Shown here piece after piece: positions 1 to 64,000 of a DNA stretch of 64,000 bases. The translations under genes were made by a program, and so were the position numbers. Every line of letters begins with the position of its first letter. Positions within the stretch are counted from its first letter, which is position 1. The notes beneath the pieces were generated by a model, which was not told where the DNA came from, searched no databases, and was given only the letters and a program-made list of their open reading frames with translations. Origin of the DNA: Dipylidium caninum (taxonomy: Eukaryota; Platyhelminthes; Cestoda; Cyclophyllidea; Dipylidiidae); the NCBI GenBank assembly GCA_017562135.1, contig QEYB01000143.1, forward strand, positions 43,408 through 107,407. The letters run 5' to 3'.

Positions 1-813
1 GACATGTGCCCGACGACATGTGCCCGGCGGACGGAGAAGGAGGCAGTGAAGGCGAGCAAGTAGGCTTGCTGACGTGGGGATGTTGTGAATTTCGGTCTAA
101 TGACTTGCCATCTACGATGGGAGCGTGGTGGTGTACGGAGTAAAGTAGCGAGACGTGGATGAAGAGCATTGCCCGAGGAGGTGACGCGAATGACCTTGGA
201 CGTGTGTGGATCAGTGGAGAGTTTGACGCGCGAGTCATTGCCGATTCACCGAAACGCAGGGGTCCAATCACACTGCGAGGTGCGTAAAATTGCGTTCCAG
301 CTGGGACAATGTCATGTTCGGAGAGGCCACCCCCCTGTGTGGTGTTTATAAAAATACGCGACTCTTTTTCTCCAACCGACGTGCCCGATGACCAGCCGGT
401 GGACGTGTGTTGCGTTCCTGCTTATCTCTTACTTTTTTCTACCTCTCCTTATACTTCTTCATTTGCTTCGCTTGTGAATCCTCAACCAAGCTACTTCTAC
501 GAGTTTCCATACTGCCTCGAAGCAGTCTGTACTTTTCGGCGCCCTTACGGGCTACGGATGCTCAAGTTGTATCTGTATTTTACTCTTGCGAAAATGGTCT
601 GTGCAATGGATTCTCTGGCGTTGACCCTCTAACTCCGCATGAAGCAAAATGCCTTGTTGTCGCCTTGGGCGGACGGAGCAATGGGGCGATCGGGGTGCTA
701 CGGTGGAAATTTCGTGTACTGGATTGGTTGTGACAACAACTCTTGTCACGATTTTTACGACTTCCGACAATGTTGTGTTTCTGGCGTGTGTCTTATTGTC
801 TGCGATGGAGTGA
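1..813. other. No gene recognised
   Basis: No frame here shows a recognisable domain. Frames overlap on both strands without a preferred one. Nothing further can be supported. Confidence 0.5.
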
Positions 814-1197
814 TTTGTCATTTTATTAACAGTTATGATCAAATGGTGGCAGATGGATGAAATGCAACTGCCACTGCCTTTTCTTAGGTCAATTGAAAAG
901 GCTCAGTTACAAATTGTCGACCTTTCTGGTTATGTGGAAAGTGCTCCATATTTGAATGCTTTTAACTCGAGCTGTTGGACTGTGCTGAGTAACATCGAAA
1001 CAGAATTGGAGAATGCCAAGAGCAGCAAAGACTTCTGGATCTACTATTTCACAATGCTGGTGGTGCTTATAAAAAGCGCTCTCCCCCATTACCCGGTCGC
1101 AATGAACTACTATTGCCTCTTCAAGGCTATCGCGTGTATCCCAGGCAGCAACAGCACAACAATTGCTAGAGAGGGAATTCCGAGATTCCCTTCGTAG
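814..1197 (+). CDS. Open exon-like frame, unknown function
   Basis: An uninterrupted frame runs from the stop at 811 to TAG at 1195-1197, with a first ATG at 835 (120 residues). A TTTATTAACAG acceptor-like string ends at 832, so this may be an internal or last exon rather than a whole gene. The encoded segment starts polar, has a run of E, N, K and S residues near its middle, then an aromatic and hydrophobic stretch (FWIYYFTMLVVLIKSAL) that could be one membrane helix. No family is recognised. No partner exon or polyadenylation signal was found. It could be chance, since antisense frames of similar length overlap it. Confidence 0.25.
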   Translation, partial: FVILLTVMIKWWQMDEMQLPLPFLRSIEKAQLQIVDLSGYVESAPYLNAFNSSCWTVLSNIETELENAKSSKDFWIYYFTMLVVLIKSALPHYPVAMNYYCLFKAIACIPGSNSTTIAREGIPRFPS

Positions 1198-4100
1198 TGC
1201 TAATGTCTGAGGTCGAAATGCATTCTGAGATTTATATTCACAAATCCCTTCATACAGCACGCGACTACGATTGTGGAAACTAAACTTGGGGTAGGATGGC
1301 GGTTCGGGGCACTGGGTAGTGGCTGACTTAGATCTTGCCACCTTTCATTGGTCTACTGGCATCAGAAGGCATCAATACGACAACAGTCAAACCACTTGGA
1401 AGGATGGATAAGTCCGCAGAATTTGGAGTAATGGTACTGGTGAAACTCGATCCACTGCTACCTGTGTGTTTGTCTGTCCTTGGCATTGCGGAAAATCCAT
1501 CGCTCATCACGTGTACCTACTAAGGTCTCCCTACACTTTTTCCACTCGCTGAAGTCAGATATGATAATATATAGAAGAATACTTCCTGAAATCTCCTCCT
1601 CTTCGTCCCACTCCTTCTATTCCGCTTACTTGCTCGTTCCACGGATTCGTTTTATCCTGTACACTTTCAGTAGAAAAAGGGTTACATCATAGCATGGTCA
1701 GTGTACGAAGAGGCAAGATAGTCAGCAAATGCTGATTAAGGAAGAAAGATTTTCCTCCCATTACCTCTCTACCTCATTGACGTTCGCGCTAATAGAGTTT
1801 ACAGCCGGGTCATTTGAGTGACTTAACTTTGCTGCGGCATGAATCGATGAGTTGAATAGTCCTATTGGTGCACGCCATCTCTGCACGTCTGCCAAATTTC
1901 GCTTCTCTCCACGACATTGTCTGCGTTGGCCTAAACCAACCTCTCACCCTGTAAAGTCCCAAATCGCCGTGGTCCAGCGCTCTCCGACTTGTCACGAATT
2001 TCTGCAAAAATATAACTTCATTTCATTCAAAAGCGATCTCAACTCTTTCGTCTCCTCTCACCCTATTCAGTGGCCTCTGTGATAAAACCAACAGTCAAAC
2101 GTACTTCACCTCCACGGATAACATTCTCACTCCGCCTTTGCGAAGCTCCTCTTCCCCATAATGCACGGTAGGTGATTTTCGCTACGAACCTTCACACCTC
2201 CTCCTTTCAGTTTGCACAATTCACCGCTGCTCTATTTTTGGTATGCTGCTTCACAATTGCCTTCATTCACCTTACCCTTCTACCTGGAGAGGGGAGAAGG
2301 AATTTGAGCAGAGGACGACGCTTCACAACAGATCAATCGCTTTATCTTCCACCCTTTCTATACCAGTCCAGTTGTGGCTGATTCCATCCTATGCGTGTCG
2401 GCGGATTTATCACGTTGGTCGAGATGAGATACTTCATTTGAATGACCGCTCCTCCCACACCTACTTTTTTACAGTGACCACGATCGACAAGCCTAATGAC
2501 AAATGTGCCATTCTGCCCAACTCCATTATTCCCATTCATCGAAGTGTGTGGTCTGTCGCTGGAGAGACAAACTAGTGTTGGTACAATGGTCACGTGCACA
2601 ATTGACTATTCTGTGTAGGTGTTTTTTGCTCGCCACTCCACGCCACCACCTTAGAGCATCACCTCACGTCGAAGTCGAATACCATCTGAAATTACAAATG
2701 CTTCTGACGAGCATCGGCTGCTGCTTCATCTCCTTCTTACATCACCCAGCAAAATGTTCGACAAAACGACCTCGTTCAGTACAGCTTAGGAGAAAGGACT
2801 CAAAATGACGGTAATTCCTACTCTTTTCCAACAGCCTCCTTGACCATTGTGCTCAAAACGCTTTCTCTTGTTAATGTGAAAGAACGGTAACCTAACTTTA
2901 GTGTCACATCGGGGCAGTAGTGGAATCGCAATGTGGATTTTAAGCCACGAGGCTGGAAAATAGTCGGGGTCTGCACGGTGATCCAACACGGACTGGGACT
3001 CAAAGCGACTCTCCCCCGGCCAATCAGCAGGCAACACAGAGCACAGTTCACACGGGTGTGACAAGAGACCTTCATGTAACTTGCTTTTCTGACCTGTGTA
3101 TTGGATGACATACTCCACCCATACTTTGGAGAAGCAAGTCTTTGCTCTACTCACCTTCAACCTTGTGTTTTATTGCAGTTTCACGTAGGACACATTTCGT
3201 ATCTTTGGCCGAAATGTCACTGTCTTTAGCAGCAAATCGGATGTTTAATACTTCAGATATCGACAAACCGGCGTTTGGTGCAATGTGGAAGTCGCTGTCC
3301 ATTTCCATTTCCCCCCTATGGATCGGCATCCGTTTTTTCTCCGAGTAAAATGCGCATGCCGCAAAGCCCCCGTGTCCCCGCTAATGGGTGAACTGGCGTG
3401 GGGAAGGAACGATTTAAGCGACAAACCCCACACCAAAACTGAACCCTTGACATTCGGAGTAGTTATAGTTCGTTTTGCACTGGTCGGAATGTCAGTGGCC
3501 CTGTCTAAGGTATTAGAGTCCCCAGGCCCGCCTCCTTAAAGTCGATTAGGGAATGCTAACGCGTGTGATTAGAGGGACAGCGCCAGCCTAAATGTCATCG
3601 TCACGATTCAGACTTGGCCTAAAATTCATCGTAAAACTCACAAGTACTGCGAAACTAGCATTGAGGAGGTGGTTTTTGAGTCTGAATTTCCATGTTTTTC
3701 ACTCACTCCCCCTTCACATGAGAATTCTTATGGCCTTGACCCAAATTCTGCCAGGTAGATAACACCTACGTGGTTGCTCCGTTAAAAATGAAGCTTCCAT
3801 CGGCAATCCTCCTCGCTCGCAAAAGAATAGATTCTCTGAATGAAACTTTTGTACCTGAAATTTTGCTGTCAAACGGTTCACCTTCTGAATCGCGGAAAAT
3901 AGGGCTGCCTCTTATTTGAGAAGAAGGGTAATTTAACATGTCCCTATTGTAGGAGACAGATAGACAAATGGCAACATAGGCATTGAATTCTGATACATCT
4001 GTGAAAAACAGCAACAAAAAATGACCGTTCGGGTCGTGTAAACGCGTCAATGAAGTAATGATTGAATTAAAGCTCTTCGAAGATGTTCGGTTCCGTCAGT

Positions 4101-7100
4101 TGTTAGACAGATGGGCCCTTGTAATTGCAGAGCCCTCATGTTGAACAAATGCATGCTCCCACCCTGCCCTCTTTAACCCAAATCAGGTCACTAGAGCGCC
4201 AATTTCCAACAGTTTGGTGTTGAGGGGCCTCCAAGTGGTTTTATATGAGTGAGAATGAAATGGAAAATACTGTCTTACGCCATCTATTATGGTTTTCTGA
4301 TCCTGCCTCAAATTGTCCTCCACAATGCTGAGGACTTTAGATGTGCCCATTTCTCACAATGCACCGTTGCCCCCGGCCTCGGCTATTCGCCAGAGGTGCG
4401 GTTGATGTGAAGGAATCGTGCAAGACGTCGGAGATTTTCGCCTCCCCTCCGTCTCCTTCTGCTCCACCACCAAATTTGGCATCAACAGCAGCAACAGCAT
4501 ATATTAACGTGGCTCAAGTTCAACCCTTGTTTGTCATTGGGAGACAGACGTTGCCCACCAAATTGGAAGCTATTGTTTTATCCAAGTTTCGCTGTCTCGA
4601 ACAATAGTCCTTCTTTGGTGATGCTGTATGAGTCAACCAGCATATTCGGCCGCTTCCTCAAATGAGCGCTTCTAATGTATATTTGAGTGAGTGGCATTTG
4701 CTCCACATTTTGAAGCTACCGACTACTGACGGTAGCTGTTGCCTTTGTCCTTTTAAAGGACATTGTCTCCGCTCTTTACTGACTCCGTTTAGTAGCACCT
4801 TGTGGACGAGTCATCGTTCAAAGGTGAGATGGAGGCTAGTGGACGTCTGGACTTTGCCCATCTCGGTCTCGTCGTGCCACTGCGCCAGTCGCTCAGGGTG
4901 AGTGTAGAAAATATCTTTTGGGAGGCAGTCGACGAAGGTGTTATGTGTTGGTTTAGGCGAACAAGGCGTGTATTGTCTAGTTGAGACGTTACTGTATGCC
5001 CGTTGACGCTAATCCCCAAACCGTTAGATAATGCCAGAGACAATGTCAACGACGATGAGATTTGTGAAATGAGGGCAGCGCGTATCGCCCCGTGCCCCTT
5101 CGTTTATTATGCGACGGGAGCGCGAGGCCCGCGGGGATTTGACATTAGAAATCTTACAGCACTTTAGTGTGTCCTCATTGCCTAGCTGGCTTGTGCTCGC
5201 TAATCCCAATACGATTTTGTCAGACGAAAACACAGCATATTTATCAGAACAATGAAGGAGGCACTTGGAAAACCTCCTTCCCTACGCTCCTGTTCTGCAT
5301 TCCGAGAAGGTTTCTGTTGCCAGTGTGAAGAATTTATGGACACTGTGTGGATGGGACTACGAGCCATGTGACCGTTTGTACTGCGAGTCATCAAATAGGC
5401 TTTTTAATAAGTACTCAAAGTTCCATTATGAACTGTGGAACGAATCGGAAGTCTATTTAGTGTTGCTCCGCCCCAGACATCGGCCCACTAAAAGCCGGCT
5501 CGTCTGTTGGGACGCTGCGTGAGGTGCTCTATGTGGCCATTCCGACCTGCGCTCGTTTTCCCGTCACTTGGTGTCCGTCACTCGCCCAGATTGCCTGTTG
5601 GACACAGGGCTAGACAATTTGGCCATGACAGGATCCGTGAAAGCGCAGAATCTTTTAACGGCGGACATTGGTGAACCCATTTGTTTTGACTTGAACCTGA
5701 ATTAGTAAAGGCTCTCGATAGTTGTGGTCAAGTTAATCGTTCCTTCTCTCATTTCAGCAACATTTTCTGCGTCTTTTAGCTCCCAAAATGCCCTTTCAGA
5801 CGAGACCCTTTCTCGCGTTGGGATCAGGATGAATGTATCTGGTTTAAAGGTGCCACCTCCAGGATGCGAGTAGCACCGCATCCACTTCTCCAAACGTGAG
5901 CCTTCACTTCTTTTCACCTCTGTCACGAGTACGCAGGACATTCTTCCCAAACTCGAAGCTCCCCACCCCCTCCTTCTGCGTCAATCTCTCCGGCTGACAC
6001 ACCTCTTAACGTACGAGTTGATTGGCATTTCATGGAACTTTCCGCGGTCATGGTTTGGGGAGTAGAGAGTCAATTAAGTGATGAGACCGTGTTGTTAAGG
6101 TGAGCGGATGAAGCTACTCCTCCGAATGATTTGTCGAGAATAGACTTTCTCTACGCTCTTGTGCACAATATCAGTCAACGTTCTTCCTAGTTTCTCTCGG
6201 TTGACGAGATCTCCTTTGCACTGACCCCAACTATTCTGGCATTCTTTTGCTCCCAAACCCTCGATGCAATCGCCTAGATGTAGGCGGTCTACCTCTTTAT
6301 TATCAAAGAAGCCTCAATATGAGGACCCACCAGTCAGGGGTGGCGTTAGTTTTCCTGATAGCCTTCACAGTCGTCCCACGTGTGGTGGCGGTGCGAAGGG
6401 TTCTGTTCTTACACCACTAATCTTTTCCTCCTAGGTCTAAGTCTGCATCTGGCTGCCAAACACACGTGTCAGTCGGCTGTCTCGGATGATGGTTACAAGG
6501 GTGACAAGGTAGTCAAGCAATGGAAAAACTCAAACTCAACTCCACTGTTCATAGACAAAGAGGCGTCGTCCACTACCCTCCCGCCTGAATCCATCTTTAC
6601 CTACGTTAAAGCAGACCATTCGCAGCGGTTGCACTCGAGTCACCGCACTCTCTCGTCAGGTCACACCGCATTGTCGTCGAGTCGTCCACGTGACTAGCAT
6701 TCCAGGCGAGGTGAAAGTGAGCTCCACGTTCATTTCGTCGCCTCCCACCGTTCCTCATCCTCCCACGTGGGAAGGCAGTTATTGTTTCCTCGCGGCGGCA
6801 CCGATGTCATTGCCTGCCTTCAAGGGAGCAGTTGACCACGCTCTAATCCACATTGCCAGTAGTCCATCTTCCTGACTGAGTGAGGTGCTACGCCCACTTG
6901 TACTTAGAGCACCGTGCCGTGCAGGACGCATTCGCTTTGAAGTGGGACTTGTTGCTCTCACGTGTTAGCAATCTTTAAGGATCGAGGTGCTTCCTGCCCT
7001 TCATTCCTTGCTGTCGCGAACAAAAATTGGACCATCGTGAACGCGAGAAAACATGAAGTGGACGGACTTGCCAGCACTAAGTAGATGGTGGGGAGATCAT

Positions 7101-7950
7101 CACTGTCTGAGTCGTCGAATACCGCTCTTTCTGCGTATGGTCGGGCCCTCAGTTAACCCCTCTCGCTCTGTGTTCGCCATTGCGATGCGACGACTTATTG
7201 GCACGGGACCCATGGTTATGCCCAAAGAGCCTGATGGAAAGTCTGTCCCCGTCCAACACGGGTCCACGTAAACGTGGCGACTGGGGAATGCTTTTGAACG
7301 AAGTTCGCAATCACAAGCACCGGATTTCTGCCCGCTCAGAGAGGCTAACATTACTGCACGCAGGTCTCCTTCCTAAATTTCTAAGAACATGAGTATCATG
7401 CACCGAAATGCGTATCCCTGGAAGTCGTCTCGCTGAGTGTGAAGCACGGCCGGAATATTGCGGAACGCTAAGTGGCATGATTCCCTGTGAGGGTGGGAGC
7501 TAGGCGTCATCGGTCATTTTAAATGACCAGTCGCCCGTAACCTTGGATCTACCATTCAGAAATGGCAAAGATATATATGGTAGTCTAATTTAATGCATTT
7601 CGTCAGATGTCATTCAGGGTTTCTTTTTTGTTAATATTCTTTCTCCTAACGATTACAAGTGAAGCCAATATTTCCACCTCAAGGACAAAACCACTTGTGG
7701 TTTCGCTTACCATCGCACTTCGTTGTACATTGATACTTTCATCAACTTTACCCCTTTATTATCACCTTATTCACCTCTTTTTCCTACTTGCCCCCCGTCA
7801 GATACCACCTTAGAAGCATGTTGGTAAATAACCTGCTGACTTCATCGCCTAATAGTTCCTCCATTTTTTGTTGGTGGAAGCATGCACAGAACAAAAAACA
7901 TTTCATTTCTTCTCTATAGATGCTTCGAGAGGCGACTACCGTCCAATTGC
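1198..7950. other. Anonymous intergenic DNA
   Basis: About 6.7 kb with only short overlapping frames on both strands. One stretch at 3177-3347 follows a TTTATTGCAG acceptor-like string and is open for 56 codons, but it matches nothing I know. No RNA gene, transposase or reverse transcriptase motif was seen. Confidence 0.4.
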
Positions 7951-7954
7951 AGAG

Positions 7955-8185
7955 GCATTGAGAACATGGGTTACTGCAAGTAAAATGAGTCAACAACCAT
8001 GCCACATGTTTCTGTCAAAATGACAAAGTGGCAAATGAACGGTCTCCTGAATATTTTGGATAAATGGACAAGACTAATGTCACCCAAGGCAGTTATCGCA
8101 ACAGACTTCTCATGACATCATCGCGCCGTCAAACTTGTCCTCTTGCACAAAACCCCTGGATAGCCTTTTTTCCAATTTTTCTTCA
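7955..8185 (+). repeat. Diverged direct repeat, copy 1
   Basis: This stretch resembles 8985-9190. Matching anchors in order are GAGAACATGGG (versus GAGAACACGGG), GACAAGACTAATG.CACCCAAG (versus GACAAAGACCTAAGGCCAACCAAG), AACAGACTTCTCA, AAACTTG, and a tract ending in TAGCCTT and TTCCAA. Spacing is broadly conserved with many indels. Copy 2 leads directly into the core promoter of the Kunitz gene, so this looks like an old duplication of that gene's upstream region. The homology was judged by eye. Confidence 0.4.
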
Positions 8186-8984
8186 TCTTTCCCTGCCTTT
8201 CATTATTGTCAATTGAAGGTCACGCCCCAGCCGCCATGCAACGAGGCAATTAACCCTTGGATTATTATGGGTTACAGGACAGAGGCCATTGCAGTGGGCC
8301 GTCAGTTTATTCCGCGTCTGTGGGACCATTGAGGGTAGTCTTGTTTTGAGATTGCAAACACTTTTCACAATTCATTCTTTAACTGAATTGGTTCAGGTAG
8401 CCGACGCAACCAAAACCGGAAGAACCCAATTCATCCCGCAGAAGAGCGCCTCTGGGGGACGACCGAGCAGAGCCGAGAAGGAGACAGTAGGAAGGTACCG
8501 ACTAGACCTGAATGGAAACAAATGGAGTTGCCTAACGGCCTCTGGCTTTTTCGACGCTAGGATGTGGTGCTATATATTTTGCCACCTGAAATCTTCCTCT
8601 TGGGAGCGTGTTATTTGTGCTGTCCATGCTCGAGTTCGTGGCGTTGTGGTCAGCGACTAATCCACGATTAGGGCTACGGTCTGTCGTTTGACTTCCAGCT
8701 AAATTCCTACGTAAATGGCAAGATAAGAGGCAGGGTGTGGTCTCTGTCCCCACGAGGTCGCGTCCTGCACCCCAATTTGAGTGCCGGTTTTTCTTTCTCG
8801 ACAGTGTGCGCCAACTGTGATGTGCGGAACCTCTGGACTATTTTATGCGGGACAGGCATTCTCACCACCGGTCATTTTTCGCCCCATTCGGCTATCGTGC
8901 AGTTAAAGTTTTGCCCGTGGCGAAACTACCGACAATCAATTCCCCCTCGTAATAATCATGGAACGAAGCTTATGGTAGAGGAGC

Positions 8985-9190
8985 ATGAGAACACGGGCTA
9001 ATGCAACCTTCAATTGCATAAACGGCTACACCTAATGTGTCTGGAAGAGTGAAAAATTGACTCACAAGCGCCATCTTATGTCTAGAGCAAATGCGACAAA
9101 GACCTAAGGCCAACCAAGCGATGTCAAAACAGACCTCTCAAACTTGCTTGCTTGCATAACCGTGTGGTAGCCTTATTTCTTCCAAATAGA
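8985..9190 (+). repeat. Diverged direct repeat, copy 2 (upstream of Kunitz gene)
   Basis: This is the partner of 7955-8185. Homology stops about 30 bp before the TATA element of the Kunitz gene. The first copy is not followed by a similar TATA element or by a recognisable Kunitz exon, so only the upstream part seems to have survived there. Confidence 0.4.
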
Positions 9191-9219
9191 CTTGTTGGAG
9201 GCGTCGTTCATGCACACAG

Positions 9220-9234
9220 GGGCGCCTATATAAG
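9220..9234 (+). promoter_or_regulatory. Core promoter: BREu plus TATA box
   Basis: TATATAAG at 9227-9234 is a textbook TATA box. It is directly preceded by GGGCGCC at 9220-9226, which fits the TFIIB recognition element consensus SSRCGCC. A start site 25-30 bp downstream (about 9255-9265) would leave a short 5' leader before the first ATG at 9305. Confidence 0.65.
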
Positions 9235-9304
9235 AAAGGAGCATGCAGGCTTTGGCGACACGTTGCAGCCTCTCGCGAGCTCCGCGAACACAATCTTCGT
9301 AGCC

Positions 9305-9744
9305 ATGAATGCTCTCCACGTCTGTTTCTTGCCTTCCTCTTAACAACTGGTGCAATCTCCCTCACTGAGGGTACTTTATGTTTGAGGATTCGACATGTTT
9401 CGTTTTTAATACTCACCATTTCTGCGTTTCTTGCAGCTTGTGTTTCACGATGCAGAAGTTACCACTTCGAAAAAAAGGGACCCTGCAAAAACAATTTTCC
9501 GTCATGGGGATTTGACCGACCGATTGCAAAAAAATGTGTTCCATTTTACTTCGGCGCGCTTGCGAGGGGAACGACAACCAGTTTCAGCTCCAAAATAAGT
9601 TGCCAAATGACATGTGATAAGGAATATATGGGACCCGCCTCTTGGAGCAATGGGGCGCCTACGAATAAACGTCCTGGTAACACATATGCGAAGCACTTCT
9701 TGGCCCATTCCTACTTAGTGTGCTCACCACAATGCAAAACTTAG
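9305..9744 (+). CDS. Secreted Kunitz-type protease inhibitor, two exons, frameshifted signal exon
   Basis: Likely a secreted serine protease inhibitor. Exon 1 (9305-9370) encodes a hydrophobic leader (LFLAFLLTTGAISL), then a phase-1 GT-AG intron (9371-9436, 66 bp, ending TTTCTTGCAG), then exon 2 (9437-9744) with the domain. Kunitz hallmarks are GPCK at the reactive loop (Lys at P1, suggesting trypsin-like targets), the aromatic core SWGFD, the CVPFYFG segment, the single core Phe, and the closing CQMTC. About 40 residues with two more Cys follow. Two oddities stand out. The fourth Kunitz cysteine (Cys38 in BPTI numbering) is Leu, so the 14-38 bridge is absent. The leader frame also lacks an ATG: the only ATG (9305) is in another frame that stops at 9341-9343, so an indel lies between about 9308 and 9322. 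A TATA box and AATAAA flank it at gene-like distances. Either a sequence error or a recently broken gene would explain the frameshift. Confidence 0.75.
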
Positions 9745-9752
9745 TTTTTGCC

Positions 9753-9758
9753 AATAAA
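9753..9758 (+). terminator. Polyadenylation signal of the Kunitz gene
   Basis: AATAAA lies 9 bp after the TAG stop codon of the Kunitz frame. The transcript would have a very short 3' UTR, typical of compact flatworm genes. Confidence 0.6.
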
Positions 9759-9759
9759 A

Positions 9760-12700
9760 TAATTGTTTTCATGTGGCAAGGTTAATCAAACTCTTTATTC
9801 GCTGATTCACATTTCAACCGCAAAATGCTGCCCTTTTCCTCTGCAAAAAAGGCTAATTACGACCAGTTGTCCCATTTCCTACAAAAGTTTCCACTTTTTC
9901 TAAAAAAGTCCAGTTAATGTTATTTGTATTTAGATCTGTGCCGGTTGTGAAAGACTTTCCTTACCACGCCAAAGCTTATTTTTTTATTATGTTGCTTTGC
10001 CAACATGTTCAGTGATTGGGGATCTGTTGACTGATGAATTTTACCCTTTCTCTGTTCCGTTAACGTTCTTCCAAAGTGGCCATACACTTCTGTTTAATTT
10101 CTCCTACGGTTTTCGATTTGCTCACTTCATTCAGGACACTCTTATCAACTGGGGGGTTTCTATTTGCTCTTGTCCCAATTAAAAAATGGAAGAAGTGGTG
10201 TTTTCGACATATTTTTGAAGAAAGAACAGTTCACGTTAAAATTGCCTTCACAGATTTTCTTTGTGATGGGTTTTACTGAGAGAAACGTCGAAAGTTTTAT
10301 TCGGTCCTCCCAGTTGAAAGTCGACGAAGCTCCAGCGAAGGACGGATCAGCAGAGGCACAACACATGACGTTGCAGAGAAGCTCAGGTGCGAATCTCATG
10401 CTTGCATTGAAAGAAAACTTATAAACGCATGGCTAGTTCGGGAAACTCTGCCTTATGGGAATCCACTTGGGGCCAACACATCGGCACCATCTGCGATTCG
10501 TTGCATGTGAAAACGTAACAAAGTGGATCCACTTTTGGAAAGACTAATTACTGGTGGCGAAAAGTGAACGCTTTTGAACAATGTGAAACGGAATGAGGTC
10601 GTGGTTAATACAAGAGTAACCAGGTAAGACGACATCAGAATCAGATATTCTACAAGACAACTAAACAATAAAACAAAGTGTTGCACATTCCACAACTCGT
10701 GAAAATGAGCGACACAATGGAAGCAGAGTTGTTTGTCACAAAGCAAAGTTATTTTTTGTATATTGACCGTGCGTCCGTTGTCATAAACATTTGCCCGCCA
10801 TGCGCTTCTTTTCATTTCCCATGTTGTTGCACGAAATTGGCGAACAAACGAATCTAAGAAATTTTGCACAAGAAAAAGTTGTCACATGTTAATGATAAAC
10901 TTTACCCTTTTTCTTGTTTCCGTTAACGTCCTCCAAGTGCTTCGACTCTGTCCCCGATGTGGAATGTTGGAATGCACAATGTTGCAACTAAATGGTCTTG
11001 AAATGCGCGCGAAATCTACCTCCGTCCATAGAACTCTCGTTACACTTTCGAATCAGTGAAGGGCACTTTCGGGTGCGTCTCAAATTCATACAATTTACAT
11101 GTGAATGATTCAGTCATCTTCAGCTCTTACGTGCTGGCCACCTTTTCCCGTGTACAACCTACAAATACACACAGATGAACTTACATGCCAAAAGGGCTCC
11201 CTCGTTAAGGCATCTTGTGGTGAAACGACGCCACCTACTAAAAATACTGTCCTTGGATCAGGCACTGAGTGCCCTTGACTTTCACGCCGTCTCTGCTCAC
11301 AATGCACGGCACGGTGTAAGGCAGGACCACAAAAAGCGGATTCTTTGAATTACCGAAAAAGGATGGATTGTAACACAACCACGCTCTGATGATCTTCCAT
11401 TTTGTCGGCATATCGTAAAAAACTTCTCACCAGGGAAGTGAACCTTGGCCTTAGGGAGACTAGTTCCAGTGAATTGAAAGTATTGTTAATGAGAAGGCTA
11501 TAGCGTGGGTCGACACCACGATTTTGGAGTTCCCTAAATCCCGCAACTTTTAACACCGATTTTAGTTAAGCCAGACGAGCATAGGCAACGACAGTCCTGG
11601 GGACGGAACTCACCCCCATTGGAATTTCTACTTCAGGGAAGCGATCACATCCCCCTTTGGTTCATAAAATAACTTCCTGCAGGTACGCAAGAGAGATTGC
11701 GGCTCGGGTACCAATGAGACTTCAGGCGGTTGATAATCTACAACTTCACCGGGAGCACCCGAAGTGTACAGTGGTGAGTTTTCTGATGATTACATGCTTG
11801 AAAACCACTGGTTGTAAGTGTTTCATTCGATACCAGACGCAGGAAAGCGCAACACAGCAGCGAGCACGCCATCACCACAGCCACGGAGACAAGACCTATA
11901 TGAGGCACTAAAAGCGGCCAAACTTAAAACCATTGTCGCCATTCCATCAATTTATTTTGCAGGAATGTACTTTTTTGTGCATTTAGTTTGTTGAGTGGAG
12001 CAAACACAGACCTCATCTCGGGATTGAGATGACTTGCCACTGTACTGTTTTCGTTGGCCGCTACTTCTGGTGTCCCGCGCCTTGTAGGCGTCAAATGGAC
12101 CAGCAGCCAAAGTGCATCCCATGGTGCGCACGCACGTTGGGGTCCCGCAGTTGAAGCTAAAATGCGTCAAGCTGTGTTCCATTGGGTGTTGGGAACACCT
12201 TTTTTGGTTGCCATTCACGATGTGGATGGATCCATGGAAGAAAAAGACACACAAACACACACCTCCATAATTATAACGCTTGTTGTGCATTTCGAATGGA
12301 GGGCCCCGAGTGAAGGACGAATTAACCAAGTGAATGGTGTTTTGCGAGCCTCGAGGGTCCGCTCACGGGTGTCATGGCGGCAGAGTACGTCGTAAATCGT
12401 TGAAACAGACTCTGAAAATTGCTTGCGATTCAATAAGATGCACGCGATTGTCCTGATCCCTCCTTCTTCTCGTTGCAACACAAAGCAATCTGACTTTGAA
12501 CCACACACTGATTAAGGAGAGGTGTAAGCCACAAGGGATTGAAGAGAGTCTGTCAAGAAGAGTGAGTGGGAAAATCCAGTGGATGCTATTAGATTGCAAT
12601 AAACACAAATGGGGTTGGCATTCAAGAGTCTCGAGTTTTTAGAAGGCTGTACGAACCTCGCGATTAATCCTTCTTCCTCCATCTACGCCATTCGACTGAC

Positions 12701-15700
12701 ATAAGCACTTTCTCCTTCTATTTGCCTTGTCGGACACATGGCCTCAGTTCTCTTCCTTTTCATCTCCCCTGGGCAAAGTTTACTTCACGTCATCTTCCTG
12801 CTCTGCATCCACACTTATTTGGTCGCGTTTTAGAGTTTGCGCAGCTCACACAGGTCTTCCTCTAGTTTCCGAGTCGTCTGAGCCACTGCCGCAGTAACGG
12901 CATGACATGCAGTGTGTTCAATGCGAGGCAGAGAAGAAGGCTCAGGAAGTGTGAGAGGCAGGCTTGAGCTAAACCTAATGTGACAGGAAGCGCGTTTTGT
13001 GATATGCAGGAGAAGGAAAATGCTTTGAAGCTAAAACGATAAACAGGGTATTGCGCGCGAGGTGCCTTGATGCTTCTCCAGCATCAAAATATGTATTGGC
13101 GATGCCTTCGCCGTCATGCCGCCTTACTCATCACCACCGCATTTGCTCACCGTTTGCTATGATTTCTCGGAATTTGCCCACAGTGACATGGTTCAAGAAG
13201 AGTGATGGAAGTTGACATGCGTAATCATCGTCATTAAGCCCTCTGAAGAATACATCAAAGTAACCCGTAGTTCCGTCCGCCTTCTCCATCGTGGAGCTTC
13301 CGCCATCAGATTTCCACCATTCTAAGTGCTCTTCCCGATGTTTGTGAAGTACCTCGTCACCTAATCGTCGTTAGCTGGGCGACACTCAACCTACTTGCCT
13401 ACAACGACTATTACTAGGAGATGAGGCTGAAGAGAGGAGATGGATAGATGATTCAACGAGTAATAATCTGTAATGTCAGAAAATGGAAGCTGTCAACTGA
13501 ATCTGGTTCCAAAAATAGAAATTTGTTCCATTTCAAGGACATATCTCGTAATCCACTGGGGAACGAATAAACGCATTCCACGGCCTGATCAGTGTTACTT
13601 GTTTTGTCATTATGTTAAAATATTCTAGAATGACGTTATGGAGATTCGTGGTCTGTTTCACCTATGGCCACTTGGATAAGACGTTCGGGGCGGTTTTGAG
13701 GATGTCTGGATAGTGAGGTAGAGTCGAGGCTGTGTGAGTTGCTGCGGACGGATAAATACTGGTTTAGTAGTTAACGGGGGGTAAAAATGGATGGTCAAAT
13801 GGGGGAATTGCGGTGTCCAGGAAACACTTACATGCGTCATTCGAGAAGATATCCACACAATCGTTGTGAAGAAGGAACTGAGCTAGTCGGTCCGCCTTGG
13901 GCCTCGTAATGTTGTAAATAGGAGTAATCACAACGGCTGACACCGCCGCGCCATTGCATTATCATTCTCGTATAACAAGTAGGTAGAAATTCAACCATGA
14001 ACACTGGACAGGAAAATTTGTGCCATCCCAGGGCTTTCAGTCATGCAATCTTTCCGTATCGGAGTAACGGAAGTCACGGAAGATTGTGGGGGAAAACAGC
14101 GGGGTCGCAGACCCTGCAAAGGGACATAAACGGTGAGGTACCGATAGACCTTGATTAACAGCAGCCGATGCGTCTAGCGCTGTTAATACTAAGTCAGAGT
14201 GAAGAAGTGTTCGAGAAACACACACCGTGTTCCCAAGGTAAAAGGTGCTGCGCCAAGGTGAACAACATGTGACATGGGGAAATTCTCCACTTTTTGAAAG
14301 GCCTAAACATGACCACTTCAATTGTGGGGAGCTGAAATGTCGATGGTCAATCTCAATCGATCTCAAAAAGGTGAGTTAACCAGATTGCCTTGAGAGTTTT
14401 TATGTGACCTAAGAACAGCTCCTCTCCTCCTTTCATATCATCACCTCTACACAAAAAGTTGCTTCTCTTCGGTGTGGACAGCTACTGAGAATACGTAGAC
14501 TACCAACACTTGATAAGTTATCGTATTCGACTCCTCCGTTTTCGGATTTGTGGTGGGGAGAACAAAGAATGATTCCCACCGTGCTATTGAAGACTAACAG
14601 ACAAAATGTTATCTGGGCCGGTCTAGCAATGCGGTACGGAGTGAATAAGTTGGTAAGTACAGAGACGAGCGATAAATGAAGTGTGATCTGCTGGCCAGGG
14701 GAACAATACAAGTCGAGGTAGATGCAAGTACACATAACGGCAGCCATACAAGAAGCGGAGAGGCACCCATTCACCTCCAATTCCTTTTGAATGGATAGTG
14801 AAGAAGTGATTAGCCGATGGCAGTTTGCCAACGCGAAACGACCTAGAGTGCGAAATGACAGATAAGTTGCGAAGAGTGGTATTAATCAAAAAGTGGCCTT
14901 ATAATAAAGGTACTGTGTGAATAGATATTTCCCATTACTGCAATTAAGGTTGATTCCCTCTCCGATCTCTAAGAGTAAAAGAGATGGTACTTTCAGGAGA
15001 GACGTCAGATTGGTCAGAACAGACGAAGGGAAATTATTGGACGGAGATTACAACATAATAGAATTAAAAATCGGTGTCATGCTTCTAAACTGGGAGGTAG
15101 ATGGACCTCAGGCCGAGCATTAATGTGTGAGGATATATGGGAAGAAGTGACAGAAACCACTCCAGGAATGGGCTGTCACGATCGGGGAAGAAGAGATGTG
15201 GACCAAACATAAAGCAATGTACAACTAATTATGAAAGGAGCACGAACCACTTATGGCCAAGTCCACCGCCCAGGATGTAAGTGAATAGAGGAAAGTATTA
15301 GTAGCTTGAAACACACAGCTGAAAGCGTCTCCGATATACCACAAATGCTCCCTCCGATCCCACCGATTCCGCTACTCAGCATGCCACAGTTGTTGAGGAG
15401 AAGGCAGGGCGATAATAAGGTCCCAATTGGCAATTACAACGCCGACCAATTAAACCAGCCGGAGAGCCACTAGCGTGGAACCTACAGGAGGCAAGGTGAA
15501 GAACGTGTCTATTAAGAAATATGGAGCACAAAAAGCTTTCCTTTCAAAAACTCGAACCACCACTCAAACCAGGCCCCGTGGTTAAACACCGTATAAAGAG
15601 CAACAATTAAAGCGTGGTCAGTCAGGAAAAGACACCAGGGCTGAGTCAATAAGGACTATCGAAGAAGAATTTTGTGGCAGTTCCGTGCAAGGTACGGCGA

Positions 15701-17050
15701 GCACGGGTTTCCGGTGGTGAATGAGTGCAGGGTGGCTGACGGCGAGAAGAGGTTCTACACCAAGTCCAGTAAAAGGCGGCATTATTAATGCAGAATGACG
15801 GTGATAGAAGAGGTGAATCACACACACACACAGAAGAACGTTGCCAACAGATAATACAGCAGATATCCACTTAATGCGCATAACTATATAGGTTTGGGCC
15901 TCCCTTGTTAGAATAGACGGGAAAACATTTACCTGTTGGCGGTTTCGCATACCTAAATGCACAGGCATTTAGGAAAAAATTAGTACAAGGCATCTGTAGG
16001 AGGACCCACGGCATTCTGTTAATATCAAAAAGCGTCCATCTGAATGCCGAGCACATCACACGACACGGAATATGAGTATTAACGTGGCATATTATTCAAC
16101 CATAACCGGACGTGTGGACACTTCGTCTGGTGTGTAGGTTATGCTTTCCGCGCGCTCATACATTACCAAGTTGCTCAATTCGTAGAATGTACCAATGCGT
16201 CTATAGGAAGATAAGGCCTTAATGTGCTCACTGCAGAGCCGTACCTCCAGCCCTCTGGCCTTCCAACAACCGCCGCCGCTCTCTCCCTCTTCTCACTCGT
16301 AGACCAGATTACCCATTTAAGACAACCCGAGAAGTTCTTGCCTATTTCCAACCCCATTTTTATTCACAACTCTTATCTTTTCCCTGGTTCCCCTCTAACA
16401 ACTCCCTTGCCATCTCCAAGTTAATTAGGGGTCAGACTCGGGCCGCGATGGGAAGTCTAACAAAGAATGTTGGAATTCCGTCACCATGAAATAATTTGTG
16501 TCTAAGCTTTGCCAAATAGCGCCCTGAAAAATCAGGTCTATCCCAAATATTGACTCACGGTTAACGTGAAGAAATACCGAAATTAATCACAAATAGCCAC
16601 AATCGAGTGACAGGACCACCTTCATGGCAAGGAAAGACGGAACAGATTTTCAGTTGTCAATTGTCCACATTTGCGTCTTATTTCCACTACGGTGTCCTGC
16701 GCAATTCTCAGTCAAATGGGGCGTTCGCTTGGCTACCGCACGAAATATTATTCGCTATTCGAGCGCTCCATACTCAAATCCCAGCCTTTTCTGTGGGCGC
16801 TGAATGAAGTAAGTCTAAGGGACAACAGAAAAAAGCAATGAATAGATCGGCACAGGAATTCATTTGTCGACTATTACAGTCTATCGTTACCGCAGCCTAA
16901 TCAGGCGCCGAAACGCCTTTCCCCGAACAAAGGGATTTCACACCTCAGGCCCATCCTGCATTCCCTCCAGGCTCTCAGCTCTCTTGATTGAATACCAATC
17001 TCCTCGTCCACAACATAATGCTTCGAACAAGCACCACTACTCATTCATTC
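9760..17050. other. Intergenic DNA without recognisable genes
   Basis: Only short frames on both strands. The longest, on the - strand at 10453-10869 (138 residues) and 12215-12508, match nothing. A short related pair lies at about 10037-10080 and 10897-10940 (shared TTTACCCTTT and CCGTTAACGT). A small (AC)n tract lies at about 15820-15832. Confidence 0.4.
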
Positions 17051-17053
17051 AAG

Positions 17054-18010
17054 TGAAAGAAAGCCTCTGTCATTGTCGTCAGACCAAGCTAAAGGTTATC
17101 TCAACATCATTCGTGTTAGATATCGCTCTCGTTCTGTCTAAACTCGACCCGCTTAATCCCAGTCTGCACAACTCAACGCCTCATCCCCAACATCCCCAAA
17201 CACACACAACACACACACACACACAAACAACACACACACACCCGCACTCTTTTCTCCCTTTAGTCTCCTCGTCCAATCTCACGATGAGCGCGTTCACCGA
17301 TTTGAGGGTTAAAATCCACTTCTTCCCCATTGCTACCACACTACGTCACCTCCATCCAAGTCAATCGTCTTCATTCGGGCCACTCATCAGCAGACTGCTC
17401 AGACCTGGTCGACGAGCAAATGCACATCCACACACATGCATACACACATACACACACACAACCCGAGACACAGACACTCCCTCCCGGTTAGAATGAGAGG
17501 CCACACGAACACGAGGATCGACAACAGTCCCCAACGACGAGCAGTGGAAGAACGACCACCTGCAACGAGCGAGCATTTACCCTCGTGAACAGACGGCGAT
17601 GCAAAGTCTACACCACTTCTCTGGCTGAACCTCTAGTGCCTCTGTCCCCTCCGCCTTCACGCCTCGAACTCACGTTTCCCAAGTGGCCAAAGCAACGACT
17701 TGCCACTGTCGAACATCCGTACCACTGCTACTCCTACTGCTATAAGCTGCAACAAACGAGGAAAAAGACTAATTGTGTACTGGCTCTCGCAGTAAATAAC
17801 ATTCTCCCCAGACTCTGTGAGTGGCGACAACATTGGAAGAGATCTGCGGCACAGATCAGCGAAGAATTCGCAGATCGGTCATGGATGCGCGAATGACCGC
17901 GAGATTGACAAGTCTCAGGTGCGTGGAGGCGGAACAGGAAGATAAGCCTAAGCAGCCTTCCTAAGTCTGCGCCAGCGTAGGAACACTACAGAATGGTTGA
18001 GAAGTCGGTC
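17054..18010 (+). repeat. Dispersed repeat family F, copy 1
   Basis: This is a roughly 0.95 kb unit also found in reverse complement at 29,975-30,949 and in the same orientation at 59,894-60,897. Shared landmarks in order are the tract CAAAGGTTAT..AACA.TCATTCGTGTT, a CTCGTTCTGTCT segment, interrupted CA repeats, a GACTGCTCAGACC..GTCGACGAGCAAAT segment, a second CA tract, and an end near GGTTGAGAA. Its long apparent reading frame (16,864-17,496) is carried by CA-repeat translation and is not credible as a gene. This is the only copy outside the large inverted repeat. Confidence 0.75.
17199..17241 (+). repeat. Interrupted (CA)n microsatellite in family F
   Basis: A CA-rich tract interrupted by AA and CCC. 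The equivalent tract differs in length and interruption in the other two family F copies. Confidence 0.8.
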
Positions 18011-19349
18011 AAGAGGCAAAGGCAAGGAGTAGCAGAGAGTGGCCGAAGAAACGTACCCAAGGGACGATAAATCCTCTCCAGCAAGACCCCGAGGGGCCAC
18101 TAGTGTTATGCTTGATTGTGTGGACAACGTCCCCACCCACTTCCGAGACGCCGATACAAAAACCAGGTAAACCGGCACCGTACGAGCTTTTCAAGACCAC
18201 AAAAATATGCATTGAAGTCGTTGTCAGGAGCCGGGAGCGTGGTAAGCGGATCAGGGATTACCTCGACGGCCCGGGTACTGTTCCCAGGGCAGGGCAATGC
18301 AAAGAGAAGGTCGTATGAAAGGCAAACGCCATCTACTAAGATCTTGCAAACAAAGGAATTGAAGACCAAAATCCATCCCCAACCACAGTCTGGTGAACTG
18401 TCGATAACGTTGTCTGGATGCAAAAAAAGGGAGGGCATGGAACTGTTTAAAGGTTGGCAAGTGGAGCATCCACACGCTAAACCAACTACAGATGAGCGGG
18501 GAGATAAAAAATCAAAACGACGAAGGGGCATGGTGAAAATGGGGGTCTGCAGGTCTTTGGCGCTAAAACAAGACTTTCAATTTCTAGAATATGAGGCAAA
18601 TGAACGGAGGCATGAATACAGGATGAACAAATGGGTGAACTAATAAGTGAAAGAAGCCTCTGAGAGGACACATTAATCCAAATCACCTTGGCAAACGGGC
18701 TGATGTAGTGTTTGACAAGTCAGTGACCTTTAAAATGACGAAATAGTTAAAAAAGATAGGTTTGCGAAGGAAGGTGGGCACTTAGCCAATCAGTGTATAC
18801 CACCGTTGATGAACAAATTGCCAAGTATAATCAAGAGGGTTTAAAGCAGGGGACTAGGCGAGACGATGGATACTAGACGTGCATAATCACGGGAGAGATG
18901 TGTTTTCCAAGAGCAGGGCTACTTTACGCGTATCCTTCCAAATCCGGGATAAATTGATAAGTGCTAGAACGAGAAAATAATCCAATCAAGATTGTATGGA
19001 CAGAAACAATCTCCCGTCTTAACGAGTGAAATGTGGTGATACCAAAATGGTAGATTAATGAAAGGGAGTGGAATGACGATAAAAACATACCAAATGTAAA
19101 GTGCGAATGTGTGTTTGCGGATGAGGCCGAGGACTGAGGGCTGAGGGACAAATTCAAAGACCAAACAAGGACCAAATGCCTCCTCGTAAGAGTCGACGAT
19201 TGATTTTACTTACATCATGGGCAGAGTATTTTTGATATCGACACCAATCATACCCCCCTAACCCCTTACGTCCTGAATGCCCTAGGCGAGAACATTTGTC
19301 TATTTGGCTCAATCTAGATCTTGAAACTTCAAGTTCCCTCGCCGCCATC
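18011..19349. other. No gene recognised
   Basis: A + strand frame at 18,116-18,643 is open for 175 codons and is very basic and polar. An antisense frame of 141 codons overlaps it. Neither shows a domain, splice signals or a promoter that would support a gene. Confidence 0.35.
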
Positions 19350-19605
19350 CTACCCTTCACAATGAGCTGTTCTCTTTAAGAGTACTGTAGTGTACTGCCT
19401 CCAAGCCAGCTGCAATGTCAAAATGCAAAAGTCGAAGACAGCGAAACTTGGAACAGAAAACCGTAGAACATTTGGCAGAAGAGAAATAAGAGGATGAAAC
19501 TTGGGGTGCTTGAGAATATCCCATATATCCTTTCCTTTTGAGCACAATTGAGGATGAGAGCAAGAAGCAGACCTAACATTCCATGTTCCAAGAGCAATTG
19601 GATGC
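19350..19605 (-). mobile_element. Decayed non-LTR retrotransposon, endonuclease start
   Basis: Reading the - strand downward from about 19,605, the peptide ALGTWNVRS matches the start of the AP-type endonuclease of LINE elements, where LGTWNVR opens the domain. About 70 codons later, in a shifted frame, FDIAAGLEAV followed by TLKENSSL resembles the IDIAAL.EVRW...LKE segment that comes next in such domains. The two parts are in different frames and no reverse transcriptase was found below, so this is a short dead fragment. The clade cannot be assigned. Confidence 0.4.
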
Positions 19606-19639
19606 GCGTGGTAAGGGAGTGAAATCCACCTCAAGAAGG

Positions 19640-22600
19640 GTTCGAGAGTATTGGTTTCAGTGAAGGGTCATTTCACGCAAGTCCAGACTTCAAACTCGGC
19701 AGAAATGGGCTTCGGCTGGATGAATGAATGAAGGGGACCGCAGAACTCATCCATTAATGCAAGGTGAATGGGTGACAGAGCATATATGTAAATGTCAGAT
19801 AGATAGAAAGTTAGCAAAAACAAAGCAACTGAGAAGGAGAGATGTGATTTTATTGGCTGAGAAGTGCACGATGAAGAATGACACACTCAACGTTCTAATA
19901 ACTCTGGCGACCATAGGATGTGAAGAGCTGCAAAGAAGTGTTATTTGAGGACCACTCGAGGCACATGGTTTCCTACGGTCCAAACGGGTCCAATGGAGAA
20001 GAGAAGACTAACAGATGATGATGGTGGTGATGCACTAATATGCATCCTTTCCAGCAATCATTTACTCTGAATGGTTGAAACGGACTCAGAGAAAATCAAC
20101 GTCACCTGTGACTATATCGTCGTGAACGACAATGTTAAGAGAGTGTGATAAGGGCGAGCAGACTATATATTACATTAAACCACTGCGCACACGTCCTTAC
20201 TGATGACGTAGGAAGGGGTGGGAGAGATCAAATTTAATCCTGCAAATTTTATTACTTTTCGTGCTAGCAGCTCAAAATGGCGACTGAGAGACTTTAAAAT
20301 CGCTGCGAAAAAGCCTCTACCAACAAGATCTAATCTCGGTGATGCATAGAAGGAAAAGCTAAGAAAGACGCAGCCATGTGTCATGGGAGAAGGGCAAACG
20401 TTTGACCTGCGGTATCGACAACGAAACGAGATGGCAGAGAAAGGGAAAGTAAAATGGAGGGAAGACAAAGAGAAGGCAAACCTATGAACCATGTTCCGGC
20501 TCGACAACAACTTTCTTCCGCGCATTAACAGTGGCGACATTGTTCGAGGCCTGTTGAGCAGTATGGCTGCACGCTGAAAGTTAGTGTTGGAGTTGATGAT
20601 GCGAGATGCCGTTACTTCCGAATATTCGCGTGGTGGAACGGACCTGATGTTGCTCTTATTACCTGTGCTGGCGCATTCCCTAAGGGTGGATGAATGTAGA
20701 GGTGTGGAGAGATTCCTAGATTGCTTTCCGCTATTTTTAACGCTTTCCTTGGGAGACATAATGTGCTCTTCAGCAAGTCACAAAAGTTAGAAGTCGAGAT
20801 GTTTTAGGGCAGATCACGATTAATTAACAAGCGCCATGACATTCCCGATTCGTAACTTTAAAGTCCAGAAAAGAGTTGCTTTTTGGACTCGTATACTCCA
20901 GAGACGTCGTCAGCCTTTGATCAAAATCCACTTCAATCAACAGAATAAGGCAAGAAAGGCAAAACTATACATATGGCGTTGCCTTCTCAGGAAATAAACT
21001 GTGGATACGTAAACCAGGGACGTCGACGACAGTCAAATGACTAAAGCATGGTACAAATTTTGATGTTGGAACGCAGAGGCATCGTCTTCGACCCGACAGG
21101 CCTCTCTCTCACAAATTGAAATAACTCCGAACACGAAGGGGATCCGAAACGTCAATCAGTTGCATTCGAATGGAAACTCTGAGACCACATCACCGAAGGT
21201 CTCTGATCTCTGCCCAGAAATTAACCCTCCGTTTAAACTAACAACTTTCTAAATACGTGCATTTCTACGCGATCAGTGCTTGTTGGAATTGGAAGCATTG
21301 AAGGACACTATCCTACAGTCTAGATGTTGCCTGGTTTTGATAAAGCACGGTGGTGAAGAATAAGTCTTTGAGTGCCGAAACGAGCTAATAACAGGTTTGA
21401 GGAGTTTACCAACCAGGACAAACATTCTTTCCCGGAAATAAGCAAGGGGGAGAGAAAATAGAGGCAGGAAGTGAGATTGCATTCAGTTCTGACTCAATGC
21501 ACATGCACATTATCAAGCCTCGCGACCTACTTTTGATAAAACATTTTTGGTCCCATCTTGACAATCCAGTTTATATGGGGTCGCTTTGCTTAAGAAAATT
21601 GCTTGCATGAGAAATGTCTCGGGAATTTTTTGTGCGAAAGAGAACCCAAGAAATGCTTGTCAACCACGAGATGATCGACTGCATCTTCGCTTGTCGTGGC
21701 CCAATAAACTGAGTCGGGCACCTTCGGCCTATCCACGACTTCTGACGCTCTAGACACATTAACCCTGAGATCCCTGAAGCACCTCCACGCTAACACAATC
21801 GGTTGGTAATTTCTCGCAAATGTACAAACAAGGTGGTCTATCTCATTGCTTTTCGTCTACATTCTGGTGTACTTTAAGGAACTTAAAGATTTAGGACAAT
21901 GAAATACTTCGGATGAAGAGATGTATGTTCGTAGTGCTGTTGGAGCTAACGTTTCAACAGAACCTTCAATTTCAGGAGAGAAAGTGACAAATTGAGAAAA
22001 ATTTAAGTCTCAATGACCAATAATCCCATCACCCACATTGGCATTGTCTATAATGTAAATTAATGAAAACGCAACTTTCCACCCGATAATCGAGGTTTGA
22101 CAATCATGATGAACGGGAACCCTCACCCTTTTAAATGCATGGACATTCCATCGGCACAAAGAATTTACCAAAATTAAGGTTCATCTCACTCCACCCTTGC
22201 GATATATCTGTTGCTTCTGCGAAAACAATCACTATAAATGCGTATAATGACTGATCGTCTTGTATTTCGGAGGCAAACAACAATGTTCAGAGAATGTACA
22301 AATATCGCCATCTAAATGCGAATTCCACCAACTGAGACATATAGATAAGCGAAATCTGGACAGCAGGAAATTATACTAAAAGTATGCAGGCAAAAAGGGT
22401 TTTAACCTGAGTAGATGTAAGGTTTCCGTAATTTAACTATTAATGCTTTTTATATAAGTGAAGCAAAAATTCTGCGCCTAGAAGAATAAAGGAATCGTTT
22501 TCCAGCTTACACAGTGTTAGGTTCTACGAAATATGGGACGAAGTCAACTAACAGTAAGGGTAACTTCGCGCAAAATTTGGATCCAATTATATATATAATT

Positions 22601-23400
22601 GAAATTGAAATTCTTTTCCTTGGCTAAGTGGGTACTCCAATGAGGAAGCCTTAAACCGCATCGATCGATCCGTTCATCAAAATAATCCATATGCATTGAA
22701 TTTGGTGCTAGTGCAATTGAATCTGAGCGTGCCGATGATGTGTGCAAAATAAATGCTATAACCTTAAAGGCGATTAGAATGTGTGGCTGAGCATAATTGA
22801 CATATTAATTTTAAGAAACATGTGGATAACTTTTGCTGCAAGCCCTTTTGGCAGCGAAAACCATTAGAGACTCAATAGTCCGCGCCGCCATGACAAACAT
22901 ATATCGCAGCATTTCTTAGTCTTGACTTGAAACATCCAAAATTCACGTTGCAAATAACAGCTACCGCCGTTATCTTCATTCTCATCGTTATGCATTGCAA
23001 ATCATAGTGACAGTTCTCTAAACATGAATTAAACTCTTTATCGCAGCCTTAATGGCACAGCATCATTTTTCAACGAATGCTACTTAGAATATACTTCAGC
23101 CTTGAAACGTTTAGCGATTTCAATACACTTCCATGATTGGCAACTTTTTAGCGCCCTCCAAGATTGGAGATCATATGATTGGCCTCTGACTCTTTTATTC
23201 TAATGTCACCTTCATTTCCGCAAATTCAGGTTGATGTAAGTTCTTTTCTGTTCTCTCCACCTTTAAGTTCAAAAATTGTTAATTTTCTGGTTATATTTAA
23301 CTGACGCGATCCTTGCATTTGAATGACATTATGATGAAACATTTTTGTTTCGTCCTTTATCTGTTCTGCCTATCTTGACGCCATGTTTCGGGTTATTTTT
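19640..23400. other. Intergenic DNA, AT-richer towards SERINC
   Basis: No gene recognised. A - strand frame at 20,175-20,759 (194 codons) is open but matches nothing and has no splice or promoter context. From about 21.9 kb the DNA becomes visibly AT-richer up to the SERINC gene. Confidence 0.4.
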
Positions 23401-23419
23401 CATATGTTACTCTTTTAGA

Positions 23420-23605
23420 ATGGCTTATCTTGGTCGTGCATGCAGATCCTGCTTTGCGACGAAGCCGATGCCATTATTCTGCCTTCACCACATCAAAGAG
23501 TCTACATCTACACGCTTTTTTTACTGTTGCATCCTTACAGTTGTCTCATTCCTGTCTGTTATTTTTCACACCGGTGGCTTTGCTCACAGAACAGCAATGC
23601 GAATG
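23420..23605 (+). CDS. SERINC: SERINC exon 1 (N-terminus and first membrane helix)
   Basis: Sixty-two codons from ATG at 23,420. The Cys cluster (ACRSC...FCLHH) and the ESTSTRFFYCCI segment match the family's Cys-rich start followed by STSTR and helix 1. The frame is also open upstream to an ATG at 23,345, but 23,420 gives the family's usual short N-terminus. The donor is ATG|GTACTTCTC. Confidence 0.7.
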
Positions 23606-26600
23606 GTACTTCTCAGATCTATTCCGTCGAATGGGTTTATTTTCAGCTAGGCAACATACTCCTTACCTATTGCAGTCGTTTTCAAAATCACGAGCAATGC
23701 GTGCGTTTTGTTGGCTACCTTGCCGTATACCGCTTTTGTATTCCTTTGTCGGTCTTTCATTTTCTGTTAATGGTTTTCACATATCGGGTTACCGACAGCC
23801 AATCATGGCGTGGTAAAATCCACAATGGGTACTACTTCTCCCTTCTTAACCTCAAACTATTTAGGTTGTGGTTCTGGAAATGTGCTTTTATCATTTCCCT
23901 GTGGGGAATATCTGTCATCTTTCCTTCTCTCGATAAGGCAACGACCGGTATGTATAAGATGAGTCCAATTGTTAATCATCCCTAGTTTGGATGTCAATGG
24001 CTGTGCTGGGTGGAATTGTATTCATCCTGCTGCAAAATGTCTTTTTAATCGACGGTGCCTATGAATTAAATGAAAGATGGTTCGTGTAATCATGGTATTT
24101 GTTAGTTAGTCGCCCTTCTCGAACCAGTTTTTCATTCTTCTCAGGTTCAGGAGAGTCAAGAGGAAACACTTCGTCGGATTCGTGAGTTTTCCTATCTTCA
24201 TGCAAGTTTATTCGTAGCGAAAAGATTTTTTGTACTGCATTCTTCATTTTCCATCCAATGTTAGGACAAATATTCGTTAACGAGTTCGAGTACTTATCAA
24301 TTTCATTGGAAATGACATACTGTCTATCTATAGAACATCCGAATTTTGGGGAACAATCGTGGTCACGTATTTGGAGATGATTTCGACCACGAGGGCATCT
24401 TATGGCCGTTTATTAATTCTGTTGATATTTGAGGATTTGGCGAGCTTTCTATTTTGCTGTCCTGCGTTAAACCAAACAAAACATGTTCCATTGAAAATCA
24501 TACGCAATATTACTTAGAAGACACTGATGAGGTGGGGGACGGAGGGGCAATTTTGTTGCCTGCAGATGATTTTTTGGTTTTTGCTGTTCATGCTTCCTTG
24601 TAGGACTCATTTTGCTACTGAACATCAAGTTGTCTTAATAGGAAGTCCTAAGTACTATTCGGAGGGGATGGCGTTACTTTAATCTTTTACATGTTCGCTT
24701 GTTCATGTCGACTCCTTTTTTTGCAGTATTGCTGGCAAGGCTTCTGCCAAATGCATATTTTGAATTACTTTCATCTGCTTTACTTTATTATGGCGCCTTT
24801 TCATCTGCAAGACTTAACACTGCTGCACTTTTCAACGATTATGCACACCAGTGGAGTAGCTTTCCCCTCGAGAACCACTGTGGCTCATAGTTTCATATGG
24901 TCACTTTATTAGAGAAATTGTAAACTTCCAGCAAAGCAACTATGGAGAGTATTTCGTGAATCTTCGAATTTGTGCTTTTTATTGGATGCGTGCAATAGCA
25001 CTAATAGCCTCCATGAGGTGTTTCGGTTTAGAATGACCCACCGTTTCAAGGTAAAACGCCTTTAGTCAAGTCGATTGTGCAGTGCTAATTCGAAAGAAGT
25101 GAGTAAAATTTGCCAATTGTCAAAAAGAGAATTGGTTGTCGCACCTTTGAACGGTGGCTCCAGATTGTCACAAACATCAGGCAGCCTTCTGTCTACACTC
25201 CTTGTGTCCGATCTTCACGATCGCTTGATTTCTATTGTCTGTTTGGCGTGCAATTTTTTTGCTTAAGCGCCCGTTTTGTGTGGTTTATGTTAGTGTACTG
25301 GTCATGCACGCGTCGATTTCGGCACCATCGACGGGAAACTTAGTCGGTCAGAGGTGTATGGGGGGTGGGACAGTCAACAATTCATGCAAAAATATTTGCC
25401 GTCTGTTTGAGGATACGCGTTCTTTACTAGTGCCGAACTGACATTGACGCATTTCTAGTGAACTGGGCGAATTCATTCGGGCTCTGAGCGTGTGGATATT
25501 GTGTGTGCGTAAAGAATGGTTTGGAGCTAGTGGAAGAATTGGCTGAGTTTTGTCGCAAGGATATACTTTGAAGAGGTTGACTTGGGTCGGAGACGACATC
25601 ACTCTTTTCCCCTTTCAGTAATCTTCTCTCTAACCGGTATCCTCTACTCGGGCGCCTTTGCTGCGTACTTGTTGCTCTGGGTGCTCTGGGCCTATCACAA
25701 TCAGTGCGCTCTCAATAAGATGATTATCTACGTCGGTGTGTGCCTCACCGCGCTTATACTCGTCGTCTCTGCCCTCCACCCTCTAAGTGAGTTCTACCAG
25801 CACTCTCCTTGCATGCACATTCATCATTTCTCGTCCAAACTTCAAATGTCCCCTGTGCCCCCACGTATGTGAAACTAATTCCCTGGCATTACGCCGAACG
25901 TGTCTTAGGCTATTGCTTTGCAGACCATGTGCACTCAATGTTTTGACTTGCGTCTCCAAAACTTTTACCAACCCTTGCAAGCTCCCCGGGGCGATAACCA
26001 CTACCAGACCCCTTTACTCACTCCTCCTTGGAAGGGGAAATGCCGACACCGAATTAGTAGATCAGATGACTGGCCACCAGTCGCCAAGATTCCACACACA
26101 CTATACGCAGACTTGATCCTTCGTGGTATTGTAGAAAGCGTTGTGATTCGATGACTTGGGGTGTGATCTCGGCACATCGAGCTTCTACCTCATCCCTAAC
26201 GCCTCCCAAGTCGTCTTTTTCTGTGTATGTGTGTGCGGCTATATTCCCAACCTGTTGGGCAGTCAAGCCTTATCATCTTTGGCTTTTATTCGCGTCGAAA
26301 CAATTTTGTATTTTTTTTTGATGGTGCAGAATTGCGTCTACTTCCATAACAACTTCTTGAAGAGACCTTGAATTACCTGATTTTGGATGATCTCGATTAT
26401 TCCAATCCAAAGTGGACAATAAAACACCTTTGGTAAATAGCACTTGATGCTAAGCATTCGGCAAAATTATTATCACGCACAGATTGAAACACCGTCCGAA
26501 AAACCGGATCTTTTCTTAAATGTCGGTTAAGATTTACGGCAGCATCTTTAGGTACTCATTATTTCCTTTGAAACAAAGAAGCCTTCCGCAAATCTGCAAG

Positions 26601-29600
26601 TTCCAAGTCTACGGCCCATCTGTCGACTATCCCATAAATTGACCAATCGTTCTTCAACGGGCTACTTCATTTACCGTTCGACTGGAGGTATTTGCGGTAG
26701 CGGAAAATTCACCTAAACGATAGACACATGCATGCTGACTTGTACTTACACATTTGCGAATTCAGACGTGTGCACTGGGCTAGTGATCTCGTTAAGTCCT
26801 CCAATGAATCATCGGTGCTTTCTCTCAGCCAAGTTTTGTTAAAAAGCTTTATACAGCACCGATGTCTCATTGAACGTGGACTGGGAAAAGAAAACGGCAA
26901 TACTGAGGTGAATGCGATTGGAGAGGAGAGAGATCGGCAGAAATTGGGCATAGCTGCTTCCACTGTGAAGCAACACCTGTCGAGTGGCTACTTTTACCCT
27001 TTCGCCTGTCCATCTCCATGCTTTCCTGTCCGTGCTCTTACGATGGTCAAGACAAGTGACCCACTGCTAAGTGTTGATACAATTATCCCATGACGAAGAC
27101 ATTGCAACACTGCAATAGCGTACCGCTTAGGCGGCAGAACGTCTACCAGGTCTTCTTTATTTAGACCATTTTACCAAGTCCACTTCATTCCACATCGTTA
27201 AATAGAAGCACATGGGAGACGACTTGCTTCAAATACCGCCGTATAGACTGAAGTAAGTGTCACCATTCTCCACGTTCAGATGTGGTGCTGAAAAAGAAGT
27301 ATGAGTTGGACGACCTCATCTCTGAAACATTGAGGTCCTCTGCCTTTGCATTAACGCTCTGTCAATCGGAGACCGACGTTGACTCCACTTGCTAAACTTA
27401 CACTATGAATAATCATCTCCTGCACTTCAGTCAGTGGTGAAGAGGTTGATGTGCTCCGTCATTCCCTTACTCCCACCGGCACACGCTCTCTCGATGCCGT
27501 TCTTTGGCTAAGTGAAGTCCCAACCAGCACCCACCAAGGTCGACGAGTACGTCGCGGACGACGTCGACAGTCGCCCAACCTAATGCATCGTGGAATAGTT
27601 TGTTTCGATGGTTTTGGCTACAATGGTTCACCCTACATGCACGAGAAGTCCATTTGCACACGCGTGGATTGTGAAGGAGGAGGAGCAGAAGAAGAAGGGA
27701 GGAGAAGAAGAAGTCGAGCTTTCCGCGGTAAACGAGTTGATGAGATGTAAGACTGCGCAGTTACGCAGTTGTGAGTCCACGGACTGACACCGTCGGGTTC
27801 ATCTTGGTGTCTTGGTGAGGGCACCTGCGGTGGCGCCACTGTGTCCTTCAGACGACGATCGCGTGGGATGGGCAACAGAGACTGCCATTTGAGTTGGGGC
27901 GCAGCAGTGGAGGTTTGCAGTACTTGTGATGTTCAGGTTTGACGCCTCAAGTGGGTGTAAATGGGTTGCAAAGACGGCGAGGGCGAGAGAGCCAACGTGT
28001 GCTGTGATGAGTGCCGCCTCAACATCTGCCAACCCGGAGAAGTGGAGACTTTCTTCCACCGAGTCGGTGCTATTTTCATTGCCTACCCTTTGAACTCACA
28101 CCCGTATTAGTCACCACACTACAACTGCTTTCCTGTCATCACCCCACCTCCACCCTGCAATCTCCTCCCCCTTCTCCAACTAATCGCTTCTATGTGCAAG
28201 TTCCGACAAAAACGCCATTAGCATGTGGCATTGGTTGATAGTCTCAGAGGGTGAGGCCTTCGTTGTCTTCACATCCGTCACAGTCTCAAACCACTGCCAA
28301 GCAGCCCGCCGCCACAACTAACGTCTGCGTTGGCCTGCAAGAGCCATCGACGTGGCAGCGTGACTCTGCGCATCCACTCAGCGTACCTCAACGTTGGCAT
28401 GATTGACGAGTGCCGATTTCCATGTAGAGAATCCGATCACAATTTGCATTGCTGAAGGGCGCTTGGGTGGACATGTGGGTTGGATAGCGGACTGAATGCT
28501 AACTTCCCGCGTGGAGCATGGAGTACGGAAGTGAATTCGAAGGTTGCCACCTGTGTTGCTGCTATTTTATGGATTCTATGAGAGTGGGGGGTGGGGTTGG
28601 GGTTGGGGGTTGAGGGAGAGGCTAACCCAAAGTTGTCATTTGTCGTAATACTGCATTGCAACGGCCGTAAGGACGAGTCCATTCCTTCGATTGCCAAACT
28701 TCTATTGGTGTTTCTGCTTTCATCTACTTGGCCAGTTCTTTTTCTCTAGTTTACTTCCCTTTCTGTTGAGAAACATCATTTTCCAACCGTTTATCTAACA
28801 CTCCCCGTCTACCAGTACCCCTCACTTGAAAGCGGTCGAAAAGTCGTCGACTCTCACTATTTCCCCACAAGTTGATCTGACCAGGTAGTTGCTGTCCTTT
28901 TGCATCTGTCTTCTTAGCTTCAAATCGAGTCGATGGCTTCATATTTTCAGCCCCCTGTGCTGTAGCACATCATGTGAACTTGACTTTAATTGACTCATTT
29001 TTCCCCAATTTTCAGACTTATGATGCTTTAGTCCACTTTTAAATTTCCTTTCTTTATATCGTTAGGTTACTCCATTGCTGTCTTCCTCCAACTTATGTCC
29101 ACTTAAACTCTCCCCCAGGAGTTTACTGGAGGCGCGTAATTAGACCCTTTGCACATTCTTCCTGTCTCCGTTTCGACTTTCTTCTTGGAAGTCGACATTC
29201 CCTCTATCTCCTTCATCATCCACACATTGTGGGATTCAAAATCCACCAGTGCTGGCAGTTGCCTCAGATTCCACCATAGGGAAGTGAAGGTGCAACCAGG
29301 CTTACTAGCGCAATGTTTGTTTGTTGACCGGAGCCCTTTCGTGGAAGAGTATATTCGGCACATTCGCACTCTATTTTATTCTATCGGGTGGCAGTCGTGC
29401 ATTTCATGCTACAACATTTTTTCCCCGGTACTTTGGGAATTGGATGAAAAAGAGTTATGTTCCTAGTTTAGGGGTCACCGAAGTGGCAGTGAAGTTGTTG
29501 ACCGAGTAGATCCCTTGAGTGCCCCAGCCTTTGACATGTGACGTCGTATCCCATCAACAACCGCAAATGCCTCTCGAACGTTTAGGGCAGCTGCACTCAG

Positions 29601-32600
29601 TTACGTTCAGACTAGTCCCAGTCGCCATCTTTAACGTTTTTTGTTGTGACCAGGTTATTTCTCATTCACTCGGTCATGTAAGGCCAGTGAATTCGTTTAC
29701 CTCACCCTCCCATTTTGTTGTATGTATGTCTTTGCTTTATTACCCTTTGCATATATCATGAAGCCTCCTTCATCGGTTGCCTTTTCTCCGTTTTCCTCCA
29801 GTCCGAAATCGGGGTCTCTACTTGCCCGGCGCCGTGACAGCGGCCTTCTCCTGCTACCTCACCTATTCCGCTGTCCTCAGTCAACCAAAAAGTGCGTCTA
29901 TTGGAGTTATAACTGCTAAAAACCCTCACTTTGCAGTAATTAAAAAAGAAATCATTTCTCCACCGATTTATCGGATTCTCAACCAATTCAATAGTGTTCT
30001 TACACTAATGCGGATCTTAGGAAGGCTACTTAGGCTTATCTCCCTGTTCCGTCTTCACCCCTCTCTTCACTTACTGAGAAGTCACCTTGGTCTTTCTCCA
30101 TGTACCTGAGACTTGTCAATCTCGCGGTCATTCGCGCATCCATGACCGATCTGCGAATTCTTCGCTGATCTGTGCCGCAGATCTGTTCCAATGTCGTCGC
30201 CACTCACAGAGTCTGGGGGCCATGTTATTTGCTGCGAGACCACTACACTAGTCTTTTTCCTCATTTGTTGCAGCTTATAGCAGGAGGAGTAGCAGTGGAC
30301 GGATGTTCGACAGTGGCAAGTCTTTGCGTTGGTCACTTGGGAAACGTGGGTTCGAGGCGTGCAGGCGGAAGGAACAGAGGCACTAGAGGTTCAGCCAGAG
30401 AGGTGATGTGGACTTTGCATCGCCGTCTGTTCACGAGGGGAAATGCTCGCTCGTTGCAGGTGGTCGTCCTTCCCACTGCTCGTCGTTGGGGACTGTTGTT
30501 GATCTTCGTGTTCGTGTGGCCTCATTCTAACCGGAATGGAGTGTCTGTGTCTCGGGTTGTGTGTGTGTGTGTGTGTGTGTGTGTGGATTTGAATTTGCTC
30601 GTCGACCTGGTCTGAGCAGTCTGCTGGTGAGTGGCCCGGATGAAGACGATTGACTTGGATGGAGGTGACGTAGTGAGGTAGCAATGGGGAAGACGTGGAT
30701 TGTAACCCTCAAATTGGTGATCACTCTTTTCGTGAGATCGGAAGAAGGAGACTAAATGGAGAAAGAGTGCGGTGTGTGTGTGTGTGTATGTGTGTGAGGG
30801 TGCGGGATGTATGGGGATGAGGCGTTGAGTTGTGCACGACTGGGATTAAGCCGGTTGAGTTGAGACAGAACGAGGGCGATATCTAACACGAATGATGTTA
30901 AAATAACCTTTGGCTTGGTCTAATGACACTGGCTCACGCTCACTTTCACGCACTCTTCTTTCTTGGTGTGTTCTCACTCTTCCACGACGACGCGATGCCG
31001 TGTTGAGACTACCGATGACTAGAGTGTGGGGTTGCCTGTTGGGGTGGTGAGGATTCTGATTGTATTTTGGCAATATCGAGCATCCTGGTGTGCACACTTC
31101 ACTTTTACCAACGAAATAACGCGCCTTTTTTCACGCTTGTGTTCTTTTTCGTCATCAACATTTTGATCCAACCAAGTTAACGCATTCATGCATTTCTCCC
31201 TTTCGAGGCCTAAAATCTTATCAATCAAAGCTTCGACTTTCTTCAACCTCGTACGGCTGCGCTCGCGCTTTTATTCACCAAATTCATCCAACTTATATTT
31301 TTCAGGCGTCAATTCGAGGCTTGCCAATTGAAATTCCAAGCTGTCCAATCTTCAAATCTCCGCCACCTTAACAACCGCAGCGAATCACATCTGTTGGCCG
31401 ACAACAATCGTTACACCGCTCTCGATTATATCACCAATACTTGCCTTTCCCGTCTTCGTCCAACAGCCCTCGGCCGCTGGACCACATCTCCGATTTATTC
31501 GCCATATTTGGCATCATCTTCGTGGTCGGTTTCATCCATTGTCTCCAGGTAGTCCTCTCCGCTTCGCAAAAAAGTTGACGGTTCGTTTTCGGAGGGAAGG
31601 TGGGGAACTTTCAGGTAATTTATGCGGCGCTCTGTCGAGTTGCGGACCGCTCTAGCTTAGATAAACGGCTGGAACGTAAATTATGTTTCTCAGAAAGGGA
31701 AGAAACTGGCAAAAGGCCAAATCAAACAGAAAGCACCAATAAGAAGTGTGGCAATTCCAGAGGAATGAATTCGTCCTTACGGCTAATTGCAATGCAGTAT
31801 CATTGACAAATGACAACTTTGGGTTTAGCCTTCCCCCACCCCTAACCCCACCCACGCCACTTGATAAGAATCCATGATGCTGCAATAAGCAGCACACAAG
31901 TTGTGGCAACCTTCGATTACACACCGTACTCCGCCTCGGGAGTTTGCAATCAGTCCGACATGTTTCCACCACGCGTGTTTGAGGTCGGACTGTTCTTAGG
32001 CATTCCAGTCGTCGTCTGCCGCTATATCCAACCCACATGTCCACCCAAGCGCCCTTCAGCAATTGCAAATTGTGATCGGCCAGGCTCTCTACACGCAGAT
32101 AGGCAGTCGTCAATCATGCCAACGTTGAGGTACGCTGAGTGGATGCGCAGAGTCACGCTGCCACGCTCGGTGGCTCTTGCAGGCCAACGCAGACGTTAGT
32201 TGTGGCGGCGGGCTGCTTGGGCAGTGGTTTGAGACTGTGACGGCTGATGTGAAGAACAACGAAGGCCTCAGACCTCTGAGACTATCAACCAATTTCCAAC
32301 ATGCTAATGGCGTTTTTTGTCGGAACTTGCACATAGGAAGCGATTAGTTGGAGAAGGGGGAGGAAGATTGCAGGGTGGAGGTGGGGTGGGGTGGGAGGTG
32401 GACAGGAAAGAAGTTGTAGTGTGGTGACTAATACGATGTGAGTTCAAAGGGTAGGCAATGAAAATAGCACCGACTCGGTGGAAGAAAGGTCTCCACTTCT
32501 CCGGGTTGGAGATGTTGAGGCGGCAACATCACATCACACGTTGGCTCTCTCGCCCTCGGCCGTCTTTGCACCCTTTACACCGACTTGAGGCGTCAAACGA

Positions 32601-35600
32601 CTGAAAACATCACAAGTACTGCAAACCTCCACACCTGCTGGCTTTCCCCAATTTCCACACTGTGGCTCTGTTGCCATTCGCCAGACGCGATCGTCGTCGA
32701 AGGACACGTAGGGCCACGCAGGTGCCTCACCAAGACACCAAGATGAAACCCCGAAGGTGTCAGTCCGTGGACTCACAACTGCGTAACTGCGCAGTCTTAC
32801 ATTCTCATCAAGACTCGTTTACCGCAACCTCTTCTTCTTCTCGACTTCTTCTTCGCTTCTGCTCTCTCCTCTCCTTCCTCCACAATCCACGCGTGTGCAG
32901 ATGGACTTCTCGTGCATGTAGGGTGGTTGGACCACTTTGTAGCCAAGCCATCGAAAACAACTATTCCACGATGCATCATTAGGTTGGGCGACTGTCGACA
33001 GTCGTCCGCGACGTACTGCGTCGACCTCCGGTGGGTGCTTGCGTTGGGACTTCACGTTCTCGCGTTAGCCAAAGAACGGCATCAGAAGAGAGGTGTGCGC
33101 CGGTGGGAGTTAAGGGAATGACGCGAGCACATCAGTCTCGCCCAATTACAATTTTCTTACTTTTTATTTTGGCAGGCTTCTGAAAGTTGGCGACACACCT
33201 CTTTACCCAGTCCTAAGCACTAATACCCAGTCGATTCGTTTTCGCAAGTATACTGAAGTTTTTAAAATTTATCGGTTCTCTTCTCGTGGTCCATGTTTTG
33301 TTCATAAGGGGCCCATCTCGTCCCTTAACGTCCCCAGACAGACTTAAATCTGTGTTGGTCTCTCTTTACCTATAACTTATCTCGCTCTAGGCTGGAGAGT
33401 TTGCGTCTGCGCGTCTCGGAAGCGAAGAAAAGTTTTATAGGGACGGTATTCTCCGCGTTTCAATTCTGTTTCTGCTGCGTGTTCTCAGTTGCCTTATTAT
33501 CTTTACTTTCGTCATGATGCCCCCGCCTTTTCATATCTCTCTCCTACACGCCCATTTTCTTCTCCCTTCTCTAATCGCTTTCTTTTTTACCGAACCAGGT
33601 GCCTATGCTATACCTTCTCTATTATTTTTTAGTTTTTGCGCCGGGCACCTCCCCAAAGCTTAAACGTTTGGGCATTCAAACTCGTCGACAGAAAAATGGT
33701 AATCTTTCATCTTTGCCCCTTTGGATTTTCCACTACTACTTTCTCCCATTGATTCCCCCCTTGTTTACTCCTCTTCTTCCTCCCTGCCTCCTCCCTTCTC
33801 TCCCATTCCGTCCGTATCTTTTTAATCACTTCCGGATTAACATGCGAGCTGGTTGAGGTGAGTATACCGCGACTGATAGTAGTATAGACTCTCGGGGGAG
33901 GGTCGCCATGGCCCAGGACATTCTGAGTGCCATGGTGAATGTTTGGCTTTATTCTGAAGTTTAAAGCCGAATTAGCTCCTGTAATTGTGCCCTTGAGTCG
34001 TTGCGAGGTGTGGAAAAGACAATAATTAATCCCAAGGCTATCGTAGCTGAATGCCAGTTTGTTGCTTTTCCCCTTTTTTTCTTCTTTTCCTTTATCTCTC
34101 AGTTCAGAGTAGTCAGGAGGCAGATGACTCATTCCTGCGGTGTTGGGCAATGGTGGACATTGTTTATTAAATTTCCAACGAAAGGAGGTTATTCTTAATG
34201 TAATAAGGACACTTACCATCTTGAGCGGATAACGGTTTTACTTGGGCAATTTTAGTGGGTTCCTTATGATAAAAGCTCTTATTTCTTTACAATGCTTGTT
34301 GATAAACAAAGTATACATATTATGGCAGTTGACTTCATACTTCTCTTTTCAGAAAAGCCATTGTTCAAAAGTTGCTGGTAGAATTGAAGGAAGGAACAGG
34401 AAGATGCGATAAGAATGGAAAGGGAGAGGGAGCATCCAATAAATCTCACCTCATGGGCTCTCCTCGGCCCTTACTGCATCCTCCGCAAACATACGTTTGT
34501 TTCAGCACGAAAGACGCGCCAAGCGACGCAGAATGGGTATGTTGTGAGGGAAACAAGTTATTCGGCCTTTTTAAACGCCACACCCAATGTAGAGGTGGTT
34601 GAATCCGCGAATCCTTTTCTCTAAATCACCTGAAGGAGAGCCTAGTTAATGAACTCTCACGCTAAAATGGAACAGTTTCGGAAGTCTGGTGGGACAACAA
34701 GTGAAATACTTTTTTAGCTAACTATTTTTACCACCACAACTTGGTGCCTGTCTGGCTTGAAATGATATAGAAATTCCCCTTTTTATTTGAATGGGTCTGC
34801 AATGATTTGACATCAAACTCCTTTCCTAATAGCGCTTGAAATGCTCAAGGAGGTTGCTGATGCAACGAATGCTTCGGAACCCGAGTCTTTTTGTTCTGAA
34901 ACTGATCCTTCATTGACCAAAACCATGGAAGAATCTCTGCGGCGAAAGCCGTTCAAGGAAGAAAATTGCTCGGACCTCACCCGCGCGACTCAAAAACTCT
35001 CTCCAGCCCTCAACGAGTAGTTGAAATCGTAGCAATGGTAAAAAATTAATTATCTTCCGTCTCAACACTCCCCTCTATTTACTCTCAATCGCCGAGTCAT
35101 AACTTCTGTGGGTGGGAAAAGGACGACCATTGTCCGTTTTACGAGGTTCCCCTTCTTCTCCGCCTTATGACCTCACAAGACTATCTTTTCAATGGACGAT
35201 GTGGAGGCTTGCAAAAAAGGCCAGACACGTCACCAATATCTTGCTGGTGACGGAGGTTGCATTTACTACACGAGAACATGAAAAATGGTCTGATTCATAT
35301 GGTAGGCTTTTATGACTAAATCACTGTCATCTTAACTGGCAGTTACTATGGCCACTTTTCTTTGCAGTTCCTTTACCGATGTGCTCCTCCAAAACTATCA
35401 CCACGCGATTTTTATACGGTCTACAACGAGGCCATTTTAACAATCTACTCATTACGCCTGGTTCCAACTTTGATCTTCTGCCTAGCTAGGCCTCTATATG
35501 GCATGGCTCAGCTAACTAATTGGTACAAGTGGTAAAACTTCAAGTCAATTTTACGTCGCTTAATTGCCATGGCACCACTCGTGGGAATAAGTTTTGTACC

Positions 35601-36139
35601 TGTTGACTTGACACGAGCATTGCAAGTGGGGATTGAAGAAAACCCGGCTAGTTTCCAAGCCGTGCATTGCGCGAACCTTGAAAAAGGATGTTTTGAATGC
35701 AAAGCGTTGTGGTTTAGACGAATTTCTATTTTGGCAACAATGACTGTGATGAACGGCTAGAGTAACGTCTCAGTGTTACCTTTGAGTTTAAAGAGAAACA
35801 GGGCAACTTTTTTCTATGTCAAAACCATCTCACACTTAGTCGCAAATTCTTATTTCGTTAATCCTTTTCGATGCCTAAGTCCTGGAAACTTGTCCAGCCT
35901 CAGCGTAAGCTGGATTGATGAATCTTTGCAAACATGTGGATGAAATTGTTCTCGCACGTGGTAGCGCTCTCCTACTCTATCTTCTATTTACCCTCTGTTT
36001 CGCGCCGTTGTACTTCAATCGACGTTTTATCCAAACACCTGCAATCGCCTACATGTTTGATGACAAAAGACCAGAAGATAGTCAAAGTGATCACAAACAA
36101 GAATCCAAGAAAATCTTGCCCACCAGGTGTGAATCTTGA
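23420..36139 (+). CDS. SERINC: Serine incorporator (SERINC/TMS1 family), multi-exon gene
   Basis: SERINC proteins are multi-pass membrane proteins linked to serine incorporation into phosphatidylserine and sphingolipids, and described as lipid scramblases. Landmarks in order: a Cys-rich N-terminus then STSTR and helix 1; EQCV..VGYLAVYRFC; KIHNGLWFWK; a helix ending in FLIDGAYELNERW (family: LIDFAHSWN.RW); NQCALNKMIIYVG (family: C.ENKFFIS.N); RNRGLYLPGAVTAAFSCYLTYS (family: RSGLLQ...TLY.MYLTWS); a Tyr-Ser-bearing helix; a polar loop; YSYAWFHFIFCLA..LTNWY in consensus; and a C-terminal WMK...ALLLYLLF..FAPL. Exons 1-7 join in phase. Exons from about 33.6 kb on carry 1-2 base frameshifts. A complete family member is about 450 residues; about 280 are in intact exons here. 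Intron 6 (4 kb) contains the outer edge of the large inverted repeat. No promoter was identified. An upstream first exon is possible because TTTTAG precedes the ATG. Confidence 0.85.
23647..23828 (+). CDS. SERINC: SERINC exon 2 (GYLAVYRFC helix)
   Basis: It starts after TTTATTTTCAG (intron of 41 bp, 23,606-23,646). It encodes EQCVRFVGYLAVYRFCIP, a membrane helix, and the KIHNG motif, which align with the family's VGYKAVYR.CFA and HNGFW. It ends within the Gly codon (GG|GTACTACT). Confidence 0.85.
23865..23947 (+). CDS. SERINC: SERINC exon 3
   Basis: The 36-bp intron (23,829-23,864) is a multiple of three with no stop, so the frame also stays open if it is not spliced. Removing it gives NGLWFWKCAFIISLW, which aligns without a gap to the family's NGFWFFK and next helix, so the splice is favoured. 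The donor is ACCG|GTATGTATAAG. Confidence 0.85.
23986..24083 (+). CDS. SERINC: SERINC exon 4 (LIDGAYELNERW)
   Basis: It follows a 38-bp intron (23,948-23,985, ending CCCTAG). It encodes VWMSMAVLGGIVFILLQNVF then LIDGAYELNERWF, matching the IWF...FILIQLVLLIDFAHSWN.RW block that is diagnostic of SERINC. I place the donor at GTGTAATC (24,084); GTAATC two bases later is the alternative, but it breaks the phase with exon 5. Confidence 0.9.
24145..24181 (+). CDS. SERINC: SERINC exon 5, 37-bp micro-exon
   Basis: It is bounded by ATTCTTCTCAG and GTGAGTTTT. It encodes VQESQEETLRRI plus one base, which completes a Leu codon with exon 6. This fills exactly the short acidic loop expected between N.RW and the next helix. 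It is too short to find by frame length and is supported by phase on both sides. Confidence 0.75.
25619..25786 (+). CDS. SERINC: SERINC exon 6 (CALNK motif helices)
   Basis: It starts after CCCCTTTCAG and ends CTCTAA|GTGAGT. It encodes two helices around NQCALNKMIIYVG, then ALHPL, matching the family's GC.ENKFFIS.N....SI.P. Intron 5 (24,182-25,618) is 1.4 kb, and intron 6 runs for 4.0 kb across the edge of the inverted repeat. Confidence 0.9.
27448..28798 (+). repeat. Dispersed repeat family E, copy 1 (left arm)
   Basis: It starts GATGTGCTCCGTCATTCCC and ends near the TTATCTA that follows CATCATTTTCCAACCG. It is repeated in reverse at 31,657-33,133, forward at 57,397-59,069 and reverse at 62,100-63,604. 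The copies share a purine-rich tract, a TTACGCAGTT segment and a G-rich end. No transposase or reverse transcriptase frame was seen, and the ends have no clear target-site duplication. It is possibly a non-autonomous element. Confidence 0.75.
28586..28616 (+). repeat. G-run tract (G-quadruplex-like) in repeat E copy 1
   Basis: At least four runs of 3-5 G separated by one to three bases. It is conserved in copy 4 as C-runs at 62,282-62,313, weaker in copy 2 (31,833-31,853), and broken in copy 3. Confidence 0.7.
29802..29891 (+). CDS. SERINC: SERINC exon 7 (left arm, intact)
   Basis: The phase joins exon 6 exactly: A from exon 6 plus TC gives Ile. It encodes RNRGLYLPGAVTAAFSCYLT then YSAVLSQPK, matching the family's RSGLLQ..LITLYTMYLTWSA.S..P. 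The donor is AAAA|GTGCGTC. The next intron (29,892-29,936) is 45 bp, and a likely exon 8 starts at 29,937 (IIKKEIISPP) but soon runs into repeat F, so its end cannot be set. Confidence 0.85.
29975..30949 (-). repeat. Dispersed repeat family F, copy 2 (left arm)
   Basis: Reverse-complement copy of 17,054-18,010. It begins within or just after the probable SERINC exon 8 and lies in the following intron. Its second CA tract is here a pure (GT)n on the + strand. Confidence 0.75.
30558..30585 (+). repeat. (GT)n microsatellite in family F copy 2
   Basis: A pure TG/GT run of about 14 units. The equivalent tract in the right arm (about 60,277-60,296) is shorter and interrupted. Confidence 0.9.
31019..31351 (-). 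pseudogene. BAG-domain-like frame with one in-frame stop
   Basis: BAG domains bind the Hsp70 ATPase domain. On the - strand a frame reads RLDSLEFQLASLELTPEKYK, then LDEFGE, a TAA (31,271-31,273), then KRERSRTRLKKVEALIDKIL and a charged tail. The order LDS(I/L)E, a basic R.R stretch, then LKKVEALIDKI resembles helices 2-3 of the BAG fold. It lies antisense within the SERINC locus and next to repeat F. The right-arm partner (about 59.4-59.7 kb) does not keep the frame. It may be part of a longer repeat rather than a gene. Confidence 0.25.
31657..33133 (-). repeat. Dispersed repeat family E, copy 2 (left arm, inverted)
   Basis: Reverse-complement copy of 27,448-28,798. With copy 1 it forms an inverted pair around SERINC exon 7 and repeat F. 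It is clearly diverged from copy 1, including a longer G-poor version of the C/G-rich tract at 31,833-31,853. Confidence 0.75.
33599..33698 (+). pseudogene. SERINC: SERINC exon for the YSS.R helix (left copy, frameshifted)
   Basis: It lies between TTTACCGAACCAG and AATG|GTAATC. The left reading gives YLLYYFLVFAPGT..K and GIQTRRQK. The right-arm copy reads RYYFIVCAPTLQAKTL and AIQTRRQK. Taken together they suggest a Tyr-Ser-Leu-Arg-Ala-Pro-Thr segment like the family's LLYSSIRTSTN. Neither copy reads through cleanly, so the exon is damaged or miscalled at base level. Confidence 0.5.
34353..34537 (+). CDS. SERINC: Probable SERINC loop exon
   Basis: A hydrophilic open stretch between TCTCTTTTCAG and GAATGG|GTATGTTGTG. 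It encodes KAIVQKLLVELKEGTGRCDK and a Pro-rich tail. Its position, between the YSS.R helix exon and the last helices, fits the variable cytoplasmic loop of SERINC. The right-arm copy (56,030-56,190, - strand) is shifted in frame. Assignment to SERINC rests on order and splice signals, not on sequence conservation. Confidence 0.4.
34833..35016 (+). CDS. SERINC: Probable SERINC acidic loop exon
   Basis: It follows CTTTCCTAATAG and ends at GA|GTAGTTG (in frame, the next codon would be TAG). It encodes LKEVADATNASEPESFCSET and a charged remainder. The mirrored frame on the - strand of the right arm (55,393-55,587) starts with the same MLKEVADATNAS but shifts frame later. No domain is recognised; the place in the gene suggests the acidic cytoplasmic loop. 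Confidence 0.4.
35368..35528 (+). pseudogene. SERINC: SERINC penultimate exon (YSYAWFHF...LTNWY), frameshifted
   Basis: It lies between CTTTGCAG and ACAA|GTGG. The segments EAILTIYS, then IFCLA, then YM, then LTNWYK are all present but in different frames because of extra bases (CATTACG, CCAACTTT, TTTGATC, and an extra GC after TATATG). Allowing for these, the order matches the family's YSYS.FH.M.CLASLY.MMTLTNWY signature. The right copy (54,846-55,014) has its own, different indels and keeps the better donor (GTGAGTAA). Confidence 0.65.
35905..36139 (+). pseudogene. SERINC: SERINC last exon (C-terminal helix), frameshifted
   Basis: One frame reads TMWMKLFSHVVAL-like sequence and continues two bases off as ALLLYLLFTLCFAPLYFNRR. 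Together they match the family C-terminus WVK..SSWVCLLLYVWTL.APL..TSRDF. The break is at AGCGCTCTCC, where the right arm reads AGCTCTCC. After NRRF the left frame runs a further 36 or so residues to TGA at 36,137, whereas the right copy stops soon after RRFI. The exon start is not certain. Confidence 0.65.
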
Positions 36140-39100
36140 CATTGTTTAACCATATTTTCATTTATGACTTCTAATACTTTACTTTATATGTTTCGAACTT
36201 TTGGTGATTTTCATTGTCAGTAAGAGGCGCCGCGAATTTTGTTTTGCTTTGCTTTGTTTGACGAGGTTCTTGTAAAAATGGAGTAAAAAAAGGCGTCAGC
36301 CATTGCATAAAAATCAGAGCAATTTCATTGTGTACGGGTAGCTTTCCGTTGGAGGCAAGGTCAAGAGAATTTCTAGCCGCAGTATAACTATCTTTGCTGA
36401 CAGTTTTAAATTAATCGTTCTTATCCTATTCGCCAACTAGAAGATGATTCGCGGCGTCCCATTCATTTGCCGTACTAAAGCTCAGCAATTGAAGAATCTC
36501 ATCCTTTCGATATCATACCATCAGTATTAAAATTGTAAACGCTAAATGTGGGGACATAATGATGCACGGATTTCCCATTTCGCAGCGAGTCTCCCCCCTC
36601 TTCCATAGAAAGTAGCGCATCAGTATTTGCATCAAAGTAAAGTTATTGACTCCAGGCTACTTCTGTCCAAAAAGAAATTGTCTTTAGGGACAAATGTAAC
36701 GTGAAGCGTCTTCATAAGGACATTTTTGTCCACAACTTCACCTTTGTTGGTAGTGAGGATTTACGTACAGGAGTAGATGGGTGTCGGTTTCAACGTGGGA
36801 AAGTATAACTTGTGACTTTTAGCGTTGTTTCTTTTACAACGCACTACTGTCCGAAGGTTTCAAAACCCTTTGAGTATTATTATAATACTAAGTGTTCGTT
36901 AAAATCACCAGGTACCATGGCAAAAGACGCATGTTCATGTTACATTTACCATCCACAAGCATTAAAACTAAAAAATATCTCGCTGATATGGAGGTGAAAA
37001 CTACACATTAATTATCAGACCAGAACTCGTTTTATCGCATAGACGCAAGTAAGCGGAAAGGAAAGTTCTGGATATTAGGAAAACACCTTTACCTCAGGGG
37101 TCCGCATAGGCAAAGGGACGAATAGCCACATAAACTAACGTTACATTGTTCTACCACCCACGATCATTCGTGTTTTAATCACCTTTTCCCTTTTTGTGAT
37201 ATTCACAGCTGGCGACGGAAACCCACAACGGTCTTTGCGTGGCATAATATGTCTTCGGCTGCGTAATTTTATTATCCTTCAATAGGGCCCTGAAAGTCGG
37301 TCCGATGCACTCGAGTTTCTGCGGCCCGTAATGCATGCCGATTGGTTGCGTGTTAACCGCCCGTAGATTTCAATTCCAATTAAAAGTAGGCGATATAAAT
37401 TGTTGCAAACAACAAACTTCCCAAAAGCAGCATCTAATCAGAGATCAGGTTTCCAAACAATCTTAAACTGGTGCAAAATTGTCATATTTGTAATGGTATT
37501 TCGCATTTTGAGGCGGGTCTCCATGCCAATTAAAATTATATGCTGCGTTGCGCTGCCGGGCCCCTAAGCCATAGAGAAAAAGCAAATCTAACCGGAGGTT
37601 CCGTGAGCGGGAATGCGACTTGTTGCAACAAAAGTTCATTTCACCATTTCGTTCGGTTTAAGAGAATTGATTTTTAGTATGTTTTTTTGAGGAAACCTAT
37701 GAAACCAAATAAAATTCGTTTTCAATTTGGATTGATTTAAGCATGATGAATGCTGCGAGTCTACGGCAGTCAATTGTTCCTGTGCAGATCAGTTTGAATT
37801 ACATCAGATTCAAAAAAATAAGTCGTTATGGTATGCATGCCAAACAACGCACAAGTATGGTCAGAGGTGATAATCGTTTAAAATTAGAGTAGTATCAACA
37901 GTCACCGTTAATTGTGAAACATTCCGCACTCATCCTAACTAAGCTGAGTGCAGCCAAGAAGAATAGTAGTTGAAGGGGAATGGTTCTGGCTGGCCCTATA
38001 TTCAGTTCAAATTACAAGATACCGATTCACGAATATTGGTGGCATTTTGATCACCGCAAATTGTTTAATAAATAAATCAATTCTGTTCCGCAAAGGCTTG
38101 TTATTTTATGGCCATCAACATTATGACACGGACAATCTAATAAAATCCCTGCCGACTCTAAAATATAAATTTCCTTCAGACATGACCGTATTTGTATGTT
38201 TTAAGAATTGAGGTCAGGACAATTTTTACAAACGCGTGTTTGGATCACAGCGTTTGGTGCTTGGCGCATGTGTTGTTCTTCTTACCCCAGTGATTCTTTA
38301 ATGTATTTTGTCTCGTTTTCGCGTTTTTTTGAGCACTTTTGCTCACGCTTTTCTAGAATTTCGCTAAAACATTATTGGATGCTGCATTGAAAGGTTGCTC
38401 ACGATTGCGCTTTTATCCCTAGTCATCAAAAGTTTTCATCTCTACCATCCCAATTTTCAGTGCTGTTTCTAGTATATATCATAGAAGAATCTGTTTCTTC
38501 AACTCTACGACCGCCTCGACAATTTTTCGGCATTATCACTCCTTGTAATGCTAAGCACCTATTCCACTTTTTCACACCACGTCAGTCCTGTAATGTGACC
38601 GATATGGCATGTGTCATAGTCGACATTTCAAATGCTCACTGCTCCCACAACAACCGCTTTAAAAGCGTGCATCCCATTCCTTTTTTCTTCCCTTTGAGAT
38701 TTGTTGCTCACTGGACTTTTGCAAAAATGACCTGGCTAATAAAGCCTAAAAATCTACGATTATATCAATTGAACTATCTAAATAACACACGAGTATCATT
38801 TGAGTCAGACAAACCTTATGTACTTCATTTCGCACCACAGCCCACTTAATGTTGTTATGATCTCGGTAGTATACAGTTGAAACAGTTTGCATCAAAATCT
38901 GTGACTCTCATTTGTGCTATGCAAATGATTGGCGCTGCTCAAAAACCTGATGATGTCTTTAGAGTGATGATTTTGAAAGGAAAAATTGTATTCATTTCAT
39001 TTTGTTCTTATCTGTCTACAATAAGCTGCTCTGTCACATCAGTCCTTTCTTTTACCCAAGAACAACTGGACGTGGCTCTTTTCACTATCAGTTTGTTAAA

Positions 39101-40949
39101 ACTGTGCCTCGTCTTTGCCTTCGTAATTCCCAATGCTAGGTTTCAAAGAAATGAGTTATTATTCGTTTGTTGTACTCGATAGACTTATTGCGTACCATTG
39201 AATGTAATTTACCTAAACGAAAATTTGATGCCACTATGGTAAGATGATTTCTTTGCTGCCTTGTCAATGTGAATGAGGGTATCCCACATTTTTATAGAAT
39301 TTGTCCTATGCCCTATGGGAAGCTCATGTGAGTAGTTCAGCCCTGTATGTTCGTGAAAAGGTTTTTTTTTCCCCTGTGATAGTCCCTCACTTCCTTCAAC
39401 ACTTTATTACTTCTATTAGTGCGTAAATAGGAGAAGGGCAGACAGCTGTGAACTTTTCTATCTACTAAACATCGTGCCCACGACAAAGTTCGGGTTCGCT
39501 GTGTCTAGACACGCGTGTCAAATAGACAACCTTTTGGTGACACCGCCGGGAAATCTGCCAGGTCATGAGAAATCGTGAACCCGGAACTACCAGTAAGTGT
39601 GTAGACAGAATAGCATAAGGCGAAATACGTTAGCAACCTGGTGTAACTGACTAAGTGTGAGGAAACAAACAATGGATATTGAGTTAAAACCTATGGTTGG
39701 AAGCAACTTCACTCTCAATCGAGGTCTCACCTGTAACGCTTGTCCACTCTCTCACAAGACCCTTTTCTTAGCATGTCGATGCGACGACAGATGCAGGGAA
39801 TGGGGTGCCAAGTCAGAAGGTGAATAATTGTTGGTAGCAAAGTAATTTGTACTGTCAATGTGAATGGGTTAGCTATTAAAGGAGCAGTATCGCTAGGTGT
39901 CATGGTTGAGTTTGAAAAAGTAAACCGTTTAGGCGTCTGCCGACCGTCCTAATGGTCAAGGACACGTGGAAGGGGCGAGCGACTGACCTTCACCCGTTTG
40001 TGTTGTACTGGCCTAGATTACAATTACCGTATTAGGTGATGCGGAGCAATGCCACATCCAAGGGGAACGTGTTACCCACAGCATTCAAATGTCATTGTGA
40101 CCTCACGAGTGCGCAGGAACAGGGAATTCTTTAGTACCCGTTTAGATGCTGTCCTCCTTCACCTCATCGCTCACCTGCAGTTTGGGCGCCGTGGCTGGAC
40201 GTTTGTAGACGATTTCACTCAATTCACTTTTTTCCATACATGGAAGATATGATGACAAGTGTGTTTATTGCTTTTTTGTAAGACGTCTGCGGGTGTGATT
40301 TGATCTGTGGGCGTAGTAGTTAGCTCAATCACCTGAGTTAAATATTTAGGTTCTGGAATAACTGCGTACACATATGTGTTTCGCAGGGCCTCTTCGATAA
40401 CCGCAGTTGTAGTCGCGATGTATATTTTCTGAAATTGTCGCAGGTGGTGAGCTCTCCGTAGATTGGTTTGACGGCAAGACAAAAGAGGCGTCACCGCCAC
40501 TAGTATCCACAATGTCATCTCGACGCTGGTGGCTTGGCCTAAGACGCCTACTTCACTAATCTTCTACACTCTTCTCAGTTATGACATATCACTTATTACT
40601 GTATGTACTTGCCTTATTGCAAAAGTTTTCCCCATATGTGTCTCTCCTTTCTCCCTTACCGTCTGTCATCTTGTTTTGCTGCTAGTGGGAGAAGTATAAA
40701 TATGTTACTTACAACCTATACGTAGTAGTCATCTGAGCACAATCGAAATAGAGGATGGAGATGTATAATACGTAGGTATTCCAAATGTGGACACTTGGCC
40801 AAGAGTAGGCAGTGGAGAGTTGGCCTGCAACGAGAGGCCATTTGCGTGTAAATGGCTCCATTTCTCATTGAAAGCACTATTACAGCCTGAGAGAAGTGTG
40901 GTAACAAGATGCAAGCCCAACGGCTAGACTGAGAGACATGGAATGATGA
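36140..40949. other. Arm sequence without confident genes
   Basis: Two + strand frames at 38,460-38,849 and 38,877-39,182 contain hydrophobic stretches (for example IVFISFCSYLSTISC). Their right-arm counterparts merge into one - strand frame at 51,181-51,699. This hints at a membrane protein exon disturbed by indels, but no family is recognised. The remainder has only short frames. Confidence 0.35.
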
Positions 40950-41216
40950 TCGGAATGGTGTGATCAAAGTGGAGATGCATCTCTTAGAAAGACCATCCTA
41001 CAAGAACCCGAAGTAATAGTCCCACTGGACTTTCTCGGTTGCCCCACTGGCAGTGTTGTGGTGGAAGTAGATCAACGCGACTTTTCCTATTCTCCAGACT
41101 TCTTACTTGAATACCTTAATACGGCACACGTTTCTCCTTTTACAACAGGTCATCCAGGCTTCATCGTCGCCATCAGGTCTGTTAAAACGAGGCGCAGCTG
41201 CTCTACTGGAAGTCTT
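40950..41216 (+). CDS. Open exon-like stretch, possibly SEA-like
   Basis: Open for 89 codons between TGA (40,947) and TAA (41,217), without an ATG. It reads QEPEVIVPLDFLGC then PTGSVVVEVDQRDFSYSPDF. SEA domains of membrane mucins carry a GS(V/I)VV strand in a similar place, which is the only basis for the comparison. A second frame (GLLKRGAAALLEVFNDND) opens from about 41,158 and may be the continuation after a small indel or an intron. The right arm repeats it on the - strand at about 49,130-49,415 with several 1-base differences. Confidence 0.25.
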
Positions 41217-41876
41217 TAATGATAATGATGTCGATGTCAGTTCTTTGAACGAGTCCGCGTTCGCGACGGGATTATCGTCTGCCTCATCCTCTGTTCTTGC
41301 CAATCGTCACCGTCCACCATGCAGCGCGCATTCCTCAAGTGGGTAAGAACAGATATGTATTGACATCGCGCCATAGAAATTAAAGTGAACGGAGGTATTG
41401 GTGAGCAGGGGTTTCAGACCCGACGTCCGATCCGCCTGGGTGCTTAAGTGTGTGTATGTCCTCACTAAGACGACTAATAGTGCTGGAGCCAAAGTGGACC
41501 GAGCCCAGCAGTCGCAATACGCCCTCCGCGGGAACGCAGAATAATGTCAAGATAATGTCATACAAGATTAGTTTGAATCTCAATTCACTGACGCTTCCCT
41601 AACTGCTCTAAACTTTGTCCGTTTTCACATCCCAAAACTAATGACAAACTAGAGGGTGGTGGGAGGGGGCTTCTATTTCTCCCACCCCTCCTACCTGGTG
41701 TGATTGCCTAATCCGTAGCAAATTGATCTAACAATGGCTGCGGGCACACTCCGCGACTCCGATCTCAACACCTCCGTCCCACCCACCACCCGAGGTATAT
41801 CGGCAAAGAGATTATACTTCCACCCCTACATTAGCCACGCCAACACTGCCACCATGCAGCGTCACTACGCCATCTG

Positions 41877-42302
41877 GTGGCTGTTGAGAGAACTTTGCAA
41901 CTTACAGATGTTCGCCTAAAGAATGTGCCGTGCGAGATATTTCTTTCGAATATGTTTACACGCAGGACTGTCATGTCAATATCGTTTGGGCTTATTTCGA
42001 AAGCGACAACATTTTTCTACTTCATCTCACTTGGCCCTCCCTACTTCATGTCACATCACAAGCAGATGGCCATCTTCTATAATGGTTTTAATCTACACCG
42101 ACAGCGGTCAAATCGACTTGATGAAGACGCAATCATGAGATGTGACGTGGCCCCAATTGCAAATACCTTCGGGTCCGGACTCGGACCCGTAATGAGAAGA
42201 CTCACGGGACTACTCAACAGAAGGAGTCGGAAATGGAAGGTTGTGACACTTTATTTTAGGCTAAGAAGCGACGTCGAATCACATCGAAAGGCGAGAAGTT
42301 GA
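41877..42302 (+). CDS. Open frame of 141 codons, unknown function
   Basis: It begins MAVERTLQLTDV and ends in a basic segment (LLNRRSRKWK). In the right arm the same DNA is split into two - strand frames (48,211-48,615 and 48,104-48,421) by indels, so the frame is not preserved. No domain is recognised, and no splice or promoter evidence favours it over chance. Confidence 0.2.
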   Translation: MAVERTLQLTDVRLKNVPCEIFLSNMFTRRTVMSISFGLISKATTFFYFISLGPPYFMSHHKQMAIFYNGFNLHRQRSNRLDEDAIMRCDVAPIANTFGSGLGPVMRRLTGLLNRRSRKWKVVTLYFRLRSDVESHRKARS

Positions 42303-42640
42303 ACTCAATGCATCGAAGCGAGTGGAATGAAGATGAAAGAGCACCAGGCAGGCTCACTTTCGGGGCGACCTTCTGCACCCATTCCAGAGGGCTAGAATTG
42401 TGGCTCATTTGGAGTTCTGCAAAACATCTGTTTCCGTAAGATGTTACAGCGAGACCGTTGGACTCTGAACGAAGAAAATGTTCTCAGTACATCCATGTAA
42501 CCTTGTATCCTGAATGAATGCGCAAAAGAAGTCATGTACAATGGTTAGCAAATGTACGTAATCGTCTAAGATTCCGTCGACATCAAGTTCGCCTTTCCGC
42601 TTCTCTCTTTTTCAAACTGGCCAGTCTGTCCTAAGGAGGT

Positions 42641-42718
42641 TTCAATGCCAATGAGTTGGTGAATGAAGTTGCTAAGGCAGCATTTAAATTTGCAGCACTT
42701 ACTTTATCCGACGAACAG
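42641..42718 (+). other. Short coding-like motif, paralogue of 47,259-47,426
   Basis: It reads FNANELVNEVAKAAFKFAAL, then TLSDEQ and a stop. The flanking DNA (TACGTAATCGT...GATTCC about 70 bp before) is also shared with the paralogue on the other strand of the same arm. See the paired entry. Confidence 0.3.
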
Positions 42719-43241
42719 TAAACTAAACGCTCTTTTCCCTTCGACCTACATTGCTATAGTGGTGTTTTTTGGAAGTAGTACTTCCCCACCATGCAGCAAA
42801 TCCTATTTGGACCGTCTTGCTTCACCCAAGGCGTAAGGAAGCAGCAGGAGACCTCAAAGGAGTGAGAGGATTAGGACTTGTGTGCAGATTTTGACAGTTT
42901 CGAGTGGTTTGATTAATCTAATTGCAATTCATCGCTATATCCCCGCCTTGTAAGTACTCATTATAATCATCCAGGAAGGTCGAAACACAACACGGTGTGG
43001 GAGCGTCCTTGCCTATCAAAGTGTGTGTTGCAAATTGCAGCACTACTTTGGCGACTTCGTTCACCTCCTCATTGCGGTGACAGCTGTTTGAACGGGACCG
43101 GCCAGATAGAAGATGAAGGAAATTGCGAGAGACACTGGTTTCGTTGGAATCCTATACGATTACGTCCATGTATTTAATTATAGACAGTTTGGCCAGTTTC
43201 CCCTCCTTCGTCCAGCTGACAGCGTCCTCCGGGTAACCGAC

Positions 43242-43457
43242 CTACTCTTTCCAAGAGCCTAGGAGAGGTCCCCCTCCCCCCGACAAGTGGCATGGACGCT
43301 GACGGGCCTTCTTAGAAGTACAGAGGCAGTAGACATGTCCTCTATAATCCAACTCAAGGCATCCAGTTGATGGCTCTGTGAGCATCGTGGAACCGTTGTC
43401 CGAGCCATAATCGATAGGTGTCGGTGGCGTCGACGTCGATTCTTCAGCCTCTACCAC
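43242..43457 (-). CDS. EGF-like exon, left arm copy
   Basis: Seventy-one codons on the - strand, identical in translation to 46,885-47,100 in the right arm. It has an acidic, Ser/Thr/Pro-rich start (AEESTSTPPTPIDYGSDN) followed by CLELDYRGHVYCLC, then a basic segment and a further Cys. The spacing C..Y.G..YC.C resembles the second half of an EGF-like module. The frame is open upstream of the ATG, so the true start is probably a splice acceptor. It reads outward from the spacer. A stalk plus EGF would suit a membrane or mucin-like surface protein. Confidence 0.4.
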   Translation of the reverse strand: MVEAEESTSTPPTPIDYGSDNGSTMLTEPSTGCLELDYRGHVYCLCTSKKARQRPCHLSGGGGPLLGSWKE

Positions 43458-43687
43458 CTTGTCAGCTGGGTAATCTTCTTCGCGGCTTTCCGAGGTTTTG
43501 AATGTATTATTTCGCGCACTCGCGGCTACGGTTTAATTCATTATCCATCTATTGTAACTTAAAACAAGACCCTTTTTCGTCGGAGATGTCGCGCGCCCAC
43601 AACCCTATGTCTCACCACAAACATGGTGCGAATGTACGCCGTTGAGTTCATCAGGAAACCTTTCGTCTTCGACCAATTTGGGTTTAT

Positions 43688-44284
43688 GTGAATCTTATCA
43701 TACGACTTTGCGTGGCCCAAATTCCAGATACCTCCGTGTTCGGACTCGTCACTCGACTGAGAGTGACTGATGAAACTACTCCACTAAAGCCGAAAGTGGG
43801 AGTCTTTCCATTTTATTCTAGCATCTGCAGAGTTATGCTAGCTCAAAATAATACACAATTCAATCATATTCAGGCGGAGGGGATTGCGATAAACCAAGAC
43901 ATCTTCTTTCTCGCAACCGCCAAATCCTGCGTAGAATTTTCAGCCCTTCGATCCTTCACGTGCGATCGGGGCCTACATCCATACTGTGAGGCGCGACGCA
44001 CTGGAGACCCTATCGTATCCATGGGTGGGGAGCGACATAAGGAGCAACCAGCCAACCACACAATCGATGCCACGTACGTGGGACGTCAGGTAGGCGTATT
44101 TCTATGCCTCCATATAGCTCCGCATTTTGTGTGCTTCATCTTAGCGCTTGAGGACAAGACCAAGGATGAGGATGAGATAACAGAAAGGGACCATGGGGTC
44201 GAAAGCGTGTGTGGGTGTGTGAACCCATTAAAGTTCACATTGGCCTCGCTTCGGTCAGAGCATTTGTTCCCTTCATATTCGTGA
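43688..44284 (+). CDS. Longest frame in the spacer (198 codons), unknown
   Basis: Open from ATG at 43,688 to TGA. Its first third overlaps the direct repeat shared with 46,552-46,672, where a different frame is open. The later part is mixed polar and hydrophobic with scattered Cys, and a 121-codon antisense frame overlaps it. No domain is recognised, so it may be chance. Confidence 0.2.
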   Translation: MNLIIRLCVAQIPDTSVFGLVTRLRVTDETTPLKPKVGVFPFYSSICRVMLAQNNTQFNHIQAEGIAINQDIFFLATAKSCVEFSALRSFTCDRGLHPYCEARRTGDPIVSMGGERHKEQPANHTIDATYVGRQVGVFLCLHIAPHFVCFILALEDKTKDEDEITERDHGVESVCGCVNPLKFTLASLRSEHLFPSYS

Positions 44285-46558
44285 CAGTAGAGTTGGGGAG
44301 AAAGAGCAGAAGGAGGGGAGAGAGTGAGGATTTCGAGGCGATAAGAAATGTTTTGTCCTACTGCCAAATGTTGGGTAGGCAGGAGGCCATGAGAGAGGTA
44401 ATCAAACAGACTCGGCCTTGGTGACGCTGCACTACACATCCATGCACCCATTCACGTGCACTGGACTCCTTTGTGTCGTCTTACCTGGATATTGTTCAAT
44501 ACCTGTTGACCGTGGAGAAGTCGACGTTTGTCAGCGCAAAGTCGGGGGCACCCCGAATAAAGGAGAGGGAAGACTGTCTATGGAAGATGTTCGCGCGGGT
44601 GATCGGCGCGTCGGTGAGGCACAACATCTGCTAATGTTGGCAAGATTGATGCTCGAGCAGACAGGACGCTGGTCAACCCTCCACTTCCAGCGAGAGTTTG
44701 ACCAGCGGTGTTCATTAAAAGCTAGTTAAAATGGGTTCGCTTCGAGAACCACTGCTCATGATGACGACTCATTCCATACGCCGGTCGAGATGCCGATCCT
44801 CCCCCACCGTCCGTCTTAGCGATGCGACCTCACCGCCACACTGCCTCGGACGCGCGGTTACGCGACCAACGTGGGTCTCATGTTCCTCCCAACCCAAACC
44901 ATTGCACAGAGAGGTAGAGCAGAAGTTATTCGTGTACGATCGACTTCATTTAGCAACATCTGGTCGGAGCATGCCTGCTCACCTTCGCAGGAATCGTGAC
45001 ACATTGTCCACGTAGGTGTCACAAATCGGTGACGTCCACAGAACGTTTCAGTTTACTTAGTTTAAGGGAAAAGATGGCTTTAGGCGCCTTCTTCGATGTC
45101 TCTTTACCTCCTCCACGTCTTCTGCCTCGTCGCTTCCCGTCTCGCATCTCAATAATAAATTTGTGGTTTCGATATTGCTCCTTCCCATATTCCAACATGC
45201 TTCGTCTCTCGGCAGAGAATGAAGAAGCGCAGTAACCAATGCTAAAAGACGCACTGGTCTGCTGGTCCTCTATAATGTTCGTAGTTCAGTGCAGAGAGAT
45301 TTAGCTCACACTGTGCCAATTCGATACATTGTTGGCAAGAAAGGCGCCTTGGAAGTTGACTAGATGGCAGAATGTAGGACCTTCACCGCACGAGTTGTGT
45401 GAGAGGAACGAACATGCACTCATCCATGTGAAGAATACCAAATCGGATGAAGACCGCTGTTTCCTGCGGTGCTGTCCACATCTAGCCTGCGTAAGTTGGA
45501 GCATTCAGTGTGGCAGAAAGACGAGCTGTCAGTCCACGCAGGTAGGCTGAGACAGTGAAAAATGAGGCGGAAGAGCTCAGGAAACAAAAATAGATCGCTT
45601 TGGAGCGCTCTTCCTTGGTCTCTCTACCTCCGGTATTATTAAGCCTACATTCTCTCTCCGTGCTTCCGAAACCTAGACACCATATCTCAGGCGCAAAATC
45701 TAAAAAACGACCACTTTCGGGAGCTTCAATCATCTTGCGGCTCTAGCAAATAACACTGAAGGTGACTCAACTGAAGCGACGCTTGCCTGTCAACTCGCGT
45801 CTTCTACGAGATGCGCTGGATAAGATGTTTTGCGCCCTCATGACTGTCCCTCCAGTTAGGAAAACACCAAAGGCGACACATGCGATAGTGAGATGAAAAA
45901 GCAAAGCAGCGAACACTTCTCGTGCAGCTGATTGCTACGCGGAATGAGAATTCGACAGATGTGACTGCTTTAGTCTTTATTCTCAACTGGCGCATTCTTG
46001 TGCATATGCATAACGCAGTGTCTACCACCGTCCCTTCTATGGTCGCCGCAGGAGGCCTACACTGACATCACGGTGCGGCGGACACAACCTACATTACAAT
46101 TATGTCGTCAAAGCGCGGGTCTACTCATCTGCGGGCAGATAAGTGTGGGCACGTAGAGAGCAAGATCGACACCATCAGGTTCGCCACCCATTCACCTCGA
46201 CACGCCACTTTTTTGGTCACATCTGCTGCCGCAGACTCCACCTGCATGCCTACAGAGAGCGTCGTGAGAAAAAATTCTTGCAATTTGATCACCCTCTGTT
46301 TTTCGAAGACAATGTCGGTTACACCATATGTCAACGTCCACATTACCATAGTTCCGAAGACAAAGTCATTTTTGACTCTATATCACACCACTAGCAAAAG
46401 AGTCTTCCCTCTGCCGCGATTTCATTCTGTTCCCATCAAAGGTCTTCACCGCCTTCAGCTAATTTGCCTTGATGAGGATCCAAGCATATGATGGTACTTG
46501 GCTGAAATTGGCGATCTTTCCGGCTCCAGACCAGTTCCCCTTCTGCGAGGACTCGTGA

Positions 46559-46726
46559 AACTATTCTACTCAAGAAGGCAAAGTGGAGAGTCCTGAATTT
46601 TTCCCACCACCTATAGAATTATCTCAGCTCAAAATCACATACAATTCGAAATTATTCACGCAGCAGATTGTCAGTTTGAAAAACCACAATTCGACAACCG
46701 AGGTTCCCAAATCTTGCAGAAAAAAC
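46559..46726 (+). CDS. Open stretch upstream of EGF exon, possibly SEA-like
   Basis: Open for 56 codons between two stops. It reads NYSTQEGKVESPEFFPPPIE then LSQLKITYNSKLFTQQIVSL. The L.I.YN..FT pattern recalls the first strand of SEA domains. A diverged direct copy at about 43,766-43,885 shares NYST and the LKI..NS..F part but then breaks. It lies 160 bp before the EGF-like exon on the same strand, the order expected in SEA-EGF membrane proteins. Confidence 0.25.
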
Positions 46727-46884
46727 TGACCATGAGGAAGGAGATGCAGAGGAGGTCGCCTTCGAGGTGAATACTGGTGAAAATATTCAAGAGGGGGAAG
46801 CAGAGTAAAAAAAAGCAAAAAAGTGAGTGAAATGATGCATTCAAAACCTCGGAAAGCCGCGAAGAAGATTACCCAGCTGACAAG

Positions 46885-47100
46885 GTGGTAGAGGCTGAAG
46901 AATCGACGTCGACGCCACCGACACCTATCGATTATGGCTCGGACAACGGTTCCACGATGCTCACAGAGCCATCAACTGGATGCCTTGAGTTGGATTATAG
47001 AGGACATGTCTACTGCCTCTGTACTTCTAAGAAGGCCCGTCAGCGTCCATGCCACTTGTCGGGGGGAGGGGGACCTCTCCTAGGCTCTTGGAAAGAGTAG
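46885..47100 (+). CDS. EGF-like exon, right arm copy
   Basis: Mirror copy of 43,242-43,457 with no amino-acid difference. The frame is open from 46,831. A possible donor (GA|GTAGGTCGG) overlaps the apparent stop codon at 47,098, so the exon may continue by splicing, for example to the ANEEVNEVAK stretch at 47,259. The open SEA-like stretch at 46,559-46,726 lies just upstream on the same strand. Confidence 0.4.
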   Translation: MVEAEESTSTPPTPIDYGSDNGSTMLTEPSTGCLELDYRGHVYCLCTSKKARQRPCHLSGGGGPLLGSWKE

Positions 47101-47258
47101 GTCGGTTACCCGGAGGACGCTGTCAGCTGGACGAAGGAGGGGAAACTGGCCAAACTGTCCTATAATTAAATACATGGACGTAATCGTATAGGATTCCAAC
47201 GAAACCCAGTGTCCTCTCGCAATTTCCTTCATCTTCTATCTGGCCGGTCCCGTTCCAA

Positions 47259-47426
47259 ACAGCTGTCACCGCCAATGAGGAGGTGAACGAAGTCGCCAAA
47301 GTAGTGCTGCAATTTGCAACACACACTTTGATAGGCAAGGACGCTCCCACACCGTGTTGTGTTTCGACCTTCCTGGATGATTATAATGAGTACTTACAAG
47401 GCGGGGATATAGCGATGAATTGCAAT
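47259..47426 (+). other. Short coding-like motif, paralogue of 42,641-42,718
   Basis: It reads TAVTANEEVNEVAKVVLQFA then THTLIGKD and stays open to TAG at 47,427. The pattern ANE.VNEVAK...FA..TL is shared with 42,641-42,718. In the left arm this copy is on the - strand at about 42.93-43.09 kb, so each arm holds two facing copies. The family is unknown; it lies 160 bp after the EGF-like exon on the same strand. Confidence 0.3.
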
Positions 47427-47429
47427 TAG

Positions 47430-50400
47430 ATTAATCAAACCACTCGAAACTGTCAAAATCTGTACACAAGTCCTAATCCTCTCACTCCTTTGAGGTCTCC
47501 TGCTGCTTCCTTACGCCTTGGGTGAAGCAAGACGGTCCAAATAGGATTTGCTGCATGGTGGGGAAGTACTACTTCCAAAAAACACCACTATAGCAATGTA
47601 GGTCGAAGGGAAAAGAGCGTTTAGTTTACTGTTCGTCGGATAAAGTAAGTGCTGCAAATTTAAATGCTGCCTTAGCAACTTCATTCACCAACTCATTGGC
47701 ATTGAAACCTCCTTAGGACAGACTGGCCAGTTTGAAAAAGAGAGAAGCGGAAAGGCGAAACTTGATGTCGACGGAATCTTAGACGATTACGTACATTTGC
47801 TAACCATTGTACATGACTTCTTTTGCGCATTCATTCAGGATACAAGGTTACATGGATGTACTGAGAACATTTCTTCGTTCAGAGTCCAACGGTCTCGCTG
47901 TTAACATCTTACGGAAACAGATGTTTTGCAGAACCTCCAAATGAGCCACAATTCTAGCCCTCTGGAATGGGTGCAGAAGGTCGCCCCGAAAGTGAGCCTG
48001 CCTGGTGCTCTTTCATCTTCATTCCACTCGCTTCGATGCATTGAGTTCAACTTCTCGCCTTTCGATGTGATTCCGACGTCGCTTCTTAGCCTAAAATAAA
48101 GTGTCACAACCTCCATTTCCGACTCCTTCTGTTGAGTAGTCCCGTGAGTCTTCTCATTACGGGTCCGAGTCCGGACCCGAAGGTATTTGCAATTGGGGCC
48201 ACGTCACATCTCATGATTGCGTCTTCATCAAGTCGATTTGACCGCTGTCGGTGTAGATTAAAACCATTATAGGAAGATGGCCCATCTGCTTGTGATGTGA
48301 CATGAAGTAGGGAGGGCCAAGTGAGATGAAGTAGAAAATGTTGTCGCTTTCGAAATAAGCCCCAAACGATATTGACATGACAGTCCTGCGTGTAAACATA
48401 TTCGAAAGAAATATCTCGCACGGCACATTCTTTAGGCGAACATCTGTAAGTTGCAAAGTTCTCTCAACAGCCACCAGATGGCGTAGTGACGCTGCATGGT
48501 GGCGTGTTGGCGTGGCTAATGTAGGGGTGGAAGTATAATCTCTTTGCCGATATACCTCGGGTGGTGGGTGGGACGGAGGTGTGAGATCGGAGTCGCGGAG
48601 TGTGCCCGCAGCCATTGTTAGATCAATTTGCTACGGATTAGGCAATCACACCAGGTAGGAGGGGTGGAGAATAGAAGCCCCCTCCCACCACCCTCCTAGT
48701 TTGTCATTAGTTTTGGGATGTGAAAACGGACAAAGTTTAGAGCAGTTAGGGAAGCGTCAGTGAATTGAGATTCAAACTAATCTTGTATGACATTATCTTG
48801 ACATTATTCTGCGTTCCCGCGGAGGGCGTATTGCGACTGCTGGGCTCGGTCCACTTTGGCTCCAGCACTATTAGTCGTCTTAGTGAGGACATACACACTT
48901 AAGCACCCAGGCGGATCGGACGTCGGGTCTGAAACCCTGCTCACCAATACCTCCGTTCACTTTAATTTCTATGGCGCGATGTCAATACATATCTGTTCTT
49001 ACCCACTTGAGGAATGCGCGCTGCATGGTGGACGGTGACGAATTGGCAAGAAACAGAGGATGAGGCAGACGATAATCCCCGTCGCGAACGCGGACTCGTT
49101 CAAAGAACTGACAATCGACATCATTATCATTAAAGACTTCCAGTAGAGCAGCTGCGCCTCGTTTTAACAAGACCTGATGGCGACGATGAAGGCCTGGATG
49201 ACCTGTTGTAAAGGAGAAACGTGTGCCGTATTAAGGTATTCAAGTAAGAAGTCTGGAGAATAGGAAAAGTCGCGTTGATCTACTTCCACCACAACACTGC
49301 CAGTGGCGGCAACCGAGAAAGTCCAGTGGGACTATTACTTCCGGGTTCTTGTAGGATGGTCTTTCTAAGACGATGCATCTCCACTTGATCACACCATTCC
49401 GATCATCATTCCATGTCTCTCAGTCTAGCCGTTGGGCTTGCATCTTGTTACCCACTTCTCAGGCTGTAATAGTGCTTCAATGAGAATGGAGCCATTTACA
49501 CGCAAATGGCCTCTCGTTGCAGGCCAACTCTCCACTGCCTACTCTTGGCCAAGTGTCCACATTTGGAATACCTACGTATTATACATCTCCATCCTCTATT
49601 TCGATTGTGCTCAGATGACTACTACGTATAGGTTGTAAGTAACATATTTATACTTCTCCCACTAGCAGCAAAACAAGATGACAGACGGTAAGGGAGAAAG
49701 GAGAGACACATATGGGGAAAACTTTGCAATAAGGCAAGTACATACAGTAATAAGTGATATGTCATAACTGAGAAGAGTGTAGAAGATTAGTGAAGTAGGC
49801 GTCTTAGGCCAAGCCACCAGCGTCGAGATGACATTGTGGATACTAGTGGCGGTGACGCCTCTTTTGTCTTGCCGTCAAACCAATCTACGGAGAGCTCACC
49901 ACCTGCGACAATTTCAGAAAATATACATCGCGACTACAACTGCGGTTATCGAAGAGGCCCTGCGAAACACATATGTGTACGCAGTTATCTCCAGAACCTA
50001 AATATTTAACTCAGGTGATTGAGCTAACTACTACGCCCACAGATCAAATCACACCCGCAGACGTCTACAAAAAGCAATAAACACACTTGTCATCATATCT
50101 TCCATGTATGGAAAAAGTGAATTGAGTGAAATCGTCTACAAACGTCCAGCCACGCCGCCCAAACTGCAGGTGAGCGATGAGGTGAAGGAGGACAGCATCT
50201 AAACGGGTACTAAAGAATTCTGTTCCTGCGCACTCGTGAGGTCACAATGACATTTGATGCTGTGGGTAACACGTTTCCCCTTGGATGTGGCATTGCTCCG
50301 CATCACCTAATACGGTAATTGTAATCTAGGCCAGTACACAAACGGGTGAGGTCAGTCGCTCCCCCTTCCACGTGTCCTTGACCATTAGGACGGTCGGCAG

Positions 50401-53400
50401 ACGCCTAAACGGTTTACTTTTCAAACTCAACCATGACACCCTAGCGATACTGCTCCTTTAATAGCTAACCCATTCACATTGACAGTACAAATTACTTGCT
50501 ACCAACAATTATTCACCTTCTGACTTGGCACCCATTCCCTGCATCTGTCGTCGCATCGACATGCTAGAAAAGGGTCTTGTGAGAGAGTGGACAAGCGTTA
50601 CAGGTGAGACCTCGATTGAGAGTGAAGTTGCTTCCACCATAGGTTTTACTCAATATCCATTGTTTGTTTCCTCACACTTAGTCAGTTACACCAGGTTGCT
50701 ACGTATTTCGCCTTATGCTATTCTGTCTACACACTACTTGGTAGTTCCGGGTTCACGATTTCTCATGACCTGGCAGATTTCCCGGTCGGTGTCACCAAAG
50801 GTTGTCTATTTGACGCGTGTCTAGACACAGCGAACCCGAACTTTGTCGTGGGCACGATGTTAGTACATAGAAAAGTTCACACTGTCTGCCCTTCTCCTAT
50901 TTACGCACTAATAGAAGTATAAGTGTTGAAGGAAGTGAGGGACTATCACAGGGGAAAAAAACCTTTTCACGAACATACAGGCCTGAACTACTCACATGAG
51001 CTTCCCCATAGGGCATAGGACAAATTCTATAAAAATGTGGGATACCCTCATTCACTTGACAAGGCAGCAAGAAATCATCTACCATAGTGGCATCAAATTT
51101 CGTTTAGGTAAATTACATTCATGGTAGCAATAAGTCTATCGAGTACAAACAAACCGAATAATAACCTCCATTTCTTTGAACTAGCATTGGGAATTACGAA
51201 GGCCAAAGACGAGGCACAGTTTAACAAACTGATAGTGAAAAGAGCCACGTCCACTTGGGTAAAAGAAAGGACTGATGTGACAGCAGCTTATTGTAGACAG
51301 ATAAGAACAAAATGAAATAATACAATTTTTCCTTTCAAAATCAATCACTCTAAAGACATCATCAGGTTTTGAGCAGCGCCAAATCATTTGATAGCACAAA
51401 TGAGAGTCACAGATTTTGATGCAAACTGTTTCACTGTATACTACCGAGATCATAACAACATATAAGTGGGCTGTGGGTGCGAAATGAAGTACATAAGGTT
51501 TGTCTGACTCAAATGATACTCGTGTGTTATTTAGATAGTTCAATTGATATAATCGTAGATTTAGGCTTATTAGCCAGGTCATTTTGCAAAAGTCCAGTGG
51601 AGCAACAAATCTCAAAGGGAAGAAAAAGGAATGGGATGCACGCTTTACAAGCGGTTGTTGTGGGAGCAGTGAGCATTTGAAATGTCGACTATGACACATG
51701 CCATATCGGTCACATTACAGGACTGACGTGGTGTGAAAAAGTGGAATAGGTGCTTAGCATTACAAGGAGTGATAATGCCGAAAAATTGTCGAGGCGGTCG
51801 TAGAGTTGAAGAAACAGATTCTTCTATGCATCATATACTAGAAACAGCACTGAAAATTGGGATGGTAGAGATGAAAACTTCGATGACTAGGGATAAAAGC
51901 GCAATCGTGAGCAACCTTTCAATGCAGCATCCAATAATGTTTTAGCGAAATTCTAGAAAAGCGTGAGCAAAAGTGCTCAAAAAACGCGAAAACAGAGACA
52001 AAATAACATTAAACGAATCACTGGGGGTAAGAAGAACCAACACATACGCCAAGCACCAACGCTGTGATCCAAACACGCGTTTGTAAAAATTGTCTGACCC
52101 TCAATTCTTAAAACATACAAATACGGTCATGTCTGAAGGAAATTTATATTTTAAGTCGGCAGGGATTTTATTAGATTGTCGTGTCATAATGTTGATGGCC
52201 ATAAAATAACAAGCCCTTTGCGGAACAAATTGATTTATTTATTAAACAATTTGCGGTGATCAAAATGCCACCAATTTATTCGTGAATCGGTATCTTGTAA
52301 TTTGAACTGAATATAGGGCAGCCAGAACCATTCCCCTTCAACTACTATTCTTCTTGGCTGCACTCAGCTTAGTTAGATGAGTGCGGAATGTTTCACAATT
52401 AACGGTGACTGTTGATACTCTAATTTTAACGATTATCCCCTCTGACCATACTCTGTGCGTTGTTGGCATGCATACCATAACGACTTATTTTTGAATCTGA
52501 TGTAATTCAAACTGATCTGCACAGGAACAATTGACTGCCGTAGACTCGCATTCATCATGCTTAAAATCAATCCAAATTGAAAACGAATTTTTATTTGGTT
52601 TCATAGGTTTCCTCAAAAAACATACTAAAAATCAATTCTCTAATCCGACGAAATGGTGGAAATGAACTTTTGTTGCACAAGTCGCATTCCGCTCACGGAC
52701 TGTTAGATTTGCTTTTCTCTATGGCTTAGGGGCTCTGGCAGCGCAACGCAGCATATAATTTTATTGGCATGAGACCCGCCTCAAAATGCGAATACCATTA
52801 GCAAATATGACAATTTTGCACCAGTTTAAGATTGTTTGGAAACCTGATCTCTGATTAGATGCTGCTTTTGGGAAGTTTGTTGTTGCAACAATTTATATCG
52901 CCTACTTTAATTGGAATTGAAATCTACGGGCGGTTAACACGCAACCAATGGCATGCATTACGCCGCAGAAACTCGAGTGCATCGGACGACTTTCAGGGCC
53001 CTATTGAAGCATAATAAAATTACGAGCCCGAAGACATATTATGCCACGCAAAGACCGTTGTGGGTTTCCGTCGCCCAGCTGTGAAATCAGCAAAAGGGAA
53101 AAGGTGATTAAAACACGATGATGTGGGTGGTAGAACAATCGTAACTGTTAGTTATGTTGGCTATTGTCCCTTTGCCTATGCGGACCTGAGTAAAGGTTTT
53201 TCCTAATATCAGAAACTTTCTTTCCGCTTACTTGCGTCTATGCGATAAACGAGTTCTGGTCTGATAATTAATGTGGTAGTTTTCACATCCATATCAGCGG
53301 AATATTTTTTAGTTTTAATGCTTGTGGATGGTAATGTAAAGCATGAACATGCGTCTTATGCCATGGTACCGGTGATTTTTACGAACACTTAGTATTATAA

Positions 53401-54302
53401 TAATACTAAAAGGGGTTTATGAACCCTTCGGACAGTAGTGCGTTGTAAAAGAAACAACGTCTAAAGTCACAAGTTTACTTTCCACGTTTGAAACCGACAC
53501 CCATCTACTCCTGTACGTAAATCCTGTCACTACCAACAAAGGTGAAGTTGTGGACAAAAATGTCCTTATGAAGACGCTTCACGTTACATTTGTCCCTAAA
53601 GACAATTTCTTTTTGGACAGAAGTAGCCTGGAGTCAATAACTTTACTTTGATGCAAATACTGATGCGCTACTTTCTATGGAAGAGGGGGGAGACTCGCTG
53701 CGAAATGGGAAATCCGTGCATCATTATGTCCCCACATTTAGCGTTTACAATTTTAATACTGATGGTATGATATCGAAAGGATGAGATTCTTCAATTGCTG
53801 AGCTTTAGTACGGCAAATGAATGGGACGCCGCGAATCATCTTCTAGTTGGCGAATAGGATAAGAACGATTAATTTAAAACTGTCAGCAAAGATAGTCTAC
53901 TGCTAGAATTTCTTGGACCTTGCCTCCAAACGGAACTCGTACACATGAAATTGCCTGATTTTATGCAATCGGCTGACGCCTTTTTACTCCATTTTACAGA
54001 ACCTCGTCCCAAACAAAGCACAAGCAACGGGTCTAGCGGACCACACATAAATTCGGGTGCGCCTCATTTACGCGAGTGACTAATTCCAGCATGCACCAAC
54101 AATTCGAACATATGATAATACTAGAAGTATTAGATTGTCAGTCATAAATGAAATCCTCTACATAATGGTTAGAATCATGTCAATGATTCTCACCCTGTCG
54201 TGGGCAATAGATTTCTTGGACTTATGTTTGTGATCACTTTGACTATCTTCTGGTCTAGTGATCAATCAAAACATGTAGGCGTAAGGCGGAATTGGCAGGT
54301 GT
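47430..54302. other. Right arm between EGF region and SERINC copy
   Basis: Mirror of 36.2-43.0 kb. It carries the reverse copies of the unknown frames listed for the left arm (at about 48.1-48.6, 49.1-49.4 and 51.2-51.7 kb). No independent gene was seen. Confidence 0.4.
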
Positions 54303-54445
54303 TTAGATAAAACGTCGCATTGAAGCTACAAACGGCGCGCAGGGGAACAGGAGGTTTAGAAGATAGAGTAGGAGAGCTACCAGTGCCCGAAATATCAATT
54401 TCATCACATGTGTTGCCAAGATTCCATCACAGTCTGGTGAGGCCT
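54303..54445 (-). pseudogene. SERINC: SERINC last exon, right arm copy
   Basis: Mirror of the C-terminal exon. It reads VMKLIFRALVALLLYLLNLL then FPCAPFVASMRRFI and TAA, in one frame from the WMK-like segment through the last helix. This is the better copy for the helix and the more family-like stop position. Confidence 0.55.
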
Positions 54446-54845
54446 GCAGTTCTGGGATCCTACAGCGTCGAAGGATTAACTCGAAATGATGTGTAGAATT
54501 TGCGACTAAGTCGTGCAATGGTCTGTGACAGAAAAAAGTTGCCCTCTCTTTAAACTAAAGGTAACACTGAAGACGACTCTTCAAATCTTCAGCCGTTCAT
54601 CACAGTCATTGTTGCCAAAATGATTCCGATATGCGTTCTAAAACCAACGCTTTGCATTCAAAACATCCTTCTTCAACGTTCGCAAGCAATGCACGGCTCG
54701 GAAACCTAGCTAGGGTGGAGGCCTTCAATCCCCACAACTTGCAGAGTGCTCTGTCACGCAGTCAACAGGTACAAAACTACTATTCCAGAGTGGTGGCCAT
54801 GCATTAAAGCGACGTTATAATTGACTAAAAGTAAGCTTTACTCAC

Positions 54846-55014
54846 TTGTACCCCAATTGAGTTAGCTGAGCATCATTATAGAGCTAGCTAGGCCAGAAGA
54901 TAAAGTGGAACCAGGGCGTTGATGTAGATTGTTAAAATGGCCTCGTTTGTAGACCGGTATACTTAAAATCGCGTGGTATAGTTTTCTGGTAGGAGCACTA
55001 TCGGAAAATGGAGA
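54846..55014 (-). pseudogene. SERINC: SERINC penultimate exon, right arm copy
   Basis: Mirror of 35,368-35,528. It has a correct TTCCACTTTATCTTCTG (FHFIF) where the left copy has two extra bases, but is damaged elsewhere (ACATCAACGCCC, and a missing base in CTATAATGATG). The donor is a good GTGAGTAA. Confidence 0.6.
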
Positions 55015-55392
55015 CTGCAAAGAAAAGTGGCCTATATATCTTGCCAGTTCAAGATGACAGCTGATTTAGTCATTAAAATAAGCCTACCTAGTCCCCGAGA
55101 TCAAGGATTTCAGCTTCATTTTTCATGTTTTCGTGTAGTAAATGCAAGAGTCCGTCGTCACCAGCAAGATATTGGTGTGACGTGTCTGGCCTTTTGCAAC
55201 CTCAATATCGTCCATTGAAAGATAGTCTTTTGAGGTCATAAGGCGGAGAAGAAGGGGGAACCTCGCAAAAGGACAATGGTCGTCCTTTCCCCACCACAGA
55301 AGTTGGTATGACTCGGCGATTGAGAGTAAATTAGAGGGAGTGGTTGAGACGGGAAGAGGCGTTAATTTTATTACCCATTGCTACGATTTCAA

Positions 55393-55610
55393 CTATTGCA
55401 TTGAGGGGCTGGAGAGATTTTGGAGTCGCGAGCAGGGGTGATGGGTCGAATCGAGCAATTTCTTCTTCCTTGACGGCTTTCGGCCGCAGATTGCTTCCTG
55501 GTTTTGCGTCAATGAAGGATCAGTTTCAAGACAAAAAGACTTCGGTGTTCCCGAAGCATTCGTTGCATCAGCAACCTCCTTGAGCATTTTTTCAAGCCAT
55601 AGCGAGCTAT
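55393..55610 (-). pseudogene. SERINC: SERINC acidic loop exon, right arm copy
   Basis: Mirror of 34,833-35,016. It starts MLKEVADATNAS as on the left, keeps ETDPSLT, and then departs from the left frame at an indel in the CATGGAAGA/CAGGAAGCA region. Confidence 0.45.
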
Positions 55611-56029
55611 TAGGAATCGTGGAGTTTGATGCTTATGCTCTTTAAGATGTCTCAAGATCGCCATTCGAAGTAATTACGAAAAGGGGAATTTCTATATCAT
55701 TTCCACAAGCCAGACAGCCACCAAGTTGTTGGTGGTCTAATAGCCTAAAAAAGTCTATTTTCTACTTGTGTGTACGCCACCAGATTCCGAAAAACATGTT
55801 TCTATTCTTGATTTTAGCGTGAGAGTTCACTTAACTTAGGCCTCGTCCACTCAGGTGGATCCTTTAGAGTGACAAGACAGAATTCGCGGAATTTCAACCA
55901 ACCTCTACATTTGGGTTGTGCGTTTAAAAGGTCCCGATACTAACTCTGTTTCCCCTCACAACATTACCCATTCCTGCGTCGCTTGGCGCGTTCTTTGTGT
56001 CTTACCGGTGCTGAAACAACAACGTATGT

Positions 56030-56190
56030 TATCAGAGGATGTAGAGGGCCGAGGAGACCATGGTGTGAGTGTTCACGTTTGGAGTCTCCTCTCGCCGTTT
56101 CCATTCTTCGCCATCTCCTGTTTCCTCCTTCATTCTGCCAGCAACTTTTTGAAATACAATGGCTTCTCTGAAAGAGAGTCGGAAAGTCCA
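56030..56190 (-). pseudogene. SERINC: SERINC first loop exon, right arm copy
   Basis: Mirror of 34,353-34,537. It opens FREAIVFQKVAGRMKEE and shifts relative to the left copy through several 1-base differences; the acceptor CTCTCTTTCAG is kept. Confidence 0.4.
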
Positions 56191-56868
56191 CTGCCAATTA
56201 CTTTGTTGTGTATACAGCATTTAAGAAAAGACGGGTTTGTTATAAAGACCACTAAATGCCCTCTAAGTTTAAAAATACCCGTTTCGCTCTAAAGATGTGA
56301 GTGTCCTATTACCAGTTAAGGAGTAACACCGTCTCTTCGGTGAAATTATATTAATATCAATTGTCAATGCTCCTTGCCCCAACACCGTTTAGGATGAGTC
56401 ATCTGCCTCCTGACTTTACTCTGAACTGAGAGGCTGATAGGATAAAAAGAAGAAATAGGAAAAGCCGGAGAAAGCACTCACAACTGGCATTCAGCTTATT
56501 TGATAGCCTTGGGTTATTATTTCTGTCTTCCACACTTGGCGCCAAACGATCAGGAGCTCATTACAGGAGCTAACGTTCGGCTTTAACTTCAGAAAAGCCA
56601 AAACATGCCTTTCACCATTTGATTCGTCAGAATGTCCTGGCCATGGCGGACTCCCCTCGAGAGTCTATAACTCTTCATCGTGCGCTATTCCTCACCTCAA
56701 CCCCGCTTTCGCATGTAATTCTCGGAAGTGAGTATTAAAATACGGACGTGATGGGAGCGGAGGGAGGAGGGCAGGGAGGGAGAGAAAGGAGTAACACAAA
56801 GGGGAAATAATGAGGGAAGAGCAGTATGTGGATAATCAAGGGTCTGGCAATAATGCCATGAAGATTAC

Positions 56869-56965
56869 CATTTTCTGTCGACGAGTTTGAATTGCCCATA
56901 ACGTCTTAGCTTGGAGGGTAGGCGCGCAAACTATAAAATAATAGCGAGAAGGTATAGGTATGCAC
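56869..56965 (-). pseudogene. SERINC: SERINC YSS.R-helix exon, right arm copy
   Basis: Mirror of 33,599-33,698 with the same splice sites. It reads APTLQAKTL correctly where the left copy is scrambled, but is out of frame just before, at TATAGTTTG. Confidence 0.5.
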
Positions 56966-57396
56966 CTGGTTTCCCATCGGTTAAAAAAAAAAGGATTAGA
57001 GAGCGGAGTAAACGATGGCGGCTCATAGTGGAACGGAGAGATGAAAGGGGCGATCATGACGAAAGTAAAGATGATAAGGCAACTGAGAACACGCAGCAGA
57101 AACAATGAACGCGAGAATACCGTCCCTATAAAACTTTTCTTCGTTCGAGACGCGCAGACGCAACTTCCAGCCTAGACAGATAAGTTATTAGGTAAAGAAA
57201 ACAGATTTGGGACGTTAAGGGGACGAATGGGCCCCCTTATGAAACTGGACCACGAGAAGAGAACCGATAATTTAAAAACTTCAGTATATCTTGCAAACGA
57301 ATCGCACTGTATTAGTGCTTAGGACGTGGGTAAAGAGTTGGTGGTCGCCAACTTCAAAGCCTCAAAATAAAAGTAAAATTGTAATTGGGCGAGACT

Positions 57397-59069
57397 GATG
57401 TGCTCCGTCATTCCCTTACTCCCACCGGCACACACTCTCTCGATGCCGTTCTTTGGCTAAGTGAAGTCCCAACCAGCCACCACAACTCGAACGAGTACGT
57501 CGCGGACGAGCTCGACAGTTGCGCGCGCGAATTAATGCATCGAGTGGATATAGTTGTTTCGATGGTTTGGCACTAAGACGGTCGTCAACCAATCATGCCG
57601 AGAAGTCCATCGCAAACTCACGCGTGGATTGTGAAGGAGGAGGAGGAGGGGAGGAGGGAGGAGGGAGTGTGGAGGGAGGGTAGGAGCTACGGGAGGGAAG
57701 GATAAGAAGAAGTAGACGAGGTCGAACTCCGCGGTAGAACGACTGTGATGAGATGTAAGACTGCGCAGTTACGCACGTTGCCGAGTCTCACGAGTACTGA
57801 CACCGTCGGTGTCATCTTGTGTCTTGGTGACGGGCACCTGCGGGTGGCGCCACTCTGTCCTTGCAGTACGAGCTGAATCGCGAGCGACAGTGGGCTCCAC
57901 AACCAAAGCGATACATGGCAGACTGCCATTTGAGTTGCGGGCGCAGCAGTGAGTGTGAGGTTTGCAGTATACTTGTCATGTTCAGGTTGACGCCTCAAGT
58001 GGGTGTATAACATGGGTTGCAAGAGACGACGAGGGCGAGAGAGCCAACGTGTGCTGTGATGAGTGCCCGTCGCGCCGTGCCTCTCAGTATTACTATCTGC
58101 GCCCAACGCGGATACGACAGCGTCGTGGAACGACTTTCTTCCACTCCGTGAGTCGGGGTCTATTTTCATGTCTTACCTCTTTGATACTCACCAGCGCGTA
58201 TTAGTCACCACACTACAACTGCTTTCCTCGTCTCACCCCACCCCACCCCATCCCAGCCCACCCCCCACCCTGCAATTCTCCTCCCCCTTGCTCCAACTAA
58301 TCGCTTCTATGCTGCAAGTCCGACAAAACCCCGGCGCGTTAGCATGTGCGGCATTGGTGTTTGGATAGTCTCAGAGGGTGGAGGCCTTCGGATTCGTTCC
58401 GTTCACATCGCGTTCATGCTCAGTTCTCAAACCAACTGTGGCCAGAGCAGTCCCTGCCGCCACAACTAACTCTGCGTTGGCGCTGCAAGAGCCATCGACG
58501 TGCAGCGACTGACTCTGCGCACTCCACTCAGTGCGTTACCTCACCGGTTGCCAGATTCTGACCGAGTATGCCACGATTCCTATTGTAGAGACTCAGTCCT
58601 GATTCACTATTTTGCTATACTTGCCTGAATGGCGCGCTTTTGATGACATGTGGTGCTTGGATAGGTAGCTTTAGACGACGACCTGCTGAATGCTAAGAAC
58701 AGTCAGACCTTCCACGCGTGGTGAAGCATGTCGGCACATGATCGCCTAACCCCGATGCGGAGTACTGTGAATTCGAGCGGTCCACCTGTTGTTGCTGCTG
58801 CTATTTTATTGGATTTCTATGAGAGTGGGCGTCTGCGCGTTTGGGGTTGGCGGCGCTTATGGGATTGAGGCTACTACCCAACAGTTTTCATTTGTTCGTA
58901 ATTACTGCATTTTGCATACGCGCCTGTTATATCGAATCGAGTCCATCCTTCGATTCGCCAACTTCTATTGGGTTTCTGCTTTTCATCTACTTGGGCCAGT
59001 ATCTTTTTCTCTAGTTTACTTCTACCTGTTCTGTTGAGAAACATCATTTGTTCCAGCCGTTTTCATCTA
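57397..59069 (+). repeat. Dispersed repeat family E, copy 3 (right arm)
   Basis: Mirror image of copy 2. It is about 200 bp longer than copy 2, mainly through many single-base insertions, which is unusual for natural decay and more like uncorrected sequence. It contains an expanded GGAGG-rich tract at about 57,638-57,690. Confidence 0.7.
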
Positions 59070-59893
59070 GCGTTTAAAGCGGTCAAACTCGACAAACTCC
59101 ATCCATTTGTGCGTCGATAGTTGCGCTTCAACAACGAGCTCGCAGTCTCCGCAAAATTATCTGAAGTTGCCCACTCCTTCCCTCCGATCAAACTCGTCAA
59201 CATTTTGCGAAGCGATCTACGGTACTATCCCTTGGAGACAATGCGATTGACAATATCCCGGACCGACTGAAGATTGATGCCAGAATATTGGCGAATAAAT
59301 ATCGAGAGTGGTCCAGCGCCGTAGGTGTTGGATACAAGGCCGGTACGGATAGGCAAGTGTATTTGGTGATTAACTCTCTTGACGCCGCTTGACGATTTGT
59401 CGCAATACAGATGTGATTGTCGCGCGGTTGTTAACCGGGATCTGGAGATTTGAGAATTTGACAGTCTTTGAATTCTCAATCAATCCTGAGCAAGCCCTCG
59501 TAATGACGCTGACATCTATCTTATGTAGTGACAATGCGTGATCAACGCGGCGAGGCAGTCCTACGAGGGCTGACTCAGCAATAAGTCGCATAAGTTTGTA
59601 TTTATCCGTATAACGATTTTAGGCTCTCTCGAAAGGAGAAATGCATGAATGCGTTAGACTTCGGTTTGGCATCAAAAACTGTGATGACGATAAAAGACAC
59701 AGTTCGTTGAAAAAAGGCGCGTTATTTCTTGGTAAAAGTGAAGTGTGACACACCAGATGCTCGATTAATTGCCAAAATACAATCAGAATTCCTCACCACA
59801 CCCAACAGAGGCAACCACACTCTAGTCATCGGTAGTCTCAACACGGCATGCGCTCGTCGTGGAAGATTGAGAACACACCAAGAAAGAAGATGC

Positions 59894-60897
59894 GTTGAAA
59901 TGAGCGATGAGCCAGTTGTCATTAGACAGCAAAGGTTATATTTAACAGTCATTCGTGTTTAGATATTCGCCCTCGTTCTGTCTCAATCTCAACCGCTTGA
60001 ATCCCAGTTTAAGGGCCACAACTCAACGCCTCATCCCCTACATTCCCGCCCCTCACACACATACACACACACAACACCGCACTCTTTCTCCATTTAGTCT
60101 TCCTTCTCCGATCTCACGAAAAAGAGTGATCACAATTTTGGGGTTACAATTCCACGTCTTCCCCATTGCTCCTCAACTACGTACCTCCAATCCAAGTCAA
60201 TCGTCTTCATCCGGCCACTTCACCGCAGACTGCTCAGACCAGGTCGACGAGCAAATTGCGAAATCCCACACACAACAGCACACACACACACACAACCCGG
60301 AACAGACACTCCATTCCGGTTAGAATAGGCCACACGAACACGAAGATCAACAACAGTCCCCAGAACGACAGCAGTGGGGAGGATCGACACCTGCAACACG
60401 ACGAGCATTTCCCCTTCTGAACAGACGGCGATGCAAAGTCCACATTCACCTCTCCTGCTGAACCTTCTAGTGCCTCCTGTTCCTTCCGCCTTGCACGCCT
60501 CTCGAACCCACGATTTACCCAAGTTGACCAACGCAAAGACTTGCCACTCTCGAACATCGTTCCACTGCTACTCCTCCTGCTATAACTGCAACAAATGAGG
60601 AAAAAGACGTAAGTGTAGTGGTCTCCGCAGCAATAACATGGCCCCAGACTCTTTGAGTGGCGACGACATGGATACAGATCTGCGGCACAGCATCAGCGAG
60701 TATTCGCAGATCGTCATGGGATGCGCGCAGTGACGTCTGAGATTACAAGTCTCAGTTAATGAGAAAAGACCAAGCGTGACTTTCTCAGTAAGTGAATGAG
60801 AGTGGTGAGACGGAACAGTGGAGATAGCCTAAGTAGCTCCTTCCTAGAGATCCGCATTTATGGTGTAAGGAACACTATTGAATGGTTGAGAATCCGA
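59894..60897 (+). repeat. Dispersed repeat family F, copy 3 (right arm)
   Basis: Mirror image of copy 2, with the same landmarks and many small indels. Confidence 0.75.
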
Positions 60898-60977
60898 TAA
60901 ATCGGTGGAGAAATTGATTTCTTTTTTAATTATCTGCAAATGAAGGGTTTTTAGCAGTATAACTCCAATAGACGCAC

Positions 60978-61061
60978 TTTTGTGGTTGACTGATGACAGG
61001 GAAGTGAGGTAGCAGGAGAAGGGCCGCCGTCACGGCGGGGCAGTAGAGACCCGATTTCGGA
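60978..61061 (-). pseudogene. SERINC: SERINC exon 7, right arm copy, broken
   Basis: Mirror of 29,802-29,891, six bases shorter. Acceptor (CCTCCAG) and donor (GTGCGTC) are kept. Lost bases in the GGGG and TTGCCCGGCG stretches shift the frame to an early TGA, and a second gap follows near TACCTCAC. Confidence 0.7.
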
Positions 61062-62099
61062 CTGGAGGAAACGGAGAAAAGGCAGACCGATGAAGAGGGC
61101 TTCATGATATTATGCAAAGGCGTTAATAAGCAAAGACATACATACAAAAGAATGGAGGTGAGGTAAACGAATCACTGGCCTTACATGACCTGAGTGAATA
61201 GAAATAACCTGTCACAACAAAAAAACGTTAAAAGATGGCGACGCGCTAGTCTGAACGTAACTGAGTGCAGCTGCCCTAAACGTTCGAGAGGCATTTGCGA
61301 GTTGTTGTGGTTACGACTCACATGTCAAGGGTTGGGCACTCAAGGGATCTACTCGGTCAACAACTTCACTGCACTTCGGTGCCCCTAAACTAGGAATCAT
61401 AACTCTTTTCACTTCCATGACTTCCGTCAAAAGTAACCGGTGGAAAAAATGTTGTAGCACTGATAAGTGCACCGACTTGGCCACCGATAGAATAAAATAG
61501 AGTTGCGAATGTGCTCCGAATATACGCTCTGACGACAGGGCTCGGTCAACAAACAATCACCATTGCGCTAGTAAGCCGTGGTTGCACCTTCATTCCCTAT
61601 GGCTGGAATTCTGAGGAACTGCCGCCACTGTGGATTGTTGAATCCCACAATGTGTGAGATGTGAAGGAGATAGAGGGTAATGTCGCTTCCAAGAAGAAAG
61701 TCGAAGACGAGACAGGGAAGAATGTGCAAAGAGTCTAATTACGTGCGCCTCAGTTAAAAACTCTCTAGGGGATGTTTAAGTGGACATAAGTGGAAGACAG
61801 CAATGGAGTAACTAACGATATAAGAAAGGAAATTAAAAGTGGCTAAAGCATCATAAGTCTGGAAAATGGGAAAGAAATGAGTCAATTAAAGTCAGTTCAC
61901 ATTGATGTGGCTACAGCACAGGGGCTGAAAATTGAAGCCATCGACTCTATTTGAAGCTTAAGGAAGACGCAATTGCTTCTGCAACGCAGCCAACAAAGGA
62001 CACAACTACCTGGTCAGAATCAACTGGTGGGGGAAATAGATGAAGAGTCGACGACTTTTCGACCGCTTTCAAGTGAGGGGTACTGGTAGACGCGTAGTG

Positions 62100-63604
62100 T
62101 TAGATAAACGGCTGGAAAATGATGTTTCTCAACAGAAAGGGAAGTAAACTAGAGAAAAAGAACTGGCCAAGTAGATGAAAGCAGAAACACCAATAGAAGT
62201 TTGGCAATCGAAGGAATTGACTCGTCCTTACGGCCGTTGCAATGCAGTATTACGACAAATGACAACTTTGGGTTTAGCCTCTCCCTCAACCCCCAACCCC
62301 AACCCCACCCCCCACTCTCATAGAATCCATAAAATAGCAGCAACACAGGTGGCAACCTCCGAATTCACGTACTCCGCCTCGGGAGTTGCATCAGTCCGAC
62401 ATGCTTCCACCACGCGTGGGAAGGTCGGACTGTTCTTAGCATTCCAGTCGTCGTCTACCTCTATCCAACCCACATGTCCACCCAAGCGCCCTTCAGCAAT
62501 GCAAATTGTGATCGGATTCTCTACATGGAAATCGGCACTCGTCAATCATGCCAACGTTGAGGTACGCTGAGTGGATGCGCAGAGTCACGCTGCCACGTCG
62601 ATGGCTCTTGCAGGCCAACGCAGACGTTAGTTGTGCGGCGGGCTGCTTTCGCAGTGTTTGTAGATCTGTGACGATGTGAAGCAACGTAAGGCCTCCACCC
62701 TCTGAGACGTATTCAACCAATGCCACATTGCTATATGGGTCTTTGTCGCGAACTTGCACATTAGAAGCGTAATTTTTAGTTGGAGAAGTCTGAATAGGAA
62801 CATTGCAAGTAGCGTGCGCCCGAGCGGCTGCGATGGTGTACATGTAGCGTCTCTCAGCAGACTATTACTATGATCGGTGGGGTGGCGGTTGATGAAGGAA
62901 AGCAGTTTAGTGTTGACTAATACGGGTGTGCAGTTCAAAGGTAGCAATTGAAAATTGCACCGACTCCGGTGGAAGAAGTCTCCACTTCTCGGTTGTCAGA
63001 TGTGAGGCGGCACTCATCACAGACACGTTGGCTCTCTCGCCCTCGCCAGTCTTGCAACCCATTTTACACCCACTTGAGGCCGTAAACCTGAACATCACAA
63101 GTACTGCAAACCTCCACTGCTAGCCCCCACTCAAATGGCATCTCTATTGTTGCCCATCCCACCGCATCGTCCGTGAGGGACACAGTGGCGTCCACCGCAG
63201 GTGCCCTCACCAGACACAAGATGAACCCGACGGTGTCATCCCGTGGACTTCACAATGCTAAACTGCGCAGGCTTACATCTCCATCAACTCGTGTACCGCG
63301 GAGTCGACCTCGTCTACTCTTCGTTCTTCCCTCCCTCCCTCCCTCCCTTCCCTCCCTCCCCTCCTCCTCCTCCTTCCTCCTCCTCCTTCAACAATCCACG
63401 CGTGTGCAAATGACTTCTCGCTGCATGTTGGACCATTGTAGCCAACCATCGAAACAACTATTCCACGAATGCATTAGTGGGCGACTGTCGACTCGTCCCG
63501 CACCGTACTCGTCGACCTTGCTGGGGTCGGTGGACTTCACTTACCAAAGAACGGCATCGAGAGAGCTGCCTGCCGGGCGAGTAAGGGAATGACGCGAGCA
63601 CATC
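62100..63604 (-). repeat. Dispersed repeat family E, copy 4 (right arm)
   Basis: Mirror image of copy 1. Parts are identical to it (for example about 75 bp around the C-rich tract at 62,282-62,313), while others carry indels. It includes a TCCC/CTCC tract at about 63,328-63,390 that is longer than its partner in copy 1. Confidence 0.75.
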
Positions 63605-64000
63605 AACCTCTCTCACCACGACTGAGTCAGGAGATGATTACTTTCATAGTGTAAGTTAGCAAGTGGGATGTCAACGTCGGTTCGAATTGACAGAGCGTTA
63701 ATGCAAAGGCAGAGGACCTACGAAGTTTCAGAGATGAGTCGTCCAACTTCTACTTATTATTCAGCACCACATCACCTGAACGTGGAGATAGGGTGACACT
63801 CTATCTATGCTTCAGTTCTATACCCGGTATTTGAACAAGTCGTCTCCCATGCTTGTTCATATTTAACGATGTGGAATTGAACTGGACTTGGTAAATTGCT
63901 AAAAAAGAAGACCTGTAGACGTGTCTGCCGCCTAGCGGTACGCTATTGCAGTTGTTGCAATGTTTCGATCATGGGATAATTGTATCCATCTTCCTCTTTT

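Follow-up and report, generated by a model that had tools for sequence, protein, structure and literature searches.

Among known palindromes, P1-P8 of the human Y chromosome undergo gene conversion and have two unique flanks. Human Y palindromes are described as showing doubled depth (PMC6218980). Inverted duplications of a different kind arise when DNA is amplified before sequencing. Of 475 chimeras reported from multiple displacement amplification (MDA), 406 were inverted, and 337 of those 406 joined segments less than 10 kb apart; the main type is an inverted chimera with an intervening deletion and 2-21 nt of complementarity at the join, and the average MDA strand is cited there as 12 kb (Lasken and Stockwell, 2007; PMC1855051). 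A large human MDA data set gave a preferred distance of 80-280 nt from one joined segment to the other, with more than 95% of overlaps falling at 3-13 nt (PMC5372508). In PacBio data, reads with palindromes reached 43.6 and 47.8% in two amplified Arabidopsis samples versus 0.5% in an unamplified control (PMC6218980). Inverted-repeat chimeras have also been reported without amplification, in 0.18-7.33% of reads from nanopore ligation libraries (PMC13141652).

In this work, a long inverted repeat in a contig of the tapeworm Dipylidium caninum was compared with these systems. The window (the whole 64,000-nt stretch analysed) corresponds to positions 43,408-107,407 of contig C450, and its last base is the last base of that 107,407-bp contig. 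It is very likely that the repeat is an artefact, a chimeric folded-back long read built into the contig end, and that the animal itself probably does not carry it.

Structure of the inverted repeat

Self-BLASTN of the window gave a main minus-orientation match of 28,171-43,520 to 62,788-46,822 (16,426 columns, 86.4% identity, 697 mismatches versus 810 gap openings) and an outer match of 27,076-28,154 to 63,986-62,876 (84.1%, 56 mismatches, 72 gap openings). These matches bear out the 37-kb inverted repeat of the preliminary description, including its coordinates, its 16-17 kb arms and its spacer of about 3.3 kb. The left arm (27,076-43,520, plus strand) measures 16.4 kb and the right arm 17.2 kb, the second running in the opposite orientation; chance can be dismissed as an origin. 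Nested inside the arms is a smaller inverted pair, 27,447-28,798 and 31,657-33,134. The right arm forms the terminal stretch of C450, stopping 14 bp short of the physical contig end, and the final 14 bases (63,987-64,000, plus strand) have no mirror in the left arm.

The unduplicated spacer, or loop (43,521-46,821, plus strand), was delimited by self-BLASTN and by searching the assembly (106 Mb, 920 contigs) with two of its parts. Neither 43,521-44,500 nor 45,000-46,500 found a second copy, the latter giving short diverged matches only. At the junction tract (46,822-46,842, plus strand), 17 of 21 bases, counted by eye, are the same as in the mirror image of 43,500-43,520. Past this tract the arms continue nearly identical, and there is no long exact overlap at the join. 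The tract is taken as imperfect homology at a template switch, with the joined points less than 10 kb apart and the 3.3 kb unduplicated stretch between them.

With tools for bacterial ORFs, tRNAs and Rfam families, the window does not look prokaryotic: it has nine ORFs of at least 150 aa, no tRNA and no Rfam match at the gathering score, and a search of phage DNA with 16,800-18,800 gave no match. Pfam scans covered these nine ORFs and 10 out of 30 stop-to-stop ORFs at least 95 aa long that overlap 27,076-46,822, three loci being common to both sets with small differences in length. The one family found among the ORFs scanned was Serinc, located in the left flank. They included no transposase, in agreement with the preliminary description, and a giant terminal-inverted-repeat transposon is accordingly without support from the 10 of 30 ORFs scanned in 27,076-46,822.

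Differences between the arms

The differences between the arms are rich in indels and resemble read errors more than ordinary substitutions: gap openings exceed mismatches, and the outer right arm is rich in insertions. Across left-arm positions 28.2-37.2 kb, each 1-kb block shows 28-160 mismatches and 46-103 gap openings against the right arm, while at positions 40.2-43.2 kb the counts per kb drop to 0-1 for mismatches and 10-16 for gap openings. Rare short indels make up most of the differences over 40-43.5 kb, and the innermost 3.3 kb or so holds 6 mismatches, 4 of which lie within the final 351 columns, next to the junction. The inner part as a whole has 41 mismatches in 7,087 columns, with indels that are mostly single-base. 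The inner right arm (46,822-53,700, minus strand) is nearly identical to the left arm and differs mainly by short indels; the outer right arm (53,700-63,986, minus strand) is laden with insertions, like a raw read, up to the contig end. Over left-arm positions 28.2-36.5 kb, the outer part, extra bases number 1,010 in the right arm versus 334 in the left. A model of error climbing gradually away from the spacer was rejected, as the right arm shows a sudden change at 36.6 kb of the left arm (about 53.7 kb in the window). The platform was probably PacBio CLR, whose errors are insertion-rich.

A related contig, C131, begins opposite window position 40,788 and does not extend to the spacer, and thus no unfolded allele is seen across the junction. 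Set against C131, the right arm has frequent private insertions in its outer 10 kb or so and is clean in its inner 7 kb or so. A three-way alignment over 27,076-31,575 has the right arm standing alone in 314 substitution columns (101 + 72 + 141) and the left arm in 28 (14 + 6 + 8), with 426 versus 31 private inserted columns. Insertions found only in the right arm number 55 per 500 bp before dropping to 0 at position 36,576 of the left arm. Wherever C131 and the left arm disagree at a clean site, the right arm mostly matches the left, by 120:14 in 27-31.5 kb and by 218:15 in 37.5-40.7 kb.

The left arm agrees with C131 and has few private errors at 27.1-31 kb, carries insertion-type noise of its own from about 31.5 to 39 kb, and comes close to the right arm in its inner part. 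From 36,076 inward, the left arm stands alone in 77 substitution columns of the three-way alignment versus 30 for the right arm. Given this noisy stretch and the inner-part counts, the picture is not simply one of a good left arm and a bad right arm. Several observations speak against an artefact: over 31.5-37.5 kb, clean sites match the right arm to C131 a little more often than to the left arm (117:108), the inner part has 125 extra bases in the left arm versus 66 in the right, and the cleanness of the inner right arm is what a real second copy would also produce.

Contig ends elsewhere in the assembly

Whole-assembly searches with 26,000-27,500 and 27,447-28,500 found, among the matches listed, no contig that joins the outer end of the arm to another flank. 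Two distinct unique outer flanks were not seen, the right arm ending where the contig ends.

Inverted joins resembling those of MDA recur at the left end of C450 and the right end of contig C743. The left end of C450 is a patchwork of indel-rich inverted and direct copies (C450 coordinates): 14,621-21,993 matches 45,810-38,609, 16,593-21,704 matches 27,141-22,138, and 22,138-27,153 matches 38,921-43,942 (8 mismatches, 72 gap openings). The spacer of the inverted pair here is 0.4 kb. C450:19-14,623 was rejected as a plain duplicate of 28,226-37,571 in the window on account of 5.1 kb of extra sequence at 36,909/36,910, which suggests that this end may mix two alleles. At C743, the last 470 bp mirror a site 5.9 kb upstream, with 64 extra bases in the terminal copy versus 4 in the other. 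This was the one fold-back among eight unselected contig ends (none of five starts, one of three ends), in stretches of 4.9-10 kb that longer arms would escape. No fold-back occurs in the whole of C131 or the first 30 kb of contig C49, and together with the count of one in eight this indicates that such joins are not ubiquitous.

An artefact is also favoured by contig C716: its last 2.5 kb or so at this locus is the odd copy where C450 and C131 agree, and its substitutions and insertions far outnumber its deletions (225, 160 and 3, respectively, in one 600-bp step). The end of C49 differs from C450 and C131 by mixed substitutions, insertions and deletions, which could be ordinary allelic divergence.

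Origin of the repeat

The repeat folds back at a short tract of imperfect homology, stops at a contig end, is noisy in its outer right arm, and has similar structures at the other end of C450 and at the end of C743. A chimeric long read would have copied the locus through the spacer, jumped 3.3 kb back onto the complementary strand by way of the short imperfect homology, and then copied the arm in reverse. The assembler would have accepted this read and ended C450 with it. The inner 7 kb or so would also have attracted reads from the true locus and been cleaned by them, leaving the outer 10 kb or so at raw-read quality. On the sequence alone, either junction, 43,520 or 46,822, may be the genomic one. 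We infer that a single read was responsible, that the inner part was cleaned by this route, and that the switch took place during phi29-type whole-genome amplification.

Of the two readings offered by the preliminary description, a fold-back in the assembly is favoured by the contig end and the noise pattern, which count against a palindrome maintained through gene conversion. A real palindrome, very recent or gene-converted, whose outer right arm was poorly assembled because the reads of both arms were collapsed onto the left, would account for clean inner arms with so few mismatches near the junction, and could also have stalled the assembler at the outer end of an arm. However, a second outer flank is on no contig among the matches listed, the contig simply ends at the right arm, and the same signature appears again at the other end of C450 and at the end of C743. 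This explanation is therefore considered very improbable. We give equally little credence to a tapeworm palindrome with 16-kb arms, one captured well and the other through a thin, unpolished chain of reads.

A missed SMRTbell adapter, in which the two strands of one insert stay joined in a single PacBio read left unsplit at the hairpin, would give terminal inverted copies of raw quality. The last 13 bases of the contig lie within two edits of the start of the PacBio SMRTbell adapter, a match equalled by 2 of 20,000 random contig 14-mers. This adapter-like end is suggestive only, and by it the right arm may end at the end of an insert. Yet a missed adapter predicts no spacer, whereas the spacers seen are 3.3 kb here, 5.9 kb at C743 and 0.4 kb in the left pair of C450. 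The full adapter was not found in the assembly (at up to 3 substitutions, without indels), the junction is not among the sites of the six best local adapter matches on each strand of C450, and the direct-orientation copies at the left end of C450 are left unexplained. A missed adapter is thus hardly to be expected as the source of the repeat.

The spacer had earlier been read as evidence against the simplest artefact. That argument holds for a missed adapter but fails for MDA chimeras, in which an intervening stretch is typical (PMC1855051). With inverted MDA chimeras that include such a stretch, the arm length and the missing transposase are no longer puzzling. Most likely, the inverted repeat has no biological importance. 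As a caution, a fold-back artefact can have a spacer between its arms, and what gives it away is an outer arm rich in insertions that ends where the contig ends. In this assembly, any other long inverted duplication close to the end of a contig should be distrusted pending read checks.

Comparison with known systems

The locus resembles human Y palindromes P1-P8 in its large inverted arms, small spacer and near-identical inner arms, and differs in that one "flank" is a contig end and the outer arm carries read-type errors. With the artificial palindromes treated by Pacasus, it shares noisy long reads whose inverted repeats become inverted duplications in assemblies; these palindromes are split at the centre of the self-alignment, in an account of the splitting that mentions no spacer, while a 3.3 kb loop is present here (PMC6218980). 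Measured against the human MDA chimeras as reported, 3.3 kb and an imperfect 21-bp tract are not typical (PMC5372508). Compared with the inverted MDA chimeras of PMC1855051, the 16 kb arms are long for a 12 kb average strand and the homology is imperfect (17/21). Nevertheless, the locus is like those chimeras in its inverted orientation, in the distance of less than 10 kb between the joined points, in the presence of several events in C450, some of them direct joins, and possibly in the short homology at the join.

The inverted repeat and its setting

Comparison of the window with itself recovered two colinear reverse complements, 27,076-43,520 and 46,822-63,986, on either side of a spacer of about 3.3 kb. 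The preliminary description of an inverted repeat from 27,076 to 63,986 with colinear arms was thus correct, and the length and collinearity of the arms exclude chance. The contig that carries it (C450; 107,407 bases in an assembly of 920 contigs and 106,277,105 bases) shares its last base with the window, which spans C450:43,408-107,407. The right arm is therefore the terminal 17 kb of the contig, and it halts 14 bases short of the contig's end.

The left flank contains an ORF with a Serinc (serine-incorporator) domain at 23,440-23,985 (E 1.3e-11). It has four matches in 5.8 billion proteins, and all three with a named source are from tapeworms, at 59-61% identity: a TsM_ gene, the prefix presumably denoting Taenia solium, and proteins of Rodentolepis nana and Hymenolepis microstoma. 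A tapeworm is therefore the most likely source of the DNA. Versions of parts of the locus 10,955-40,788 occur in three other contigs of the assembly (C131, C49 and C716; 68-98% identity by piece), which means that alleles or close paralogues have been left uncollapsed.

Two smaller repeats touch the left arm. An inverted pair at 27,447-28,798 and 31,657-33,134 (arms of 1.0-1.5 kb, 5.5-5.7 kb overall) looks real because it is also present in C131, with substitution-type differences (7,880-8,935 and 12,383-13,423; 95%, 36 mismatches, 11 gap openings). Two ORFs within it had no match in Pfam, and inspection by eye showed no target-site duplication. A dispersed inverted repeat, 17,053-17,928 in the left flank and 30,096-30,949 in the left arm, differs by ordinary substitutions (89%, 67 mismatches, 13 gap openings) and is found in C131 and C716 as well.

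Differences between the arms

The main alignment of the arms contains fewer mismatches (697) than gap openings (810). Per 1 kb block, left-arm positions 28.2-37.2 kb show 46-103 gap openings and 28-160 mismatches, and positions 40.2-43.2 kb show 10-16 and 0-1. The final 351 alignment columns hold four mismatches, the same number as the disagreements in the junction tract, where 17 of the last 21 mirrored positions (43,500-43,520 and 46,822-46,842) agree when counted by eye (AGTGCGCGAAATAATACATTC versus AGTGAGTGAAATGATGCATTC). Over 28.2-36.5 kb, extra bases number 1,010 in the right copy and 334 in the left; in the inner part the balance is reversed, at 66 and 125. In PacBio continuous long reads, errors are mostly insertions.

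C131 was taken whole (19.8 kb) as the outgroup; its pieces match window positions 20,976-40,788 in a single copy, at identities of 81-91%. In the three-way comparison over 27,076-31,575, 314 substitution columns single out the right arm and 28 the left, and the two arms have 426 and 31 private insertions, respectively. The imbalance turns round inward of 36,076, where 77 substitution columns single out the left arm and 30 the right. Per 500-base step, the right arm has 19-147 private inserted bases (8 in one step) as far as left-arm position 36.5 kb, but 0-6 further in. This abrupt drop divides the right arm into a clean part of about 7 kb and a raw-like part of about 10 kb on the side of the contig end. 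The left arm has insertion-type noise of its own at 31,500-39,000, a low-quality stretch internal to the contig.

Clean sites that distinguish the left arm from C131 place the right arm with the left arm at 120 and with C131 at 14 over 27-31.5 kb, and at 218 and 15 over 37.5-40.7 kb; over 31.5-37.5 kb, within the noisy part of the left arm, the counts are 108 and 117. Taken together, the indel, outgroup and clean-site comparisons make the right arm look like a copy of the same haplotype rather than a second copy of long standing; the left arm, too, contains a thinly supported stretch.

Similar signatures at other contig ends

The last ~2.5 kb of C716, at the same locus, is also an odd copy, with insertions and substitutions far exceeding deletions and with C450 and C131 concordant. 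The first ~5 kb of C49 departs as well, but the changes there are of mixed kinds and could be due to allelic divergence. Eight contig ends were picked by number beforehand: the 10 kb starts of C7, C191, C375, C559 and C743, and the ends of C191 and C743 (about 10 kb) and C559 (4.9 kb). One of the eight has a terminal fold-back, the end of C743, whose final 470 bases are an inverted copy of a site 5.9 kb upstream (within C743:96,300-106,270), the terminal copy having 64 extra bases versus 4, and 37 mismatches, over a 410-bp stretch. An inverted pair at the start of C743 has mismatch-dominated differences (141 mismatches, 14 gap openings) and is an ordinary diverged repeat. At the thresholds applied, no inverted pair was found in window positions 1-27,000, the first 30 kb of C49 or 10 kb of the interior of C549.

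The other end of C450 (1-45,810, mostly outside the window) is a patchwork of indel-rich direct and inverted copies. The inverted copies pair 14,621-21,993 with 45,810-38,609, and 16,593-21,704 with 27,141-22,138 across a 0.4 kb spacer; the direct copies pair 22,138-27,153 with 38,921-43,942 (72 gap openings, 8 mismatches) and 19-8,871 with 28,226-36,909 (412 and 193). The copy at 19-14,623 has an additional 5.1 kb at 36,909/36,910, which may be an insertion that is polymorphic between alleles.

Origin of the fold-back

The preliminary description had left two alternatives, a palindrome kept by gene conversion or an assembly fold-back. The raw-like terminal arm and the same signature at other contig ends favour the latter. 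A chimeric long read was most likely accepted by the assembly as the terminal stretch of C450, and the inverted repeat most likely does not represent new biology. If a genuine genomic palindrome were present, some contig should run from the far end of the right arm into unique sequence belonging to that arm. Among the best-scoring candidates listed when 26,000-27,500 and 27,447-28,500 were searched against the whole assembly, none of the four contigs compared at the flank has a second one: C450, C131, C49 and C716 all have the common left flank. The one further match, at 62%, lies in C523. This absence is strong but not complete evidence, and a genuine palindrome is very improbable.

A plain missed SMRTbell adapter, the PacBio hairpin, would also fold a read back on itself. 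Two edits at most separate the final 13 bases of C450 from the beginning of the adapter, a match equalled by 2 of 20,000 random contig 14-mers; this is only suggestive and post hoc. Against this explanation, the assembly has no full-length adapter when up to three substitutions are allowed, and the best six adapter matches per strand in C450 all lie away from the fold point. The spacer also argues against it, as the preliminary description held, but it counters nothing beyond the plain missed adapter, since template-switch chimeras can have spacers too.

Whole-genome amplification would be the best-fitting route to a chimeric read. Among chimeras of multiple displacement amplification (MDA) described by Lasken and Stockwell, which arise at about one junction per 22 kb, 406 of 475 were inverted, 337 of these joined segments less than 10 kb apart, and complementarity of 2 to 21 bases was present in 76.8% of all chimeras (PMC1855051). 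Palindromes were reported in 43.6 and 47.8% of amplified Arabidopsis PacBio reads and 0.5% of the unamplified control, and an assembly of the gorilla Y built from amplified reads without correction contained many inverted duplications (PMC6218980). In a 2026 publication on amplified tardigrades sequenced by Nanopore, about one third of mitochondrial reads were palindromic, many with multiple inversions (PMC13265396). Nanopore library ligation is described as a further source of inverted-repeat reads (PMC13141652). Because published inverted chimeras have intervening distances, the spacer found here can be reconciled with a template-switch chimera. For human MDA, a large data set had most joined segments within 5 knt of each other, with a preferred distance of 80-280 nt, so that a spacer of 3.3 kb is permitted, though not typical (PMC5372508).
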